Of a DNA stretch of 64,000 bases, positions 1-64,000 are shown piece after piece. The stretch covers positions 1 through 64,000 of the forward strand of contig NZ_RHOK01000009.1 in the NCBI RefSeq assembly GCF_003946175.1, in the 5' to 3' direction. The position numbers and the translations under genes were made by a program. Position 1 is the first letter of the stretch, and every line of letters starts with the position of its first letter. The notes beneath the pieces are model-generated. The model was not told the DNA's origin, searched no databases, and worked only from the letters and a program-made list of their open reading frames with translations. The stretch comes from Lacticaseibacillus suibinensis. GTDB lineage: Bacteria; Bacillota; Bacilli; Lactobacillales; Lactobacillaceae.

Positions 1-46
1 TGAGTTGTTGGTAATGCTTGTGGGTGTTAGTCTGAGAGTGGGTCAT
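1..46 (-). CDS. IS30-family transposase, N-terminal fragment cut by window edge
   Basis: The minus strand opens with ATG at 46 and encodes MTHSQTNTHKHYQQL before the window ends. This is the usual N-terminus of lactobacillar IS30-type transposases, which start with a Thr/Asn/His stretch followed by HYQQL. A purine-rich AGCAGGAA lies just upstream as a ribosome site. The rest of the DDE transposase must lie left of the window. It points away from the lectin pseudogene next to it, so this is the element end that landed in or beside that gene. Only fifteen residues are visible, so the family call rests on that short match. Confidence 0.6.
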   Translation of the reverse strand, partial: MTHSQTNTHKHYQQL

Positions 47-98
47 GAAGATTCCTGCTTTCTTGTTTAGCTAGTACTAACAAGAATAGGTCTTCATG
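44..98. repeat. Imperfect inverted repeat at the IS30 element end
   Basis: CATGAAGA (44-51) pairs with TCTTCATG (91-98), and TCTTGTT (61-67) with AACAAGA (79-85), giving an interrupted palindrome between the transposase start and the lectin fragment. It probably belongs to the element's terminal region. The exact element boundary and target duplication cannot be set because the other end is outside the window. Confidence 0.45.
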
Positions 99-1908
99 GC
101 CTTTTTGGTCTAGTCGTCAGGGTGTTGCACTTGAATTGTAAACTGGGGTGCGTCTTTGTTTTCAGCTCAGGCAAACCACGATACGTAATGGTGCGGTCAA
201 CCGTGCGCTTGCCGATGATTCGAGTCTGATGCGTAAAGTGAATAGTATAGTTACCATCAATGGTATATTGACCATCACTCGGCCGCCCATCTGTCGTCAG
301 CGTGTACCCACTTTGCTCCAGCTCCGCAATTCGATTTTCAATGTCATCCATGTGCTCAACGGCGGTGTCATCAGTCCAGCTCACTTCCTTGGTACCAAGA
401 TCCGCCTGTTGCGTATTCGTAGCATCATCAACAAAATGGATGGTGGCCTTGTGTTCCTTCTTCATGGTGATAATCAGTGTTTGCGGATTGGTTCGTTGGA
501 AAGTGACATTGCCTTGATTATTAATATTCGCCGGAACATAACCACCCTGTTCAGGCGTACTCAAAAAATTAATTGCCTTTTGATATTCTGGAGTTCCAAG
601 CACCTTAACCGTGCTGCCAATTAAGCCGTGAATGTCATCACCCGTTAACAGCCGGTTTCCATCTTTATCCTGATACTCCACATGGACAACGCCAACCGCG
701 TTATACGTGAAGGTACCGAGTTTAAATCCCTGTTTTGAAAATTCGTCACCGGTTGATCCGGCAATGAAGAATGAAACCAGCTGATGCTCCGAAACATATT
801 CAGTGATGTCTTCAGACCATATTAAGGTATTGGCCGGATTCGGTTGCGACGATTTGCTGAATTCAACCGTTAACGTGTGTGTTGACGCGGCATAATGAAC
901 ATGAATAGTGTCATAGGCCGAGCTAATCGACTGGGCTGACTTAGCGTTTGTTTCAATGGTAATACTATTATCGCCAGTGTAGACAAAGGCGCCGAACTTT
1001 CTAAACCCTGCCGGATCGGGACTGAAATATGGTACTTTTTCCCCATTGATCACAACCGTGTCGTTGTCGTTCTGACCGCCGTTATCGTTGTGATACATAT
1101 CGGCTTTCCAACCAATAGCATTCTCCAAACCGGCAAAACCTAGAGAGCCACCGTTATGACCCACCTCATCAGTATTACCAGTATGAAAACCAAAAGAAAC
1201 ACCATCACCGTTCCCGATGGTAATGGTCCCGGTTAGATCGAAGTCGTAATCAAGGTCAATCTGGTTGTTTAGCGTCAGGTTCCCAGATTGCCTTTTTTCA
1301 GCAGTCGTCAGAATCACCTGACCATTATCCTTTATCCCTGCATTCGGGTTGTCCGGATTGGAGTGGTAAGTGAAACTGCCTTTAAGATCATCCAGGTTCT
1401 GACCATTGACCGTTACCACCATGCTCTGATCAGCAGTGTCAGTATCAGAGGTACCGTTATTCGAATCGCCAGAATCTGAGGTTTCTGAGGTGGGTGTCTC
1501 AGACGCTCCATTGCCAGTGGTCCCCGCGTCAGAGGAAGTTACCGTCTGCGTAATGTCATCCTGCGGTGAAGGGTGTTCGGTCTGATCGGTCGTTGAATTG
1601 ACTTGCTCCTCACCTTCACCCGTAGCTGTGGCGGCCGTGCCTGTTGCATTCAGGCTCTGAGAATTGTTTGTGTCACTCTGATTGGCGTTAGCCACAGTTG
1701 CACCGGCCGCAGTCTTTGTCGACTGACTTTGAGTATCTTCTGCCTGTTCCCCCTGAGTGGCCGCGTAAACGGTCTGCGTGTCAGCAATCTGACCACTAAA
1801 TAAGGTTGCCATGCCGGCCCCGAGACCAACCGCCGCAATTCCAGCAACCAGCCATTGCCGTCCGGCTTTATACATCTTAAAATGAACCTTTTTTTCTCCC
1901 TTTTCCAT
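94..1908 (-). pseudogene. KxYKxGKxW-signal L-type lectin/MucBP adhesin, 3' end lost
   Basis: Surface adhesin remnant. The start at 1908 follows GGGGGATC; an ATG at 1911 is the alternative. Residues about 9-25 carry a KxYKxGKxW-type export signal (FKMYKAGRQWLVAGI). A Ser/Thr/Asp/Gln-rich linker follows to about 160, then an L-type lectin-like domain (about 170-410, with GDGVSFGFHTG and IGWKADMYHN segments), then MucBP-like repeats (about 415-580). The protein ends without any LPxTG anchor. Near 161-170 the frame seems to slip: the adjacent frame continues as AENKDAPQFTIQVQHPDD, a better MucBP-like ending than the LKTKTHPSLQF read in frame. An IS30 end follows at once. I infer a frameshift plus insertion. 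The N-terminal two thirds could still be made and secreted, but not wall-anchored. Confidence 0.75.
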
Positions 1909-1983
1909 CATGATCCCCCAAACTACCATTTCCGATGACAATATTATTTTATTCTACTAGTCATCATGCCTAGCAATACCATG

Positions 1984-2011
1984 AATCTAGTCGCTTTCTA
2001 CCAAAAGTCAA
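1984..2011 (-). promoter_or_regulatory. Putative promoter of the lectin gene
   Basis: On the minus strand TTGACT (2011-2006) and TAGATT (1989-1984) are separated by 16 bases, about 75 bases before the start. The surrounding 1942-2340 stretch is clearly more AT-rich than the rest of the window and holds no convincing gene. It contains one hairpin, GGCGATT (2133-2139) with AATCGCC (2158-2164). Confidence 0.4.
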
Positions 2012-2360
2012 ACAATGGGATTGTCGCATTATTGTATAATTATTTTATCAGATAGTGAGCTGGTACGATTTTATACCCAAACATACCGTTTCTATTTTTG
2101 ACCCCGATGTTCATTTTCATAATTAAAATTTCGGCGATTTGTTTATATAGCTTAGATAATCGCCAAAATACGTTCACTTATTTACCGTGTGTACATCGAC
2201 TTTGTGAAAAATGCACGTATTGCTCAAAAATTAAAAACCAATATCTGATATTTCAAGAAAAGTCCATTTTGTTGGATTTAAATTTCTCTAAACTTTTTAC
2301 GAATTATTTTATGCAGAGAGGCATTAGCCGTTTTAAGCCACGTTTTTCAAGGTTAACATC

Positions 2361-2422
2361 AAAAAAAGCCGTAAAAAACACGGCCAGAATCAAACAAGCA
2401 GGCCTCTTCGGCCTGCTTGTTT
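2361..2422 (-). terminator. Tandem hairpins ending the HAD gene
   Basis: Two stem-loops follow the HAD stop codon. The first (2392-2422) has a 13-bp stem AAACAAGCAGGCC with a 5-base loop. The second (2361-2385) has stem GCCGT/ACGGC followed on the minus strand by seven T, a typical intrinsic terminator. Confidence 0.75.
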
Positions 2423-2442
2423 TGTCATTTATTAGCTTCAAT

Positions 2443-3228
2443 TTAGATCAAATCAAAGTGTTTCAGCGCATTCGGGATCCCGTTGGCGAGATAATCATCG
2501 GTCTGATAATCCGCGACGGCTGCGACTTGCGGCAAGGCATTGCCCATCGCCACACCCACGGTCGCGCGTTTGAGCATCGGGATATCGTTGTTGCCATCCC
2601 CAAAAGCGTATGTTGGCACGCCTTTGAACTCTGGCCGGTCTGTCAGCACATCAATGCCGGTGGCCTTGGTGATGCCTTGGTTCACGACATCCAGGGCGTA
2701 AGGGCCGTTGCGGAAGAAGTTCAGTTCCGGGAAGGCAGCAACATACTTGGCGCCCACCTCCCGGCCCGCTTCGGTGTTCGGCGTGAACAGCAACATCATG
2801 ACCACGGCTTCTTTTTGGTAAAAATCCGGATCAACTGCCGGTAGCGCCTGATGCACCAGGCCATAGTTCGCCTCGATGTAATCGTTGTGTTGGGTCGCCG
2901 CGATATGGCGGTCGTTGTAAAACGAAATCGCCAGGTCATCAGCGGCAGCCTGACCAGCAAAGCGGGCGAGTTGCGGGGCGCCGACCGGGCTTTGGAACAG
3001 GTGTTGGCCCTTGTAGAACACATCCGCGCCGTTGCCTAAAATCAGCGTATCAATGCCGGTTTCGGCCACCAATTCATCAAGCTCCCAGCGATTGCGGCCA
3101 GTGCACAGCACCGGCAGGACATCGTTGGCCTGCATCGCCTTGATTGCCGCCAGGTTCTCCGCCGGCACCTGCTTTTCTTTGTTCAAAAGCGTTCCGTCTA
3201 AATCAAAAAAACACACCGCTTTGGTCAT
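2443..3228 (-). CDS. Cof-type HAD-IIB sugar-phosphate phosphatase
   Basis: Haloacid dehalogenase superfamily hydrolase of the Cof/YidA type, a cytoplasmic Mg-dependent phosphatase that usually acts on sugar phosphates or flavin phosphates. Motif I is FFDLDGTLLN near the N-terminus with the nucleophilic Asp and DxD partner. Motif II Thr lies in PVLCTGR, and motif IV is GDGNNDIPML near the C-terminus. The large cap between residues about 80 and 190 places it in class IIB. I start it at 3228 (MTKAVCFF) because GGAGG lies seven bases upstream; the longer frame reading has no ribosome site. Length about 261 residues is normal for the family. Substrate cannot be read from sequence. Confidence 0.85.
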   Translation of the reverse strand: MTKAVCFFDLDGTLLNKEKQVPAENLAAIKAMQANDVLPVLCTGRNRWELDELVAETGIDTLILGNGADVFYKGQHLFQSPVGAPQLARFAGQAAADDLAISFYNDRHIAATQHNDYIEANYGLVHQALPAVDPDFYQKEAVVMMLLFTPNTEAGREVGAKYVAAFPELNFFRNGPYALDVVNQGITKATGIDVLTDRPEFKGVPTYAFGDGNNDIPMLKRATVGVAMGNALPQVAAVADYQTDDYLANGIPNALKHFDLI

Positions 3229-3282
3229 AATAGCCTCCTGCTTACTTAATAAGCCTAGTTTAACATAGGCACCCACCCGACG

Positions 3283-3352
3283 AAAAAACGCCCCGCCGAA
3301 ACCTTGCTGCGACAGCAGTAAAATTTGAACGAGGCGACGATTAGCGGCGTTG
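3283..3352 (-). terminator. Terminator of the Mga-like regulator gene
   Basis: AACGCCGC (minus strand, about 3352-3343) pairs with GCGGGGCGTT before a run of six T at 3288-3283. An inner hairpin CTGCTGTCGCAGCAAG sits in the long loop. It follows the stop codon of the regulator by about 20 bases. Confidence 0.6.
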
Positions 3353-3369
3353 ACCTCACGCCGAGTAAG

Positions 3370-4872
3370 TTACTGGTTAAACTCCTGCTGCAATGTCCGC
3401 AACAAGGCCGCTAATTCCCCGAAAAGATCACCGCTAGCAGCAATGTCCCAGCGGAACAGCAGCGGCTGATGCTTGCCTGGAAAATGCAGCGGCAAGGAGG
3501 AATCCTGGATAATCAGATCTGCTTCCTCAAAATGATCATATACGAGTTCAACGTTGGTTTGTTGATTCATGAAGGTCAACAGATCCGCAAACCCGAGCAT
3601 TGCCGGCTCCAGCAACAGGCCGACTTTGACCCGGCGGGCTGGTTTGGCAAAGCGGCTCAGTTGGAACAAGGTGGCATGGAACCGATCAACCAGCAGCGGC
3701 GCCATTTCCTTGAGGCGCCGGTTCAGCGGGGCGTCGGCCTGGTTCTTGGTCCGAGCCATGGCCTGGGTCAACGCCGCTTCGATTTCCGGCCGGTCAGCGT
3801 CATGCGCACAGGCGCCACCGATATGCGGATTGAATTGGGCGAGCATTGCCCCCAGGTCGAAGCCGAGGTTGACGACGCTCATAGCAATGGCCGCCAGCGA
3901 CACCTGGAGCAACCGACGGAACGGACTGCGGCGGTAGCTTGGGGTGGCTTCCAAGAAGCGATCCACCAGCTGGCGCATCACCGGGCTGAACCGCGCCAGC
4001 CCGTTGTCGATTTCAGCCACGGCAGGGTCATTCGGCCCGACTGCCAGCGGCAAAATCAAAAAGATTTCCAGCATCTGCTGGGACTCATTCGCCTGCTGCC
4101 AGACGCTCAGTTCGGTGTTGGTGGCATACAAATTCGGCACCGCGTTCAGCTCCAGCACCGGCGCTGGCGCCAAGTGTTGCTGACGCAGCCGGGTTTGGCT
4201 GATGGCAGTGAAATAGTGGAACAGCTCCAAGGTCACTGGATTGTGCATGTCCAGCTGGTAGGCCTTCAGCACCCGCGTTGCTTCAGCCGTGGCGTCAGCG
4301 TGCTTAACCACGGTAAACGGCCACGCCGCGCCATCGGTGGCGAGCCAGTAGCTCAGGGTCAGAAACAGCCGAATGGCTTGCTCAGAGCCAGTCAGTTGCA
4401 TTTTTTCGTAACTGATTTTCACGCCCATTTGTTTGCCAAAATCGCGCAGCGGCCGCAGGTACCGGAGCGCCGTGACCTTCGACACCGCCGCCTGGGTCAG
4501 GAAGTCGTCAAAGTTAGGCATGTCTTCGGCCACCAAATGTTGTAAAAATTGATAGGCCAGGCTTTGCTGAACCAGCAGCACGCGCAGCTGACCGTCAGGC
4601 GTCTGCAGCAGCTTATCCGTGGATTTTTCGCCGTCAATCGCCGCCAGATTGGTCATCATCCGGTTATACGTGTTATAAACCGTGCTGTAACTTTCATTGG
4701 TCACCTGGGCGAGGTACTTCAAGTTCACATCGGTGTTGCGGTCAGCGCGCTCGCGCGCCTGCGCCACTTGCTCAGCCACCGGCACTTGCCACTTGGTCGT
4801 ACGCTGAATTGTGCGGAGCAGATCGATCTGCGCCAAAGCCGTGCGCTTTAAAAATAAGTCGGTCATGGCCAT
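3370..4872 (-). CDS. Mga/AtxA-type PTS-responsive transcriptional regulator
   Basis: About 500 residues with the layout of Mga-family regulators: an N-terminal helix-turn-helix region, a Mga-type HTH around residues 120-185 (DDFLTQAAVSKVTALRYLRP), a PRD-like helical middle, and a C-terminal EIIB-like part from about 410 (VKVGLLLEP, then a segment ending in LIIQDSS). Such proteins sense carbohydrate supply through PTS phosphorylation and switch on surface or metabolism genes. The start at 4872 has AAGGAGGA eight bases upstream; an internal ATG at codon 3 is possible. It lies directly downstream of nagB, separated by a strong terminator. Targets are unknown; the wall-anchored enzymes or pili of this window are candidates only by context. 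Confidence 0.75.
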   Translation of the reverse strand: MAMTDLFLKRTALAQIDLLRTIQRTTKWQVPVAEQVAQARERADRNTDVNLKYLAQVTNESYSTVYNTYNRMMTNLAAIDGEKSTDKLLQTPDGQLRVLLVQQSLAYQFLQHLVAEDMPNFDDFLTQAAVSKVTALRYLRPLRDFGKQMGVKISYEKMQLTGSEQAIRLFLTLSYWLATDGAAWPFTVVKHADATAEATRVLKAYQLDMHNPVTLELFHYFTAISQTRLRQQHLAPAPVLELNAVPNLYATNTELSVWQQANESQQMLEIFLILPLAVGPNDPAVAEIDNGLARFSPVMRQLVDRFLEATPSYRRSPFRRLLQVSLAAIAMSVVNLGFDLGAMLAQFNPHIGGACAHDADRPEIEAALTQAMARTKNQADAPLNRRLKEMAPLLVDRFHATLFQLSRFAKPARRVKVGLLLEPAMLGFADLLTFMNQQTNVELVYDHFEEADLIIQDSSLPLHFPGKHQPLLFRWDIAASGDLFGELAALLRTLQQEFNQ

Positions 4873-5012
4873 ATATATTCCTCCTTAGCCAAAATAGCCT
4901 GCCGCAAGCCGCGCACTTTTTACGCTTGGTAAAACGACATGGCGCTCAGAATTATCCCCACATAATTGAGTTTTATACTATTAAAATAACATTTTTTAAG
5001 CATTTTTTCGAC

Positions 5013-5055
5013 TAAAAAATCGGCCCTTGTCGCATTCTTTGCGCCAAGGGCCGAT
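5013..5055 (-). terminator. Intrinsic terminator of nagB
   Basis: ATCGGCCCTTG and CAAGGGCCGAT form an 11-bp stem followed by TTTTTT on the minus strand, 18 bases after the nagB stop. Confidence 0.85.
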
Positions 5056-5072
5056 GGTGGTGAAAAATAAGG

Positions 5073-5780
5073 TTACTTGCTCAACTTGCTGGCGGCTGCT
5101 TCATCCACGATGATGATAGCATCCTTGTGGTTTTGCAAGACGGATGCTGGCACGTGGTCAGTCACAGGGCCTTCGATGGTGGCCTTGATGGCATCCGCTT
5201 TGTCTTCGCCGTAAGCCATCAAGATGATCTGCTTACCCTTCATGATGGAGCCGATGCCCATGGAGATGGCATAGCGTGGCACGTCTTTTTCATCATCGAA
5301 GAAGCGCTTGTTGGCTTCGATGGTGCTTTCAGTCAACTTCACCTTGTGGGTGGTGCTGTTCAAGTCGGAGCCTGGTTCGTTGAAGCCAATGTGACCGTTG
5401 CGGCCGATGCCCAGGATTTGGATATCAATTGGGTTGTCAGCGATGATCTGGTCGTATTCTTTAGCGGCTTCGTCGATGTCAGCAGCGTTACCATTTGGCA
5501 CGTAGGAGTGAGCAAATGGCTTCTTGTTGAAGAGGTTGTCCTTCATGAACTGGTGGTAGCTTTGTTCATTGTCTTCTGGCAGGCCCACATATTCGTCCAA
5601 GTTGACGGAAACCAGGTTGCTGAAGTCCAAGTCGCTGGCGATCATATCTTGATACAGCGGAATTGGAGTGCTCCCGGTTGCCAGACCCAACACCTTGGCG
5701 CCGTTTGCGATGCCTTTTTTAATCAAGTCAAAAGCGACCTGGCCGCCTTCGTTCTTATCCTTAACGATTTTTACTTGCAT
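5073..5780 (-). CDS. nagB: Glucosamine-6-phosphate deaminase
   Basis: Converts glucosamine 6-phosphate to fructose 6-phosphate and ammonia, the entry of amino sugars into glycolysis. Family motifs are present: LGLATGSTP near residue 30 (phosphate loop), NLDEYVGL with the catalytic Asp, and [14 protein letters not shown] with the catalytic His/Glu pair. At 235 residues it is the short Gram-positive type that lacks the allosteric extension of the E. coli enzyme. The start at 5780 (MQVKIVKD) has GAGGAGG upstream; an upstream in-frame ATG has none. It is transcribed alone from a promoter carrying two GntR-type operators. The glycosidases at 37.6-54 kb could release GalNAc or GlcNAc that end in this step, but nagA is not in the window. 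Confidence 0.95.
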
Positions 5781-5840
5781 GTCTATTCCTCCTCGTAAAA
5801 TGACGCCGTCGATCCACATGACAGACGCTGCGTCCTTTGC

Positions 5841-5898
5841 TTTGGTCTAGTCCATTATCAGGCGTCGCGGGTAAAAAGTCAACCGGTCTAGACAAATT
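5841..5898 (-). promoter_or_regulatory. nagB promoter with two NagR/YvoA-type operators
   Basis: Minus-strand promoter: TTGACT (5882-5877), 17-base spacer, GATAAT (5859-5854). A near-palindrome TTTGGTCTAGTCCATT (5841-5856) overlaps the -10 and AACCGGTCTAGACAAATT (5881-5898) overlaps the -35. Both resemble the dre sites bound by GntR/HutC-type NagR (YvoA, DasR), with a GGTCTAGAC core. Placement on both promoter elements suggests repression relieved by amino-sugar phosphates. The regulator gene is not in the window. Confidence 0.7.
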
Positions 5899-5975
5899 AT
5901 TTAATCATATTTTGGTTCCTTGAGCCCCACCTGTCGCCGTCTAAACCGCTTTCATCATTACTGGTCAAAAAGGAA

Positions 5976-6746
5976 CTATTGCCGCTTCACATATAAATTC
6001 CGCAATTGCTTCAGGTCGCTGGCACTCAACTGGAGCACCGCTTGAACATACTGCGGCCAGTCGCCGTATTCGCTGGTGATGAAGTCACGCACCGCCACAT
6101 AGCACTGCGCTTCAGCCGCATGGGCATTGAGCTTGTCCACCAACGCGCTAGCACCAGGCTTCAGAGCCGCTGCCACCACCTTAGAAGCAGCGAAAAAGAC
6201 GGTATTAGTGAGCAGGTAATCTTGGCGAATGGTGGCTTCCGGCACGCCAAGCGCCCCTTCGATCATCATCGCCGCCATTCCGGTACGGTCTTTCCCTGCC
6301 GCGCAGTGAAACAGCACCGACTCGCCGGGTTGATCATTGGCCAGCAGCAGCGCGAACACCTGCTGAAAGACCTTGATGGCATGCGAATCCGTTAACATCC
6401 GCAAATACGCCTCGGCCATCGGGTCAATGCGGCGATCAGTCATTGCGGCTAAATGTGCGTTAAACGCTGGGTTCGCACTCACGTCGGCAAACGGGTACAC
6501 CGACAACTGTTGCCAGTTCACCCCTGGCGCCACGACATCGGTGCTGCCAGCGACTTCATTATCCGTGCGCAAGTCGATCACCGTTTTCAGGCCATAGTCT
6601 TGGAGCCACTCAGCCTCCTTGACCGTTAGCTGCGACAAGGAGCCTGACCGCAAGAGCTTGTGCGGCGCAATCACGCCGCCGGCCGCCGGATACTCGCCAA
6701 GTTCGCGCAGGTTTACCGCATTTTTAAGGGGTAATAATCGTTCCAT
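5976..6746 (-). CDS. Tyrosine-protein phosphatase (Y_phosphatase3 type)
   Basis: A 256-residue protein tyrosine/serine phosphatase of the family common in lactobacilli and listeria. The P-loop HCAAGKDRTG (about residues 147-156) supplies the catalytic Cys and Arg. The N-terminal NLRELGEYPAAGG segment and LRSGSLSQLT, followed by VIDLRTDNE, are typical of this family. It can act on phosphotyrosine or phosphoinositide-like substrates; the true substrate is unknown. The start at 6746 has GGGAGG upstream. It stands alone, back to back with prs, with no signal peptide, so it is probably cytoplasmic. Confidence 0.85.
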   Translation of the reverse strand: MERLLPLKNAVNLRELGEYPAAGGVIAPHKLLRSGSLSQLTVKEAEWLQDYGLKTVIDLRTDNEVAGSTDVVAPGVNWQQLSVYPFADVSANPAFNAHLAAMTDRRIDPMAEAYLRMLTDSHAIKVFQQVFALLLANDQPGESVLFHCAAGKDRTGMAAMMIEGALGVPEATIRQDYLLTNTVFFAASKVVAAALKPGASALVDKLNAHAAEAQCYVAVRDFITSEYGDWPQYVQAVLQLSASDLKQLRNLYVKRQ

Positions 6747-6868
6747 CTCCGCCGCACCTCCCAGTTCTCATTATAGTGAATTATCGCTCCAGCGGCCGGG
6801 TTTGTGCTTGCGCGGCCGATTTTTTCGCTGTTGCTCGCCTAAAAATAGCCAAGTCAAGCAAACTTGCG

Positions 6869-6874
6869 TATAAT
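6869..6874 (+). promoter_or_regulatory. -10 element of the prs promoter
   Basis: A perfect TATAAT lies 34 bases before the prs start codon. No good -35 hexamer is visible at 16-18 bases upstream. Confidence 0.45.
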
Positions 6875-6907
6875 TAAGTCAGCATACGCACAGCAAAGGA
6901 GCGAATC

Positions 6908-7849
6908 ATGGCAGGAGTTAAACTTTTCACGCTGAACGGCAACGTGCCGCTAGCCGAAAAAATCGCAAAAGAAGTTGGTTTACCGCTATCCCCAGCCTCG
7001 GTGAAGCATTTTGCCGATGGTGAGATTCAAATCGACCTGGACGACAGTGTCCGTGGGGCCGATGTTTACGTGATCCAACCCATCTCAGATCCCGTCAACG
7101 AAAATCTGATGGAACTGATGATAATGGTCGACGCCTTGCGCCGCGCCAGCGCCCATGTCATCAACGTCGTGGTGCCTTACTATGGCTACGCCCGCGCCGA
7201 CCGCAAAGCGCGGTCCCGCGAGCCGATTACGGCCAAACTGGTGGCCAACCTGCTGACGATGGATGGCATCGACCGCTTCGTCGCGGTTGACCTGCACGCC
7301 GATCAGCTGCAAGGGTTCTTCGACCTGCCAGTCGATCACCTGCGCACCATGCCGCTGTTTGCCTCTTACTTCAAGAGCCTGCACCTTGGCACGGAAAATA
7401 CGGTGGTCGTGGCGCCTGACCACAGCGGCACCAAGCACGCCCGCGCCTTAGCCGAACTGCTCAATACCCCGATTGCGATTGTCGACAAGCGCACCGATAA
7501 CGGTGAAGTCGGCGTCATCGGCCATGTCCGTGGTCAACACACCATCATCATCGATGACATGATTGATACCGGCAACAGCGTGATCGACGCCACTAAAGCT
7601 TTGAAAAACGCTGGCGCGCTGGATGTCTACGCCGCCGCGACGCATGCCGTGCTGTCCCATGGCGCAGCGACTGCGCTGGGTAAGCTCAACTTGAAGCAAA
7701 TCGTTATCACCGACACCATCAACGTGCCAGCTGAAAAGCATCTGCCAAACATGGTCACCTTATCCGTGGGGCCGATGCTGGGCGAAGCCATCAAGCTGAT
7801 CTCAACGAATCAATCGATTCACCCGTTGTTCGAAGTGCACGACAACTAA
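6908..7849 (+). CDS. prs: Ribose-phosphate pyrophosphokinase
   Basis: Makes PRPP from ribose 5-phosphate and ATP for nucleotide, histidine and NAD synthesis. Class I features are visible: FADGEIQIDLDDSVRG (ribose/ATP region), a PYYGYARADRKARSREPITAK flexible-loop region, DLHADQLQGFFD, and the PRPP-binding signature around IIIDDMIDTGNS. Length 313 is normal. The start follows AAAGGAG at a short spacing. Lactobacilli often carry two prs genes and this may be the second copy, because it is not beside glmU as the main copy usually is; that is an inference. A strong terminator follows. Confidence 0.93.
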   Translation: MAGVKLFTLNGNVPLAEKIAKEVGLPLSPASVKHFADGEIQIDLDDSVRGADVYVIQPISDPVNENLMELMIMVDALRRASAHVINVVVPYYGYARADRKARSREPITAKLVANLLTMDGIDRFVAVDLHADQLQGFFDLPVDHLRTMPLFASYFKSLHLGTENTVVVAPDHSGTKHARALAELLNTPIAIVDKRTDNGEVGVIGHVRGQHTIIIDDMIDTGNSVIDATKALKNAGALDVYAAATHAVLSHGAATALGKLNLKQIVITDTINVPAEKHLPNMVTLSVGPMLGEAIKLISTNQSIHPLFEVHDN

Positions 7850-7857
7850 AGCATTCC

Positions 7858-7890
7858 GGCCACCTGCCAGCTGAGCAGGTGGCCTTTTTT
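7858..7890 (+). terminator. Terminator of prs
   Basis: GGCCACCTGC and GCAGGTGGCC enclose a 7-base loop and are followed by TTTTTT, nine bases after the stop codon. Confidence 0.9.
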
Positions 7891-7983
7891 GTTGTGATCA
7901 CAGGTTTCACTCTCACTCACGCGATTTGCGGTTCCGGCGGCGCAAATTTTTCCTGTCTCTGCCGCCTTTTTCGTAAAAAATCG

Positions 7984-8012
7984 TTGCGCGCGTAGGGCCC
8001 GCATGATATAGT
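7984..8012 (+). promoter_or_regulatory. Promoter of the first tRNA-Lys
   Basis: TTGCGC (7984-7989), a 17-base spacer with a GC-rich stretch, and TATAGT (8007-8012), 24 bases before the tRNA. Confidence 0.65.
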
Positions 8013-8035
8013 ATTAAGCGTTATAGAGATGCCTT

Positions 8036-8108
8036 GGGTGGTTAGCTCAGCTGGCAGAGCAACGGACTCTTAATCCGTGGGTCCAGGGTTCGATCCCCTG
8101 ACCACCCA
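8036..8108 (+). tRNA. tRNA-Lys (anticodon CTT)
   Basis: A 73-base cloverleaf: acceptor arms GGGTGGT and ACCACCC with discriminator A, D-arm GCTCAGCTGGCAGAGC, anticodon stem ACGGA/TCCGT around loop CTCTTAA giving anticodon CTT, and T-arm with GGTTCGATCC. CCA is not encoded. Identical to the copy at 8992. Confidence 0.95.
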
Positions 8109-8113
8109 GAGTA

Positions 8114-8147
8114 AAAGGCGGTAAGCAGAAATGCTTACCGCCTTTTT
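8114..8147 (+). terminator. Terminator after the first tRNA-Lys
   Basis: AAAGGCGGTAAGCA and TGCTTACCGCCTTTTT form a 13-bp stem with a GAAA loop. Confidence 0.9.
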
Positions 8148-8161
8148 GCGATTGCGGCATT

Positions 8162-8183
8162 AAAAAACCGGCACGCGGCCGGA
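8162..8183 (-). terminator. Terminator of the DUF975 gene
   Basis: On the minus strand CCGGC and GCCGG with a 5-base loop are followed by TTTTTT. Confidence 0.7.
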
Positions 8184-8206
8184 ATTTTAGGGCTTAGCAA
8201 AAGTGC

Positions 8207-8824
8207 TTAGACATCTGAAAAGTCCGCATCATCATTCAAGAACCGGTCGCCAGCTAGCTGCCGGTAATAGGCCGCATTGGTCGCCTGGATGTAGGGACTC
8301 AGCCACAAGAAGCCAATACCAGCGGTCAGGACTGCCAGCAGGCCCCAACCGACGAAACTAAGCTGCAACACAAAGTATTCCCACTTATGCCCCTGCATCA
8401 GCTTACGACTAGCCGTGATGGCATCTGTTGCGCCAATCTCGGCGTCGGCCTGCTGCATGTCAGCCAGAATATAAGGCACCTGCGCGTAGGCAAGGGCCTT
8501 CACCACCCCCGGAATCACGAACAAGAGCCCCCAAAGCGCAGTGAAAATACTGGTCAGCAAAGTGTTCAGAAAGACCGCCATGGGCCGGGTCCCGGTAAAG
8601 CCGCTGAAGATGTTATTGAAGAGACCATGACCTTGATCATCATCGTCGATCAGCCGCAAGAACGAGAAGTTAAGCCCCACCAAAGTCATCAATTCCAAAA
8701 TTCCAACTGTGATGCCGCCGATGAGACTGGCGAAGATGGTGCCCACCAGCACCAAAGCCAGCGCCCATCCCCATTTGCCGCTTAAGCGCGCTTTTGCCTG
8801 GGCTTTGAGTTGTGCTCTATTCAT
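8207..8824 (-). CDS. DUF975 family integral membrane protein
   Basis: A 205-residue polytopic membrane protein of the DUF975 family, widespread in Firmicutes and without assigned function. Four or five hydrophobic segments are visible (about residues 17-45, 80-112, 145-175). The middle carries the family pattern YILADMQQADAEIGATDAI followed by SRKLMQGHKWEYF, then LSFVGWGLLAVLTAGIG and the LWLSPYIQATNAAYY ending. The start at 8824 has GGAGG seven bases upstream. It sits, in opposite orientation, between two identical tRNA-Lys genes. Confidence 0.85.
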   Translation of the reverse strand: MNRAQLKAQAKARLSGKWGWALALVLVGTIFASLIGGITVGILELMTLVGLNFSFLRLIDDDDQGHGLFNNIFSGFTGTRPMAVFLNTLLTSIFTALWGLLFVIPGVVKALAYAQVPYILADMQQADAEIGATDAITASRKLMQGHKWEYFVLQLSFVGWGLLAVLTAGIGFLWLSPYIQATNAAYYRQLAGDRFLNDDADFSDV

Positions 8825-8991
8825 TTGCTACCTCCAATTCGTGATGCTTTTAACATTATCGATATTGTATCACAGTCTGCGTTATTTTATGCCGAGTGAG
8901 GCGCTCGACCGCCGCGCGGCTGAAAAAATGGTTGCATCTCCCCGTGGCGGTATGCTAGTATATTTAGGTTGTCAAATGGCAATGTCACAAT

Positions 8992-9064
8992 GGGTGGTTA
9001 GCTCAGCTGGCAGAGCAACGGACTCTTAATCCGTGGGTCCAGGGTTCGATCCCCTGACCACCCA
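8992..9064 (+). tRNA. tRNA-Lys (anticodon CTT), second identical copy
   Basis: Every base matches the tRNA at 8036-8108, including the anticodon loop CTCTTAA. Upstream sequence differs: TTGCAT and TAGTAT about 18 bases apart form its own promoter. The two genes are thus separate transcription units rather than one duplicated operon. Confidence 0.95.
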
Positions 9065-9071
9065 GACTAGT

Positions 9072-9101
9072 AACCGACATCTGAAAAGATGTCGGTTTTT
9101 T
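9072..9101 (+). terminator. Terminator after the second tRNA-Lys
   Basis: AACCGACATCT and AGATGTCGGTTTTTT form an 11-bp stem with a GAAA loop. Confidence 0.9.
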
Positions 9102-9124
9102 GTTGCGTCAAAACGACTGGATTC

Positions 9125-9154
9125 AAAAAGGCACGCTGAGATGCGTGCCAAAAA
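9125..9154 (-). terminator. Terminator of the TPM-domain gene
   Basis: On the minus strand GGCACGC and GCGTGCC with a short loop are followed by TTTTTG, about 20 bases after the stop codon. Confidence 0.75.
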
Positions 9155-9172
9155 TGATGGCTCACCCATGCT

Positions 9173-11056
9173 TTACCAGCTCGAGGTGCCGCCTCCGCCG
9201 CCAAAGCCGCCACCCCCGAAGGAATCGCCGCCTCCGCCACCATCACTGGAACCACTGGCATACCAGTCGCTGGCGTGATTAACGTACATCGAACTGGATT
9301 TGTAAGCCTTGGTGCTTTCATCGGCTGCAAAGAATTGAGCGACGGTCACCTTGCCAAAAGCAAACGCCATGTCATAGTAATCCGGCAAACTACCTTTCGC
9401 TTTTTTACCTTTAACCTTGCCGGCCAGGCTGGCTTTAAGTGCCGTTTTTGCTTGCAGGATGGCCGAATCATCATTAGCCAAAGCCGCGGCCAGGGCCTGA
9501 TCAGTGTCGTCTTGCTTCACTCGCACGCGCAAGTCCCCGAGGAAAGCGCGAATCATGTGATGAAGCTCCAAGTGGCGTTTCGCGCGGGTGCACAGCGCAT
9601 CAAGGGCAAAATAACCGGCCATGATCACCCCACCAACCAGCAACCCGAGCACCAGGGAATTCAGCACTTGCAGCGGCGATTGGCCGTCTGCCAGCAGCCG
9701 CTCAAGGAAGTGCAGCGCCGCTTGGCCCCAGCCCAGCATGCGATAATGTAATTCGAAGGCCCAGAGCGAATAGGTGTGGCCCGTGTACCAAAACAGCGCC
9801 GCCACCAGTAAAATCAGCACCCAGCCATTGGTCAACAGGCGCACCAGCCACCACCAAGCTTGCAGAAGTGGCGTCAGCAAGTAGGGCCGCACATCATTGG
9901 CCGGCACCGCACGCTCCGGCTTAGCCTTAGGTTTTGGCCATAACCGCCGCTTTTTGGTCGTGGTCTTGTCAGCATGGTACCAGTCCTGGTGATGCTGACG
10001 AAACATGCTGGTTTGCCTAAAATCGCTGCCGGGGTTGCGCGCATTCGCGTAAAATTGCGCCAGCGTGGTGTGACCAAAGGCGAACTGCATGCTGAAGTAA
10101 TCGGGCACCGTGGTTTTGGCTGCCGCCTGGGCCTGCTCTGGCTGGAGCTGGTCGCGCAAGGTGCCCTTGGCCGACTGCGCGGTGGCAGGCGCCGGCACTG
10201 CCAGCACCGTCGCCGCAGCGAGATCGGGACTCACACCGCGCATCGCGGTGAGGTAACCTTGCACCAAATCATCCAGCCAGACGCGCGCTTGCAGGTGCCA
10301 GCCGAGCCGCCGCAGCCCGTACAGACCAAGTACGACGCCAAAGCACGCCACCATCAGCGTCAAGAAGCTGTGGGCGGTATTCAGCCAGGCCCAGATGGCC
10401 GCGATTGGATGAAAGCCGGCGGCAGGTTGCACCGATTTGATGCGGCTAGCCTGAATGTCGCCGGTGCGAATCAACTGATCCAGCCGCTGAGTCACCAGCT
10501 GTACCCCGGCATCGTAGTCGCCGCGGCGGTAGTCATTTTTTACCTGGGCATCCGTCACCACGTCGGTCATGGCGTCTGGCACCTGGTCTTCCATGCCATA
10601 GCCCACTTCCAGCCGCGCCTGGTGTTCAGCTTTGGCGATGAGGTAAACCACCCCGCTGTCTGCAGCGGCATCCCCGACGCCTAGCTTGGTGGCCTGCGCG
10701 ATGGTAAATTGCTCAATCGAGGTATTGGCCGGCAGGTGGTCCACCGTAATCACCATTAGCTGCGGCCTTTTCGGCAGTGTTTTGTAGCGCTGATTCAGCT
10801 GGTGAATGGCAGTTTTGGTGCTGGGGCTGAGCAGGTGCGCGTTGTCCGAGACAAAAATGTTCGCTGGGTCGACTTTGACAGTACTACTGCCGCGCGGAAT
10901 GGCGGTCCAGATCATCATCAACGCTAGCACTCCTAGCACTACTAGGGGCAACTGTTTCAGGGCGGCGCCGAGGCGGGGATAAAGCTGACGCTGCCAAGGG
11001 GCTAACGGCAACGGGGCGGCTTCAGGTTTGGTTTGCGGGGCGGCTTGGGGCATCAT
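9173..11056 (-). CDS. TPM-domain membrane protein with duplicated C-terminal module
   Basis: A 627-residue membrane protein. A hydrophobic segment at about 37-52 is followed by a TPM (TLP18.3/Psb32/MOLO-1) domain at about 63-200, recognisable by FVSDNAHLLSP, GVVYLIAKAEHQARLEVGYG and a D..F/Y-rich end. Further membrane segments lie near 228-250, 402-424 and 463-485. Two related soluble segments occur: 318-360 (PDYFSMQFAFGHTTLAQFY to HHQDWY) and 558-599 (PDYYDMAFAFGKVTVAQFF to HASDWY), so the membrane-plus-module unit was probably duplicated. The tail is Gly-rich and ends in GGGTSSW, as in many TPM and DUF2207-like proteins. AAGGA precedes the start. Function unknown; a role in envelope homeostasis is a guess. 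Confidence 0.75.
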   Translation of the reverse strand: MMPQAAPQTKPEAAPLPLAPWQRQLYPRLGAALKQLPLVVLGVLALMMIWTAIPRGSSTVKVDPANIFVSDNAHLLSPSTKTAIHQLNQRYKTLPKRPQLMVITVDHLPANTSIEQFTIAQATKLGVGDAAADSGVVYLIAKAEHQARLEVGYGMEDQVPDAMTDVVTDAQVKNDYRRGDYDAGVQLVTQRLDQLIRTGDIQASRIKSVQPAAGFHPIAAIWAWLNTAHSFLTLMVACFGVVLGLYGLRRLGWHLQARVWLDDLVQGYLTAMRGVSPDLAAATVLAVPAPATAQSAKGTLRDQLQPEQAQAAAKTTVPDYFSMQFAFGHTTLAQFYANARNPGSDFRQTSMFRQHHQDWYHADKTTTKKRRLWPKPKAKPERAVPANDVRPYLLTPLLQAWWWLVRLLTNGWVLILLVAALFWYTGHTYSLWAFELHYRMLGWGQAALHFLERLLADGQSPLQVLNSLVLGLLVGGVIMAGYFALDALCTRAKRHLELHHMIRAFLGDLRVRVKQDDTDQALAAALANDDSAILQAKTALKASLAGKVKGKKAKGSLPDYYDMAFAFGKVTVAQFFAADESTKAYKSSSMYVNHASDWYASGSSDGGGGGDSFGGGGFGGGGGTSSW

Positions 11057-11164
11057 GGTCAGTCCTTCGTTTTATGTAATGTTATGTTTCAATTAGCTTA
11101 ACATAAGGATAGCCCGTAAAAAAGCCATGGTTAAGGCCGGTTGCACCGGCAGAAGCCAAACAAA

Positions 11165-11194
11165 GGCCCACTCGAAGTGTTATTCGAGTGGGCC
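11165..11194 (-). terminator. Terminator of the aldo/keto reductase gene
   Basis: GGCCCACTCGAA and TTCGAGTGGGCC form a 12-bp stem around a 6-base loop; the minus strand continues TTTGTTTGG. Confidence 0.75.
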
Positions 11195-11228
11195 AATTTT
11201 AGCTAAAAATTGGGGTTAGCATGTTATT

Positions 11229-12227
11229 CTACCAAGCATAAGCCTCTGGTGCGGCGCCCACCGGTGGGAAAATAGCGTCCAGCTCAGCCAAGACATCAGC
11301 CGACAAATGCACATCCAGTGCGTGAACCGCACTCTCAAGTTGTTCGATGGTGCGCGGGCCGATGATCGGCGCGGTGACCACCGGGTTGTGCAGCAGCCAA
11401 GCTAAGGCCACTGTGGACTGGGTTTCGCCGAGGTTTTGGCACAACTGCTCGAAGCGGGTCAGCTGCTCGCGGCGGGCGGCGCTGAGGTGCTTGCTTTGTT
11501 CGGCGCGGCGGCCAGTGAGGTCAGTCGGATGCAAAATGTTTTCTGCCAGCTGACCAGATTCCAGCGGACTCCAGATAATCAGACCCATGCCCAAGTCTTT
11601 CACCGTTGGCAACAGTTCAAGCTCTGGCAGTCGGGTCAGCAAGTTGTACTTATGCTGCTCGGCGACCAAGCCGAGGAAATGACGGTCATGGGCATGCGCC
11701 GCGGCAAAAGCAAGGTGCCGAGCGCCAAAGTTGCTAGACCCAGCGTAAACGACTTTGCCTTGCGCAATGGCCGCTTCATAAGCGCCAAAAATCTCATCCC
11801 AATTGATGTGATGATCGATGTGGTGCATCTGCAGCAAGTCGATGTGGTCGGTTTGCAGCCGGCGCAGTGAATCGTTTAGGCTGCGCTTGATTTTGTACGC
11901 CGAAATCCCAGCCGGGTCGTTCGGGCCATAAGTCGCGTCATCCATGCGGCCATAGACTTTGGTGGCCAGCACCGTGCTTTCCCGGCGGCCGTCCCCCTGG
12001 GCAAACCAGCGGCCAACAATTTCTTCGGTCCAGCCGGCGTGGCCTTTCGGGTTAGTTTTACTGCGGCCATACACATTGGCCGTGTCAAAAAAGTTAATGC
12101 CCAGCTCGCGCGCCCGGTCCATGATGTGATCGGCGTCGGCTTCGCTGGTGCGGGGCCCGAAGTTCATCGTGCCTAACACCAGTCGGCTCACCTTCAGGCC
12201 AGTGCGGCCCAATGTTGTGTATTCCAT
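11229..12227 (-). CDS. Aldo/keto reductase
   Basis: NAD(P)H-dependent oxidoreductase of the aldo/keto reductase family, (beta/alpha)8 barrel, cytoplasmic. The catalytic set is visible: Asp in INFFDTANVYG, Tyr in NVYG, Lys in VLATKVYG, and His in IDLLQMHHID. The cofactor region near the C-terminus reads PIIGPRTIEQLE. The closest families are the YghZ/GSP69-like potassium-channel-beta-type reductases that act on methylglyoxal and other aldehydes; exact substrate is unknown. I start it at 12227 (MEYTTLGRTG), preceded by AAAGGAGG; the frame stays open 114 bases further up without a ribosome site. Stands alone with its own terminator. Confidence 0.9.
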   Translation of the reverse strand: MEYTTLGRTGLKVSRLVLGTMNFGPRTSEADADHIMDRARELGINFFDTANVYGRSKTNPKGHAGWTEEIVGRWFAQGDGRRESTVLATKVYGRMDDATYGPNDPAGISAYKIKRSLNDSLRRLQTDHIDLLQMHHIDHHINWDEIFGAYEAAIAQGKVVYAGSSNFGARHLAFAAAHAHDRHFLGLVAEQHKYNLLTRLPELELLPTVKDLGMGLIIWSPLESGQLAENILHPTDLTGRRAEQSKHLSAARREQLTRFEQLCQNLGETQSTVALAWLLHNPVVTAPIIGPRTIEQLESAVHALDVHLSADVLAELDAIFPPVGAAPEAYAW

Positions 12228-12352
12228 GTGATTTCCTCCTTTGCCTGTGACTGTCACGAGGTACGCCTTCAGTATAAAACTTTTAATAACCGCCGATGAT
12301 GGCTTTTTCACCACCACGCCACCGCGTATTTCCCGGGACATGCCGACAGCTC

Positions 12353-12406
12353 AAAAACAGCGTCCACCCCGCCAAGCATCAGGCTTGGCCGGGCGAACGC
12401 TGTTTT
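12353..12406 (-). terminator. Terminator of the menA/ABC operon
   Basis: On the minus strand AAAACAGCGT, GCCC and CCAAGC pair with GCTTGG, GGG and ACGCTGTTTTT, forming a long hairpin right after the permease stop. Confidence 0.85.
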
Positions 12407-12409
12407 AAC

Positions 12410-13147
12410 TTAGACTTGCTGCCACCGCAGCACCCGCCGCTCCAAGGCATTCAGCACCGCAAACAAGGCAAAGGCCACTGCCGCCAGTACCACAATGCCG
12501 GCATACATCAGCGGATAATCCAGCCGGTTCCATTCATCCATGATGAAATACCCCAGCCCGTAGCTGGTGCCATAGACTTCAGTGAAAAACAGCGTAGCAA
12601 TCGCAGTCCCTAACGCGAGCCGCAGTGCGGTGAGCACCCCGGCAAGGCTCGCGGGCCAAGTGGCATCACGGAACAACTCCCAACGGTTGGCGCCGGCCAC
12701 GAGCAGCTGTTTGTACACCCCTGCTGGCACCTGGCGCACAGCATCGCGCACCGAAATGATGATCTGAAACACCGTGATCATGGAAATCATGATGATTTTG
12801 GCGGAATCGCCTAGCCCAGCCAGTAGCATCACCACCGGTAACAGCGCAATTTTCGGGAGCGGATAAGTCAGGTACACCACGGGATCCACCCAGGCGCCAA
12901 ACCTCGGCGCCCGCACAATCAAAATCCCCAGCGGAATGCCAATGACTGCTGACCACACCAAGCTCCAGCCCAGGCGGTACAGCGAAAAGTACAGATGCCA
13001 GCCGATTTGATGCGTCAGCAGTTGTGGAAAGGCCGCATACACGGTTAGCGGCGTGGGCAGCACTGGCTTCCCCACCAGCACCGCCGCCAGCCACCACAGC
13101 AAATTAAGCGCCAATAACGCGCCCAGGGTTTTGGTTACTCTTGCCAT
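12410..13147 (-). CDS. ABC transporter permease, NitT/TauT/ThiX type
   Basis: A 245-residue inner membrane permease with about six hydrophobic segments. The cytoplasmic EAA-like loop that contacts the ATPase is at about 145-175 (YKQLLVAGANRWELFRDATWP). YPLPKIALLPVVMLLAGLGDS is the pattern seen in SsuC, TauC and ThiX permeases. The start overlaps the ATPase gene by 13 bases, so both are translated from one transcript. It is the last gene of the operon menA, binding protein, ATPase, permease. Confidence 0.85.
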   Translation of the reverse strand: MARVTKTLGALLALNLLWWLAAVLVGKPVLPTPLTVYAAFPQLLTHQIGWHLYFSLYRLGWSLVWSAVIGIPLGILIVRAPRFGAWVDPVVYLTYPLPKIALLPVVMLLAGLGDSAKIIMISMITVFQIIISVRDAVRQVPAGVYKQLLVAGANRWELFRDATWPASLAGVLTALRLALGTAIATLFFTEVYGTSYGLGYFIMDEWNRLDYPLMYAGIVVLAAVAFALFAVLNALERRVLRWQQV

Positions 13148-13878
13148 GATGCTTCCACCTCCTGACGCAGCGCCGCCACTGCCGGATAGTAGCGCGCATC
13201 TTCGCGGCGGGTGGCCAGTGGCACTTTAGCCAACGGATTGGCCTGCACCTGACCTTGGCCGTGATGCAAAATCAACAGCGCGTCCCCCAGCGCCAGCGCT
13301 TCTTCTAGATCATGGGTGATCAGCAGTGTCGTCACCGGTCGCGCCTGCCACTGGCTGATAAACAGCTGATAAGCACGGGCCTTGACCACCGGATCAAGCG
13401 CGGAAAAAGCCTCATCCAGCATCAGCAAATCCGGCGCCTGGGCGAAAGCCCGCGCCAGCGCCACCCGCTGCTGCTGGCCGCCGCTTAAGCGGTTGGGATA
13501 ACGCTTGGCCAGTTCAGCAATGCCCAGCGCTGCCATCACCTGCGCCACCGCCTGGTGTTGCGCTGCATCCAGGCGATGGTGCTGACTGACTTTCAGCGGC
13601 AGCGCCACGTTTTGGGCCACGGTCCGCCACGGCAGCAGGCCATAATCCTGCGGCACCACTGCCAAATGCTGGCGGCGCGGGTCGATGGGCGCGTCATCTA
13701 ACCGGCAATCACCGGTACTCGGCAGCTGCCGGGTCAGTGCGTCGATCAAGGTGGTTTTGCCGGTGCCACTCGGCCCCAGCACCGCCAAAATGCCGCGGTC
13801 AGGCACAACAAAGCTGAGGTCAGCCAGCACCAGCTGGTCGCCTCGCAACGCTGTGAGCCCCGCGACAGTTAGTTTCAT
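13135..13878 (-). CDS. ABC transporter ATP-binding protein, NitT/TauT/ThiZ type
   Basis: A 247-residue cytoplasmic ATPase that would energise the importer. Walker A is GPSGTGKTT (about 35-43), Q-loop VVPQDYGLLPW, signature LSGGQQQRVALARAFA, Walker B LLMLDEAFSALD and H-loop LLITHDLEEAL. The single nucleotide-binding domain is standard for SsuB/TauB/ThiZ proteins. The start codon overlaps the stop of the binding-protein gene by four bases (ATGA). Substrate specificity comes from the binding protein, not from this subunit. Confidence 0.9.
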   Translation of the reverse strand: MKLTVAGLTALRGDQLVLADLSFVVPDRGILAVLGPSGTGKTTLIDALTRQLPSTGDCRLDDAPIDPRRQHLAVVPQDYGLLPWRTVAQNVALPLKVSQHHRLDAAQHQAVAQVMAALGIAELAKRYPNRLSGGQQQRVALARAFAQAPDLLMLDEAFSALDPVVKARAYQLFISQWQARPVTTLLITHDLEEALALGDALLILHHGQGQVQANPLAKVPLATRREDARYYPAVAALRQEVEASWQE

Positions 13879-14837
13879 GGCAGCACCACACTGGCTGGAT
13901 CAAGCGTGGTGGTGGTTACGCCTTCCGCCTTGGCGTAGGCAAACGCCGCCTTCAGGACGGCCTTTTTTACGGCATGCGCCTGGGTGTAATGCACCAGCTC
14001 TACCTTTGGCACCAACGCCGCCGGATAGCCGATATCCTTGGTCAAAATCGCTTCGAAATCGCTGGCTTTACCGGCATTCAGCGTCTTGACCGCCTGGTTG
14101 TACGCCGCCAGCAAGCGCTTGGTGACTGCTTTTTGCTTGGCCAGTTTCGGCGCTACCGCCAAAATGGTCGTTTGATAAGCCACCGGATCACTTTGCGCCA
14201 CGACATGCGCACCTTTGCTTTTGGCAATCGCCATGAACGGATCCGGCACAATCATGGCGTCGATTTTGCGGTCCAAGGTCAGCTGAATGCGCGCTGGCAC
14301 CTGAGCGACTTCGGTGATTTTAACGTCTTTTTCACTCATGCCCACCTTGGCCAGCTCTTGATCAAGGTAGAAGGTAGGTGTTTGGTGCGGCATGGTGGCT
14401 ATTGTTTTGCCGCGTAAATCCGCCACGGTTTTGATGGCCGGCTGATTGGACACAATGCCGAAGGAGCCGTTCAGCCCAGTGGCAATCTTCCAACCCAGCT
14501 TGCCGTTTTCATACGCCGCCAGGGTCACCACATCAGACACCGCGCCGTCGAGCTGGCCAGACGCCACCGCCGCGTCGCGATCCTTCGGCGACTTGAAATT
14601 TTGCAAGGTGACATTCAGGTGCTGATCTTCAAAGTAGCCTTTTTCTTTGGCCACATAGAGCGGAATGGATTCCGGCGCCGACATCGTGCCGAGATTCAGG
14701 GTCACGTCCTTGGTCGCGGTTTTCGTTGTTTTGCTCGACTTGGCCGCGGATTCCTTCAGGCTCGTTTCCTTGGGCGCGCATGCCATCAATAACGTGGCTG
14801 CCAGCAGGGCTGAAAGCCCCAATAATGTCTTTTTCAT
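13875..14837 (-). CDS. ABC transporter substrate-binding lipoprotein, NMT1/ThiY-like
   Basis: Extracellular binding protein held to the membrane by a lipid anchor. The start at 14837 gives MKKTLLGLSALLAATLLMAC, a signal peptide with lipobox LMAC at residues 17-20, and AGGGGGA lies upstream; the frame stays open to 14999 without a ribosome site. The body has NMT1/SsuA-type features: NLGTMSAPESIPLYVAKEKG, a DAAVASGQLDGAVSD segment that builds the ligand cleft, and DLRGKTIATMPHQTPTFY. Ligands of the family range from sulfonates to the thiamine precursor HMP. Here it starts 15 bases after menA, which hints at a quinone-related or other aromatic ligand. No thiamine riboswitch was seen upstream. 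Confidence 0.85.
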   Translation of the reverse strand: MKKTLLGLSALLAATLLMACAPKETSLKESAAKSSKTTKTATKDVTLNLGTMSAPESIPLYVAKEKGYFEDQHLNVTLQNFKSPKDRDAAVASGQLDGAVSDVVTLAAYENGKLGWKIATGLNGSFGIVSNQPAIKTVADLRGKTIATMPHQTPTFYLDQELAKVGMSEKDVKITEVAQVPARIQLTLDRKIDAMIVPDPFMAIAKSKGAHVVAQSDPVAYQTTILAVAPKLAKQKAVTKRLLAAYNQAVKTLNAGKASDFEAILTKDIGYPAALVPKVELVHYTQAHAVKKAVLKAAFAYAKAEGVTTTTLDPASVVLP

Positions 14838-14851
14838 CTTAAAAATTCCCC

Positions 14852-15820
14852 CTAAACTTGTTGCCACAGCAACCAGCCGGCCAGCACCAACACCTCGGCG
14901 CCAGCGGTCAATAGCAGGTTGTTGACGGCAGTTTTGAACGTCAAACGCCGCACCTGCACTTGCAGGAAGCGGGCGATGTTGCGATGAATCAAGGGCCAAA
15001 GCAGCAGCACCAGCAGCGTGACTGGCGGCATCACCCGCAGAAACACCGCGGCGATCAGCGCCGCATAAGCCGCCACGGGCACCCAGCGGTAAATCGCCAA
15101 GGCCCGGTCGTGGCCGAGGTACACCGCCATGGTCGCGCGGTGGTTGGTGATATCTTCTTGGATGTCGCCGATGTTATTGGCGAACATGATATTGCCATCC
15201 AAGATGATGATCGGCGCCGCCACCAGCACCAGCTTGGCCAGCACCGGCACGCTGCCATAAAGGCTGAAGCTTTGCCAACTCAAATCCAGTGCCAGCGGCC
15301 GGTTGGGCACATTGACGAAGTAGGCAATGAAAAAGGTGCCAAAGCCTTCCGTCACCCCTGATACCACCTCACCAATCGGCAGCCGGGAAATCGGCATCGG
15401 TCCAAAGGTATAGAAAATCGCGATGCCAATCGCCGCCCCACCAATCAGCAGCAGTACCAAGTTCGTGCGCCAGACCAAGATCAGCCCAGCCAGCACCGCC
15501 ACCACTAGCAGCGCCAGCATCAAGGCCATCACCCGCCGCGGATTCAAATGATCCGTGCCGATGATGTTGCCTTTTTGCCGATAGTTCTCGTCCTTGGACT
15601 TGTAATAATCCTGAACGTTATTGAAGCCGGTGACGAAACAGGCAATGCTCAGCTGGCCGACAAAATAGATCAGCGTGTTGACGCCATTGAACCCGCGCTG
15701 GTCGTACCACGCGTACAACACCCCCAGCGCAAACGGCATCGCCGAGGCGAGCTTGACTGGCAGGCGAATCAGCTCCAGAAAAAGCCGCCCAGTCAGTTTT
15801 TGATATGGTGCCTCTGTCAT
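14852..15820 (-). CDS. menA: UbiA-family prenyltransferase, MenA type
   Basis: Integral membrane enzyme of the UbiA superfamily. MenA attaches a polyprenyl chain to 1,4-dihydroxy-2-naphthoate to make demethylmenaquinone. Aspartate motif 1 is seen as NNVQDYYKSKDENY (about 67-80, an NDxxDxxxD-like pattern) and motif 2 as ANNIGDIQEDITNHR (about 214-228). Eight or so membrane helices cover the 322 residues. The start at 15820 follows GGGGGCGGGAAAC; five codons further up lie inside that ribosome site. It is first in an operon with an ABC importer and no other men genes are present. Many lactobacilli lack DHNA synthesis and use scavenged precursors, so the pairing may be functional. Confidence 0.8.
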   Translation of the reverse strand: MTEAPYQKLTGRLFLELIRLPVKLASAMPFALGVLYAWYDQRGFNGVNTLIYFVGQLSIACFVTGFNNVQDYYKSKDENYRQKGNIIGTDHLNPRRVMALMLALLVVAVLAGLILVWRTNLVLLLIGGAAIGIAIFYTFGPMPISRLPIGEVVSGVTEGFGTFFIAYFVNVPNRPLALDLSWQSFSLYGSVPVLAKLVLVAAPIIILDGNIMFANNIGDIQEDITNHRATMAVYLGHDRALAIYRWVPVAAYAALIAAVFLRVMPPVTLLVLLLWPLIHRNIARFLQVQVRRLTFKTAVNNLLLTAGAEVLVLAGWLLWQQV

Positions 15821-16104
15821 GTTTCCCGCCCCCAATATCTATTCATTCTACGTTAACCCGCCAGCCTTGTACATCTTCGCACAAAAGAATGAGAGCGCTA
15901 CCCCAAGATTCTTACCGTGATTTAATCCCCACCCGGCTTATAAAACTAATTGCACGCAACTTACCATGCAGATATGCAAATCTGCTTTGCCTCACGTCAG
16001 CGCCGCGCTAGGCTGGTCTAAGAACGGAAAAATGGGGTCAGCCGTTAAATTTTAGGCGTCCGGACCAAGGCTTAAAGGCCCGGGCGCCAAGGAGCGAGTC
16101 AAAC

Positions 16105-17118
16105 ATGAATAAACGGGGTATCACGCTGGCGCTGCTCAGCCTTGCGGTATTGCTCGGTGGTTGCAGCGTCGGCAATGTCGACATGTCCAGCCACCAGGCA
16201 CCAGCCAAAAAGTCGAGTAGCACCGCCAGTCAGCGCGCCAGCGCGAAAAGGCAAAGCACAGCCAAAGCGAAAAAAGAGCGACAGCAACAGCTTGGCACCA
16301 AGGCCAAATACGGTCTGCCGCAAGGCCCAAGTTGGCTCGAAGTCTACGAAAATGGGAAGGCCACTGGTGCCTATCTCTCACCGACCAAGCAGAATGTCGT
16401 CACCTTGCATGAACGTAGCAATTTCACCCTGGCCGGCCAGTTGCCTTGGCTGGGCACGATTAAGAGCCACGCCTTCTATGTGGCACATGAAGCCCAGGAT
16501 GCTACCATGGATCAATCCGCAGCCTTCAAGTACAATCTAGCCCCGGACTTATTCGCCACGACCCAAGGCTTTTACAACCTTGGCAAGGTGGAGGCCAAAG
16601 TGCTCGCGAAGCACGCTTTCCAAGATCTGAAGCAGTTCTACCAAGCGGTGGATGATCGCAACGCCGCCGAATTGCCCGGTCATTCCGATTACCTGAAAGC
16701 GCTGTGGGGCAGCACCGGCACCGTCGCCGACAGTGGCGACCTCAAGACCCGCTACACCGTGGAGGAGCAGTATTTCAATCGCGATTCCATCAACGTCGAT
16801 CCCGACAGCAACGGTGCAGACGAGGCCACCTATGTCGAAATCGCCTTTGACCATAATGACAACCTGGATCGAATTTATCCCACCCGGCTGCACATCCAGA
16901 CCTACGTCAAAATGAAGGAAACCGAAGCGGCTAAGCGCTTAGAGGGTGGCATGACCAACCAGAATTACGGCAAGTCAACCACCTCCATCATCGAATACAA
17001 CGTGATTTACCAACTGACCAATCAAGGCCAATGGGAACTGCGGGAAGTCGAAGAAGGTAGCTCCTCGCAGTACGCCCTCGATCAATCGCAAGGCGACTGG
17101 CTGACGGAGAAGGATTAA
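16105..17118 (+). CDS. Lipoprotein of unknown function
   Basis: A 337-residue predicted lipoprotein. The signal peptide MNKRGITLALLSLAVLLGGC ends in lipobox LGGC. A Ser/Ala/Lys/Gln-rich tether (about residues 28-64) is followed by a globular domain from about 70 with no motif I recognise. CAAGGAG precedes the ATG. The gene starts a same-strand run with a zinc-ribbon membrane protein 12 bases downstream, then a DUF4767 lipoprotein and a double-HTH regulator. Composition is normal for the window. The protein would sit on the outer face of the membrane. Confidence 0.75.
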   Translation: MNKRGITLALLSLAVLLGGCSVGNVDMSSHQAPAKKSSSTASQRASAKRQSTAKAKKERQQQLGTKAKYGLPQGPSWLEVYENGKATGAYLSPTKQNVVTLHERSNFTLAGQLPWLGTIKSHAFYVAHEAQDATMDQSAAFKYNLAPDLFATTQGFYNLGKVEAKVLAKHAFQDLKQFYQAVDDRNAAELPGHSDYLKALWGSTGTVADSGDLKTRYTVEEQYFNRDSINVDPDSNGADEATYVEIAFDHNDNLDRIYPTRLHIQTYVKMKETEAAKRLEGGMTNQNYGKSTTSIIEYNVIYQLTNQGQWELREVEEGSSSQYALDQSQGDWLTEKD

Positions 17119-17130
17119 GGGGGAAACATT

Positions 17131-17868
17131 ATGAAATTCTGTTCTAACTGCGGGGCCAAGCTCGACCCTGGCGCTAGCTACTGCCCAAAATGTGGCCACA
17201 AGGTCGAAGGCGGCGATACCGCTAAGCAAATCGCCACTGAAACAGCCGCCAAAGCCAAAAGTGCGGCGACCGTAGCCGCCACCACCGCGGCAGCCCGCGC
17301 TAAGCAAGGCTTGAAGCAACTGCAAGGCGCCGCCAAAAGCCCAGCGCGCAAGCGGTACCTGCGTTGGGCATCCGCTGCGTTTGCTGTGCTGCTCGCGATC
17401 TTTTTTGCCTACCGCCTGCTGTACTTGCCTGGGGTAGTAAGAAATGCCGTGGATGCCAACGTGCTCAACCAAGGCGGTTACACGGCCAAGGCCAATACGC
17501 TGACCAAAAAAGTCGTCATCACCACCGACGATCTCAAGCTGGAGCGCCTCATCGATGCCATCAAAGCCAACGACTACGACCAAACCCGCATCGGCGCTGA
17601 AATGCAGCTGGCAAGCCTAGAAAAGGCCTTACCTGGCAACTGGACCGTGGAAATCCAGCAGCACCAGATGAAAGGCTCGCAAACCGTGCTATGGCGCTAT
17701 CAAGGCGACAAAGAAACCATCCGTTATCAGAATTCCGATGAGTGCAAGCGCGCGCACAAAATGGTCATGGCCGCCAAAGCCAAGCAGCAATCGACTGACG
17801 ACGCCGTGACGCGCGGCGTCACTGGCGGGATTGTCGGCGGGTTGATTGGGGCGTTTCTCGCCCGCTGA
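17131..17868 (+). CDS. Zinc-ribbon single-pass membrane protein
   Basis: The 245-residue protein opens with a zinc ribbon (FCSNCGAKLDPGASYCPKCG, four Cys). An Ala/Lys-rich, probably helical linker (about 30-70) leads to one membrane helix at about 80-98 and an extracytoplasmic domain of some 120 residues. It ends in a Gly-rich hydrophobic TGGIVGGLIGAFLAR. The layout resembles TcaA/YvbJ-type zinc-ribbon envelope proteins, but the outer domain is not one I recognise. GGGGGAAAC precedes the start. It follows the lipoprotein gene by 12 bases, so the two products may work together at the membrane. Confidence 0.7.
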   Translation: MKFCSNCGAKLDPGASYCPKCGHKVEGGDTAKQIATETAAKAKSAATVAATTAAARAKQGLKQLQGAAKSPARKRYLRWASAAFAVLLAIFFAYRLLYLPGVVRNAVDANVLNQGGYTAKANTLTKKVVITTDDLKLERLIDAIKANDYDQTRIGAEMQLASLEKALPGNWTVEIQQHQMKGSQTVLWRYQGDKETIRYQNSDECKRAHKMVMAAKAKQQSTDDAVTRGVTGGIVGGLIGAFLAR

Positions 17869-17957
17869 TTTGGCAGAGACTGACTGACGTTATACAATAC
17901 AGGCAGCACCGGGAAGGAGTACGCCGGGGTCATCGGGCAGGCCACTGGCGACACACA

Positions 17958-19010
17958 ATGAAAAATACCAAGCATCTGTTGTCAACGTTGATTGCATTAG
18001 GCGCGACCTTGGCCCTTGTGGGGTTAGCCGGCTGCGGCACGCCAGCTAAATCAGGCCACAGCACCACCAAGTCCAGCAAAGTGACGAAAGCCAAAAAGAA
18101 GAAGACTACGGCTAAGAAAACGACCGCGGCCTCCTCTTCGCAGAAGCAAACCTTGTGGAACGCGACTAAGGACCAACAACTGAAGGATTTTATCGCGCAA
18201 TGGGCGCCCACCATGGGTCAAAGCTACACCGAGTACGACGGCAAAACGCCACTCAAAACGTCTGTGGGCACCACGTATCCTGACGCGCTGAAAGGCATCA
18301 AGATTGAGCAGACCACGCCAGGCACCATTGGCTGGGCCCCCACTGGTGAGGGTAAATACGATTACAATGTCGTCGCCATTTACAACTATGACGGCTCAGT
18401 GCCGCCACTGCCTAATCACATCACCTATGTGTTCGCGTTTCACGAAGGCAGCCCCATTGCGTTGGTCGATCAAACGCGCGACGGCTGGCCGATTCTGACG
18501 CCAACGCGCAACACTGAGGTGAAGAATAGTTTTGCCCAAATCGCCAACGCGAGCGCCAGTGATAACGCCGGCACCAGTGACAGTACCGAAGCCAGCGACA
18601 GTACCGGCACCAGCGATAACAACGATAGTGATACCACCGCTAGCGACAGCACCAGTACCAGCGCGGAAACCCAAGCCGCCATCAAAAACCGGCCGATGAG
18701 TGCGCAAGCGATTGGGGTCATGATTATGATGCTTCGCGGTGACGACGTGGCCAATGATGAGAATCTCACTTTTGATAACAACACCGCTAGCTATCCTTAT
18801 CTGGTCAGCAGCGGCACTGCGGTCACGCAGATTCCTTTCCACTACAACCAATTCACAATTACCTATGCCATCCGCAACCCGAATTACAACGACTCTGACC
18901 AGGTCTTCGACGACCACACGATCAGCACGAGCGACTTGCGCCGGAAGTTTTACCGCACGCCAGCCCAGCAGCAGGCCGTTGAAGCCGTTGTCGCCCGGCT
19001 GAAGCACTAG
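17958..19010 (+). CDS. DUF4767-domain lipoprotein
   Basis: A 350-residue lipoprotein common in lactobacilli. The signal peptide carries lipobox LAGC (about residue 26). A Lys/Thr/Ser tether follows. A DUF4767-type domain at about 65-180 begins LWNATKDQQLKDFIAQWAP and continues with MGQSYTEYDG. A low-complexity Asp/Ser/Thr segment (about 195-235, repeats of SDST and TSDN) separates it from a C-terminal domain with the MSAQAIGVMIMMLRGDD pattern. The ATG at 17958 has only a distant GGGCAGG as ribosome site, so initiation may be weak. TTGGCA and TATACA about 15 bases apart upstream could form its own promoter. Function unknown. Confidence 0.75.
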   Translation: MKNTKHLLSTLIALGATLALVGLAGCGTPAKSGHSTTKSSKVTKAKKKKTTAKKTTAASSSQKQTLWNATKDQQLKDFIAQWAPTMGQSYTEYDGKTPLKTSVGTTYPDALKGIKIEQTTPGTIGWAPTGEGKYDYNVVAIYNYDGSVPPLPNHITYVFAFHEGSPIALVDQTRDGWPILTPTRNTEVKNSFAQIANASASDNAGTSDSTEASDSTGTSDNNDSDTTASDSTSTSAETQAAIKNRPMSAQAIGVMIMMLRGDDVANDENLTFDNNTASYPYLVSSGTAVTQIPFHYNQFTITYAIRNPNYNDSDQVFDDHTISTSDLRRKFYRTPAQQQAVEAVVARLKH

Positions 19011-19016
19011 CGACCG

Positions 19017-20801
19017 ATGATGACGCATAACCACGAAGTCGCCGCGCTCGGCCAGTTTTTCCACGATATTCGCACTGGGCGCGGGGTGACGCTCAAAGAA
19101 GCGGCTGGCGATTGGTCAGCGGCTTCTTTGTCCCGCTTTGAACGGGGCCGGCAAGACCTCAGCGCCGATAAAGCCATCACCTTGATGGCGCGCCTAGGCA
19201 TTGAAAATGAAGATTTCTACTATCTCTATCAGGCCAAACAGCGCTATTTTCCCCTCACGATTCTGAACTACGCCTTGTCTTATCACACGGCATTAGGTAG
19301 TCAGTGGCGCAACAGCTACCTGAAGGCACATCCCCAGCGCAACGCCCTCACCGACTATGCGCGGGTGCTATTTGACGCAATGGCGCATTGGCCAGAGCCA
19401 ACCTATCACTTCACCGCCGGGCAGAATCAGATTCTTGCCGACCGTCTCGCTGCCATGCGCTACAACCCTGCGATGGTGACGGATGTCCTGAAGCTAATTG
19501 TCGGCCCTGCCAGCCATGAACTGCTGGGGCTGCTGCGCCAGCGAGTCGAAGCCATTGATGAACAATGGGTCATGCGCGATATGTACCTGATGATCATCTG
19601 GCTCGGCGCCTTGATGGACCACGACCTGGCCTTGGCAGACGACCTGCAGCAGCAGCTGACCCCGACGTTTGCCCGGCCAGAGGCGTCAGTGCTCGTGACC
19701 CAGTTCTATTCGAATTGGTACTTCGGTGTCGCTGCGGCGCGCTGGGTGCATCAGCCCACTGCCGCCAACGCCGCGGCAGTGAAGGCTATCATTGACGACC
19801 TCTTGGTGATGAATAACAAGGATGACGCCTACTGGTTTCGCAACATGTTCGCACGCATGCAGCACGCGCAGGTTCAACACCAGCCGCTCATCGACCACCC
19901 GCAAGCCATGCTCGTCAGCCATACCCTGCCAGAACTCATCAAAAACCAGCGCCAATACATGGGCGTGAGCATCGAAGAGGTCGCGGTAGCGCTGAGCCCA
20001 ACGACCCTGCGTCGCTTCGAAGCAGGCGAAACGCAGCTCGGGTTTGCAACCCTGACCGCGCTGATGGGCGAGCTTGGGATGTTCCCCTCGCAAGCCTTCA
20101 CCTTCATTCAAAGCACGCCAGGTCACCCCAGCGGTGTGCACACCCTGTGGGCCACTTATACGGACCTCCAAGACCAGCCGGCAAAGGCGCAGCAGAACTA
20201 CCACACTTTCATGACGCAACTCGCTAAACCTGAGCAAATTCTGGCGATGCAGCAGTTCATTCTGCAAAGCACCGCCCCTGGCCTTGCGGAGCCGGCTCAG
20301 ATGCGGGCCACCGCCCTGACCATTTTGCAGGCGCTCTTGAGTGCCAAGGCTTGGTATCGCATGGAACTCTTGGCCGTGCACGCCGTGATGAGCTGGCTGC
20401 CAGTGGATCAGGTGCAAGCCTTGATCAACCACGGCAAGCGGTTGTATGAGAAAAACCCGCCAATGAGCGGCTATATCTCCTACTTTTTCGATGCATTGGG
20501 TGACGTGCTGGTGCAGGTCGTGAAAAACGAGGACAAACCGACGCGCCAGAATTTCGTGCAAGGTCAGCGCTGGCTGATGCAAGTCGCCAAGGAAACGCCC
20601 GGCGCCTGGCTCGCTGCCGGATCGTGGTTGATTGCGGATGCGGTGACCGCGCCAGCGGCAGAGAAAGACGCTGCCGTGCAGCAGTACCTGCGGCGGTCAG
20701 CGCGAGTTGGACATGTGGAAGCCATTGCCGCGTTGGAGCAGGAATGGGGTGGAGTGGTGCCGGAAGGTTATTTTGAGTTGAGCCCAGACGCAAAAAACTA
20801 A
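19017..20801 (+). CDS. Transcriptional regulator with two Rgg/XRE-type HTH domains
   Basis: A 594-residue regulator. The N-terminal HTH (about 10-60: LGQFFHDIRTGRGVTLKEAA, SLSRFERGRQDLS) and the helical part after it match Rgg/GadR/MutR proteins, which are normally near 290 residues and bind short peptides. A second HTH of the same sort lies at about 304-356 (LPELIKNQRQYMGVSIEEVA, TLRRFEAGETQL), followed by a second helical region. The protein is therefore a head-to-tail doubling of an Rgg unit. It begins six bases after the DUF4767 lipoprotein with no clear ribosome site, so it is likely translationally coupled. A terminator follows. No peptide pheromone gene was found beside it. Confidence 0.75.
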   Translation: MMTHNHEVAALGQFFHDIRTGRGVTLKEAAGDWSAASLSRFERGRQDLSADKAITLMARLGIENEDFYYLYQAKQRYFPLTILNYALSYHTALGSQWRNSYLKAHPQRNALTDYARVLFDAMAHWPEPTYHFTAGQNQILADRLAAMRYNPAMVTDVLKLIVGPASHELLGLLRQRVEAIDEQWVMRDMYLMIIWLGALMDHDLALADDLQQQLTPTFARPEASVLVTQFYSNWYFGVAAARWVHQPTAANAAAVKAIIDDLLVMNNKDDAYWFRNMFARMQHAQVQHQPLIDHPQAMLVSHTLPELIKNQRQYMGVSIEEVAVALSPTTLRRFEAGETQLGFATLTALMGELGMFPSQAFTFIQSTPGHPSGVHTLWATYTDLQDQPAKAQQNYHTFMTQLAKPEQILAMQQFILQSTAPGLAEPAQMRATALTILQALLSAKAWYRMELLAVHAVMSWLPVDQVQALINHGKRLYEKNPPMSGYISYFFDALGDVLVQVVKNEDKPTRQNFVQGQRWLMQVAKETPGAWLAAGSWLIADAVTAPAAEKDAAVQQYLRRSARVGHVEAIAALEQEWGGVVPEGYFELSPDAKN

Positions 20802-20862
20802 TCAACTCCTTCTTGATCTCAATCACCTGCTTCCAAAGTAAGGGTGTGCATAAAAGTAAGCC

Positions 20863-20903
20863 AAGGCATCACTCGTAGAAAGTTGCTGAGCGATGCCTTT
20901 TTT
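20863..20903 (+). terminator. Terminator of the double-HTH regulator gene
   Basis: AAGGCATC and GATGCCTTTTTT, with ACTC/GAG pairing inside, form a hairpin ending in six T. The rest of 20802-21018 shows no gene I accept. Confidence 0.7.
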
Positions 20904-21018
20904 GATCAATTTATTATGTATGACCAAATCCGACGAGAGGTATGTGTACAGCGGCAGTGTGATAACGTCACCTAACGACTGCGGTGACATGGCCAGAGCG
21001 AGCAGACACAAATATGAT

Positions 21019-21056
21019 TTGACAAACGGTTTTCAATTATATATTGCATTTGCAAT
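21019..21056 (+). promoter_or_regulatory. marR promoter region with palindromic operator
   Basis: TTGACA at 21019-21024 is a perfect -35. The palindrome ATTGCATTTGCAAT (21043-21056) covers the -10 region. MarR proteins bind such TTGCA-type inverted repeats, so autorepression is likely. Confidence 0.6.
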
Positions 21057-21097
21057 ACATCCGTGTATACTAATCCCAGAAAGCAGGTGACCTGTTT

Positions 21098-21547
21098 ATG
21101 GACGCACTCCGCGCCATCGGTGTTGTGGCACGCGCACTGGACAGCATCTCCAACATCGAATTCCGCGACTTAAATCTGACTCGCGGCCAATACCTCTACC
21201 TCGTGCGCATTGTCGAACAGCCTGGTATCATCCAAGAACAGCTGGTCAACCAGCTCAAAGTGGATCGAGCCACAGTGGCGCGCAGCGTGGCCAAGCTGTG
21301 CCGGCAGGGGTTGGTCGTGAAGCAGCCTGACCCCAATAACGCGAAAGCAAGTTTACTTTTCGCCACCGCCGCCGGCAAAAAAGCCTACGCCCCGATTCAC
21401 CGGGAGAACCAGTATTCACTTCAGCGGGCCCTTGATGGCATGACCGAAACGGAGGTTGCCACCCTGACCCGTCTGCTCAACCAGATGACGCAGAACATCG
21501 ATGAAGACTGGCAGCTGGTCAAAAGCGGCGGCAAGCGCCACTACTGA
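21098..21547 (+). CDS. MarR-family transcriptional regulator
   Basis: A 149-residue winged-helix regulator. The recognition region is PGIIQEQLVNQLKVDRATVAR followed by KLCRQGLVVKQPDPNNAKAS, where the wing turn carries the family's DPxNxK-like pattern. N- and C-terminal helices for dimerisation are present. The start at 21098 has AGCAGGTGA upstream. It overlies a palindromic operator in its own promoter and is followed 24 bases later by an acetyltransferase that probably shares the transcript. The ligand is unknown. Confidence 0.88.
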   Translation: MDALRAIGVVARALDSISNIEFRDLNLTRGQYLYLVRIVEQPGIIQEQLVNQLKVDRATVARSVAKLCRQGLVVKQPDPNNAKASLLFATAAGKKAYAPIHRENQYSLQRALDGMTETEVATLTRLLNQMTQNIDEDWQLVKSGGKRHY

Positions 21548-21571
21548 GTTTTAATCATGAAAGGACAGACA

Positions 21572-22105
21572 ATGAACACTATTCGTCAAATCACTGAGCA
21601 AGACATCCCCACCCTCGTTCACATGGCCCGCATCACCTTTGCGGATACCTTCGACGCAAATACCGCCCCAGCTGACATGGCCGAATTTCTGGCCACGGCT
21701 TATGCGCCAAGCAAGCTCACGGCAGAATTAAACACCCCTGGCACCACCTTTTGGTTCGCGCTGGTTGATGGTACCCCTGCCGGCTATGCCAAATTCAACG
21801 TGGACGCCGCCGTCACCGCGGACGTCAAAGCGACCAACGCCCTCGAGTTGGAACGCATCTACATCCTGCCAACCTATAAGCATCACGGCTTGGGCAGCCT
21901 GCTCTACAATCAGGCATTAAAATTAGCGCAAGCTCAAGGTAAGGCCACCATTGCCCTGGGGGTGTGGGAACACAATGAACCGGCAAAAGCCTTCTATACA
22001 AAGCGCGGGTTCAAAAAAGTCGGCGAGCATGCCTTCGTGGTCGGTGATGACCCACAGCACGACTGGCTGATGGAGGCCGCCGTTACGCCAGCGCCAAAAG
22101 CTTAG
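21572..22105 (+). CDS. GNAT-family N-acetyltransferase
   Basis: A 177-residue acetyl-CoA-dependent acetyltransferase. The acetyl-CoA loop is LPTYKHHGLGSLLYNQAL (about 97-114, QxxGxG/A-like), preceded by the LELERIYI strand and followed by GVWEHNEPAKAFYTKRGF, the usual motif B. The N-terminal TFADTFDANT region resembles PaiA/YkwB-type polyamine or small-amine acetylases. I choose 21572 because AAAGGACAG lies just upstream; the ATG at 21557 would place that ribosome site inside the gene. Likely co-transcribed with the MarR gene, which fits an inducible detoxification pair, but the substrate is unknown. Confidence 0.85.
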   Translation: MNTIRQITEQDIPTLVHMARITFADTFDANTAPADMAEFLATAYAPSKLTAELNTPGTTFWFALVDGTPAGYAKFNVDAAVTADVKATNALELERIYILPTYKHHGLGSLLYNQALKLAQAQGKATIALGVWEHNEPAKAFYTKRGFKKVGEHAFVVGDDPQHDWLMEAAVTPAPKA

Positions 22106-22162
22106 CGATCACTGGACGCCGGACACCATTTTGACTGTACTTTTCGTCAACAGGCCGGTCTT

Positions 22163-22178
22163 TGTTTCACGTGAAACA
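22163..22178. promoter_or_regulatory. parS site (perfect)
   Basis: TGTTTCACGTGAAACA is the 16-bp palindrome bound by ParB/Spo0J in Firmicutes chromosomes, here between convergent genes. Such sites cluster around oriC. Confidence 0.9.
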
Positions 22179-22204
22179 CAGCGTCTGCTAAGCGCCGGCG
22201 AATC

Positions 22205-22243
22205 AAAGAACCGCCTCGCACAAAATGCGAGACGGTTCTTTTT
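22205..22243. terminator. Bidirectional terminator between acetyltransferase and mdcB
   Basis: AAAGAACCG, CTCGCA and TGCGAG, CGGTTCTTTTT form a long hairpin with poly-T on the plus strand and AAAGAA giving T-rich sequence on the minus strand. Confidence 0.8.
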
Positions 22244-22254
22244 GTCACAGGGCT

Positions 22255-23097
22255 TCAGATGAGGTCTTCCACAAAGCCCATAAAAATGGTCAAAATCAGC
22301 ATATCTGCCGATCCGCCCAGACTCAGGTTCTGCTTCAAAAAGTCAGCATTCATCTGCTCCAGCAGCCGCATCCCCGCTTGGGTGTGCGTGCCGCCAGTGG
22401 CCAAAATCGCCTGGGCCTGCTGCTGCGCCACCGGCAAAATAGCGGTGGTGCCAGCGCGATGAATCAGGTTGGTATCGGTGAAATGGCTCAAAATCGCCAG
22501 CAAGCTATCGAGCAGGCGTTGGTTTAGCGTCCCAGTCGCCTGCCGCAGCATGGGCAAGCCATGATCGAACACGCTGGGATAGCCGGCTTCGGCTTCCCCG
22601 CGCACGCCGGTTAAGCCGTGCTCAAGGTACAGCCGCTCGCCGGCTGTCAGCTCGGCATCGGTTTTCGCCGCGGTGGCGGCAAAGTCTCCAGCGGTCAAGC
22701 CCACCAGCATCTGCTGGACCACTTGGCGCACGGTCAGATCACGAGACTGGTGATAGGCCACGGCGGCAGTCAGAATCCCTAGCGAGAAAATGGCGCCTTT
22801 ATGCGTGTTCACCCCGGCGGTTGCGGCAAACATCGCCTGCTCCGCCTTCATCCCTGCTGGCCGCAGCGCCTGAAATAGCGCTGGTAAGTCGTCTTGCCAG
22901 TCCAGGCCAGTTTGGGCACAAAACAGCAAATACGGCTGCAGGCTCAAACTGGAGTTAATGAACGTGAACACGGTCATATCAGGATGCGGCCCGCTGCTGA
23001 CGGGATCCACCAGGCCGGGTTTGGGATTGACGCTGACCTCATAGAGCAAGGCCCGCGTGGCCAAATTGGCCAGTTGTTCTGCCGTAAATGCCGTCAT
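22255..23097 (-). CDS. mdcB: Triphosphoribosyl-dephospho-CoA synthase
   Basis: CitG/MdcB-family enzyme that makes 2'-(5''-triphosphoribosyl)-3'-dephospho-CoA from ATP and dephospho-CoA, the precursor of the malonate decarboxylase ACP prosthetic group. Family motifs are EVSVNPKPGLVDPVSSGPHPDM near residues 20-41, TAGVNTHKGAIFSLG (about 93-107), and GVRGEAEAGYPSVF. The start at 23097 has AAAGGA upstream. It is the last gene of the mdc operon, 11 bases after the hydrolase gene. The pathway partner MdcG, which transfers the group to MdcC, lies two genes upstream. Confidence 0.9.
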   Translation of the reverse strand: MTAFTAEQLANLATRALLYEVSVNPKPGLVDPVSSGPHPDMTVFTFINSSLSLQPYLLFCAQTGLDWQDDLPALFQALRPAGMKAEQAMFAATAGVNTHKGAIFSLGILTAAVAYHQSRDLTVRQVVQQMLVGLTAGDFAATAAKTDAELTAGERLYLEHGLTGVRGEAEAGYPSVFDHGLPMLRQATGTLNQRLLDSLLAILSHFTDTNLIHRAGTTAILPVAQQQAQAILATGGTHTQAGMRLLEQMNADFLKQNLSLGGSADMLILTIFMGFVEDLI

Positions 23098-23108
23098 AAC
23101 GTATCCTT

Positions 23109-23888
23109 TCACTTGTTTTGCAACATGAAATGCCGCAGCGTTTGATTGAACGCTTCCGGGACTTCAGCCATCACATCGTGGCCGCAGTTTTGAATCATCA
23201 CTTCGCGCACCTGGGCATTGCGCCGCATCAGCCACTGGCCGTAGCCATTGTTGAAATACGGCGTTTGCGCCGCCGTGGCGAACAGCACCGGGGCCGTTTC
23301 GCTACTGATCTGCGCGCGCCAGTCCGCTTGGAAATGATCCGCCAGCAGCGCCACGCCTTGCTCACGGTCGAAGGGCTGGCGGCTTTCGGCGCGAATAAAC
23401 GCATCCATCACCGCCGGCACCATGCCGTGCAAGGTTTCGTGGCCTTGGCGAGGCCGGTGCAACTGCACTGGCGCAGTGCGGGCCGTTAAGCCGCGAAAGC
23501 CGAATTGCCACTGATGATCGTTGAGCATCTTCGGCGACTGATCCACCACCAGTACCCCGCTCACTGGCACGTCAGGATGCCGCTGGCGAAACGCCCAAAT
23601 GACGCTAGCACCCATCGAATGGCCCACCAGCAGTGGCCGCTGCAGCTGCAGTTGCGAAAGCACCGCCGCTAGGTCATCAGCCAGTTCCGCTAGCGAGGTC
23701 GCCACCGGTCCAGTGGATTCGCCCTGCCCGCGGTAATCAAAGCATACGGTTTGCGCGCGGCGACTAAACGCCGCCACTTGGGCAGTCCAGATTTCCTTGT
23801 AGCTGCCAAAACCGTTGACGAACACGATGGGCCGGCCGCTACCTTCAACGGCCACGGCTAACTGGGCGTCAGGAACCGCAATTTGCAT
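23109..23888 (-). CDS. Alpha/beta hydrolase encoded inside the malonate decarboxylase operon
   Basis: A 259-residue cytoplasmic hydrolase. The nucleophile elbow is VGHSMGAS (Ser near 93), the oxyanion region FVNGFGSYKEIW, and the catalytic His lies in QNCGHDVMAEVPE near the end. DYRGQGES and VLVVDQSPKML are typical of esterase/peroxidase-like members. It has no signal peptide. Its ATG overlaps the mdcG stop by one base (TAATG), and mdcB follows within 11 bases, so it is a full member of the operon. Such a gene is not part of the classical mdc set. It could hydrolyse a malonyl or acyl ester or thioester, but that is inference from position. Confidence 0.8.
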   Translation of the reverse strand: MQIAVPDAQLAVAVEGSGRPIVFVNGFGSYKEIWTAQVAAFSRRAQTVCFDYRGQGESTGPVATSLAELADDLAAVLSQLQLQRPLLVGHSMGASVIWAFRQRHPDVPVSGVLVVDQSPKMLNDHQWQFGFRGLTARTAPVQLHRPRQGHETLHGMVPAVMDAFIRAESRQPFDREQGVALLADHFQADWRAQISSETAPVLFATAAQTPYFNNGYGQWLMRRNAQVREVMIQNCGHDVMAEVPEAFNQTLRHFMLQNK

Positions 23889-24523
23889 TAGGCTTCACCT
23901 TCAAAATGCCACGGATCCGCGGTTAACTGCGGGCCGTTGGCGGTTTTCATCATCACCTGGGCAGCGCGGTGCTGGGCGTACTCTTCCAGCGAAAAGCCAT
24001 CTTGGCCGTGCACCACTTGGATGTCCGCATGCGCGCCGGCAATGGCTTGCAGGCGCTGGATCAGCGTTTGCGCCGCCGCTACCGGCAAGGCCTTAGCGGG
24101 CCTAGTCATGATGACATCGACATCTGAGACTGGCCGCGCCATTTTCAGGCCCGTGACCAGCTCGAATTGCAGGCTGCCGCCGACACCCCAATCGAAGCCT
24201 TGCAGCAAAGGCTCTAAAGCGGCAAGCTTTTGGAACGCCGGTAATTGCGCCCGCGCCGGGTCCAACTGCGGCAGCAGCGCCAAGGCCTGCTGCGGGGTCA
24301 CGGTCGCCGCCACCTGAGCAGAGGCCGCGAAGGCTGCAAAGCGCTGCGCCTTTTGATAGCCACGAAGGCCGACCGGAATCCGGTCGGCCTGGGGGCCCCG
24401 CCGTACGATCACGTATGGCGATTCGGTTAACATGGCCACTGCCCAATCAGGCAGTGGGCTCGCTGCCGTCAAAGCATCAGCTGCTTTGAGCCGCACGAGC
24501 GTATGCGGAGTGAAACTTACCAT
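23888..24523 (-). CDS. mdcG: Phosphoribosyl-dephospho-CoA transferase, ACP holo-forming
   Basis: MdcG-type nucleotidyltransferase that attaches the phosphoribosyl-dephospho-CoA group to the Ser of MdcC. Visible features: N-terminal FTPHTLVRLK, VGLRGYQKAQRFAAF near residue 50, and the GVGGSLQFELVTGL followed by SDVDVIM that supplies the metal-binding Asp pair of the nucleotidyltransferase fold. Length 211 is near normal. The start overlaps the end of mdcDE by seven bases. With mdcB it forms the prosthetic-group branch of the operon. Confidence 0.85.
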   Translation of the reverse strand: MVSFTPHTLVRLKAADALTAASPLPDWAVAMLTESPYVIVRRGPQADRIPVGLRGYQKAQRFAAFAASAQVAATVTPQQALALLPQLDPARAQLPAFQKLAALEPLLQGFDWGVGGSLQFELVTGLKMARPVSDVDVIMTRPAKALPVAAAQTLIQRLQAIAGAHADIQVVHGQDGFSLEEYAQHRAAQVMMKTANGPQLTADPWHFEGEA

Positions 24524-26193
24524 TGCTGATCCATCAAGGCGCGAACTTTGTTGGTGGCTTTGCGGCCGCCGCCTTCGCCGTTCACGGCAATGTCGTTGGT
24601 GTAACGGAAGGACAGGTCAGCAGGTGCGTCTTCCAGGCTCTTGAACGCATCGTCCAAGGCGGCCTTCACAGTAGCAACAGCATTGGCATCAGAATCGTAG
24701 CCTTTGACGCCTTTGATCAGGTTGTACAAAGAGCCAAGCTTTTGATAGTTTTCAATGTCGTAAGCCATCGCTGGGACATGCTTGGTGGCTTCTTCCAATT
24801 CAGCAATCGTCCGCTGGGTAATGCGGGCACTGGAAGCCTTGCTCATCGCCTGAATGGTAATGTCGAGGTCATCCAAGGCGACCAGCCGGTTGGATTGCAA
24901 ACCTTGAGCGAGGAAGCCACCGGAAACGGCATCCCCTGGAATGAAGGAAACCACCTTGTGACCGGCCTGGCGTGCCCGCGCATAGGCACTGGCAGCGGAA
25001 GCCAGCGACATGTGAATCCCAATCAGCTCTTCCTTGTAGCCATAAGCCTGACTCGGCACATCGACGACAATCACGATTGGCGTCTTCTCGGCCGCTGGCT
25101 TGTCCGCATCAGCGGCGATCAAATCGTTGATGACACTGGCAACCGTGTAGCCTTCTTGCAGGCCCACTTCACCATGGCGTACCCGTGGGAAGCGATTGTC
25201 TTCAGCTGGCACAATGGCAACATATTCGCGGCCATCGGCTTGGGCGTGCAAGACCGTTGGCACATCACTGTGGGCGTTTTTGATGCCGGTCAACAGTTCA
25301 AACCAGTTGCGGCCACGAGACTTGGTGCCAGGCTGGCTGCCGCTAGTGGCTGGGGCCAGGTGATGCGGCTTGGCAACGACTTGCTTGAACAGCTGATCGT
25401 AACCGGCGATATCCAGGGGCTGGCTTGGGTCGAGTTGATCCAGCAAGCTCAGGTAGAAATCGCCACGCTGATCACGGTGCGAATCCTTGTTCTCATCAAT
25501 CGCTGCCGTGATGGCAGTGCGGAAGGCGTTCACGTCATCATCAACGACTTCATCGATGATGCCGGTGGCCTGGCGCTGCTTAGTGCCCAGCGTGTTCCAG
25601 ATCAGGTTCTTATCGGAAGAATCCCATTCCTTAACGCCGGCTTCCTGCTCGATGACTTCAGGACCGTTCAAGCCGATACGGGCTTTGTCGGTGCCGATGA
25701 CATAAGACAGCAAGGCGTTGGTGATGGACATCCCACCAAAAGAGCCAACGCGCCCTGGCACGAGGCCAATAACTGGCACGTACTGTTTCAAGGCAATGAC
25801 CATGTTGTGGATTTCGGAAATTGACAGCAAGCCGTAGTTGGCTTCCTGCAGGCGCACGCCACCGGTATCCAAGATGATGATCGGATATTCCTTGTGGCCG
25901 GCTTTGTTGTCGGCTAATACATGCTCCAGGGCGGAGACAATCTTCGCGCCGGAGACTTCACCAATCCCGCCGCCTTGGAAGGCGCCTTCGATGGCGATGA
26001 TGACCGTGTCTTTTTGGTTTAATTGCCCTTTCATCACCACAATGCCGTCATCGGCTTCAGGCACGATGTTTTGGGGCTCGAGGTGCGGGGAAATCATGTT
26101 ATCAAAGGGCCCAATCAATTCACGGGTGCTACCCGCATCAAGTAAGGCTTCTGCGCGCTGGCGAGCGTGCAATTCAACAAAACTATTGCTCAT
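24517..26193 (-). CDS. mdcDE: Malonate decarboxylase beta and gamma subunits fused in one protein
   Basis: A 558-residue fusion. Residues about 1-270 match the beta subunit MdcD (malonyl-S-ACP decarboxylase; IIAIEGAFQGGGIGEVSGAK, VGSFGGMSITNALLSYVIGT with the oxyanion-forming Gly pairs). Residues about 300-555 match the gamma subunit MdcE (VVDVPSQAYGYKEELIGIH, GDAVSGGFLAQGLQ). In Klebsiella, Malonomonas and Pseudomonas these are two genes. The linker (about 270-300) holds HHLAPATSGSQPG. The complex releases CO2 from malonyl-S-ACP and regenerates acetyl-S-ACP. It overlaps mdcC by 11 bases. No frameshift is seen, so this is a true fusion. Confidence 0.9.
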   Translation of the reverse strand: MSNSFVELHARQRAEALLDAGSTRELIGPFDNMISPHLEPQNIVPEADDGIVVMKGQLNQKDTVIIAIEGAFQGGGIGEVSGAKIVSALEHVLADNKAGHKEYPIIILDTGGVRLQEANYGLLSISEIHNMVIALKQYVPVIGLVPGRVGSFGGMSITNALLSYVIGTDKARIGLNGPEVIEQEAGVKEWDSSDKNLIWNTLGTKQRQATGIIDEVVDDDVNAFRTAITAAIDENKDSHRDQRGDFYLSLLDQLDPSQPLDIAGYDQLFKQVVAKPHHLAPATSGSQPGTKSRGRNWFELLTGIKNAHSDVPTVLHAQADGREYVAIVPAEDNRFPRVRHGEVGLQEGYTVASVINDLIAADADKPAAEKTPIVIVVDVPSQAYGYKEELIGIHMSLASAASAYARARQAGHKVVSFIPGDAVSGGFLAQGLQSNRLVALDDLDITIQAMSKASSARITQRTIAELEEATKHVPAMAYDIENYQKLGSLYNLIKGVKGYDSDANAVATVKAALDDAFKSLEDAPADLSFRYTNDIAVNGEGGGRKATNKVRALMDQQW

Positions 26194-26482
26194 CTTTCAA
26201 CGCCTCCATTGCTTGAGTGAGTCGCAGGTTAACAACGCCAGGCGTGGCGCCGAAATCATTGATCTCAAAATCGGCCAGCAGTGGGTAGCGGTCGAAGAAC
26301 CGGTTCAGCACGTTTTGCCAAACTTCTTTGAACCCATCACTACCAGTGACGATGTTTAATTCAGATTCTTTTTTGTCCGTCGGCTTCATGATCACTTCAA
26401 GGTCGCCGGAAGCAACGACGCCAATGTGAACAGGGCGTTCGATTGGCTGGGTTGCCGCATAATTAAAGTGCATTTTTTCCAT
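26183..26482 (-). CDS. mdcC: Malonate decarboxylase acyl carrier protein (delta subunit)
   Basis: A 99-residue acyl carrier subunit. It carries the 2'-(5''-phosphoribosyl)-3'-dephospho-CoA group on a Ser; Ser25 in GVVASGDLEV matches the known attachment motif. Acetyl bound there is exchanged for malonyl by MdcA and decarboxylated by MdcDE. AAAGGAG lies 13 bases before the ATG at 26482; a second ATG three codons in (MHFNYAATQ) is a possible alternative start. Sits 29 bases after mdcA. Confidence 0.9.
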   Translation of the reverse strand: MEKMHFNYAATQPIERPVHIGVVASGDLEVIMKPTDKKESELNIVTGSDGFKEVWQNVLNRFFDRYPLLADFEINDFGATPGVVNLRLTQAMEALKDEQ

Positions 26483-26511
26483 AATGTTGCGTGCTCCTTT
26501 CAGAGGTGACC

Positions 26512-28155
26512 TTAGCTCCAGCTCCGGAACTTAGCCGGCGGATTGTACAAGCCTTTCGACCACTTGACCAAATCTTCCATGTTCTGAGCGGCCAGTAAGG
26601 ACCGGGTCGCCTGGTTGCGGTTAACGCCGAGGTCTTCAGGGAAGGCCACAATGCCGCGGGCCCGCAAGTCTTTGACCACTGCAGGATCAGAGCGCAAGCC
26701 AACTGGGGTGACCCCAGCAATGGCTTCGATGGCGGCCTGGCGTTCGGCCATGGAAGAGGTCTTGTACAGGTAGGCAATCCCTTCTTCAGTCACGATATGG
26801 GTCGTGTCTTCGGAGTAAATCATGATCGGCACGTTTTGGAGCTTAGCTTCCTTGCGCACCTCAACGGCGTCGAGTGAGTCAACAAAGACTGGGCGCTTGT
26901 TGGAGCCAAAGGTTTCAACCATTTGCACGACCAACTTCTGGCCTTTGCCCAGCGGATCGTTATCAGGCCGCAAGCTCTGCCATGCTGGCGTGGAGTGGCG
27001 CCGACCGGTTGGGTTGGAGCCCATGTTTGGCGCGCCACCGAAGCCGGAGAGCCGGCCGTTGGTGACGGTTGAAGAGTTGCCGTATTGGTCGATTTGCAGC
27101 GTCGAGCCGACGAACATGTCCAGCGCATACTGGCCCGCCATTTGGCCAAAGGCACGGTTTGAGCGCATCGTGCCGTCCTTGCCGACGAAGAAGACGTCTG
27201 GGCGTGCGGCGATGTACTTTTCCATCCCGACTTCACCACCGAAGGAGTGAATCGACTGGACCCAGCCGGATTCAATGGCCGGAATCAGGGTTGGCGTTGG
27301 GTTAACTTCCCAGTTCGGCACAATCTTGCCTTTCAGGCCCAGCTGCTCACCGTAAGTTGGCAGCAACAGTTCGATAGCGGCGGTGTTGAAACCGACCCCA
27401 TGGTTAACGGATTGAACGTTGTGCTTTTCGTAAATGCCGCGGATGGCCATCATCGCCATCAAAATCTGCAACTCGGTGATGTTTTGCGGGTCGCGGGTAA
27501 ATAGCGGTTCAAGCTGATAAGGTTCGTCCGCTGGGATGATCACATCGACCCAGTCAGCTGGGATATCCACGCGAGGCAGTTTGTCGACGACTTCATTGGC
27601 CTGCACAATGACAATGCCATCATGGAAGGCCGCAGATTCAACAATCACTGGCGTTTCTTCGGTGTTATAGCCGGTGTACAGGTTCCCGTCGCGGTCAACC
27701 TTATCGGCAGCGACCAACACGACATTCGGAATTAAGTCGATGTACAGGCGGGCATACAGTTCCAGGTAAGTGTGAATATCGCCGACCTTCAAGGTGCCAT
27801 CAGCAATCATCTGTGAAACCCGGGTACTTTGCGGGCCAGCAAAGGAAAAGTCCATTTTGGAGGCAATCCCGTCTTCAAAAATGTCCAGATGTTCCGGCCG
27901 TGAAATACTACTCATAATCATGTGCAAGTCGTGAACCTTGGCTGGATCAACTGAAGCCAATGTCTTTGACAAAAAGGTCGCTTGCTTTTGGTTATCGCCT
28001 TCGAGGACCACTTTGTCCCCTGGTGCGATTAGCCCTTCCAAGATGGCTTTGGCATCGCTGGTTTTGGCGAACTTGCCATCGATCGTACTGCTCATTGCTG
28101 AGAGCTTGTTCGCTTTGGCTTCGCGATGCGTTGCCCAATCACGTTCTTCGCTCAT
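26512..28155 (-). CDS. mdcA: Malonate decarboxylase alpha subunit (acetyl-S-ACP:malonate ACP transferase)
   Basis: The 547-residue alpha subunit swaps acetyl for malonate on the ACP. The sequence runs through MdcA landmarks: GDKVVLEGDNQKQATFLSKT, FEDGIASKMDFSFAGPQSTR, SVNHGVGFNTAAIELLLPTYG, FGGEVGMEKYIAARPDVFF and GSNPTGRRHSTPAW. I start it at 28155 because that ATG overlaps the mdcH stop in TAATG and has AGAGGG upstream; the ATG at 28176 lies inside mdcH and lacks a ribosome site. Length agrees with the family (about 550). Confidence 0.92.
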   Translation of the reverse strand: MSEERDWATHREAKANKLSAMSSTIDGKFAKTSDAKAILEGLIAPGDKVVLEGDNQKQATFLSKTLASVDPAKVHDLHMIMSSISRPEHLDIFEDGIASKMDFSFAGPQSTRVSQMIADGTLKVGDIHTYLELYARLYIDLIPNVVLVAADKVDRDGNLYTGYNTEETPVIVESAAFHDGIVIVQANEVVDKLPRVDIPADWVDVIIPADEPYQLEPLFTRDPQNITELQILMAMMAIRGIYEKHNVQSVNHGVGFNTAAIELLLPTYGEQLGLKGKIVPNWEVNPTPTLIPAIESGWVQSIHSFGGEVGMEKYIAARPDVFFVGKDGTMRSNRAFGQMAGQYALDMFVGSTLQIDQYGNSSTVTNGRLSGFGGAPNMGSNPTGRRHSTPAWQSLRPDNDPLGKGQKLVVQMVETFGSNKRPVFVDSLDAVEVRKEAKLQNVPIMIYSEDTTHIVTEEGIAYLYKTSSMAERQAAIEAIAGVTPVGLRSDPAVVKDLRARGIVAFPEDLGVNRNQATRSLLAAQNMEDLVKWSKGLYNPPAKFRSWS

Positions 28156-29069
28156 TAATAAGTCCCTCTTTCCCATTTGGTTAACAAAAATGCGGCATCC
28201 GATACGCTCATCTGATCAAGATTGACTTGATGCAGATCGCCGAACTTCTGCCCCAGCACCTTCCGGAACGGCCGGCCAGGGGAAAAGTTCACGATGCTAT
28301 CGGGTTCATAATCGTGTGCCACGCCCATCATCGCTTCAAAATACACGGGATGAGCCAAGTTGTTGCTGAGATCCTCGCGCACCGGTGCCACTTGGCGCAC
28401 GGCGCGGCCGGAGTAATTCGTCAGGTAAATGCCGGCCGGTTTTTGCAGGGTCACATCCGCCATGGCAGCGGCCAGCTGGGTGCCGACTTTCGCCATCAAC
28501 GGTGAATGTGACGGCACCGGCACTTTCAGCCGCCGCGCCAGCACCGCGCCGTTCGCCTTGGCGAGGGTCACGACCTGATCGATTGCAGCCAGCTCGCCGG
28601 ACAACGCGGTTTGGTCTTCGGCGTTTTGATTGGAAGCATATACCGGGTGCTCCGGCCGGTTGACCTGGGCGACCAAGGCTTCCACCTCAGCGCGACTCAA
28701 GCCAACCACCACACCCATCCCGTAACCTTGGGGATAGGCGCCTTGCATCAGCTCCGCGCGGCGTTTGACCACCCGGAACAAATCATCCTGCGCTAAGCTG
28801 CCGATGGCATAAGCCGCGGCGAACACGCCGAGGCTATGGCCAGCCACCAAATGCGGCTTCAAACCGGCGGCTTGCATGGCGTTGACTTGCGCCACTTGCA
28901 ACAATTCGATGCCGACTTGCAGCTGCACCGAGTCTTGGTACGCCGAATCGGTATCCAACAACTTCAAACCCAGCAAGTCCTCCACGTGGCCGCGCAAAGT
29001 CTTGTCCACGTTTTGGAGCATACCAGCGTTTTGGCCCCCTTGACCGGGGAAAATCCACAAAGAATTCAC
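28155..29069 (-). CDS. mdcH: Malonyl-CoA:ACP transacylase of malonate decarboxylase
   Basis: First gene of the operon. MdcH charges the apo-cycle by moving malonyl from malonyl-CoA to the ACP so that decarboxylation yields acetyl-S-ACP. Motifs of the FabD family are clear: FPGQGGQNAGM at the N-terminus, nucleophile Ser in AGHSLGVFAA (about 78), Arg in VVKRRAELMQ, and His in VPVPSHSPLM (about 200). AGAAGG precedes the ATG. It is 304 residues, as expected. Confidence 0.9.
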   Translation of the reverse strand: MNSLWIFPGQGGQNAGMLQNVDKTLRGHVEDLLGLKLLDTDSAYQDSVQLQVGIELLQVAQVNAMQAAGLKPHLVAGHSLGVFAAAYAIGSLAQDDLFRVVKRRAELMQGAYPQGYGMGVVVGLSRAEVEALVAQVNRPEHPVYASNQNAEDQTALSGELAAIDQVVTLAKANGAVLARRLKVPVPSHSPLMAKVGTQLAAAMADVTLQKPAGIYLTNYSGRAVRQVAPVREDLSNNLAHPVYFEAMMGVAHDYEPDSIVNFSPGRPFRKVLGQKFGDLHQVNLDQMSVSDAAFLLTKWERGTY

Positions 29070-29137
29070 GATTGACCTTCTCTCTATCTGATCCGATCGC
29101 TCTCACATTGCCACTTTATGCCCTTCAGATAGCGTTG

Positions 29138-29175
29138 TATAATGATTTTATCTTATATGTATAACAATCGGTTAT
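29138..29175. promoter_or_regulatory. mdc/LysR divergent control region with LysR box
   Basis: ATAACAATCGGTTAT (29161-29175) is a perfect ATAAC-N5-GTTAT inverted repeat with the T-N11-A layout of LysR boxes. TATAAT at 29138-29143 serves the LysR gene. On the minus strand TTGTTA inside the box and a TATAC-like hexamer about 18 bases on could form the mdcH promoter, a placement expected for an activator. Confidence 0.6.
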
Positions 29176-29191
29176 GAATAGGAGGCACCGC

Positions 29192-30067
29192 ATGAACCTC
29201 GCTCAGCTTCAAGGTTTCGTCTACACGGCGCAAACTGGCAGCATCACTCAAGGCGCGCGCCAGGCCTTTATTAGCCAGCCAGCGATGACCAAAATGATTC
29301 AGGAATTGGAAAAAGAACTCGGTGTGGCGCTGTTCGACCGGGTGGGCCGCGGCATTCAAATCAACGATGCCGGCCGTTTGTTTCTCAACTATGTGGAATC
29401 CGGCCTCGATCAAATCGAGGAAGGGATTGAAGCCGTCGCTAAACCCAACACGCAGCAGCGGCCGATTCGCCTGTTGGTGGAAGTCGCGTCGGCGCTGATT
29501 CCAGACATCATCAAAACGATCCACGCCATTTACCCCAACGCCCCGATTCAGCTGACCCAGCGCATTACCGCCGTCAACGAAACCCGGGAATTCGACTTCA
29601 CGATTTCCACTCGTCAGCCGCGCCGTGACCGACGTTCAGTGCCGCTGTTGAACGAGGAAATCTTGATTGGCAGTGCCAATCCCGATCTGGCCGCTTCCAC
29701 TTTTATCACGCCGAATGCGTTGGTGGGCCAGCCGATCGTGTCACTGGGCTATCACACGCCGCTGCGCGATACCTTGGATCAGTATTTTGACCAACGGAAC
29801 CTGCGCCTGAATTTCCAGTACGAATCCGACGACCCGGCCAGTATCCGCGCGATGCTGGCCTCAGGGATCGGCGTCGGCTTCATCCCCTCGGTCACTTGGG
29901 CCGAAACCGGCAAGCAGCTGCATCTGGCCCGCATTACACCGGATCCACCTTTTCGCACGATTTATTTGACAGAAGGCCAGCCTAAAGAAGACGTGCGCAC
30001 CCGCAAAGTCGCAAACGCATTAGTGGCGCTATTTGTCGCCGCCCGCGCCCAGGCCCTGAAGGTCTAA
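29192..30067 (+). CDS. LysR-family regulator, probably of the mdc operon
   Basis: A 291-residue LysR-type regulator. The N-terminal winged helix reads MNLAQLQGFVYTAQTGSITQ, with recognition helix SQPAMTKMIQELEKELG and LFDRVGRGIQINDAGR. The rest is a two-lobed effector-binding domain (about 90-285; FTISTRQPRRDRRS, SGIGVGFIPSVTW). I start it at 29192 because AGGAGG lies seven bases upstream. It is divergent from mdcH with a LysR box between them, the usual arrangement of MdcR/MdcY-type control by malonate. Effector identity is inferred. Confidence 0.85.
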   Translation: MNLAQLQGFVYTAQTGSITQGARQAFISQPAMTKMIQELEKELGVALFDRVGRGIQINDAGRLFLNYVESGLDQIEEGIEAVAKPNTQQRPIRLLVEVASALIPDIIKTIHAIYPNAPIQLTQRITAVNETREFDFTISTRQPRRDRRSVPLLNEEILIGSANPDLAASTFITPNALVGQPIVSLGYHTPLRDTLDQYFDQRNLRLNFQYESDDPASIRAMLASGIGVGFIPSVTWAETGKQLHLARITPDPPFRTIYLTEGQPKEDVRTRKVANALVALFVAARAQALKV

Positions 30068-30182
30068 CGGCGCCGCTCGCGAAAAATTAAAGGCTTGCAA
30101 CTGCGTGCCCAACTCGTTACACTGGCTTCGACAACTCCCACCGATCGCCTCTCACAAATCCGAACTAAGGTGGGACAACCAA

Positions 30183-31295
30183 ATGAGTGAGAAGACGCTC
30201 GCACCAGTCGCCGATATCGGCGACTACTTAAAGCTAGGCGCCTGCACTGCCGTGATGTCGCAGCCCATTATGAGCTACGCGTTGACGACCAGCCCTAGCA
30301 TCGGCGCGCAAACTTGGATCGGGATTATGTATAACCTGGTCAAGTACACCGCACCAGCCTTTATTTTTGGCATTCTTTACACCACCACCCGCACGACCAT
30401 CAACCACCGGGAATTGACTTACGGCCACTACCTCAAAAACATGTGGCACGCCTTGTTCATCCCCACGATTTGGTGGACGTTTATTTACCTGTTGGTCATG
30501 CCGCAAATGCAGCAGGTCAACCAGTACCACGACTTAGGTTCGTTTCTGTGGCATTTCGTCAACGGGAACGCCGCGCCGCATTTGTGGTATAACACCATGA
30601 TGCTGCAGTTCATCATTTTGATGCCGGTCTTTTGGGCGATTGGCCGCTGGTGCGGACAAAACACCAAACGTGGCATCATCGCTGCCTGCGCCGCTGTCGT
30701 GATTGCCGCGCTGTGGCTGTGGTTCTATGACACCCAGGTCTTTAACGGCCCGCATGCCCAAGATTGGTACCTGTTTGATCGGCTGTTCATCAGCTTCTTC
30801 ATCTATGGCGTCTTCGGGACGCTGGCTTGGCAGTACCGTGAGCACTTCGACCGCGCCATCATGAAATGGTGGCCAGCCATCGCGGTGGTCTTTTTGGCCA
30901 CATTCTGGTGGACCAACCATGAACTGTTCAGCTACGGCTTCCCGATCAACCTGGGCAACGCGCCTTACTACAAGCCGTCGATGACCTTGTATGATCTAGC
31001 CGCCATTGGCCTGTTCTCAGCGCTGTGCCTGTATCAGGTCAAAGCCGGTCGGCCGTTTACGAAGTTCGTGCACAAGTTTGCCAACTTCGCCTACAAAGCC
31101 TACCTGTCGAATGTCTTTTGGTCACAATGCCTGTGGCTGCTGTTCGGCAAGACCTTGACCACCGCCAACACCTGGGTCGGGATCTTGGTTCTGTACGTGC
31201 TGACCTGGTGCATTTCCTTCGCCTCGGCCTTCGGTATCAATGCGATTTGGTCACGGCTGAAACCGATGATTTTCAAATCAGCCGCTGTCGCTTAA
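30183..31295 (+). CDS. Acyltransferase-3 family membrane protein
   Basis: A polytopic membrane protein of about 370 residues with some ten hydrophobic helices, matching the acyltransferase 3 family (OatA-like membrane part; O-acetylation of envelope polymers). There is no extracellular SGNH domain. Helix 1 reads LKLGACTAVMSQPIMSYAL, where the family usually has a His; here Gln-Pro is found. WYNTMMLQFIILMPVFW is a typical second landmark. The start at 30183 (MSEKTLAPV) has AAGGTGGG upstream; an ATG at 30105 has none. It follows the LysR gene on the same strand with its own terminator. No acceptor can be named. Confidence 0.7.
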   Translation: MSEKTLAPVADIGDYLKLGACTAVMSQPIMSYALTTSPSIGAQTWIGIMYNLVKYTAPAFIFGILYTTTRTTINHRELTYGHYLKNMWHALFIPTIWWTFIYLLVMPQMQQVNQYHDLGSFLWHFVNGNAAPHLWYNTMMLQFIILMPVFWAIGRWCGQNTKRGIIAACAAVVIAALWLWFYDTQVFNGPHAQDWYLFDRLFISFFIYGVFGTLAWQYREHFDRAIMKWWPAIAVVFLATFWWTNHELFSYGFPINLGNAPYYKPSMTLYDLAAIGLFSALCLYQVKAGRPFTKFVHKFANFAYKAYLSNVFWSQCLWLLFGKTLTTANTWVGILVLYVLTWCISFASAFGINAIWSRLKPMIFKSAAVA

Positions 31296-31324
31296 GTTTG
31301 CCGCAACGCTAATTGAATAAAAGC

Positions 31325-31373
31325 AATCCCATCATCGTCGCAGACGTTTCTTCTGAGCGGTGATGGGATTTTT
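31325..31373 (+). terminator. Terminator of the acyltransferase gene
   Basis: ATCCCATC and GATGGGAT enclose a long loop and are followed by seven T, about 30 bases after the stop codon. Confidence 0.75.
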
Positions 31374-31529
31374 TTGCTCGCCGCCTTGGCACAACCAGGT
31401 ATGATGCCATTGTTATTGAATCCATCATCAAACTGTCATCACAGCCAAAATCGGCCGAGAGTTTTCACCCGCTCTTTCCGGCTTCATCTGGTAAGATATG
31501 TGATAGATCATTCAAAGGTGGTGGCTCCC

Positions 31530-32480
31530 ATGGAAAGCAACGCCCGCGTCGCGCATATTTTTGCGGCTTTAATGCAAGGTCAAACCATTGATGCTGAGAC
31601 CCTGACAGCTGAATACAGCATCAGCCTGCGCACCCTTCAGCGCGATTTGGCGGACATTCGGGCCGCCTTGGCGGACGAGTGCGCCCAACCGCCAGTGCTA
31701 CAGGAAGGACCACCGCGGCACTGGTGTTTAATGAGCGATAACCGGCAAGATAGCATCGCCTTGGCGATCAGTCACATCGTCACCGGCAGTCGCGCTTTTG
31801 ATCAAGGCGAACTGGCAGAAGCTTTGGCTTACATTGAACAGCCCCTCTCACCGACCAGTCGCACCGCCTTGCACGCGGATTTGCGCTTGGCGCGGCATGG
31901 TTTTTCGCCGCTCACTGGCGCCAAACCGCTGCTGGCTTTGTTGCAGACAGTCAATACCGCGATCGCTCAGCGCCTTAAGCTGACGTTCAGCTACCGCAGT
32001 AGTCGCTCGAATCTGATACAAACCAGCGAAATCCATCACGCCCAGCCTGTGGCGGTGTTCTTTGAGCGCTTTTACTTTTACGTGGCGATGTTTGCCGACG
32101 AGCATCATGGCTACTGGCTCTACCGTCTCGATCGCATCGACGAGATTTTAGGTGACACCAAAGGCGAAAAACTCGATTACGCGACGCGCTTTTCGCTGCA
32201 AGACCACTGGCGGCAAACCTACTTCATCGACTTTGGCGAACCGACCGTCATCCACTTTGAGTACGAAGGTTTTGTTACCACGGCCCTAGACGCTTTTCCC
32301 ACTTCCAAAGTCGTCGCCACCAACGCGGACGGCAGCGTCGTCATTGAAGCCTACGCCCGCATCGAAGGCGCCCTGCTGTGGCTGCTCGGCCAAGGCCCGC
32401 GGGTCAAGGTGCTCGATCCGCCGCTATTGGTCAAACGCATCAAAACGATGCTAACGGCGATGCAGGCTAAATATCAATAA
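31530..32480 (+). CDS. WYL-domain transcriptional regulator
   Basis: A 316-residue regulator with an N-terminal HTH (ALMQGQTIDAETLTAEYSIS, RTLQRDLADIRAAL; DeoR/HTH_11-like) and a WYL domain (about 140-235; LKLTFSYRSSRSN, AVFFERFYFYVAMFADEH, GYWLYRLDRIDEI), then a WCX-like C-terminus. WYL proteins sense ligands, often nucleotides or single-stranded DNA, and many act in stress or phage response. I start it at 31530 since AAAGGTGGTGG precedes; the frame is open to 31374 without a ribosome site. It lies just upstream of the SEC10/PgrA surface gene and may control it through the palindrome at 32516. Confidence 0.82.
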   Translation: MESNARVAHIFAALMQGQTIDAETLTAEYSISLRTLQRDLADIRAALADECAQPPVLQEGPPRHWCLMSDNRQDSIALAISHIVTGSRAFDQGELAEALAYIEQPLSPTSRTALHADLRLARHGFSPLTGAKPLLALLQTVNTAIAQRLKLTFSYRSSRSNLIQTSEIHHAQPVAVFFERFYFYVAMFADEHHGYWLYRLDRIDEILGDTKGEKLDYATRFSLQDHWRQTYFIDFGEPTVIHFEYEGFVTTALDAFPTSKVVATNADGSVVIEAYARIEGALLWLLGQGPRVKVLDPPLLVKRIKTMLTAMQAKYQ

Positions 32481-32515
32481 AATAATTTGGCGATTGGCTC
32501 AATTGTTATTTTTAT

Positions 32516-32528
32516 GTCATATTATGAC
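32516..32528. promoter_or_regulatory. Palindromic operator candidate before the SEC10/PgrA gene
   Basis: GTCATATTATGAC is a perfect 13-base palindrome (6 + 1 + 6), 51 bases before the start codon and over the likely -10 (TATTAT). Confidence 0.45.
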
Positions 32529-32579
32529 GCGGTCAATTAGTACACTGGGGAAGAAATTTCTTTAATTGGAGGAGAGATT

Positions 32580-34787
32580 ATGAAGAAAACCCCACTGTTC
32601 ACTTTGACTGCGGCCGCTACCATTGCTGGTTTGGCACTGGCGAACCCACAAAGCACCCACGCCGCGACCAAGCCGGCCACCAGCACGGTGCAAACCACCG
32701 ATGATGATGAAGTAGCGGCGCAAACTGCTGTTGACCAAGCCCAACAAGCGGCGACCACCACTGCCGCGGCCAAAGCTGATGCCGAAGCCGATCTGAGCGC
32801 CGCGCAAACCACGGCAGATCAAACCGCTGCGGACAAGGCAGCTGCAGAAGCCACCAAAGCGGAAGCAACGCCAGAGGCCATTGCTCAGGCCCAGGCAGAT
32901 ACCGACGCCGCAGCGGCAACCACCGCCGACGCCCAAGCTGCCAGCGACGCCGCGGATCAAACTGTGGCTGACGCGCAAGCTGATGTGGATACAAAAGCAG
33001 CGGCGGATGAGGCGGCGCAAGCCGCTAAAACCGCCGCCGATGATGCCGTGGCTGCTGCTCAAGCCGCCCTGACCGGCGAAGACGACCCGACAGTAACGGC
33101 CAGCCAACAAGCCGTTGACGAAGCGCAAGCCGCCGCCGACCAGGCCGGGACGGCGGTGGCTGATGCCACGGCCGCGCAAACTCAGGCCCAGCAGGCAGTG
33201 GATGACGCGACTGACGCTGATTCAGAGGTTGGGGGCGTGGTGCTGACGCCAGATTTTCTACAGGTCTATCATGAAGTCAACGGCGACGGTTATGGTGGCC
33301 CTGACGAAGATTGGGCCAATAACGTGCTGGCCCAAGCTCGGGATGCCACACAGCTCATCGACTACCAGCCAACAGCGGCAGACGACACCGAAATCGTTCC
33401 CGATATGACGCAATTAACGAATGCTGAAGCGCGCGAGTTGTCTGAGTTTGCCGCCTCGGTAATCAATGATATCCGCGCCCAGTTCGGCATCGCCCCAATT
33501 TCGGTTTCCGATGGCTCGGTCCAGGCTGCCCTACTCAATCTCGGCGGCAAGATGTATCGTGGCAACTATGGCGACAACTCGTGGTATGATATTGACTCGG
33601 AAACTTCAGTCGCTGCCGCGCAAACCTTAGGCCTTCCTTATGGTACCCAATATGATGACAGAGGGAACGAAGGACCGCTCGAAGCTATGGGCGCTGGTAC
33701 CATTGGCAATGCCGTGATGAATTTCACCTTTAATCTCGGTGATAAATCATCCCCAATGTCTAATCTCAAACGTGGTATTCTTGCCGCAATCGCTAGTCTG
33801 ATGAGCAGAACTGGCTACTCCACCGATGCAACTAGTATTTATGCCGATGGGTCCTCAGTCACCGGCGATCTGGGTGGCCAGATAGATTGGCTCACAGATT
33901 TCATTCTCGACCAGGGTGGGTCCAAGAACTACGGCTATTTGGGCGTAGAAATTGACGACGGCGGCAGTCTTTATTTCACTTTCATGAAGGTGACCGGTGT
34001 CGACCACAGCTATCCATTCTTTAACAACACCACGACCCCGGCGCCGATTGCCCACACCCAGGACACCACCGCCTTGGCCAAGGCGCAACAGGCATTGGCT
34101 GATGCGACGACGGCATTGACAACGGCGCAAGCGACTAAGACCGCCGCCGACACGGCCCTGCACACGGCGCAAGCCAAGCTCGCTGCCGATCAACAAACTG
34201 CCGCAGCCAATGCAGCGGCTAATCAGGCGACCTTAACCGCTAACCTCGAAGCTGCAGAGGCGCAAGCCACCGCTGCCGCGGCAACCGCCACCGCCACGCA
34301 CGACGCCCTCACCGCCGCGCAGACCGCGCTCACAGCGGCGCAAACCGCCGCTGATGAAGCGCACGTCGCCCTGGCTGCCGCGCAAGCAGCCGAAACCGCA
34401 GCTGCTGATCATCTAGAGGCTTTGCAACAAGCTGATGCTAACTTAGCCCTGGCCCAGGCGGCTGATGAAGCGGCGCAGGCCGCATTAACCGATGCCCAAA
34501 CGGCCTACGAGGCCACGCTCGCTCCGGCTGCCGCAGCGGCCAGCGCCCTGAAAGCCGCACAGGCCCACTTGGCGACAGTGCAACACTGGTTAGCGCTACA
34601 CCAGAAGCACACCGGCGCCAAGCCGGCCGCAGCCCTGAAGCAGGTCAACTTAGCCAAAGTTAAACCAGTTGCCGCCTCGGCTTTGCCAAGTACCGGCGAT
34701 GCGCATCAAAGCGGGTTGGCCTTGCTTGGCCTGAGCCTCCTGAGCCTGTTGGGTGGTACGGCGTTGCAAAGCAAACGCCGCGCCTAA
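32580..34787 (+). CDS. SEC10/PgrA surface-exclusion-like LPxTG wall protein
   Basis: A 735-residue wall protein. A signal peptide (to about A28, THAATK) is followed by an Ala/Gln/Asp-rich helical arm (about 40-215), a globular SEC10/PgrA-type domain (about 220-480; LSEFAASVINDIRAQFGIAP, NSWYDIDSE), a second Ala-rich arm (about 490-680) and a sorting signal ALPSTGD, membrane helix and KSKRRA-type charged tail. Proteins of this family from plasmids block mating; chromosomal ones in lactobacilli act in surface adhesion or aggregation, role unproven. ATTGGAGGAGA precedes the ATG. The coding of both arms is very repetitive GCN codons. Confidence 0.85.
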   Translation: MKKTPLFTLTAAATIAGLALANPQSTHAATKPATSTVQTTDDDEVAAQTAVDQAQQAATTTAAAKADAEADLSAAQTTADQTAADKAAAEATKAEATPEAIAQAQADTDAAAATTADAQAASDAADQTVADAQADVDTKAAADEAAQAAKTAADDAVAAAQAALTGEDDPTVTASQQAVDEAQAAADQAGTAVADATAAQTQAQQAVDDATDADSEVGGVVLTPDFLQVYHEVNGDGYGGPDEDWANNVLAQARDATQLIDYQPTAADDTEIVPDMTQLTNAEARELSEFAASVINDIRAQFGIAPISVSDGSVQAALLNLGGKMYRGNYGDNSWYDIDSETSVAAAQTLGLPYGTQYDDRGNEGPLEAMGAGTIGNAVMNFTFNLGDKSSPMSNLKRGILAAIASLMSRTGYSTDATSIYADGSSVTGDLGGQIDWLTDFILDQGGSKNYGYLGVEIDDGGSLYFTFMKVTGVDHSYPFFNNTTTPAPIAHTQDTTALAKAQQALADATTALTTAQATKTAADTALHTAQAKLAADQQTAAANAAANQATLTANLEAAEAQATAAAATATATHDALTAAQTALTAAQTAADEAHVALAAAQAAETAAADHLEALQQADANLALAQAADEAAQAALTDAQTAYEATLAPAAAAASALKAAQAHLATVQHWLALHQKHTGAKPAAALKQVNLAKVKPVAASALPSTGDAHQSGLALLGLSLLSLLGGTALQSKRRA

Positions 34788-34808
34788 TTTCCGCATCCAA
34801 TTGATGTC

Positions 34809-34853
34809 AAAAAAGACCGCACTCAGCGAAAAATGCTGAAGCGCGGTCTTTTG
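34809..34853. terminator. Bidirectional terminator between SEC10/PgrA and Cys-rich genes
   Basis: AAAAGACCGC, CAGC and GCTG, GCGGTCTTTT pair into one hairpin. Plus strand ends CTTTTGC; minus strand ends TCTTTTTTG. Confidence 0.8.
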
Positions 34854-34854
34854 C

Positions 34855-35010
34855 TTATTTCGCCGGCGCGGCTTTGCACAGCGAGCCGCACTGACACTGC
34901 TCTGGCGTGACCATTTGGCACTGACAGCGGCCATGTGAACCAGCGCAGCGGCATCCGTCGTGGCAGGTCATGCCTTGATGGCACATTGGGTTAGCTTGAT
35001 TAGAATTCAT
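34855..35010 (-). CDS. Small nine-cysteine protein, metallothionein-like
   Basis: A 51-residue product that is easy to miss. ATG at 35010 has CGGAGGCG seven bases upstream, and the gene ends two bases from a bidirectional terminator, so it has the signals of a real gene. It opens MNSNQANPMCHQGMTCHDGC, and goes on with RCAGSHGRCQCQMVTPEQCQ and CGSLCKAAPAK. Nine Cys (10, 16, 20, 22, 29, 31, 39, 41, 45) and three His include three CxC pairs. There is no signal peptide or membrane helix. The composition points to cytosolic binding of soft metals such as Zn, Cu or Cd. It does not obviously follow the SmtA/BmtA pattern. A zinc-finger scaffold is the other option. Confidence 0.72.
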   Translation of the reverse strand: MNSNQANPMCHQGMTCHDGCRCAGSHGRCQCQMVTPEQCQCGSLCKAAPAK

Positions 35011-35039
35011 ATTTTCGCCTCCGTTACGGTAAAGATAAT

Positions 35040-35053
35040 TGTCTACAAAGACA
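35040..35053. promoter_or_regulatory. Inverted repeat upstream of the Cys-rich gene
   Basis: TGTCTACAAAGACA is a TGTCT-N4-AGACA inverted repeat 30 bases before the start of the Cys-rich gene and could be a metal-sensor operator. It does not clearly match the CopY box or an ArsR site. Confidence 0.35.
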
Positions 35054-35120
35054 GCCTTTTGAACAACATTGAAAGCAATAGCAAATCTTGTTTAAATTGG
35101 TGGAACCTGAAGATGTCAAC

Positions 35121-35381
35121 CTAGCGCAGGCCTCGTTTTGCTAGGATGCCCAAGGCCTTTACTAGGGTTTCGTTCTCCTGTCTAAGCTTTAAATTCTCGG
35201 CTCGCACCAAATCGAGGTTGCTGGCCCTGTCCTTTATTTCTATTCCCATATTCGCCTTAGTAAACCACTTTTCCATCGTCTTAACTGGAACGTCATAGTC
35301 ATTTGCCAAATCAATTACTCGTTTTCCTTGCTGGTGAAATTCGACTATCATTTTTTTGAAATCAGCCGTGTATTGTTTCAA
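35121..35381 (-). CDS. Solitary IS3-family OrfA (IS remnant)
   Basis: An 86-residue OrfA of an IS3-type element. The start is TTG at 35381, preceded by GTGAGGAG; it gives MKQYTADFKKMIVEFHQQGK, a helix-turn-helix (RVIDLANDYDVPVKTMEKWF) and a leucine-zipper-like end (LVRAENLKLRQENETLVKAL, GILAKRGLR). OrfB with the DDE catalytic domain is absent: the next 110 bases lead to the Cys-rich gene. The unit is therefore a dead remnant, though the DNA-binding protein may still be made. Confidence 0.75.
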   Translation of the reverse strand: MKQYTADFKKMIVEFHQQGKRVIDLANDYDVPVKTMEKWFTKANMGIEIKDRASNLDLVRAENLKLRQENETLVKALGILAKRGLR

Positions 35382-35455
35382 GTTGTTGCTCCTCACATTT
35401 GTTCTGGAATTTTTCGAAGCTATTTCCCGCAAGCAGTGCTTAGCCGAAGTCTATC

Positions 35456-36346
35456 CTATTCATCTGGCGCACTACCCACCCCTGGCCGGGCTTGCCCACT
35501 GGCCGGCACGTGCACCCCTTGCTGGTTCGGATTGGTCAGGATGTACTGCTGAATGTAGCTTTCAATCTGGCGATTTTGTGGCAAATCGGAGTGGCTGGCA
35601 TCATCCCCGGACACGGTGATCTGCGTGTAGTGTTTCACCTGGTTTTGGAAGATATACTTGCCACTTTCTACACTGGAAAGTGGTACGGTGCCGTCGCCGC
35701 TATACGTCGCCGTCCCCGCCAGCGAGTAGACGGTCAGACTAGTCGGTAGCTTCTTTTTGGCTTTAATCAGGTCCACCAGCATCTGCGTGCGGTTGCTGGC
35801 GTTACTTTCTTCCAAATTGTACGGCGTGCCAATGGTCATCAGGTCGCTTAGGGTCATTGAAGCGCTGGCGTAATACTTTTCCAGAAACAAGGTCCAAATC
35901 AAGCCACCGTTACTGTGGCCGATGCCCTTGAACCGATTGAAATGGTAGGTCGCCATCAGTTTCTTCATGGCGATATTGAACCAGCGGGCCTGCTTTTTGA
36001 TGTTGTTGTAGCCATCCTTGTTGTTCTCAAAAGCCACCACGATGTACGGTTCGTTATCACGGGCGGCAATGCTCCCGGTGGAAGTCATGCTGCCGTCGGT
36101 TTTCACCGTCACCTTGAGCAAACTGTGCCCGCTCGTGCGTTGATTAAGCGTGGTGATCAAGCCGTTAAACCGATTCTGCGTGGCAGAGCTGCCGGGCACC
36201 AGAATCACCGGCGCCATGCGGGAATCGTGAATCACCTGCGTCTGCTTCACCTGACCGCGCATCCAAAGCGTGGCCGGAATGAACAACCCCAGCGCCACCG
36301 CGAGGCCAAGGAGGCTGAACAACGTGATGCGTAAGGCTTTAGACAT
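35456..36346 (-). CDS. DUF915 alpha/beta hydrolase, membrane-anchored
   Basis: A 296-residue DUF915-family alpha/beta hydrolase. An N-terminal membrane helix or uncleaved signal (LRITLFSLLGLAVALGLFIP) puts the enzyme outside the membrane. The oxyanion strand is PVILVPGSSATQNRF, nucleophile elbow GIGHSNGGL (Ser near 160), acid region YSGDGTVPLSS and His in DDASHSDLPQN. DUF915 proteins are common cell-surface esterase-like enzymes of lactobacilli and listeria without firm substrates. The start at 36346 has GGAGGAGG upstream and overlaps the EIIC gene by eight bases, so the two are translationally coupled. Confidence 0.83.
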   Translation of the reverse strand: MSKALRITLFSLLGLAVALGLFIPATLWMRGQVKQTQVIHDSRMAPVILVPGSSATQNRFNGLITTLNQRTSGHSLLKVTVKTDGSMTSTGSIAARDNEPYIVVAFENNKDGYNNIKKQARWFNIAMKKLMATYHFNRFKGIGHSNGGLIWTLFLEKYYASASMTLSDLMTIGTPYNLEESNASNRTQMLVDLIKAKKKLPTSLTVYSLAGTATYSGDGTVPLSSVESGKYIFQNQVKHYTQITVSGDDASHSDLPQNRQIESYIQQYILTNPNQQGVHVPASGQARPGVGSAPDE

Positions 36347-37478
36347 CTGGCGCCACCTCCTCCAACATTTTGACAAATGGCCAGTAAATGGCTACCGACG
36401 CGGCTAGGCAAACGAAGGCCACAATCAGCGCCGGCCAGTTACCATTGGTGGCCAGCCAGGCCAGCATCGGCCCAGGCGTCGTGGCCGGGACATGGTAGAC
36501 CGCAGCGGTCATGAGGTGCAGATGCAGCGCGACCCACGCCAACGCCGTTGCCGCCAGGGGCGCCAGCGTCAACGGAATCAGCATGAACGGATTGAGCAGT
36601 AGCGGATAGCCCACCAGCAGTGGCAGATTGAGGTTAACCAACCCAGGGCCAAGACTCCATTTCGCCAGCTGGCGCTTGGTGCGCCGCCGATCCACCAGCA
36701 AAATCGCAATGATGAGCCCCAAGGTCCCGCCGACCCCGCCAAACAGCGCGAAGGGCCGATAAAGCGTGCCGAGAGTCGTCAGGTAGGGCACCGTTTTGTG
36801 GGCCAGCACAGCAGTCAGATTGGCCGTCGCGGTCGGTCCCGTCAACAGCGGCGACAGCGGATCAATGAGTGGCGTCAGGCCAAACCAAGCCAGCACACTG
36901 TTGGCCATGACGGCGAGCAAGACGCCCACGCCGCCGTGAGGAATACCGGTAAAACTCGGGCTGATTTCACCCACCGCCAGCGCGTTCAACCCTAGGCGGA
37001 TCGCCACCGCCAAAATGATGATGAAACTGGCTGTGAGTCGTGGTCGCGCCAGATTAAGCAGCCAACCGACGAGCATGCCGAATAGTAGGCCTAGTAGCAA
37101 ACCACCCAGCCCTAAACCCGGCCCTAACAACGCCAGCCGGGTGGTGTTGAGGATCAAAAAGCCGATCCCTGCCACCAACATGGCCAACGTAGGGTTGCGG
37201 CGGGCCACCGCGCGGGCGGCAAAGATCGCCGTCAAGAGGCCAAGCAGCCCCAGGGTATACGCCGTCAGCATCGCCAGGCCTTGGCGAATCAGAGCGTAAC
37301 CTGGTAGCCAACTTTTCAGCCCGAATACTTCGGTGAAGAACCCGTTCCGGGAGAAGGCCGCGACCAGCAGGGCCTGCGCGTAGGTCCCCAAAAGCACAAG
37401 CGGCAGTAGCGGGTGGAAAGTCGCAGTTAGGATGGCATAAAACCGACTGTGAAAATAGCGATGCAACAACTTTTTCAT
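36339..37478 (-). CDS. PTS EIIC-like membrane protein with altered active motif
   Basis: A 379-residue polytopic protein of the lactose/cellobiose EIIC family. GGVGGTLGLIIAILLVDRRR and LLVGYPLLLNPFMLIPLTLA are clear landmarks of that family, and the ending YWPFVKMLEE is typical. The usual FNINEP(V/I)xFG signature, whose Glu binds and positions the sugar, reads LVNLNLPLLVG here, so the Glu is Leu. No EIIA or EIIB gene is near. The partner gene is a surface hydrolase coupled by an 8-base overlap. The protein may have left sugar phosphotransfer for another transport role. AACGGAGGA precedes the ATG. Confidence 0.75.
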   Translation of the reverse strand: MKKLLHRYFHSRFYAILTATFHPLLPLVLLGTYAQALLVAAFSRNGFFTEVFGLKSWLPGYALIRQGLAMLTAYTLGLLGLLTAIFAARAVARRNPTLAMLVAGIGFLILNTTRLALLGPGLGLGGLLLGLLFGMLVGWLLNLARPRLTASFIIILAVAIRLGLNALAVGEISPSFTGIPHGGVGVLLAVMANSVLAWFGLTPLIDPLSPLLTGPTATANLTAVLAHKTVPYLTTLGTLYRPFALFGGVGGTLGLIIAILLVDRRRTKRQLAKWSLGPGLVNLNLPLLVGYPLLLNPFMLIPLTLAPLAATALAWVALHLHLMTAAVYHVPATTPGPMLAWLATNGNWPALIVAFVCLAASVAIYWPFVKMLEEVAPDV

Positions 37479-37573
37479 AACGAGTCCTCCGTTGTTATTA
37501 TACCAAGAAACGCGCTGCTTTCCGCGGATTTCACAGTGGCGTTGTTATTTATTTCCCGGGCAATGCGCCACTC

Positions 37574-37605
37574 AAAAAAGCGACCGTCTCCCCCAGACGG
37601 TCGCT
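37574..37605 (-). terminator. Terminator of the GH31 gene
   Basis: AGCGACCGTCT and AGACGGTCGCT form an 11-bp stem followed on the minus strand by TTTTTTGAG. Confidence 0.85.
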
Positions 37606-37639
37606 TCTGCCATATTTACCGGTTGTTCATTACGGTCAG

Positions 37640-40600
37640 TTAGTTTTGCTTGCGCCGGGAGAACCCAAGGCCCCCGAGTAAGCTGAGTAGTGCAACGCCA
37701 AGGGCTGCCAGCGGGGTGGTCGACTCGCCAGTCTTCGGTAGCGTCTTCTTGCCGGCGGCTTTGGTGATCACCGCCACTTTTTGTTGCTGGGATGCTTTTT
37801 TATCCTGTTTCAACTTAGCACCTTGGTTGTCAGTTGGCGCAGGTTTGGTGCCTTGATCATGCTTGCCGGTTGGTTCACTCTTACCTGCAGGCTTAAGGGC
37901 GGCCAGCGCGGCTTGCAATGCGGTGGTGGCCGCATCGACTTGCGCCGCCGTGGCATTTGGATTAGCCGCTACCGCTTGGGCAGCCGCCAAGGCATCAGCC
38001 ACGCCGACATAGCTTTGGGCGGTGTAATGAGCCGCATCCTTAGCCGCTTTTTCGCCCTGGGCAATCGCCGCTTGCAAGGCGGTCTTATCAACCACCACTG
38101 GCTTAGCCTTGAGGCCAGCCAGCGCCGCGGTCAGCTGAATCGCGGCACCATCAATGGTGTCCTGCGTGGCGGCATCATCGCCAACCACTGCGGCCGCATT
38201 GCTGATGGCATCGGCCAGCGCTTGCTGAGAGTCCACGGTGTAGACACTGACGTCGACCCCTTGCGCAAGCTTCAATGACTCGGCCAAAACAGCTTTGTCA
38301 ATGTGCGAGGCCTGGGTGAGGCCTTTGACGGCATCAATCAGGCTTTGTTGCGCCATGTCGATTGCCGCTTGGTCAGCCGCGCTGTCGTCAACGACGGTTT
38401 GGCCTTGCGTCAAGGCATCGGCAACGGCTTGCCAGCTAGCAGCGGTGTAATGCTCCGGATTCAGGGCCTTGGCGGTGGCGATGCTTTGCCGTAAGCCAGC
38501 CTTGGCGGGATCGAGGTAAGTCAATTCAACAGCCTCTGGGGCGGCTGGCAAGGCTTCCTCGCTGATTTGGTTAACCAGCATGGGATCCGTCAGTGCCAGC
38601 TTCAGCGCATCCCCGGACAGTGGCTTCTTCGCAGTTAAAGTAAAGGTCGCCAGATCCAAGTCGCCGCTTAAGCGGTCGGCTTCGCCTTTGTTCGAGAAGA
38701 TCAGATAGAGATCTTCGCTGCCGTCTGAGTGCAGCCGCGGCTTGGAGAAGTTGATCATGTTCTTCGTCGCGTCGGTAGCTTGAACGTTGCCAAAGGTCAG
38801 TTCCTTGCTGGTGTACGGAATGTGCACGGACAGGGCGTTAACGCCGGTCAGATCATGGCCTTGCAAAGTCACGGTAATCGTATCACCTGGCTGGTAACTG
38901 GTCTTATCTGCCTTGAGGGTCAACGTCCCCGTTGGCACATGGCCATCCCAAGTTGTAACGGCGGTGCCGAGCTTGGTTTCGACATAGTTGATGTCAAAGG
39001 CATCGATGGTGCCGTTTTGGTTCATGTCACCATTTTCAACATAGCCATCAAAGTCGGAATCCTTGCCATGCGTCAGGCCGGCGTAGTTCCGCAGAGAGGT
39101 TTCGTCGTCATCGGTCCAGGTGCCGTCGTTGGTCAAGTCCCCAGGCCAGTGCGGCTTGGTGCCTTCCTTCTTGAACAGCAGGAATTCTTGACCCGAAACG
39201 AATTGGCCGACCGACATCCCTTTTGGCACGGTGAAGCGAACAAAGTAGGCTTTCAAGCCGCTGAGATCAACGGTCTTTTCTTGGCCGTTGGCGGCCCAGC
39301 CACGGGCCTGAATCGGAGCGCTCCAGTGCACGCCGTCGATGGAAACTGAGATATCCAGGCCCTTGATGGTCCCGTTACCGCCATCCACGCGCGGTACGTA
39401 GGTGAAATGGTCCAATTCGTACACATTGCCCAGTTCTGCCAGAATGGAGAGCGGTGTAGCGTCTTGCTTTTCATCCGGTCCGGTGAACCAATTGGTATGC
39501 GCCGTGGTGTTCAAACTCAGGTCGAAGAGCAATTCTGGGCCCATGTCTTCCTGCCAGATATTGGTGCCAGTGATATTGGAGTCCGTGCTCCGAACCGAAA
39601 TGCCCTTGATGGCGTCTTGGAGTGGATCATCGTCAGTGCTCATGGTCTGCACATCGGTCCACGCCCCGGTGCCATCAGCCGTAATCGCCTGAATTTGCAC
39701 GGTGTGGTCACTCTTCACCAGCAAGCCATCCAGGATAAAGCTGGTGCCTTGCACGTTAGCATGGAGCACTCCGTCAAGCTTCAGGTTATAGCCGGTGGCG
39801 TTTGGCGCCGCATCCCAAGTCATGCCGATTTGCCGAGCATCGGTGGTGTCGGCTTGCTGGGTCAGATTAGTGACGGCTGGCACGGCATCATCTTGGGCCG
39901 GCAGCGCATTGACTGGGGCGGCGGTGGTATCAACGCCGTCAACCGTCAGCACAATGCCATTTTGGGTGACATCGGTGGCGCCTAACTTCACGCGCAGGAA
40001 GGCTTGCTCGATGCCGGTGCCAATCCCCTTCAGGTAGTCATTGATCAGGTAAGCCTGGTCATAGAAGTACACGTTCGTGCCGGCGTTGAAGGCTTCTAAG
40101 CTATCCACCGCGGTGAGGGTGACGGTTTTGCCGCCAACCGTAGCGGTGACGCTGGCTGGTGCCGTCTTGCTGCGAATATCAAATTCGGTCGTGCGATCGG
40201 TGACCATATTGGCATAACTGCCGGTCATCGGATCAACGGTAACGGTGAGCTTGGTGCCTTGCAGGTCAGAGCTGATGGTGGTCTTGCTGGACTGGCCATT
40301 CAGGTACTCCTTGGAAATCCCATCATCCTCGTAGTTCGTCGTGGTGGTCTTACCGTTAGCGTAAATTTGGAATTGCCGCTGGCTGAGATCCATTTTGTCT
40401 GGCGTGTTATGCGCAGGCGTGGTGGCGATGATGGCACCGGCTTTGACGAAAATTGGCAGCTTCCAAATCGGGGCGTCAAAGTTATTAATGACCTGACCGC
40501 CTTGGTATTCCTTACCGGTGTAGTAGTCAATCCAGATTTGGTTGGCATCTGGCAGGTAAATGCCATTGCGCACGTCATTGCCTTGCGCGTCGGCGTTAGT

Positions 40601-42841
40601 GTCCTGGTAAACTGGTGCCACCAGGAAGTCGTCGCCCCACATGTACTCGTATTTCACCAAATCCGTGTAGGTTTCTGGCAGATTTGGATAGTCGAGGAAC
40701 AGCGCGCGCACCATTGGCTTGCCATCGAAGGTCGATTGCGCCGCTGCCGTGTAGATGTACGGCATCAGCATCGACTTTTGCTTCAGATAAGCACGGTTGA
40801 TGTTGGTGGTCGCTTCATCAAAGACAAATGGATTCTTCGGGTTGCTGCCCCAGCCATCCATGTTGAGTTCGATTGGGGTGAAGGTCTTCCACTGGAAGTC
40901 GCGGATGTTGATAATCGGGTTCTTACCGCCGAAAATCCCATCCAAGTCAGATCCGACATTCGGCTGGCCGGATAAGCCTTCGCCGATGTACGTTGGAATG
41001 TGGAACCGAATGTATTCCCATTCGCCGCCAGTTTGGTCGCCATCCCAGATACCCGCATAGTGCTGGGTGCCAGCCCAGCCGTTCAAAGTGATGATGAAGG
41101 GCCGAATACTGTCGCCGTTCACTTGTTCCATCATATCGGTGGCGGTTTCGATGCCATCAAGCCCGAAGGAGTAGCCAGGACCCACCCAAGCCACGTCGGT
41201 CTTCAGCGCCACGACCCCGGCAGCGACTTCAGCGGCGAAATCGCGGTCCTTATTGGTCGGGTTATCGGGATCAACCGGCTTCAGATTTTGCTGGGTCCAC
41301 AGGCCAACTTGAATACCACGCTCGTTGGCGTACTGGATGAATTCCTTCAAGTTTTCGATGTTGCCAGCCAGGGTATCGGTTTGGCCGTAGCCGGCACCAT
41401 AGCCGTCATTCGGCAGGAACCAGCCCAGTGGCATGTCATGCGCGATGTATTCATCGATTACTTCACGCGCGGAGAATTGGTAGTTATCCTTTTCCCCGTT
41501 CAAGGATTCCAGCGTGCCGGTTTGGCCAGCAGGCACCTTGTCTGGTTCGTATTCCTTGTAGGTCTTGCCATCTGGGAACTTAATGCCGCCATACGTGCCT
41601 TCTGGAACTTCGACCCAGATATCGCGGTTATAAGCGTTCAAATGCGCTTCATAAAAGGCGTAATGTGGCATCAAAGCCGGCAGGCCGGTGAGCGTCTGGT
41701 AATCGTGAATCAAGGCGTACGCCGTGTCATCGAAGAAGTAAACCGCATCAAAGCGATCTTCTTCATGATTGGCGGTGATTTCGCCATTATTCGCGGTGTC
41801 AAAATTGTAGGTCCCTGGCTTGAAGGTGTTGCGCACCACGCCGTAACCCGCAGTGGACCAGTAGAACGGATTAGGTGACGCTACCCCGCCATCAACCCAG
41901 TCGTTGGTCTTGAGAATCTTGATTTCCTTGCCCTTCATGGTGAATTCACCATTTTGGGTGCCGCCGCCGAAGTACTGGCTGCCAGCGGCGTCCTTCAGAT
42001 ATTGCGTCGACCCCCCGGCCGTCACTTCCAAAGGCTTGCTTTCTGCCAGTACAATCTTGTTGTTATGCAGCACCGACATCAACCCAGTGGCCTTGGCGAA
42101 CTGAATTTGAATCGCATCAGTGCCGATGGTCCAGCCGGCGTCAGTGGTGGTCAAGGTCGAGGCGTCGAAGGCCGCCTTGTCGTAGTCATCTAAGGCCTGC
42201 GGGAAAATCTTGGCGTTGAGCCCTTCCTTGGACTGCGCCGGGTCGCCGTACTCACCGCTTGGATCAACATAATAGCGGAACATCTTATCAGTGAGCACAC
42301 TGACCTGCGCCTTTTGCCCGTTTTGATAGGTGACTTCGTAGACGTTGGTTTGCTTCTCGACGTTGGTGATTGGATTAGCCACCGTGTCATCGCTGACAGC
42401 ATCGTCTGCGCTTTGGTCATCAGCCGCTGGTTGGTCAGCGGCTTGCTTAGCTGCTTGATCTGCCGTTTGGTCTGCCGTTTGGTCAATGGCGGCATCAGCG
42501 GCCGGCTTTGCCTCTTGCTCTACCCCAGGGGCCGGATCCGCCTTAACGTCTGCAGCAGCCGCCGACTCCCCAGCCGGTGCTGCTTCTGCTGTTGCTTGCT
42601 CTGCGGCCGGTGCTTCAACCTGCTTACCCGTAGCGGTTGTGGCATCGGCGGTTTGATCAGTTTGCGGCTGGTCAGCTTGTGCCTGCGTGCCTTGAACCGC
42701 AGCTTCCTCCTTGGCTGCTGGTTCCTGCGTTGCCGCGTGAACGTGATACCCACTTAGTCCTGAGACTGTTAAGAACGAAAGCACTGCCGTACTGTACAGC
42801 AGGCCTTTGAACTTGAAAGTGGTGGACTTCCCATGTGCCAT
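37640..42841 (-). CDS. Wall-anchored GH31 glycosidase, probable alpha-N-acetylgalactosaminidase
   Basis: A 1733-residue exported enzyme. The start at 42841 (MAHGKSTTFKFKG) has AAAAGGAGGAAA upstream. Order: signal peptide to HVHAA (about 39), Glu/Ala/Gln linker, GH31 N-domain and catalytic barrel (about 160-900), Fn3-like segment, F5/8 C (CBM32-like) domain with NTTAHTNWFTG, a dockerin-like piece (GDLTNDGTWTDDDE, DMNQNGTIDAFDINY), a cohesin-like beta domain, three FIVAR repeats, and LPKTGES sorting signal. Asp549 in LKTDVAWVGPG is the likely nucleophile and Asp632 in GSDLDGIFGG the likely acid/base. CBM32, dockerin-like and FIVAR parts recall the enterococcal GH31 alpha-GalNAcases acting on mucin Tn antigen; alpha-glucosidase remains possible. 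Confidence 0.85.
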   Translation of the reverse strand: MAHGKSTTFKFKGLLYSTAVLSFLTVSGLSGYHVHAATQEPAAKEEAAVQGTQAQADQPQTDQTADATTATGKQVEAPAAEQATAEAAPAGESAAAADVKADPAPGVEQEAKPAADAAIDQTADQTADQAAKQAADQPAADDQSADDAVSDDTVANPITNVEKQTNVYEVTYQNGQKAQVSVLTDKMFRYYVDPSGEYGDPAQSKEGLNAKIFPQALDDYDKAAFDASTLTTTDAGWTIGTDAIQIQFAKATGLMSVLHNNKIVLAESKPLEVTAGGSTQYLKDAAGSQYFGGGTQNGEFTMKGKEIKILKTNDWVDGGVASPNPFYWSTAGYGVVRNTFKPGTYNFDTANNGEITANHEEDRFDAVYFFDDTAYALIHDYQTLTGLPALMPHYAFYEAHLNAYNRDIWVEVPEGTYGGIKFPDGKTYKEYEPDKVPAGQTGTLESLNGEKDNYQFSAREVIDEYIAHDMPLGWFLPNDGYGAGYGQTDTLAGNIENLKEFIQYANERGIQVGLWTQQNLKPVDPDNPTNKDRDFAAEVAAGVVALKTDVAWVGPGYSFGLDGIETATDMMEQVNGDSIRPFIITLNGWAGTQHYAGIWDGDQTGGEWEYIRFHIPTYIGEGLSGQPNVGSDLDGIFGGKNPIINIRDFQWKTFTPIELNMDGWGSNPKNPFVFDEATTNINRAYLKQKSMLMPYIYTAAAQSTFDGKPMVRALFLDYPNLPETYTDLVKYEYMWGDDFLVAPVYQDTNADAQGNDVRNGIYLPDANQIWIDYYTGKEYQGGQVINNFDAPIWKLPIFVKAGAIIATTPAHNTPDKMDLSQRQFQIYANGKTTTTNYEDDGISKEYLNGQSSKTTISSDLQGTKLTVTVDPMTGSYANMVTDRTTEFDIRSKTAPASVTATVGGKTVTLTAVDSLEAFNAGTNVYFYDQAYLINDYLKGIGTGIEQAFLRVKLGATDVTQNGIVLTVDGVDTTAAPVNALPAQDDAVPAVTNLTQQADTTDARQIGMTWDAAPNATGYNLKLDGVLHANVQGTSFILDGLLVKSDHTVQIQAITADGTGAWTDVQTMSTDDDPLQDAIKGISVRSTDSNITGTNIWQEDMGPELLFDLSLNTTAHTNWFTGPDEKQDATPLSILAELGNVYELDHFTYVPRVDGGNGTIKGLDISVSIDGVHWSAPIQARGWAANGQEKTVDLSGLKAYFVRFTVPKGMSVGQFVSGQEFLLFKKEGTKPHWPGDLTNDGTWTDDDETSLRNYAGLTHGKDSDFDGYVENGDMNQNGTIDAFDINYVETKLGTAVTTWDGHVPTGTLTLKADKTSYQPGDTITVTLQGHDLTGVNALSVHIPYTSKELTFGNVQATDATKNMINFSKPRLHSDGSEDLYLIFSNKGEADRLSGDLDLATFTLTAKKPLSGDALKLALTDPMLVNQISEEALPAAPEAVELTYLDPAKAGLRQSIATAKALNPEHYTAASWQAVADALTQGQTVVDDSAADQAAIDMAQQSLIDAVKGLTQASHIDKAVLAESLKLAQGVDVSVYTVDSQQALADAISNAAAVVGDDAATQDTIDGAAIQLTAALAGLKAKPVVVDKTALQAAIAQGEKAAKDAAHYTAQSYVGVADALAAAQAVAANPNATAAQVDAATTALQAALAALKPAGKSEPTGKHDQGTKPAPTDNQGAKLKQDKKASQQQKVAVITKAAGKKTLPKTGESTTPLAALGVALLSLLGGLGFSRRKQN

Positions 42842-43424
42842 ACTCAGTTTCCTCCTTTTGGTGCCTGGCTCGTAATTCGCCCGTGAGCCGGTTATCTCAG
42901 ACATTGATACCCCCACTCCCCAGTAGTGGTACCAACCACCGTGAGTGTATCCGGTTTCAAGACTGGCCGCAAGCGGATCCAGTGGGTTCCAGGGTGGTTC
43001 AATCGCGCTAAAAATTTGTCCCCCTTGCTTGCACCTAGCAACAAATATTTTATTTCTAAGAACGATTTTTTTGGTTTTTGAATATTTGACCGAATTTGCT
43101 TGCATCAACCGGTCTTTTAGGGCGGTAAACGCCCGATTGGTAGGTACGATTAACCCGGAAATCTTTTTTAAACCGAGCCACAATACTCATTATTTTCACG
43201 TTTTTAACCACACCATCGGCGCCACTGTACATTTTAAAAAATGAGTCCTTTCACCTTTTTGGCAATGGTCTAATCGATTTCGCCAATTTTCACGAATTGG
43301 GTTTTTAAGCCCGGATTCAGCCCTATTAGACCGGCGTTTGCCGTTTCCAACCTCTAACCACTTTTGTACATACCAATAGTGAACGATGCCTGACCTGCAA
43401 ACAACCTGCCCCTTTGCAGGCACC
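42842..43424 (-). promoter_or_regulatory. Long GH31 upstream region with repeated GntR-type half palindromes
   Basis: No gene is supported in these 580 bases. dre-like motifs recur: ATTGGTATGTACAAAA (minus strand, 43377-43362), ATTGGTAGGTACGATT (43136-43151), AATGGTCTAATCGATT (43264-43279), and weaker AACCGGTCTTTTAGG (43107-43121) and CGCCGGTCTAATAGGG (minus, 43336-43321). The first is identical over 16 bases to one upstream of PL8. If the promoter lies near 43360, the leader exceeds 450 bases and could hold regulatory RNA. No convincing -35/-10 pair was found. Confidence 0.45.
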
Positions 43425-43464
43425 AAAAAGCACCGTTCACCTGCGATTCACAGGGAACGGTGCC
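43425..43464 (-). terminator. Terminator of the PL8 gene
   Basis: GCACCGTTC, CTG and CAG, GAACGGTGC pair on the minus strand and are followed by TTTTTGG, about 30 bases after the stop codon. Confidence 0.8.
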
Positions 43465-43492
43465 GGTTTAACTCACTGTGGTCCTAAACTAA

Positions 43493-46400
43493 TCACGCGC
43501 GGTGCTTGCGCCAGCTCAGCGCCACTGCGGCTAACAACGCAACCCCAAGCACGCTTAACGCGGCAAAGGTCACTTCGCCGGTACTTGGCAGACTTTGATG
43601 CTTGCCGGTTTGCGGCTTCGCATCGTGGTTCGGTTTGGCGTTCGGCGTTGGTTTTGGCGCCGGCGTTGGATTCGGCGCTGGTTCTGGTTCTGGCTTTGGT
43701 TCCGGTTCCGGTTCTGGTGCCGGTTCCGGATCTGGCGTTACGGCGACCAGGGCCTTCATCGCAGCGTTCACCTTAGCCGTGGCGGCATCCACGGCCGTTT
43801 GCGTGGCGTCGCTGGTCAAGGCTTTGGCCTCAGTGATGGCAGCCTGCAACGCTGCCCAGCTAGCCTTGGTGTAGGCTTTTTCGTCATACTTACCTGCTGC
43901 TGCCAGTGCCGCTTCCAGCGCAGAGGTATCCGCGACTTTAGCCAAACCTTTGATGGCTTCATTCAGCGCCTTGGTGGCGACATCCACTGCGGCCTGAGTG
44001 GCTTCAGGATCAGCCGCAACGGCTTGGGCAGAGACCCGCACTTTCTTCAAAGCTTGCCAGGTGCTTGGCGTGTAGTCGGCTTCCTTAAGCTTGTCGGCCG
44101 CCGCTAAGGCATTGGTCAAGGCTTCTTTACCTGCCACTTTGACCAAATCAGCGATGGCAGTGGTCAGGTTTTGCACCGCAACATCGACATCGGACTGCGC
44201 AGCATACTGGTCATCCACCAGTGCTTCTGCCTGATCGAGGGCCGTTTGCACTTTGGCAAAGCTGGTTGGCGTGTAATCGGCCGCGGCCAGCGTCTTGGCC
44301 TGCGCAATCACTTTTTGCAGAGCAGTTTTGTCGACTGGCACTGCTAATTGCACGGTGACGGTTTGACTCGCCCCTGCCAGGCCCGTGGTGTCAAAATGCA
44401 ACTGGTTGCCTTCTGCCGTGAAGGCGCCGGCAGCCTTGGTCGCGATTGACACCGGATGGTTAAAGGTGAAGTTCACCGTGGCGCCGGTTTGCCGCGGTTC
44501 GGCGGCGGTTAATTGATAACGGTTGTGCCCCAGGTCCTTGATGACAACGGCAGCGGTGTTATCAATTGAAACGAGGTCCGCTAGCTGGTCGGCCTTGGTC
44601 CAAACATTCGCCAGGATTTCATCCTTGGTTTGAATGGCCTGCAGTTGGTTGCTGTTGGCCAGCACCTTGTAGCTTGGCGTTTTCGCCAACGCAGCGATTT
44701 TGGCATCGGTAGCGCCAGGCACGGTCACGTATTCGTAACTACCATTGTCAACGTTTTGGCCGTGCATCGCGGCCAGGGTCAGATAGGTTTTAGAGTAAAC
44801 CGTATCAGATGGGAAGTACCCGTTGATCTCTTTATACGAGCCTTCGCGCGTGGCTTGGCTGATGGCCACTTGGTCATTGTGCGGGGCAATGATATAGCCG
44901 ACGTTGTTTTTCGGGTCCGCCGCGTTGAGGTTGGCCCACTGGCTGACCGTCTTTTGACTAGCAAAAGGCTGGCCATCAACTGTGATTTTTGTGGTGGCAG
45001 GATCGAATTGCCGCTGGTCGACGATGGTTTCGATGTCGGCCTTGGTGCTGCCGGTGATGTTAGCACCGAGGTTAACGATTTGCCCGTCAAGCAGGAACCA
45101 AGACTTCATCGCCTTCAGATTTTGGCCTTCGTTCACCTTGTTTAGCGCCATGCCGATGCTGGCGGTGTGGTGATCGGTGGCCCCACCCACCCAGGCTTGT
45201 GGACTACGCGAAGAGGACTTTTCACCGATGGTCAATTCAGTGGTATCCACCGTGGTCCCAGGCAAGCGATATGGGTCGACGGTTGGCCAGTAGCCTTCGC
45301 CAAATTGATCTAGGTCGTTGTTGTAGAGATAAACCATGCCGTCAGCGCTGTGCCAGGCTTTACCGTTTTCGGTGTTGCCATATTCGAAGTTGGCGATGCG
45401 CTTGGAGTACATGGCAATCCCAACGGCATAATCGGCAGTTTTTTGCAAAACGCGGTCCATCGAGCCGTAGACATTCAGTGAAGCCACATCGGCTGGCTGC
45501 GCGGAGGCGTTAGCCAGGGCGGTTTTCAGGCCGGTGATGGCGGCATAGTCGCGGGGATTGTTGAAGTAGTTGTAGCGATTGCCCACTTGTGCCACCCAAG
45601 TCGCCACGGCATGATAGATTTTGGCCTTCAGCGGGGCCGGCGTTGCGTCGGCGATTAAGGTCAAGTTTGCCAGAGTTTCCTTCCCGGTTTCCAGCTCAGT
45701 GGTTTCAGGGTTAGTGCCAGGCGCCCGGGAAATACTCCGCCCGGAAACCATCGATGGCATCCGCCCGTTGACCATCAGCTGCAGATACCCCTTATCCAGC
45801 AGGTTGAAGACATTGGTAAACTGGCTTTCGGCAATTGTCCAAGGCGTGCCAACCAAAATCGACGAGACGCGCGCAATCCCTTTGATCATTTCGTTGCCGT
45901 AGGAGCCGTTGTATGGGAAGAAGGTGTGCTGCACGAAGGAACCATCAGCATAAATCCCATCTTTAGCGGTTACCAACCCCATGGCTTTAGGCAGGTTTTG
46001 TTGGACCAGCGCCACGCGGCTGTCATCTTCCAGCAACAAGCCACTAGCCAACACGGAAATCGAAATATCTGTCAGGTTCGCGCCGGTGGCGGTGTAGCTT
46101 GGCCACTGAATGTTAGGATCCTTGCAGTAACCCAGCAGGGGCTGGACGAATTTCACCAAAGTCGCGTGATCTTTTGCGTTCAAGTCGTTATACAGCAGCA
46201 TCAACGTGTCATCGAGCTGCTGCGCAGAGCCGATTTGCCAATCCCACCAGTTGCCCTTGGAATAAGTACCGTTATATTGCTTCTCCGTGATCATAAAGTT
46301 GATTGCATCGATAATAGCATCGTAAACTGCCTGATCATGGTATTGCTTGCTGAGTGGGTTGTAATAACCCAGCGTCAGGAGCTTGATGTTGGTAAAGGTG

Positions 46401-47401
46401 GTGGTGTAGTCCGCCGAAATGGTATCCGCTGGCTTCAAGGCCCACACGCGGTCGCGGTCGGCGCTGCGATCCATTGTCTCCCACAAGGTTTGGCTCTGGT
46501 TCGCCAGACTGGTGAGGTAGGCCTTTACATTCGCGTCACTTAGGTCCGGGGTTTCGGCGATCAAACGGTCGCGCCAGCGCTGACGCATTTGCACGTACTC
46601 GGCGCGCGCCGCGGCAACGGTGACTTCAGCCTTTGCGCTCACATTGGTGTTGGCCGCTGCTGCGGTGATGGTGGTTTTGCCGGCTTTGAGCCCGGTGACT
46701 TGCCCCTTCGCATCAACCGTTGCCACGCTAGGATCGCTGCTGGTCCAAGCGATGGCATCTGCTTTCGGCGTCATATCGCTAGGGGTAGCGGTGTATTTGA
46801 ACTGCGTGGTGTTGCCGACGCTCACTGTTTTGGTCGTCGCATCTAAGGTGAGGCCGGTCAGCGTTTGCGCTTTGGCAAAAGCCTTGATTTCATTGATACT
46901 AGCACCGTACGTTTGCTTGTTGGTGTGAAGCCATTGTTTTTCTTGGTGGAACTTGATGTAACGCACCTGTTGTTGGGTCAGAGTGATTTTGCGATCAGCC
47001 TTGACGCCGTTGCTGGCCGGCAAAGCCTTGTTGACGGTATAAACCGATTTGAACTGCTGATCGTCCTTCGCCACCAGCACTTCATAAGCCGGGGCTTCCG
47101 CAAAAAAGTCCAGATCGATTTCACTAACCGGCTTGGCTGCCCCTAAGTCCACCGTCAGCCACTGATCATCAGTCTTACCCGCCGACCAGCGGGTACCTTC
47201 ATCGCCGTCAACCGCCTTTTCCCCGCTGAACTTGGGGTAAACCCAGCTGCCATCATCATTTTTATCGCCTTCGACGCCAGAAAATGTCACTGGCCGGTTC
47301 AGGGCGAGGTTCAAGTTGTCATCGGCCTGCACATGCATCGCGCCGGTGGTCACCAATGCTAATGCTAAGACGCTGGCACTAATCAAATGTCGCTTCTTCA
47401 T
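43493..47401 (-). CDS. Wall-anchored polysaccharide lyase family 8 (hyaluronate/chondroitin lyase type)
   Basis: A 1302-residue exported lyase. The start at 47401 has GAGGAGGAG upstream. Order: signal peptide to HVQA (about 24), discoidin-like carbohydrate-binding domain (about 30-180), BIG2 domain (about 185-270), PL8 alpha/alpha-toroid and beta-sandwich domains (about 270-1000), three FIVAR repeats, a Pro-Glu/Pro-Lys repeat spacer, and LPSTGE sorting signal. Asn442 (GANLTD), His492 and Tyr501 (QHTFFPYNGSYG) have the same spacing as the Asn/His/Tyr triad of pneumococcal hyaluronate lyase. The reaction is beta-elimination of uronic-acid polymers such as hyaluronan or chondroitin; xanthan-like substrates are also known in PL8. 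Control likely involves the GntR-type sites upstream. Confidence 0.9.
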   Translation of the reverse strand: MKKRHLISASVLALALVTTGAMHVQADDNLNLALNRPVTFSGVEGDKNDDGSWVYPKFSGEKAVDGDEGTRWSAGKTDDQWLTVDLGAAKPVSEIDLDFFAEAPAYEVLVAKDDQQFKSVYTVNKALPASNGVKADRKITLTQQQVRYIKFHQEKQWLHTNKQTYGASINEIKAFAKAQTLTGLTLDATTKTVSVGNTTQFKYTATPSDMTPKADAIAWTSSDPSVATVDAKGQVTGLKAGKTTITAAAANTNVSAKAEVTVAAARAEYVQMRQRWRDRLIAETPDLSDANVKAYLTSLANQSQTLWETMDRSADRDRVWALKPADTISADYTTTFTNIKLLTLGYYNPLSKQYHDQAVYDAIIDAINFMITEKQYNGTYSKGNWWDWQIGSAQQLDDTLMLLYNDLNAKDHATLVKFVQPLLGYCKDPNIQWPSYTATGANLTDISISVLASGLLLEDDSRVALVQQNLPKAMGLVTAKDGIYADGSFVQHTFFPYNGSYGNEMIKGIARVSSILVGTPWTIAESQFTNVFNLLDKGYLQLMVNGRMPSMVSGRSISRAPGTNPETTELETGKETLANLTLIADATPAPLKAKIYHAVATWVAQVGNRYNYFNNPRDYAAITGLKTALANASAQPADVASLNVYGSMDRVLQKTADYAVGIAMYSKRIANFEYGNTENGKAWHSADGMVYLYNNDLDQFGEGYWPTVDPYRLPGTTVDTTELTIGEKSSSRSPQAWVGGATDHHTASIGMALNKVNEGQNLKAMKSWFLLDGQIVNLGANITGSTKADIETIVDQRQFDPATTKITVDGQPFASQKTVSQWANLNAADPKNNVGYIIAPHNDQVAISQATREGSYKEINGYFPSDTVYSKTYLTLAAMHGQNVDNGSYEYVTVPGATDAKIAALAKTPSYKVLANSNQLQAIQTKDEILANVWTKADQLADLVSIDNTAAVVIKDLGHNRYQLTAAEPRQTGATVNFTFNHPVSIATKAAGAFTAEGNQLHFDTTGLAGASQTVTVQLAVPVDKTALQKVIAQAKTLAAADYTPTSFAKVQTALDQAEALVDDQYAAQSDVDVAVQNLTTAIADLVKVAGKEALTNALAAADKLKEADYTPSTWQALKKVRVSAQAVAADPEATQAAVDVATKALNEAIKGLAKVADTSALEAALAAAGKYDEKAYTKASWAALQAAITEAKALTSDATQTAVDAATAKVNAAMKALVAVTPDPEPAPEPEPEPKPEPEPAPNPTPAPKPTPNAKPNHDAKPQTGKHQSLPSTGEVTFAALSVLGVALLAAVALSWRKHRA

Positions 47402-47552
47402 TTTGCTCCTCCTCAGGTTCACTTTTTAGTCAATGCTGAACGGCCGGTCGTCGCCCACCGACCGCCGCTCAGTTGCCTTACTTAAAATTTTGACCAGCGT
47501 GAGCGTACCAAGGTGCGGCTGGAAGCGCAATCATTCATATCGCGCATTTGCC

Positions 47553-47732
47553 AGTGGTATACACCACCGGTGACCGCTATTCTGGGCCGGAAAATAAAAA
47601 TGCCCGGATTGGGCTTAAATTTTCCATACCAATAGATGCTCGACAAATCACAATCGCGTTTTTCCAAGCGGTAATCACTAGTTATTAGCGATATTGACAT
47701 TTTTAATCGGAATATTTTTGTACATACCAATT
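47553..47732 (-). promoter_or_regulatory. PL8 upstream region with three GntR-type operators
   Basis: Three palindromes of the GGTATA class: AGTGGTATACACCACC (47553-47568, arms GTGGT/ACCAC), ATTGGTATGGAAAATT (minus, 47633-47618) and ATTGGTATGTACAAAA (minus, 47732-47717). The last may overlap a TTGGTA -35, with an ATTAAA-like -10 17 bases on. They resemble NagR/YvoA (dre) sites and the nagB pair. The stretch 47402-47844 has no gene. Confidence 0.6.
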
Positions 47733-47844
47733 CATAAAAAACATTAAGCGCCCAGTTTGGTGAACAGCTGAGTGCGGATTATAAACACGAAGATCCGTGT
47801 TATCGACCAATTCGCACAGAAGCCAAAACACTAATCTTGGAATC

Positions 47845-47872
47845 GAAAAAGCCGCCAAATGGCGGCTTTTTC
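47845..47872 (-). terminator. Terminator of the small gene at 47876
   Basis: GAAAAAGCCGCCA and TGGCGGCTTTTTC pair directly after the stop codon. Confidence 0.85.
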
Positions 47873-47875
47873 GCA

Positions 47876-48121
47876 CTAAACTTGTTTTTGCGGCGCGACC
47901 TCAACATTGGCTCCCATCGATAGCAAGCCATTAAAGGTTTCCTCGCAATCATTAAGGTCAAAGCCCTGTTTCCCGGTGTCCGGGGTTGGGACCTTAACCG
48001 TGGTCACTGGAGCGACTTCGCGCAGATATTCCAAGGCGGCTGGTGTGTCGGTTTTTAAGCCGTCGTCCCACCACAATGTGACGGGATTTTTACTAATCAT
48101 GAGCGTCACTTTGAATTCCAT
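47876..48121 (-). CDS. Small protein of unknown function (81 aa)
   Basis: I do not recognise this gene. The 81-residue product starts MEFKVTLMISKNPVTLWWDD and contains GFDLNDCEETFNGLLSMGAN. It lacks a signal peptide or membrane helix and looks like one small alpha/beta domain. AGGAAGGAAG precedes the ATG and a perfect terminator follows the stop, which argue that it is real. It lies between PL8 and GH101 on the same strand, but nothing ties it to their function. Confidence 0.6.
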   Translation of the reverse strand: MEFKVTLMISKNPVTLWWDDGLKTDTPAALEYLREVAPVTTVKVPTPDTGKQGFDLNDCEETFNGLLSMGANVEVAPQKQV

Positions 48122-48212
48122 CTGTCTCGCTTCCTTCCTGTGTCTGAAAGCGTACCTTCTCTATCTAGAATATCGCATCAGGTCGTCAAGGCGCTAAGTA
48201 TCTGCTCACTGC

Positions 48213-48536
48213 TTAAAAAGCCAGCGTCCGCAAAGTAGAAATACTCTTCCAGTAATCGTCATAGGCCTGCTGCGTCGCCTGTTTATAGTCTTCCCAATCC
48301 CGTTGCTGTTCCGGACTCAGTATCAAACCGTCCATGCTGATGGCATCAGCGATTGCGCGCCGGAGCGGCAAGACCTCGGTGTACAATTTGACCCCTTGGT
48401 ACTTCGCATCAGCCGCCACGGTGATCAAGCCCTTGCTGCGCACAGCGAGGGCTTGCGCCTGCGCCGAGCCGGTAGCAAAGCTATGAGATAGACCAATTAG
48501 TGCGGCCACAATCAACATCTTTTCTTTATCGCCCAT
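48213..48536 (-). CDS. Small protein with N-terminal hydrophobic segment (107 aa)
   Basis: Unrecognised. ATG at 48536 has GGGAGG ten bases upstream. Residues about 7-25 (MLIVAALIGLSHSFATGSAQ) could be a signal peptide or membrane helix; the remainder is helical and polar (LSPEQQRDWEDYKQATQQAY). It may be a small secreted or membrane-attached protein. A cre-like AAGAAAGCGTTTTTT lies between ribosome site and upstream sequence, a weak match. A 92-base gap separates it from the 81-residue gene, so they may share a transcript. Confidence 0.55.
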   Translation of the reverse strand: MGDKEKMLIVAALIGLSHSFATGSAQAQALAVRSKGLITVAADAKYQGVKLYTEVLPLRRAIADAISMDGLILSPEQQRDWEDYKQATQQAYDDYWKSISTLRTLAF

Positions 48537-48635
48537 CACTTTTATCCCTCCCAAAAAACGCTTTCTTTGTTGCTACCCTATGCCCAACTTCATTGTGCCA
48601 CCAACTATAGACGGTGACCAGCGCCGAAGCCGTTT

Positions 48636-48651
48636 TGTTTCACGTGAAACC
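48636..48651. promoter_or_regulatory. parS-like site (one mismatch)
   Basis: TGTTTCACGTGAAACC differs only in the last base from the perfect parS at 22163. It lies between the 107-residue gene and GH101. Confidence 0.75.
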
Positions 48652-48711
48652 GAACAAGCCAAGCACTGCCGGCAAGCTCACTTGACCAACCCACATCGCG
48701 TTTTCGCCATC

Positions 48712-48752
48712 AAAAAAGTGCCACCTGATCGGCTTGATCAAGTGGCACCTCT
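48712..48752 (-). terminator. Terminator of the GH101 gene
   Basis: GTGCCAC, TGATC and GATCA, GTGGCAC pair; the minus strand continues TTTTTTGATGG. Confidence 0.85.
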
Positions 48753-48799
48753 TTCATTGCTACGGAAACTGAGGAAGACGGTTCAACAATGCGGGGAGT

Positions 48800-51700
48800 T
48801 TAGTCTTCTTTGCGCTTACGGAACCCAGCGAGCATCCCTAGCGCGCCTAACACAGACAGCCCGACCAAGGTCGTACTGGTGTCAGCGGTATCGCCTGTCT
48901 TCGGCAAGTTCTTCTTAGCCGCTTTCATGGCCTTGTCTGCCTTCGATGGTGACTGGTGGTTAGCTTTAGCAATTTGGCCTTTGTGCTTGCCATTGTTGCC
49001 CTGATTATCCTTGTGACCTTGGTTTCCATTATTTGGCTTGGTACCTTGGTTACCCTTGCCAGGTTTACCAGTGTCAGTTGGCGTGGTGACCGGCTCTTCT
49101 GGCAACGTAAAGGTTGTCGTCAATGGCGCGGAAACCTCACCATTTTCATCAACGGCCCAGAGTGCCAGCGTGTACTCACCCGGCTGGAACCCAGTCAGAT
49201 CAGTTTGATCCGTCAACGCTTCTGCCCAATCCCCCGGTGTCGCTGGCACGCTCTGACCAGCAGTAAGGACGTAGAAGTAGTAGGTCGGGTTGGTCATGCC
49301 ACTAATGGTTGGCCAGTCAGCCACGGTGAACCCAGTTGGCGTCAATGCGCTAGCGGTCAATGCCTTGTTCCAAGCCGGCTTGGCGGCCAGCGCTGCCACC
49401 GCAGCCTTAACCGCATCGGCAGCTTGATTCAGGTCATCCACGGTGCTAGCGTCATCGGCCAGAGCCGCTTGGCCAGCCGCCACTGCCTTTTGCAAAGCAG
49501 TCCAGGTCGCTGGCTTGTAGTCAGCTTCGTGCTTGGCCGCAGCCTCCGCCAAGGCGTCAGTCAGGGCTGCTTGCGCATCGATCTTCGGCTGCGGATCCAC
49601 CACCGTGACGCTGCCGGTGGCAGTCGTCGTCAGGCCAGCGGAGTTCATGGCGGTGACGGAAACCGTGTAAGTGCCTGGTGTCTGCGGATCAATTTGCGAG
49701 TCATCGACGGTCAGCCGCTGAATCTCGCTGCCATCAATCGTGTCTGCATAGGTCAAACTCGGCAGCCAGTCAAAGGCGGTCAGGTCTTGCCCTTTCTGCA
49801 TTTCGGTTGGCGCCACGGTCAAGGTTGGCGTGCTGCGGTCAACCAGCAGCGTAATGTCAACCGCCGAGGCAAAGGTATCTGGCGTATCGCCGATGGTGTG
49901 AACCGGAATCAGCACCAGTTTGTCGACATTGACCGTGTCAAAGTTCAGTGTCTTGGTGGTATTGTCACCGGCCCAGTTGCCGGAAGCCAGTAACGTGCCG
50001 GTCGTATCGTCAGGCCCAGCATAACCCCAGAGTTCGTACTGGGTGATGATGCCGTTCTTCCCTGAAGCCCGCGGCTGGTAAACCAAGCCGTTGATTGGAT
50101 AGGTGCCATCCAGCTGCATGGTGACCGTCCGCTGTTCAACGGTGGTGACATCATTCCAGTTAGTGTGCCAATCAGTACTTGGATCGCCATCGAAGGCATT
50201 TTCAATTTCTTCACCCGGCTGGAACGAGCCCGTGCTTGGGGTGATGTGCTGATCTGGCAGCTGCTTGGTGGCAGCAATACTAATCATGCCATTCGCTGCG
50301 TCTTGGAGGGCTTTCGAGGCGCCGGTGACGTCATCGATCGAAGCGTCAGGATTATCCAATACCGCCTGCGCACTGGCCACTGCGGCATTGAAACTATCCA
50401 CACTGGCCGGTGTGTAAAGGCTCATATCTTCCTTCTTCGCTGCATCAATCAGGCGGGCCAAGTCGCCGCGGATTTGTTCCAGATAAGCGGATGCCAGGTT
50501 TTCGTCAGTGAGTTCGGTCACTTTGAAATTATCCAAAATGAAGTCGTACTGGCCACCAGCGAGACTCCTAATCCCAAAGCCCAGACTACCATCAGGCGCG
50601 CCAGCCACAACCAGGCTCACATGCTGCGTGTGGGTGGCAGCTAGGTCAGCAGCGGACTGATCGCCATTGGTGGCTGGGAGTGCATTGAAGGTCTGATAAT
50701 AGTTTTCGCCATCGACGGAAACAGGCTGGAAGGCACCGTTGCCATCAGTTTGGTAATCGAATTCAACTTTGTAGTACTTCCCAGCTTCGAATTGAACCGA
50801 TTGCGGAATCGTCGTGTACAAAAGCCCAGTGCCTTGCTTGTGAGACTTCAAGGACCAGTCGCCGCCGAGCACATCATCAATCTTGTTACCGTTCCAGCCG
50901 TACTGCGTGTATACATCATGCCGTTCAGACAGGTGGTCACGGGGATCAGCCACCCCATCGGCAGCGCCGTTGAAGAATGGATACAGCCCAATCGCCTTAG
51001 TGTCTTCAAAGTCTTGGTCAATGATGACCTTGTTGCCATCAGCATCGGTCGTACCACTTTGAAGATTCGTTTCCCGGGAAATAACTCGCAGGTCATCAAA
51101 TTGAGCCAGCGTGTCCCCAGCGTCAGCGGCCAAGGTGATGGTTACGGTAGCGTCGGCTGGGACGGTGAAGTCCACGCGGGCCTTTTGCATATAAGATTTT
51201 GCGTCGTTAGTTGTGTGATTCGTATCGGCCTGAATGTAGTTTTGGTCGATGGAATTGCTGAACGTCAGCGTCTGCGGCTGGCCATTCACGGTCACGGTGA
51301 TGGTCACCGGCCGATTGTGGGTTTCGGTGTTCACGTACAGGCTGTAATCACCAGCGGCCAGTGGCGCGAGCTGTTGGGTGACACTCATCGCCTGCTTGCC
51401 GGCTTGCAGCAAGTAGTCGCCATTCTCATTGCGAACCACCTGGGGATCGCCGGTGACTTGCCAGTTATCTGCCAGGGTGTTGGCCGCGTTGAAGCCAGGG
51501 TCTTTGAGCACGGTGCCTTCACCGAAGTTCAGCTCCTCGGTACCTTCTTCAGTCAGCGTTAAAACGTAAGGCGTGGCGGCATCCAAATCCAACGTCACCG
51601 CACCATTGACCACGTCGACTGCCCCCAGCGCCACCCGACCTTGGTCAGTCAGCTTGTACAGGTACAGCTGCTTAGCATCCTTGAAGCGGTCCGTGAGCTG

Positions 51701-53980
51701 CCAGGTGGTAGTGCCCTTTGTGTCGCTCCAGTAGTAAAGCTTGTCAAAATTGAGCCCGGTAGTGTCAGTCGTGCCGGCCTTGATGCCATTACCCACGGTA
51801 TCCGTGGAGTCCCATGGCAGGAGCATTGAGACAGAATGGCCGGTTTCGGTGCCGCCATAGGTCAGCTGGTCGCGCAGGACTTCGACGCCGTTCATCGTAA
51901 TCAGCTTGGTGCCGGTGGAATTATCGACTTTCACGCCGTTATCGAAGCTGATCGAGCCGACGTAATCCTTTTTGGTGTTGTCCCAAGTGGCATTCCAGTT
52001 GGTGATGTTGAAGTGCTGCAGGAACTTGGTTGGCAAATCCGTCCGATAAGTAACATCCACAAAGCTGTCGAAATCAACTTTGGCGACCCAGCCTTCGAAG
52101 GCCTCGAATTCCGCCCCACCCAGCAGCGAATTATCGCCGATGGTCCAGGTGTCTTTTTGATTGTTGCGCATGAAACGTTCGATGTTGCTGTTTACGCCTT
52201 TAGTGGCACTGCCGCCGTAAGCTTTTTCAGCGGACCAGTGGTTCCACAAGGTGTCATATTCCAGGGCATTCGGGAATTCGTTGTGCAGTTCCCAGCCGAG
52301 GCTAGCGATTTCGGCGCCTAATTCACGGGATTCCCAGCCGGCTTCGCCTTGGTTGCCCCAAACATCGACGTAGATGAAATCAAGGTCAGGACTGAGCGCC
52401 TTCAAGGCCTGCAAGCGCGCCAAGCGGTCGCCGCTTAAGGCATCATAGCGCTGGTTGATCATGTAGGAAGGATCCAGCCAGTCCCAGCCCTTCTTGGTCG
52501 GATCAACAAGCTGATCATCGAAGGCCTTGGCTTCTGGATAAGATTCAGTGTCGTTGATGTGGACCCCAAAGCTGGCATTGTAATCATGGCCGGCTTCAAT
52601 CAGGGCGTTGAAATCATCAGCGCCGCCTTGGCGTTCCCCAACCGCATCGTAGTCTGGGTGAGCCGAGTCATGGCCTTCGCTTTGGTACCCTTTCAGCAGC
52701 ACCGTTTGGCCTAAGCCGTCAGTAATGGCGTAGACGCGCTTGGTTTCATCAAGGGTGGTTGAAAACGGATTGGTGGCTTCCGACGCGAAGTTCATCGGAA
52801 TGCGCTGCGCTACAACGCGCCGCGTATCCTGCCAGCCCAGCGGATCATTTATGATGTCGCGCGTTACAATAGCCGCGTCCTGCCAATCGACAATCCCGTC
52901 GCCGTTTTCGTCTTCAGCAAAGGCCGCAGACCATTGCGGCAAAGCAGTGAGGCTAGCTGACAACAGAGAGGTGTTGTCTTCCGCCGCCCGCAGCGTGAAG
53001 TAGTTGGTGCTCAAGCTGGCCAGTTTTTCCCCTGCCACGGTTTGCGTGGTTAAAATCAGCCGGTTGTCTTCGGACTTATCGGCGCCATCTTGGGCCGCAT
53101 TGGACCAGACGCCGGCCGCCACCGTGTCGTTGTTGACAAAGGCGTACCGATATTTTTCGGTGCCTTCTGCCTGACTGGCTAAAGCCTTGAAGGTATCGCC
53201 AGTCGCCCCGTTGGTTGAGGCGCTTGTAGCGGTATCCATCCGCACGCCAGCAAAACTGGCATCCTTGTCGGTTACGGCCACGCTGGCTAGTTGATCATTC
53301 GGGAACGCGAGCTGATGAATAATGGTGCCGTTCAGCTCTTGAATGTTGCTGACGGCAAAGTTCACGGTTTTGCCGCTCACTGTGGCGGTCACGGTGAAGC
53401 TCAGCTTGTCCGTCACGGTCATGGTGTAGCTGGCTTGGGTGGCACTGAGCTGATTGAAGGTGACGGTTGGTGTGTAAGCCACGCCATCCAGCGTAATCTG
53501 CGTCAAAGCAGTTTGCGTTGCCTTCATAGTCTTGCCGTCTTTGAAGGTATAACCATAAACCGCTGGGAACGTCGTCGACAAGTAGGCGCTCATGTCAGCA
53601 GTCGTCAGCGTTTGATAAGCCAGTCCGCTTGGCACCACTGCTGGGGTAGCCTCAGGGGTCGCCGGGGCAGCGGTCACCGTCTTTGCGGCAGGCGCTGGCG
53701 TCGCGGCGGCTTCTTCAGTCGCTGCTGGAGTGCTGGCCGCGGGCTGCGCGGTGTCTGTAGCTGCGGTTGCAGTCGCCTGCGCAGTCGTAGTTTCAGCGGC
53801 AGGCGTTTGGCCGGTCGCCGAATCAGTGGCGTCAACTTGCGCAGTTTGTGGCGTACCCGCTGCCACATCTGCATGTACCGTTGTCGTGGAAATGGCAGCG
53901 ATCCCCATCGCGCCAGAAACTATACCCATAACGAGCCAGCGTTTACCGGCCTTAAACATTTTGTAGTGCTTTTTCTCCAT
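48800..53980 (-). CDS. Wall-anchored GH101 endo-alpha-N-acetylgalactosaminidase
   Basis: A 1726-residue exported enzyme that would release Gal-beta-1,3-GalNAc (core 1) from Ser/Thr of mucins. The start at 53980 has GGAGGAGGAAG upstream. MEKKHYKMFKAGKRWLVMGI is a KxYKxGKxW signal, followed by an Ala/Thr/Pro linker (about 35-120). The GH101 catalytic part spans about 125-850; Asp539 in IYVDVWGN is the expected nucleophile and a Glu in WELHNEFPN (about 568) the likely acid/base. Galactose-binding-like modules follow (about 860-1180), then FIVAR, an F5/8 C domain, an Ig-like domain, a second FIVAR and LPKTGDT. A cre-like site precedes the gene. Architecture parallels pneumococcal and bifidobacterial GH101. 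Confidence 0.92.
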   Translation of the reverse strand: MEKKHYKMFKAGKRWLVMGIVSGAMGIAAISTTTVHADVAAGTPQTAQVDATDSATGQTPAAETTTAQATATAATDTAQPAASTPAATEEAAATPAPAAKTVTAAPATPEATPAVVPSGLAYQTLTTADMSAYLSTTFPAVYGYTFKDGKTMKATQTALTQITLDGVAYTPTVTFNQLSATQASYTMTVTDKLSFTVTATVSGKTVNFAVSNIQELNGTIIHQLAFPNDQLASVAVTDKDASFAGVRMDTATSASTNGATGDTFKALASQAEGTEKYRYAFVNNDTVAAGVWSNAAQDGADKSEDNRLILTTQTVAGEKLASLSTNYFTLRAAEDNTSLLSASLTALPQWSAAFAEDENGDGIVDWQDAAIVTRDIINDPLGWQDTRRVVAQRIPMNFASEATNPFSTTLDETKRVYAITDGLGQTVLLKGYQSEGHDSAHPDYDAVGERQGGADDFNALIEAGHDYNASFGVHINDTESYPEAKAFDDQLVDPTKKGWDWLDPSYMINQRYDALSGDRLARLQALKALSPDLDFIYVDVWGNQGEAGWESRELGAEIASLGWELHNEFPNALEYDTLWNHWSAEKAYGGSATKGVNSNIERFMRNNQKDTWTIGDNSLLGGAEFEAFEGWVAKVDFDSFVDVTYRTDLPTKFLQHFNITNWNATWDNTKKDYVGSISFDNGVKVDNSTGTKLITMNGVEVLRDQLTYGGTETGHSVSMLLPWDSTDTVGNGIKAGTTDTTGLNFDKLYYWSDTKGTTTWQLTDRFKDAKQLYLYKLTDQGRVALGAVDVVNGAVTLDLDAATPYVLTLTEEGTEELNFGEGTVLKDPGFNAANTLADNWQVTGDPQVVRNENGDYLLQAGKQAMSVTQQLAPLAAGDYSLYVNTETHNRPVTITVTVNGQPQTLTFSNSIDQNYIQADTNHTTNDAKSYMQKARVDFTVPADATVTITLAADAGDTLAQFDDLRVISRETNLQSGTTDADGNKVIIDQDFEDTKAIGLYPFFNGAADGVADPRDHLSERHDVYTQYGWNGNKIDDVLGGDWSLKSHKQGTGLLYTTIPQSVQFEAGKYYKVEFDYQTDGNGAFQPVSVDGENYYQTFNALPATNGDQSAADLAATHTQHVSLVVAGAPDGSLGFGIRSLAGGQYDFILDNFKVTELTDENLASAYLEQIRGDLARLIDAAKKEDMSLYTPASVDSFNAAVASAQAVLDNPDASIDDVTGASKALQDAANGMISIAATKQLPDQHITPSTGSFQPGEEIENAFDGDPSTDWHTNWNDVTTVEQRTVTMQLDGTYPINGLVYQPRASGKNGIITQYELWGYAGPDDTTGTLLASGNWAGDNTTKTLNFDTVNVDKLVLIPVHTIGDTPDTFASAVDITLLVDRSTPTLTVAPTEMQKGQDLTAFDWLPSLTYADTIDGSEIQRLTVDDSQIDPQTPGTYTVSVTAMNSAGLTTTATGSVTVVDPQPKIDAQAALTDALAEAAAKHEADYKPATWTALQKAVAAGQAALADDASTVDDLNQAADAVKAAVAALAAKPAWNKALTASALTPTGFTVADWPTISGMTNPTYYFYVLTAGQSVPATPGDWAEALTDQTDLTGFQPGEYTLALWAVDENGEVSAPLTTTFTLPEEPVTTPTDTGKPGKGNQGTKPNNGNQGHKDNQGNNGKHKGQIAKANHQSPSKADKAMKAAKKNLPKTGDTADTSTTLVGLSVLGALGMLAGFRKRKED

Positions 53981-54000
53981 GTTGCTTCCTCCTCCGTATA

Positions 54001-54014
54001 TGAAAGCGCTTGTG
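54001..54014. promoter_or_regulatory. cre-like site upstream of GH101
   Basis: TGAAAGCGCTTGTG matches 12 of 14 positions of the CcpA cre consensus and lies 20 bases before the start codon, a place suited to catabolite repression. The promoter itself is not clear; TTTGAA and TACACT about 18 bases apart on the minus strand are possible. Confidence 0.55.
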
Positions 54015-54123
54015 GTACGCTCATGAGTGTACACGCCGTTTATTATTTTTTCAAACGTTTTACGGGTTTGTACTCAATTATTTAAAAGATAAAAAAATAT
54101 TTTTGTAAGCGTGATTTCAGCAT

Positions 54124-54155
54124 CAAAAAACGCCAAATCTCTCGGGATTTGGCGT
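54124..54155 (-). terminator. Terminator of the MazG-like gene
   Basis: ACGCCAAATC and GATTTGGCGT form a 10-bp stem followed on the minus strand by TTTTTTGATG. The 5' arm overlaps ATTGGTATACGCCAAAT, which also looks like the GntR-type operator motif, perhaps by chance. Confidence 0.8.
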
Positions 54156-54175
54156 ATACCAATTCAATCATTCAG

Positions 54176-54550
54176 CTAAGATTTTTGCCCGCGATGGCGG
54201 CTGTCGTTGATCTTCTGCTTGGCCTGCATCAACTTCAGCGGGTCCAAATTCAGCTTGGCACACATGTCGAAGGCATAAATCAGCACATCCGCCAGCTCTT
54301 CCGCCGTGTGGGCCACTTCCGTTGCGGTTGGCGCCTCACCGGTATCTTTCCAGGTGTAGATATCGAGGACCTCGGCGGCTTCGACATTCAGCCCCATGGC
54401 CAGGTCTTTCAAATCATGGCGCCAGCCGCGCTCATCGCGGTCCGCCGCTAAGGTTTCAATCATCGCCTTGATAGCCGGCGCAGTGTGCTCATCTAGCTGC
54501 AGCTGTTGGCCGTGGTGCTCTGGATCCAGTTCGTGAATTTTGCCTTTCAT
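54176..54550 (-). CDS. MazG-like nucleotide pyrophosphohydrolase
   Basis: A 124-residue all-helical protein of the MazG/dCTPase superfamily. The metal-binding acidic pattern appears as GLNVEAAEVLD (about 52-62; family ExxE) and EELADVLIYAFDM (about 82-94; ExxD). Enzymes of this group hydrolyse non-canonical or excess NTPs to NMP and pyrophosphate and keep nucleotide pools clean. GTGAGGAAAAG precedes the ATG. It is monocistronic between the GH101 gene and the pilus operon. Confidence 0.8.
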   Translation of the reverse strand: MKGKIHELDPEHHGQQLQLDEHTAPAIKAMIETLAADRDERGWRHDLKDLAMGLNVEAAEVLDIYTWKDTGEAPTATEVAHTAEELADVLIYAFDMCAKLNLDPLKLMQAKQKINDSRHRGQKS

Positions 54551-54627
54551 CGCTTTTCCTCACTTAGCTCATGTTTGATTAAGCCAATTGTACCTGATAC
54601 AGCGCAATCACGCTGCCTGGCACAGGC

Positions 54628-54670
54628 AAAAACGCCGGACGCGGCCCAAGCTGGGTCGCAACCGACGCTA
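54628..54670 (-). terminator. Terminator of the pilus operon
   Basis: GCGTCGG, GCGACCC and GGGCCGC, CCGGCGT pair imperfectly on the minus strand, followed by TTTTTG, right after the last sortase gene. Confidence 0.65.
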
Positions 54671-54679
54671 GTAGTCACG

Positions 54680-55510
54680 CTATTCAGCGGCCGGCGCCTG
54701 CCGCACAAACCCGACGCCACCCAGCAGCATGAGCGACACGAAGGCCAACAGCAAGCCCCAGAGCCACCCGGTGATGCGGCCGTTTAAAAACAGCAACGCA
54801 AACGCGCTGTACCAAGGTTGACGGATCAGCCACTGCGACAAACCGCTGGCAACCGCCACTTGCTGATGCACGTTGGTCGCAGCCGCTTTCGTCGTCGTGA
54901 CGCGCCGTGCCACCACCACCCGGCGATATTGGGTGCCAATCGGACCTTCGCAGCGAATTAGGGTCACCCGATCCTCTTTGGTCTCCGCCAGCACCTGAAT
55001 TTCCGTTTCCTTCACCACCCGATTGTCAATCACGTGATAAGTGGCGACGTGACGGCTATCCGTCAGGTAAACCGCCGCCCCAATTTTCACTCGGTTCAAC
55101 GCCGTCAGCAGGACCTCCCCGCCGCCGTGAAAATTGTGCGCCGCAAAGACGTTGTTGCCTACCCCCAGCGGCCGGTCTGGAAAGTAGCGTGCCACGCCCG
55201 CCGCCAAAGTTAGATTCGTCATTTGGGCAAACACCGGCAACTTGATGCCGACACTGGGAATAAGCAGCGCCGCATAGCCGCTTTGCCGCTGCAACTGCGC
55301 CGCCTGAGTCTGGGCCTGCACATAAGTTTTGGCGCTGACCTCACTGATTTTGGCTTGACCATGGGCCGCCTGCGGTTGCGCGTTGGCTTGCATTGCCTGC
55401 ACATCCAGCGCAGGCGGCGTTGCCAGATTGCGCCACACCAAGCCGCCAGCAGTTAGAATCGCCACCAACATCAGCGCCGCCGGGAGGAACCACAGCCATC
55501 GTTTACGCAT
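54680..55510 (-). CDS. Sortase, class A-like, last gene of the pilus operon
   Basis: A 276-residue transpeptidase with membrane helices at both ends (about 5-24 and 240-268). The catalytic set is His125 (FAAHNFHGGG), Cys187 (VTLIRCEGP) and Arg196 or 197 (QYRRVVV). The IPSVGIKLPVFAQ strand and single N-terminal anchor are more like class A than class C; the extra C-terminal membrane helix is the class C habit. The start at 55510 has AGGAGG upstream and overlaps the upstream sortase stop by eight bases. It may attach finished pili or the odd-motif pilins to the wall. Confidence 0.8.
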   Translation of the reverse strand: MRKRWLWFLPAALMLVAILTAGGLVWRNLATPPALDVQAMQANAQPQAAHGQAKISEVSAKTYVQAQTQAAQLQRQSGYAALLIPSVGIKLPVFAQMTNLTLAAGVARYFPDRPLGVGNNVFAAHNFHGGGEVLLTALNRVKIGAAVYLTDSRHVATYHVIDNRVVKETEIQVLAETKEDRVTLIRCEGPIGTQYRRVVVARRVTTTKAAATNVHQQVAVASGLSQWLIRQPWYSAFALLFLNGRITGWLWGLLLAFVSLMLLGGVGFVRQAPAAE

Positions 55511-56357
55511 GGGCAGCCTCCTGTTTGCGCTGCTGTTTGCGCGCATAGTACCAGTAGGCCAGCACCAGCGCGAGTAGCAGGAGCAAGAAGCAATACTTCC
55601 AGATATTCATGAGCGACCAGCGATCGCGGGCCTTGACTGGCGTGTGCTTCGCCGTGGCCAAGGGAATTTTGTGCGCAAACACCAGCAGGCGATGGTCATT
55701 GATGCCCTGAGGTGTGCAGGTCATCAAGATGATTTTGTTTTGGGCATCTTTGATGTTGAAGGCTTTGTAAGCATCAGGTTGCTTGGGGTCGATCACCTGC
55801 TGGCGGTCGACGGCATAAGCATACTCATGCGCAAAAGCATCCACGTAGACGACATCCCCTTTTTTCAGATAGCGAATGTTGTCAAAAAAGATGCGATTGG
55901 CCAACCCGGTGTGCGCGGTCAGCGACGCGGTGACATTTTTGCCTGGCGCCGGCAGCGAAGTGTAGGTTAGCGAGCCCACGCCTTTAGCCAACACAGCATC
56001 AGAGGTCCCGTAAAACACCGGCGTTGCTTTCAGGTGAATACTGGGAATTCGCACATAGCCAAATGCCGCCGCCGCGTCGCTTTCAATTTGCTGGTAGGTG
56101 ACACTAGGAAACGGCCGCACCTGGCCTTTCTGATGCGCCAAGATATTCGCGTTGTACTGCTTGATCAGGGCATCGCGGCGTTTATCGGCGGGATATGCGC
56201 GCTTGCGATAATCCTGCGCAATTTCGAGGCGCTGATTCGACGCGATCCAGTCGTACACGAATGGCGTGAAAAACAGCATCACAGACAGCGCAATCCCCAC
56301 CAGGAGCAAAATGCTGACCAGCCGAGATGGGCGTTTAGGTTTCGTTGCTGCTGCCAT
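55503..56357 (-). CDS. Class C pilin sortase
   Basis: A 284-residue pilin polymerase. Membrane helices near 14-34 and 250-270; sortase core about 95-230 with His149 (LTAHTGLANRIFFDN), Cys214 (LMTCTPQGIN) and Arg223 (DHRLLVF). The IPSIHLKATPVFYGTSD strand and YLKKGDVVYV are typical of class C. The lid region reads QVRPFPSVTYQQ: the Asp of the usual DP(F/W) lid motif is not present. GGAGG precedes the ATG, which lies inside the previous sortase gene (23-base overlap). Confidence 0.87.
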   Translation of the reverse strand: MAAATKPKRPSRLVSILLLVGIALSVMLFFTPFVYDWIASNQRLEIAQDYRKRAYPADKRRDALIKQYNANILAHQKGQVRPFPSVTYQQIESDAAAAFGYVRIPSIHLKATPVFYGTSDAVLAKGVGSLTYTSLPAPGKNVTASLTAHTGLANRIFFDNIRYLKKGDVVYVDAFAHEYAYAVDRQQVIDPKQPDAYKAFNIKDAQNKIILMTCTPQGINDHRLLVFAHKIPLATAKHTPVKARDRWSLMNIWKYCFLLLLLALVLAYWYYARKQQRKQEAAHA

Positions 56358-57228
56358 GGCGGGCCTCCTTTTGCTGCTTGGCGTATTGGCGGCGCTTGTG
56401 CACCAGCCACGTGTAATAAATCAGGAACAGCACCACCAGCAGCGACATCACATAGAGCCACACGTGATACAAGCTGAAGGTATCGCGCTTCACCACTGGC
56501 GTTTTTTGCGCTTCATGTAGCGAAATCCGGCGGCCGTACACCAACAAGCGATGCGAGTTGATGAACAGCGGCGTGCAGGTCAACAGCACCGACACATCGC
56601 GACCTGGCTGGATTTTCACGGCGTTCAGCGCATTTTTAGCCTGCGGATCGACCACTTTAGTCGTGGTGACGCGGTAGGCTTTGCGGGAGCCATCGAAGGT
56701 GGTGAGGTAATACACGTCACCTTTTTTCAGGTAGCGAATATTATCAAAAATCACCCGGTTGGCTAATCCGGAGTGGCCGGTGACCACCGCCAGCGTGTTC
56801 GCTCCACCATAGGGCAAGCTGGTGCCAGGCATGGTACCAGCACCTTGCGCCAGGACTTGCTCGCTGTCGCCATAGCGAATGATGGTATTTTTGATGCCGA
56901 CACTAGGCACACTGACGTAACCAATCACGGCCGGCGCCTTCACCTGAGCGTAGGTGCGAATCGGCGACGGTAGCGGCTGCTTCGTCTGCCGGGCGTAGAG
57001 ATTGGCATTGTAGCCTTGCACCCGGCGCACCAGCGCCGACGTCGGCGTTTTGGCCACGGCGCGGTCAAACTGCCCCGCCTGCAGCGTGGCTTGGTGCTGA
57101 ATGTAGCTCGTGTAAACTGAAGGGCCGAGCAGCAGCACTAACCCAACGATAAAAATCAGCCCAAACACGAGGTTGAACCAAAAGCGGGACCAGGTTTTTG
57201 GTGCGAATAATCGCCAGTGTTTAGCCAT
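56335..57228 (-). CDS. Class C pilin sortase
   Basis: A 297-residue pilin polymerase, first of three sortases. Membrane helices lie near 17-37 and 258-278; catalytic residues are His152 (VVTGHSGLANRVIFDN), Cys218 (LLTCTPLFINS) and Arg227 (SHRLLVYG). It is related to the next sortase in RYLKKGDV and NRxxFDNI. Its lid segment QPLPSPIRTY also lacks the canonical Asp-Pro-aromatic. I start at 57228 since AGGAGGGCC precedes; an in-frame ATG at 57279 has no ribosome site. It follows the large adhesin by 63 bases. Confidence 0.87.
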   Translation of the reverse strand: MAKHWRLFAPKTWSRFWFNLVFGLIFIVGLVLLLGPSVYTSYIQHQATLQAGQFDRAVAKTPTSALVRRVQGYNANLYARQTKQPLPSPIRTYAQVKAPAVIGYVSVPSVGIKNTIIRYGDSEQVLAQGAGTMPGTSLPYGGANTLAVVTGHSGLANRVIFDNIRYLKKGDVYYLTTFDGSRKAYRVTTTKVVDPQAKNALNAVKIQPGRDVSVLLTCTPLFINSHRLLVYGRRISLHEAQKTPVVKRDTFSLYHVWLYVMSLLVVLFLIYYTWLVHKRRQYAKQQKEARHGSSNET

Positions 57229-57291
57229 CTGCGGCCCTCCTTTCGACAACGAAATGACCCTTACCGGAGTAAAGGTCATTGTCGCTTGTGC

Positions 57292-59730
57292 TTAATGATG
57301 CAGTTTCTGTCGGCATAATAACCCCGCTGCGCCGAGCGCCAAAAAGGCAGCGGCGAGCAGGCCGGTCCACAAGTTAGCGCGGGCGCCAGCCTGCGGGTAA
57401 GTGATTTTCATGCTGTAACTGATTTCAGTGGTCGCCGTGCCATCTAGCGCGCCATTAGTATGGGTCGCCCCAGCTACCCCGCCGTTGTCGTCGGCTTGGA
57501 AGTTGGCCAGCACCGTTTTCAGCGACTGGCCGACTTGCGCCTGGGCCACCGTGCCGCCCACCGCGCTGGTGAGGTTAGCCGCGGTCACGGTGCTGCCGGG
57601 ACTGATGACATAGCCAGCGACGATTTTGGCCGTGACGTCCTGAATGGTAGCCTTGGCAGTCCAAGCACCCAAGGCAATCACGTCATCGCCACTATACGTG
57701 ACAGTGCGCTCGAAGGCAATGGTCTGGGTCGCTTCAGCGCCAAGCGCAACGGCGGCTTGATCATCCGCGGCCAGCGCCGCATCATCGACTGCTACCTTTA
57801 CCGTTAAGTTCTTGTGGGTCATGGCGTAGTACGGGTCATTGAGGTCGTCAGGGACAATGGGTCCAACCTGCGCCGGCGTGTAGTTCACCGTGCGGGTAAT
57901 CGCCAAATCGCCGCCCTGACTCAGCCAGTCAGCCAGCTGGTTCTCCGCTGTCAGTACTTGGTTAGGCTCCATCGCTGTTTCCGGCTTCTCGCCCACCTTG
58001 AGTTTCGTCACCTCACCGCGGTACTGGTCAGGCAAGTAGGCGTCGATTTGGGCCTGGGTCAGCGCTGCTACCGTCGGATTGGCCTTGGTGATGGTTTTGT
58101 GCGCATTCGCTTCGGCTTCACTCGTGGTCCAATCGGAATACTCGTAAGTGCCATCGAGGTGGGCCGTCACGTAGCGATACAACTTGACCGTCGCCAGCGC
58201 TGGTGTCTGCTGGAAAGCCGCGCCATCTTTGAGGTAGTTCACCGCCTCAGTGGCTGTGGCCGTTAAGGGGAGACTATCCGGATTGTCAACCGGGGTGTAA
58301 ATAGGTACTTTTTTCAGTTCAACAATCCAGGTACCAGGACTACTTTGGAAAGTATAGTTGCTAGCATCTTCGGTATTGTCTGAAACGACTTCGTAACCAG
58401 TGAATTTGCTGGCGTTTTGGGCCATAAAGGTCGCGGTATCGACAAAGTTCAGCGGGTCATCCACATTACCGACGATGTCTTGCATGGCAATAACAGTCTT
58501 AGTGTCAACGTCTCGATAGCGGACCGTCGCGGTCATTTTGTCGGATAAGCGCTCGACGTACTCCAGATGAACAACGCCGCCAGTGGGCAGGCTGGTAACT
58601 GGCTTCGACATGTAGACCATACTGGAATCATATAGGTCTAAATTGGTCTTAAGCCCTTCCCCAACCAATGCAGTACCCTTGGTCTGGCCAGAAGTCTCGA
58701 CTAACCCTGTATTTGCCCCGATATAGCCGGAGCGTGGTGTTTTAGTTGCGTACACCTCGGTCTTGGTAGGATCAACTGGGTCGCTGTACATAATCAAGCC
58801 GTTTGGTTGAAGCGTGAGTGCCTGATCTTCATCAAGTTTTTGTTTATCCCTTGTATCGGCAAGCAGTCCCGTAATATACGCGCCATCATACCCATCCGCA
58901 GTGACCTGCAATCGATCCAAGCTTGGCATCGTCCCCGTACCATATTGGGCCGCGTTGAAGACCGCGATATTCATCACAGTACCTACGCGGATATTACTAC
59001 GCGTCGCGCCTAAATTTTTGTAGAAGACGTTATGACTGATGGACCCCGTTATCGGATCAATTGTGGCAACGTCAGCAGCTTGCCAATCAGCGACTGTGAT
59101 GACCTTCGCGAGTCGATGGCCGGATTGGTCTTGGTAAACCTTTACTTTATCGACCAAGTCATTGAATGTAGCCCCATTTGCCATGGTGGGTTCCAATCTT
59201 GTATAAGGAGCTGAGGCGATGCTGGTACCTTGATCCCGGGTTATTACCGATTGGGCGGCAGCCTCGTCCATCATGATAAAGTTGGAATCAACCCCAGTAC
59301 CACTTGCATAGGCGTATTCTTTCCCGCTAATTTGAACCGTCCCGTTAACCAACGGTGCATAGAGTAAAGAGAGCTGATCCGTCTGGTTGAACTTGCCCCC
59401 CGCCCAGCTGGCACGATTGGACATCCCTGTAAGTGACGTATCCGCTCCGGTAATCGCGGTGGTATACGCTGCCGGATCTAAGGCATTCCCTGAGCGGAGG
59501 TTGACACTTTGCCAGGTCGGCTCCCCAAACAACAGATTCAAATCCGCCACTGTCGCAATCTCATCATCCGTCAGCTCTTCAATATCGGTGAAACCGGCTT
59601 TGGTTGGCGGCGAGCCAGCGGCGATGACTGGGGCCAGCGGCGAGCCAACCAAGGCCACACACAGCGCCAGAATCGCCGCCGTTAACCACGGTCGTTTGCG
59701 CCTTTTTTTCATTAATTTTAGTTGCTTCAT
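57292..59730 (-). CDS. Large pilus adhesin with YPQAG sorting motif
   Basis: An 812-residue exported protein, probably the tip or ancillary pilin. The start at 59730 has GGAGAGTAGG upstream. The signal peptide (to about VIAAG) is followed by a lectin-like beta-sandwich region (about 40-330; LFGEPTWQSVNLRSGNAL), a MucBP-like domain (about 385-460; MTATVRYRDVDTKTVIAMQ), and further repeat-like domains with ITRTVNYTP and FERTVTYSG segments. The C-terminus has membrane helix and RQKLHH tail, but the pentapeptide is YPQAG (778-782) rather than LPxTG. The gene lies between the small pilin and the sortases, where Spa operons usually encode or flank the adhesin. Confidence 0.8.
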   Translation of the reverse strand: MKQLKLMKKRRKRPWLTAAILALCVALVGSPLAPVIAAGSPPTKAGFTDIEELTDDEIATVADLNLLFGEPTWQSVNLRSGNALDPAAYTTAITGADTSLTGMSNRASWAGGKFNQTDQLSLLYAPLVNGTVQISGKEYAYASGTGVDSNFIMMDEAAAQSVITRDQGTSIASAPYTRLEPTMANGATFNDLVDKVKVYQDQSGHRLAKVITVADWQAADVATIDPITGSISHNVFYKNLGATRSNIRVGTVMNIAVFNAAQYGTGTMPSLDRLQVTADGYDGAYITGLLADTRDKQKLDEDQALTLQPNGLIMYSDPVDPTKTEVYATKTPRSGYIGANTGLVETSGQTKGTALVGEGLKTNLDLYDSSMVYMSKPVTSLPTGGVVHLEYVERLSDKMTATVRYRDVDTKTVIAMQDIVGNVDDPLNFVDTATFMAQNASKFTGYEVVSDNTEDASNYTFQSSPGTWIVELKKVPIYTPVDNPDSLPLTATATEAVNYLKDGAAFQQTPALATVKLYRYVTAHLDGTYEYSDWTTSEAEANAHKTITKANPTVAALTQAQIDAYLPDQYRGEVTKLKVGEKPETAMEPNQVLTAENQLADWLSQGGDLAITRTVNYTPAQVGPIVPDDLNDPYYAMTHKNLTVKVAVDDAALAADDQAAVALGAEATQTIAFERTVTYSGDDVIALGAWTAKATIQDVTAKIVAGYVISPGSTVTAANLTSAVGGTVAQAQVGQSLKTVLANFQADDNGGVAGATHTNGALDGTATTEISYSMKITYPQAGARANLWTGLLAAAFLALGAAGLLCRQKLHH

Positions 59731-59825
59731 TTTGCCTACTCTCCATTCGACCACATCAGCCGCAGCCAATGCTTGTGTAGCACAATAGCCCTCACGCTAG
59801 GTGAGAGCTACTGCGATTCGGCATG

Positions 59826-60491
59826 CTAGCCGCGCCGAGCGCGAGCGAGCCGGCTAATGATCAGCAGGTAACTCCCACTTGCCAGAAGTAATACCGCAAG
59901 CAGCAACACCGGTGCTTGAACGTGCATGGCGCCCCCGGTGTGGGCGATTTTCTTGCCCACCGGCGTGCCCGCCGTCGTTAGGGTGTTACCTAGCGTCTTG
60001 GCCGGTTTTTGCGAGCCGCTGAAATCCAGATTCGATTTCGGGGCCACCGTGATCACTTGATCACTGCGCTGGACGGTGAAGGCCACCGGTGCGGCAGGAT
60101 GCTTGATCACAGTGCTGGCCTGTTCAACGACGAGGTAACTAGCTCCAACCACCAACGCGGCCGTCGCGCGGCCGGCGTTATCGGTAACCAGCTCAGCACT
60201 AAAAGTGGCTAGGCCAGTTGCTGCCCGGTAGGTTTTGGCATCGTCTGGATCAATGGCACCTTGGCCACTGGCGACGATGCGCGTCACCCAATAATGGGCG
60301 CCGGCGAGCGGTGCTGTTTGCTGCGTATTGCTGGTTGATTGTACGCTGATGCGTTTATCAATGACCAGCTGCGGACCACTGGCGGCGAGTACCGGCGTTG
60401 CTCTAAACCAGCCGCCGAGCATGATGGTCAAAAACAGTAACCATCCACAGGCAACGCTAAGCAACGCGCTATTTCGTTTGTGCTGGATCAT
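59826..60491 (-). CDS. Minor pilin, basal type, with IAHTG sorting motif
   Basis: A 221-residue exported pilin. Signal peptide to about VLAASG; one CnaB-like domain (about 45-160; ISVQSTSNTQQTAPLAGAHY, VVGASYLVVEQAS with a probable isopeptide-forming set). The sorting signal reads KIAHTGGAMHV (IAHTG at 182-186), then a membrane helix and RLARARRG. Its size and place after the backbone gene match basal pilins (SpaB/SpaF-like). AAAGGTGG precedes the ATG at 60491. A small hairpin (59788-59812) without poly-T lies between it and the adhesin and may tune expression. Confidence 0.8.
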   Translation of the reverse strand: MIQHKRNSALLSVACGWLLFLTIMLGGWFRATPVLAASGPQLVIDKRISVQSTSNTQQTAPLAGAHYWVTRIVASGQGAIDPDDAKTYRAATGLATFSAELVTDNAGRATAALVVGASYLVVEQASTVIKHPAAPVAFTVQRSDQVITVAPKSNLDFSGSQKPAKTLGNTLTTAGTPVGKKIAHTGGAMHVQAPVLLLAVLLLASGSYLLIISRLARARRG

Positions 60492-60523
60492 GAGAACACC
60501 ACCTTTCCGCTGATGGTGAACCA

Positions 60524-62164
60524 TTAGTCGTTCGCTTCACGCCGCTTGCGCAGGATCATGTAGGAGCCACTACCCAGCAGCGTAACTGAAGCAACGGCCA
60601 AAATCAGGATGCGGCCTTGCGCACCGGTCAGCGGCAGGTTTGGAATGGCGTTATCTGGGTCAGTCACGGTGACATCAGATTCGGTATCTTGCGTAGCCGT
60701 CACCTTGTGCAGCTTGCCATCAACGTCATAACCAACTGGCGCATCAGTTTCAATCAGGAAGTATTCTTTTTCGTGGCTCGTAGGATCAACCAGAAGACCG
60801 GTGAATTCCGCCTTCCCGTCTTCGCCGGTGGTCGCAACGAGATCGTCACCGTTAATGTCAGTTACCCAATCACCGCGGCTGCCATCATCGTTAACTTCGG
60901 CGAGTTTAAAGGTGGCATTCTTCAACGGGTTGTTTGCTTCGGTCACCTTGGTCACATCCACGTTACCCATGTAGACCGTTGGTTGGTTAGGGTCGTCTGG
61001 ATCTGGATCGGTTGGAATGGTAGGGTCCTTCGGGTCGGTTGGGTCAACTGGGTCCTTTGGATCTGGCACCGTGGTTTCATGCCCTGGTTCATCAGTGGTG
61101 GTCCCAGTGTAGTAGGTATCAAATGTGTTTAAAATCTGCGCATCGTTGGTCTTGTTAACGATGGTTTCAATTTTGGCAACAATTTGAGACCCGTCAGCGG
61201 CTTCACCTAATTTAATTAACCCCGCATCTGTCAATGCGAGCTGCAGCACTGTGTAATTGCCTTTGGTGACGCTAGTGTCGATGGTGAAGTCGGTATCTTT
61301 TTCCAGCGCAATCGAGCTTGCGTTACCATCTTTGTCTGTGGTTTCAATGGCCATCGTGATTGTTTCTTCATTCAGCGTCAACGACTTGGTGTCGATTGGA
61401 TCAGAGAACACGAACTGCTTAGCGTACTTACCATCAGCGGATTTGGCATCGGCTGGCCGGTTAGCCGTCAGATCCCAGATGACCTTGTCGCCAGCCTTCA
61501 CTGAAGTGCTCTTTTCACCACCGGCAAACGTCTTGTTAGGATTCGTTGACAGGCTCGTTTCATCGACTTCGTTCTTTGGATAAACGTCAACGGTGTACTT
61601 CAGTGTTGCACTGCCAGTGCCTTGATTAACGGTCATTGGCAAGTGAACGATGAATGGTGTGGCTTTGGTCTTAACGGCCGGGTTATCTAATTCTTTGACC
61701 AGATAGTAGCCATCAGCGTCGGTATTTGCGCCTGCAATAAACTTAGCGTTCCCATCAGCATCCGTCGTCAAAGTGTCAACTAAAGTCCCGCCTGTGTAGT
61801 CGTCCTTTTCCGCATCTGTCTTCTCTGCAAAAGCCTTAGCATCGGTAGAATTGCCAAGTTTGTAGATTTCGAACTGCACACCGGCCATTGGCTTAAGATC
61901 AGCAACACTAGCAGCGTCAGCGTCAGTCCCGGTAGCAGTGGCTCCGGTGCCCATAGTGTTGTTTTCGGCCTTGTACTTGTGCAAATTCAGCACACGTTCG
62001 GTGGTATCATCCGAAACTGTGTCAGCGTTGACGACTGCCACCCGTGATTGGGCATCCCCCAGTTGAACGATGCTAGCAACGGTGCCAGAAGCGGTCAAGG
62101 CGCCCAGCGCCAGTCCGCAGACCCCAATCATGCGAATTAATTTACCTTGTTTGCTCTTGTTCAT
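60524..62164 (-). CDS. Major pilin (backbone) with VYPKN pilin motif and LPLTG
   Basis: A 546-residue backbone pilin. Signal peptide to about VVNAD; N-terminal domain with pilin motif VDVYPKNEV (Lys197 is the expected linking residue); a central domain; an Asp/Pro-rich stretch (PKDPVDPTDPKDP, about 385-410); a CnaB domain with E-box YFLIETDAPVGYDV; LPLTG (510-514), membrane helix and RKRREAND tail. In assembly the class C sortase cuts after the Thr of LPLTG and joins it to Lys197 of the next subunit. I use the ATG at 62164 (GGAGG seven bases away); the ATG at 62167 is adjacent. Confidence 0.92.
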   Translation of the reverse strand: MNKSKQGKLIRMIGVCGLALGALTASGTVASIVQLGDAQSRVAVVNADTVSDDTTERVLNLHKYKAENNTMGTGATATGTDADAASVADLKPMAGVQFEIYKLGNSTDAKAFAEKTDAEKDDYTGGTLVDTLTTDADGNAKFIAGANTDADGYYLVKELDNPAVKTKATPFIVHLPMTVNQGTGSATLKYTVDVYPKNEVDETSLSTNPNKTFAGGEKSTSVKAGDKVIWDLTANRPADAKSADGKYAKQFVFSDPIDTKSLTLNEETITMAIETTDKDGNASSIALEKDTDFTIDTSVTKGNYTVLQLALTDAGLIKLGEAADGSQIVAKIETIVNKTNDAQILNTFDTYYTGTTTDEPGHETTVPDPKDPVDPTDPKDPTIPTDPDPDDPNQPTVYMGNVDVTKVTEANNPLKNATFKLAEVNDDGSRGDWVTDINGDDLVATTGEDGKAEFTGLLVDPTSHEKEYFLIETDAPVGYDVDGKLHKVTATQDTESDVTVTDPDNAIPNLPLTGAQGRILILAVASVTLLGSGSYMILRKRREAND

Positions 62165-62324
62165 CATTAGTCCTCCAAAGTGAGATTCGGAGATCAGGCT
62201 AATGCTCACAAGTAACCTACACGAATGCATGTGATGTTCATCACCGTCAGTTGCTCACTCCCCCAAGAGTCCGGTGGGTTTGAATAAAACGTCACATGCT
62301 TAACTTGTTATCATTCTATAATCA

Positions 62325-62395
62325 ATTAACCCAAAATTGAGGGTCATTAATCGGTGGTTGTTACATATGGGTCATTTGATGTAAAATTAACCCAT
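62325..62395. promoter_or_regulatory. Pilus/TetR divergent region with two inverted repeats
   Basis: ATTAACCC (62325-62332) faces GGGTCATTAAT (62341-62351), and ATGGGT (62367-62372) faces ACCCAT (62390-62395). The region is AT-rich and lies between the pilin operon and the TetR-type gene, so these are the likely regulator sites. Confidence 0.5.
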
Positions 62396-62427
62396 AAATA
62401 TTTATTTTAATTGATTATCAGTTTTTT

Positions 62428-63057
62428 ATGTATTTTACCCGCAATGGTTGGGATAAAAAGGAGGCGTTTACGCTGACTAGTACAAACCGTGATAAACCGG
62501 ACTTGCGCGTACGCAAAACGCGGCGCGCCATCATACAGGCGCTGTTCTCCCTACTTAATAAAAAATCATTTGAGACAATTTCTGTACTCGATTTAGTAGC
62601 TCTTGCCGAAATCGGTCCCACCACGTTCTACCGGCATTACCAGGATAAATACGACCTCGCCCAAGCCGCCATTGATGACTGGCTGGCGCGCCTCAATCCG
62701 CTTTTAATTCATCGGCTGGCCAGCCAAGGTCTGCCCAAGGCGATTCAACATCAACCTGAAGTCGATCGCGGCCTGATTACCGAACTAGCGCTGCTGCGAA
62801 AAATTAATACCCCTGAAGTGAGTTTTAAAGCCAGCACCCTTGAGCAATTGGCCGCCCAGCTGCAAGCTGAACTCAAAGCCCGCCAGGTGTCCTTACGCTA
62901 CCCGGGGCCAATCGCTCATCATTTTGCGGCGTTTATTTATAGTTTTCTCATGGTGGTGGCGGATGAAGGGCCTGATTATGACGAGCGCTTGATTGAAAAC
63001 CAATTCGATGAATTCAAACGGGTGTTTAATATTCTGAACAACCCCGATTGCGTCTAA
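62428..63057 (+). CDS. TetR/AcrR-family regulator divergent from the pilus operon
   Basis: About 200 residues. The N-terminal HTH reads RKTRRAIIQALFSLLNKKSF, then VLDLVALAEIGPTTFYRHYQ and KYDLAQAAI, a TetR pattern with the DhaS-like FYRHYxDK. The rest is a helical ligand domain. The ATG at 62428 has no ribosome site. An excellent AAAAGGAGG is followed eight bases later by an in-frame CTG at 62473, which would give LTSTNRDKPDLRVRK and may be the true start. Position opposite the backbone pilin gene suggests control of piliation. Confidence 0.75.
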   Translation: MYFTRNGWDKKEAFTLTSTNRDKPDLRVRKTRRAIIQALFSLLNKKSFETISVLDLVALAEIGPTTFYRHYQDKYDLAQAAIDDWLARLNPLLIHRLASQGLPKAIQHQPEVDRGLITELALLRKINTPEVSFKASTLEQLAAQLQAELKARQVSLRYPGPIAHHFAAFIYSFLMVVADEGPDYDERLIENQFDEFKRVFNILNNPDCV

Positions 63058-63150
63058 CTATTGACTGTAATCAAGTGCAGCAGCGCACTTATCGGTCGGC
63101 TTGTTCAAAATGCACAAGCCGTGCCGCCAACTCCATACCACTGCCAGCCG

Positions 63151-63195
63151 AAAAGCCGCGCCTTCATCTGCGAAGGCGTGGCTTTTGATTTTTTG
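63151..63195 (+). terminator. Terminator of the TetR-type gene
   Basis: AAAAGCC, CGCCTTC and GAAGGCG, GGCTTTT pair and are followed by GATTTTTT. Confidence 0.8.
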
Positions 63196-63207
63196 CCCCG
63201 CCACTTA

Positions 63208-63223
63208 GGTTCCACGTGAAACA
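63208..63223. promoter_or_regulatory. parS-like site
   Basis: GGTTCCACGTGAAACA matches TGTTNCACGTGAAACA at all but the first base. It lies just before the promoter (TATAAT at 63245) of the B3/B4 gene. Confidence 0.7.
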
Positions 63224-63285
63224 ACCACATGGCACTGCTTGCGGTATAATAGAAACCACAAATTTGTCTTCGCGGAGGTTACATC

Positions 63286-63936
63286 TTGGAGTTTTCCCTC
63301 AATCCCTTGATCGACGGCGGTCTCGTCGTCACAGAAATCACATTCAAAAATGCTGCGCACAGCGACCAGCTTTGGGCTGAACGCCTCAACCCACTCATTG
63401 ACCACATCGCCGCCACAGATACGTTAGCCACGTTAAATGCCAACCCGGCCATTCAAGCCACCAAAGCTGGCTACAAACATGTCGGTAAAGACCCGAGCCG
63501 CTACCGCCCAGCCAGCGACAGCTTGTGGCGCCGCGTCATTAAAGGCAAAGGCCTGTATCAGGTCAATAACCTAGTTGACCTCAATAATGACCTGTCGTTG
63601 CGCCTGCATTTACCGCTGGGGAGCTACGATCTCGACCAGCTGCATCCGCCGTTAAGCTACACGGTAGCGCCCGCTGGAGCAACCTACCCTGGCATCGGCA
63701 AAGCGGCCATCGACCTGACCAACAGCCTGGTTTTAGCGGATCAAATTGGCTTCTTCGGCAGCCCCACCGCGGATTCCACGCGGGCGATGATTACGCCTGC
63801 CACCACGCATGCTTTAGTGGTGGTATACGCATTCGGCCCCTATGATGCGGCCAAGGTGCAAAGCATGGTCAAAACGGCTTGCCTGACTTATCTCACCGAC
63901 TGCACCGTGCTTCAGCAGCAGGTCGTCACCGCATAA
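63286..63936 (+). CDS. B3/B4 tRNA-binding domain protein
   Basis: A 216-residue free-standing B3/B4 domain like that of phenylalanyl-tRNA synthetase beta chain (editing module). Landmarks: YKHVGKDPSRYRPASDSLWR (about 63-82), GKGLYQVNNLVDLNNDLSL, GSYDLDQLH, YPGIGKAAIDL and FGSPTADSTRAMI. Free copies are thought to edit mischarged tRNA or bind related ligands; the true role is unsettled. Translation starts at TTG (63286) seven bases after GGAGG. TATAAT at 63245-63250 gives a promoter. Not linked in function to the pilus genes. Confidence 0.85.
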   Translation: MEFSLNPLIDGGLVVTEITFKNAAHSDQLWAERLNPLIDHIAATDTLATLNANPAIQATKAGYKHVGKDPSRYRPASDSLWRRVIKGKGLYQVNNLVDLNNDLSLRLHLPLGSYDLDQLHPPLSYTVAPAGATYPGIGKAAIDLTNSLVLADQIGFFGSPTADSTRAMITPATTHALVVVYAFGPYDAAKVQSMVKTACLTYLTDCTVLQQQVVTA

Positions 63937-63993
63937 TCGCATTTTACCAACACAAGCGTATCATGAGGCAATATTCCTCAGGAGGTGAACCAC

Positions 63994-64000
63994 TTGGCTT
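63994..64000 (+). CDS. Start of a further gene, cut by window edge
   Basis: AGGAGGTG at about 63980-63987 is followed six bases later by TTG GCT at 63994. The ribosome site is strong, so a gene probably begins here, but only two codons are visible. Confidence 0.35.

Follow-up and report, generated by a model that had tools for sequence, protein, structure and literature searches.

Genes and candidate operators

The window analyzed here, a 64,000-nucleotide stretch of a Lacticaseibacillus suibinensis contig, carries three amino sugar genes on its minus strand: nagB, a GH31 gene and a PL8 polysaccharide lyase gene. At gathering level, Rfam matches in the window were limited to two tRNAs. A preliminary description had listed palindromic strings upstream of these genes as GntR-type operators, and all of these strings exist in the window as given.

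nagB (5073..5780) encodes a glucosamine-6-phosphate deaminase (TIGR00502, 252.2 bits; cut-off 236.9). Its start is likely the ATG at 5780, after GAGGAGGAAT; the open reading frame start at 5819 is not favoured, and across 29 other genomes the alignments mostly start at residues 7-14 of this frame. Two NagR-type candidate operators lie in the promoter, both on the minus strand. The proximal one (5839..5858, core TGGACTAGACCA on the gene strand) scores 18.7 bits on the leave-own-out matrix described below, and its TGGTCTAGTCCA (5843-5854) overlaps the end of the -10 element GATAAT (5854-5859), as had been proposed. The distal one (5880..5899, 17.9 bits), which had been placed on the -35 element, is only just upstream of it (CGGTCTAGACAA, 5884-5895; TTGACT, 5877-5882).

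The PL8 gene (43493..47401) encodes Pfam Lyase_8 domains and likely starts at the ATG at 47401, with AGGAGG. A scan of the genome contigs with PL8 returned two loci. The promoter, TTGCGC-17-TACGCT (47502..47530, minus strand), has over its -35 element a box that we take to be cre-like, and this layout was found in 8 of 10 PL8 upstream regions. All three strings listed for PL8 were located. AGTGGTATACACCACC (47553-47568) belongs to a HutC-type candidate operator (47551..47570, minus strand; core TGGTGTATACCA, 47555-47566) 24 bp upstream of the -35 element, while ATTGGTATGGAAAATT (47618..47633) and ATTGGTATGTACAAAA (47716..47731) are on the minus strand at middle and distal positions. Each is a conserved block in comparison with a paralogue, and the three stand out between promoters that are 50% identical.

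The GH31 gene (37640..42841) encodes a wall-anchored protein with Pfam GH31, F5/8 and FIVAR domains and an LPXTG motif. The protein matches the α-N-acetylgalactosaminidase structures 6m76 and 7f7r (E = 1.4e-275 for 6m76), and by its sequence it is a close relative of that enzyme. The gene likely starts at the ATG at 42841. The TTG at 43183, implied in the preliminary description, is not conserved, and in the sister gene a stop interrupts the extended frame; the GH31 sites originally listed are thus about 295-540 bp upstream of the start. That list did not include the palindrome at 42925-42940, the strongest ahead of GH31. It is part of an AgaR2/GnbR-type candidate operator (42923..42942, minus strand) whose core, TGGTTGGTACCA (42927-42938), lies 5 bp past the -10 element (TACACT, 42944-42949; -35 TTGCGG, 42967-42972). 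Further upstream are a weaker AgaR2-type site, ATTGGTAGGTACGATT (43136..43151, plus strand), identical at 16/16 positions in the sister species, and the doubtful site AATGGTCTAATCGATT (43264..43279, plus strand), identical at 13/16. The recurrence of the distal PL8 16-mer was confirmed, an exact copy of ATTGGTATGTACAAAA being present at 43362..43377 (minus strand). A permissive search of 42800-43520 for a riboswitch or T-box gave two matches, both far below gathering scores, and such an element ahead of GH31 was rejected. Perfectly conserved 16-column stretches make up 29% (GH31) and 32% (PL8) of those in the upstream alignments of window and sister, so conservation between these two alone is weak evidence.

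HutC regulators and their candidate operators

A HutC-type GntR gene of the kind anticipated is present at C22:10387-11088, unlinked to nagB. Its product has YvoA/NagR as its best full-length match (YvoA 2wv0, 6.4e-40), and an orthologue was found in 30/30 genomes. Among the nagR matches, a partial one (L126) was left out of consideration. NCBIfam gave no name above cut-off for any of the 9 HutC regulators submitted (of 12). At least one dre-type site (≤2 mismatches) precedes nagB in 30/30 genus genomes, and 23 of the 30 have at least two, at spacings of 21-23 or 41-45 bp. As the bare 10-mer GGTCTAGACC occurs in the window at chance level (19 observed with ≤2 mismatches, 14.1 expected), support for the nagB sites comes from conservation and not from rarity.

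A NAG matrix was built from 39 unique 20-mers of nagB and nagR sites; the leave-own-out version omits three own-species 20-mers and otherwise keeps the sites of the near-identical sister species. This version recovered a 20.7-bit site at nagA, a gene absent from the training set, and a 13.0-bit site ahead of a glmS-like start (the glmS label, like that of an aldose epimerase, comes from a reading of N-terminal letters). The nagR, nagA, nagB and glmS sites span 13.0-21.0 bits. Control of nagB by a NagR-type repressor is thus well supported, in agreement with what has already been published for L. paracasei, in which NagR is reported to bind and repress nagA and nagB (PMC12791066).

Two further candidates were rejected. 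The HutC regulator at C55:69087 had been considered as a master regulator, and the 220 bp upstream of it contain no palindrome by the criterion used. GH101 had been considered as a NagR target, but its 8.6-bit site falls within a terminator-like stem and the GH101 gene of G001 lacks a counterpart upstream; the comparison was confined to G001 as the flank in G003 ended.

A second HutC regulator, on C12, heads a cluster with an agaS-like SIS gene, genes for EIIB, C, D and A, and a nagA-like gene. Its promoter shares the GH31 12-mer, TGGTACCAACCA being found at C12:8607 and C55:42927. Of 30 genomes, 21 carry AgaR2-like regulators (22 genes in all), and each of the 22 has, no more than 45 bp from its matched start, a site of the TGGT(T/A)GG(T/G)ACCA type; on the other hand, 9 of these regulators are only 42-46% identical to the L. 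suibinensis protein. On the matrix for this operator type (AGA), the GH31 operator scores 18.6 bits (19.1 leave-own-out), ahead of every other place in the window by 7.7 bits; the highest match in the scanned 441 kb (20.0 bits) sits inside an ORF at C52:94477. Among seven GH31 homologues (the broken G017 gene was dropped and the G020 start was set by hand), six have an AGA site of at least 9.6 bits and five have it within -110 to -50; one has no AGA site and another has it at -437. Their AGA score sum was 85.9, compared with -14.6 (sd 12.2) for shuffles, and the same regions also exceeded shuffles on the NAG matrix (17.8 vs -2.2, sd 10.1). All 7 genomes with such a GH31 gene also have an AgaR2-like regulator (P = 0.057). 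The GH31 promoter therefore appears to carry an operator of this second, AgaR2/GnbR-like paralogue, and because the protein resembles α-N-acetylgalactosaminidase, GH31 probably answers to GalNAc and not to NagR. The more distant GH31 sites score less: ATTGGTAGGTACGATT 10.9 bits with own sites and 8.1 without, AATGGTCTAATCGATT 0.6 (NAG) and -17 (AGA), and the 16-mer 9.7 (NAG) and 8.5 (AGA). In the search for a dre-type operator at the GH31 promoter, only this distal 16-mer, at about -520 to -540, reached 9.7.

At PL8, NAG scores are 7.8 bits (leave-own-out) for the proximal site, 2.7 for the middle and 7.6 for the distal one, so that even the higher two fall short of the NagR members. Over ten PL8 promoters the NAG score sum was 40.5, compared with -7.0 (sd 12.4) for shuffles, a signal that comes mainly from 4 of the 10, two of those being from sister species; these promoters also beat shuffles on the AGA matrix (-8.1 vs -35.5, sd 13.4). 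The full palindrome occurs in 4 of 10 homologues examined (the window, G025a, G025b and G017). With a half-site expression that, like the score thresholds, was picked after the sequences were seen, a half-site lies 14-15 or 23-24 bp upstream of the -35 element in 7 of the 8 homologues with that promoter (10 examined). We consider a HutC operator upstream of PL8 likely from these comparisons. NagR is our best guess for its reader, although the PL8 scores on the NAG matrix, like that of the GH31 16-mer, are at background level. The scan took in 441,394 bases of the 2.56 Mb genome, with overlaps counted, a non-random sample taken mostly around regulators and pattern hits, and in it 27 places score ≥9.5 and 52 score ≥7, several of them inside ORFs.

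The sharing of an exact 16-mer by PL8 and GH31 is confirmed, and the sequence is almost unique. ATTGGTATGTACAAAA has two exact copies in the genome, one before each gene. A search of 30 genomes for ATTGGTATGYACAA gave 6 occurrences, compared with 2 for its reversed control, and 5 of the 6 lie ahead of PL8 or GH31 in L. suibinensis and the sister species. When ≤3 mismatches are allowed, the count for the 16-mer (25) is close to chance (17 for the reversed control). Matches to TGGTMTANACCA at ≤1 mismatch were listed for the whole genome; TGGTRCCRACCA gave 132 matches (control, 80), of which 100 were listed.

Regulatory model and alternatives

The sites before the three genes are probably operators of at least two related GntR/HutC repressors, of which one would serve GlcNAc and another GalNAc. 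This model is built on the observed sites and how well they are conserved, on the regulator genes and on the enzyme families; binding, effectors, direction of control and the reader of the PL8 sites and shared 16-mer are predicted from them. NagR, encoded elsewhere, would occupy both dre sites of the nagB promoter and keep the gene off until released, probably by GlcN6P or GlcNAc6P. The AgaR2/GnbR-like repressor would bind TGGTTGGTACCA just downstream of the GH31 -10 element, block GH31 and leave once a GalNAc-derived sugar phosphate appears. PL8 would have a HutC operator upstream of its -35 element, most likely for NagR, together with the cre-like box for CcpA. At least two look-alike repressors would thus couple surface attack to the matching amino sugar pathway.

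The preliminary description had instead proposed a single repressor for nagB, PL8 and GH31. If NagR read all of the sites, the four places of ≥7 bits on the NAG matrix upstream of GH31, PL8 and GH101 would be accounted for (0.086 expected from shuffles, with a post hoc threshold and the GH101 place in a terminator stem), and the 16-mer fits the asymmetric NagR sites, in which one half has GG and the other TG, reported as tolerated (PMC4333415). However, the best placed operator of GH31 has the motif of the other paralogue, and the scores of 7.6-9.7 at PL8 and GH31 are far below those at nagA, nagB, nagR and glmS, which makes joint control by NagR quite improbable. The proposed operator type is well supported by these comparisons, and the looser idea of an amino sugar network linking surface enzymes to intracellular use can be retained in a form that has sister repressors whose operators look alike.

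Somewhat less remote, though still unlikely, is a third HutC paralogue, either the one on C1 or a ChbR-like one, as the reader of the shared 16-mer, NagR and AgaR2 being relevant to the proximal sites only. The C1 protein would regulate an operon of its neighbours, which encode a PTS EIIC and a SASA-type (acetyl)esterase. In the promoter of its gene, TGGTATGTACCG directly follows TATAAT and contains the 16-mer core TGGTATGTAC, and in L. paracasei the GntR paralogue ChbR is reported to bind the nagB promoter weakly as well, at a coincident motif (PMC12791066); the C1 match, however, is a single one, in its own genome only. We give little credence to the idea that the boxes of PL8 and GH31, apart from the GH31 proximal palindrome, arose by chance or serve an unrelated factor, with PL8 under CcpA alone. 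The low matrix scores, the chance-level counts of the short pattern and of the 16-mer at 3 mismatches, and the cre-like box as the most widely shared element of the PL8 promoters agree with it, but the restriction of the exact 16-mer to these genes, the three blocks between diverged PL8 promoters and the half-site spacing do not.

A position upstream of the -35 element, as for the PL8 operator, is unusual for simple repression and counts against the preferred model of at least two repressors. The two half-site distances among homologues differ by about one helical turn, and further sites are about 65 and 163 bp upstream. A HutC protein might act on PL8 from an activator-like position, a nominal repressor working through DNA looping or activation, with sister repressors of similar operators sharing or competing for the distal 16-mer. 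We regard this extension as speculative and doubtful.

If the model is correct, expensive surface enzymes that attack mucin or glycosaminoglycan are tied in this lactobacillus to the matching intracellular amino sugar pathway, and the split between GlcNAc and GalNAc repressors extends to the cell surface. How paralogous HutC repressors stay separate despite near-identical operators (TGGT-CTAG-ACCA vs TGGT-TGGT-ACCA) could also be tested directly here.

Comparison with known systems

Dedicated regulation of a PL8-type enzyme, as proposed here, is found in streptococci, through RegR, a regulator of the LacI type. RegR is named as the regulator of S. pneumoniae hyaluronidase (PMC3616900).

In common with the NagR/dre regulon of B. 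subtilis (YvoA/NagR), S. pneumoniae and L. paracasei BL23, the present genome has a YvoA-like HutC repressor and dre sites that precede nagB, nagA, nagR and a glmS-like gene; the S. pneumoniae dre, AAATAGGTCTATACCATTTA, is reported to have been tested by mutation (PMC5110562). Here, a wall-anchored PL8 lyase may join the regulon, with weaker sites upstream of its -35 element. In B. thuringiensis, NagR is described as controlling extracellular chitinases, and a dre upstream of the pgi promoter is associated with an approximately 1.3-fold rise (PMC6141813); the enzymes and genus differ from those considered here, and the activation is slight.

The C12 regulator, beside agaS-like, mannose-family PTS and nagA-like genes, can be likened, through these neighbours, to AgaR2 of Lactobacillales and GnbR of L. 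casei. S. suis AgaR2 is reported to bind TTGTGGTTATAACCAGTT, a motif described as similar to that of GnbR (PMC4694137), and the gnbREFGBCDA cluster of L. casei BL23 has been reported together with growth on GalNAc (PMC10629584). The S. pneumoniae AgaR operator, given as ATAATTAATATAACAACAAA (PMC5018945), is unlike the core found here, TGGTTGGTACCA, which in L. suibinensis is also carried by a distant gene for a putative surface GH31 α-GalNAcase.

HutC-type regulators and control of nagB

The 2.56 Mb L. suibinensis genome, compared here within a set of 30 genomes of the genus (its own included), contains 20 GntR-domain matches, 19 of them above the cut-off, and 12 UTRA domains, corresponding to 12 HutC-type regulators. 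One of these, NagR (contig C22), has an orthologue in 30/30 genomes. Among solved structures, YvoA/NagR (2wv0, 6.4e-40) is its best match along the full length; a GntR-family entry of 145 residues, 3ddv, outscores 2wv0 over the second half of the protein. NagR shares 54 identities in 232 aligned columns with a second HutC regulator, encoded on contig C12.

nagB was identified with TIGR00502 (252.2 bits, cut-off 236.9). The preliminary description placed two palindromes at the -35 and -10 of this gene, and the placement agrees with our reading of the promoter (TTGACT-17-GATAAT), in which one operator is directly upstream of the -35 and one lies over the end of the -10. Upstream of nagB, 30/30 genomes carry one or more sites that differ from TGGTCTAGACCA at no more than 2 positions, and 23/30 carry at least two, with a spacing of 21-23 or 41-45 bp (approximately two or four helical turns). 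Similar sites (dre, the NagR-type operator; ≤2 mismatches) are located within 90 bp upstream of nagR in 15 of 29 regions, with one partial match excluded. As NagR of L. paracasei BL23 is reported to bind and repress nagA and nagB, and its paralogue ChbR to bind nagB weakly (PMC12791066), NagR control of nagB is already known in the genus and is not new. Expression in S. pneumoniae reportedly rises when AAATAGGTCTATACCATTTA (nagA) or AAATTGGTCTATACCATATA (nagB) is mutated (PMC5110562).

Scan with the NagR-type matrix

The operators of nagB and nagR (39 unique sequences) served to build a matrix (NAG), which was then rebuilt without the three own-species 20-mers. The 441 kb of the L. suibinensis genome scanned (overlaps counted) comprised the window, the neighbourhoods of HutC regulator genes and stretches with every match to TGGTMTANACCA (≤1 mismatch). 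The 12 highest-scoring places belong to nagR (21.0), nagA (20.7), nagB (18.7 and 17.9), a MupG-like gene (18.5), an aldose-epimerase-like start (17.8), a region upstream of a response regulator gene (18.2 and 16.1), intergenic sites of other kinds (13.8, and 13.0 upstream of a glmS-like start) and ORFs of 322 and 332 aa, inside which the sites lie (13.8 and 13.6). Recovery of nagA and the glmS-like gene, both outside the training set, speaks for the matrix.

With the own-species 20-mers removed, the sites upstream of PL8 and GH31 reach 7.6-9.7. The 441 kb contain 27 places scoring at least 9.5 and 52 scoring at least 7, several within unrelated ORFs, and on NAG score alone the PL8 and GH31 sites are indistinguishable from this background. 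No other result speaks as strongly against the proposal that one amino-sugar-sensing repressor controls nagB, PL8 and GH31, and it amounts to half of the refutation named along with that proposal (a motif as frequent inside unrelated genes as in these promoters, or a GntR protein that does not bind them).

The two response regulator sites (G000:C34:10980 and 11032, L304; 18.2 and 16.1 bits) are 52 bp apart, between that gene and an ORF that we read as 6-phosphogluconate-dehydrogenase-like; a NagR link to a two-component system is possible. The MupG-like gene has its site 40 bp upstream (G000:C52:44397, L315); a glycosidase of related type, belonging to GH170, is ChbE of L. paracasei.

The candidate GH31 operator and the C12 regulator

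The catalytic part of the GH31 gene product (37640..42841, minus strand) matches 6m76, 7f7r and 7f7q over its length (6m76: 1.4e-275; next entry: 1.2e-35), and two of these three entries carry the title GH31 alpha-N-acetylgalactosaminidase. The likely start, the ATG at 42841, is preceded by AAGGAGG; an ORF start at 43183 was rejected, being not conserved in the sister gene. The promoter (TTGCGG-17-TACACT) is followed 5 bp further on by TGGTTGGTACCA. Genome-wide, there are three exact copies of the 12-mer TGGTACCAACCA: in this candidate operator upstream of GH31, directly upstream of the C12 HutC regulator, and in an amidohydrolase ORF at C52:94481.

The best solved relatives of the C12 regulator are DasR and YvoA. 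Downstream of its gene lie those encoding an AgaS-like protein with a SIS domain, the B, C, D and A components of a PTS of the sorbose/mannose family, and a nagA-like amidohydrolase that has a dre site of its own. Orthologues of the regulator number 22, in 21/30 genomes; nine are just 42-46% identical and may represent sister lineages. In 22/22, a TGGT(T/A)GG(T/G)ACCA-type site is no more than 45 bp from the matched start. On a matrix (AGA) derived from these AgaR2/GnbR-type operators, the GH31 operator scores 18.6, and the next best place in the window (10.9) is also upstream of GH31.

Eight GH31 homologues of at least 68% identity were collected, and the broken G017 gene was dropped. Among the remaining 7, the AGA site is at -110 to -50 in 5, at -437 in one and absent from one. 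Their summed AGA score is 85.9, versus -14.6 (sd 12.2) for shuffles, and their summed NAG score 17.8, versus -2.2 (sd 10.1). A C12-type regulator is present in 7/7 genomes with such a GH31 gene (P = 0.057 by chance).

The highest AgaR2-type match in the scanned stretches (20.0 bits; G000:C52:94477, L044 and L206) is within an EF_0837-like amidohydrolase ORF, 49 bp upstream of a SelA-fold gene; the group also includes a further HutC regulator and a MupG-like gene. At the G017 GH31 interruption (L163) there is a near copy of the 20-mer TTTTTGGTCTAGTCGTCAGG, which is found near the starts of three contigs (window 102-121, G000:C12:101 and G000:C46:101) and probably marks where an insertion element ends.

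The PL8 promoter

The nearest named record to PL8 (43493..47401, minus strand) is from Lacticaseibacillus suilingensis ZW152 (97% identical); the best solved relatives are xanthan lyases, followed by hyaluronate and chondroitin AC lyases. A promoter of the form TTGCGC-17-TAnnCT is common to 8/10 PL8 upstream regions, its -35 overlapping a cre-like box. In 7 of these 8, a TATACC- or TAGACC-like half-site lies 14-15 or 23-24 bp upstream of the -35, according to an expression picked post hoc with the sequences already seen. Between the PL8 promoter of the window and that of a second PL8 copy in the sister species (G025), overall identity is 50%; the conserved blocks are the three sites previously proposed (47553-47568, 47618-47633 and 47716-47731), the cre-like box and the -10. 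That second gene (L159, G025:C3:18001-38000) adjoins the first, shares 80% identity with the window query across the catalytic part and is absent from the window.

For the 10 PL8 promoters, the summed NAG score is 40.5, versus -7.0 (sd 12.4) for shuffles, and the AGA sum is -8.1, versus -35.5 (sd 13.4). Because the AGA sum is raised as well, a putative HutC-type operator upstream of PL8 is better supported than one for NagR in particular. Places with a NAG score of at least 7 upstream of GH31, PL8 and GH101 together number 4, versus 0.086 expected, with this threshold set post hoc and the GH101 place falling in a terminator-like stem.

The GH101 palindrome (54146-54165; 8.6 bits), within the stem of the preceding gene, is conserved in the sister species and missing from G001, another relative. 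The window also carries one group with three sortase genes, a MucBP-type protein and a SpaA-type pilin (54680-62230), and a malonate decarboxylase gene group with an adjoining LysR-type regulator (23109-30067).

The shared 16-mer and candidate repressors

The 16-mer ATTGGTATGTACAAAA has exactly two copies in the genome, upstream of GH31 (43362-43377) and PL8 (47716-47731); the recurrence between these two regions had been noticed in the preliminary description. ATTGGTATGYACAA occurs six times in the 30 genomes, five of these upstream of PL8 or GH31 in L. suibinensis and its sister species, while the reversed control occurs twice. TGGTATGTAC is common to the 16-mer and the promoter of a third HutC regulator, on contig C1, where it follows TATAAT. 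At this position (G000:C1:172838, L041), TGGTATGTACCG is immediately after the TATAAT. The operon of the C1 regulator includes a PTS EIIC and a SASA-type esterase.

The earlier observation was useful and partly right; its single-repressor reading lacks support. From sequence comparison, the data would be best explained by two or three sister repressors whose control is matched to the substrate, acting at candidate operators. Among the top-ranked open-access literature matches, none deals by title or abstract with NagR or AgaR2 control of PL8 or a GH31 alpha-GalNAcase in lactobacilli. AgaR2 of S. suis is reported to bind TTGTGGTTATAACCAGTT, its motif being called similar to that of L. casei GnbR (PMC4694137). 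The shared 16-mer fits the asymmetric dre reported for Bacillus NagR, the two halves of which carry GG and TG, respectively (PMC4333415).
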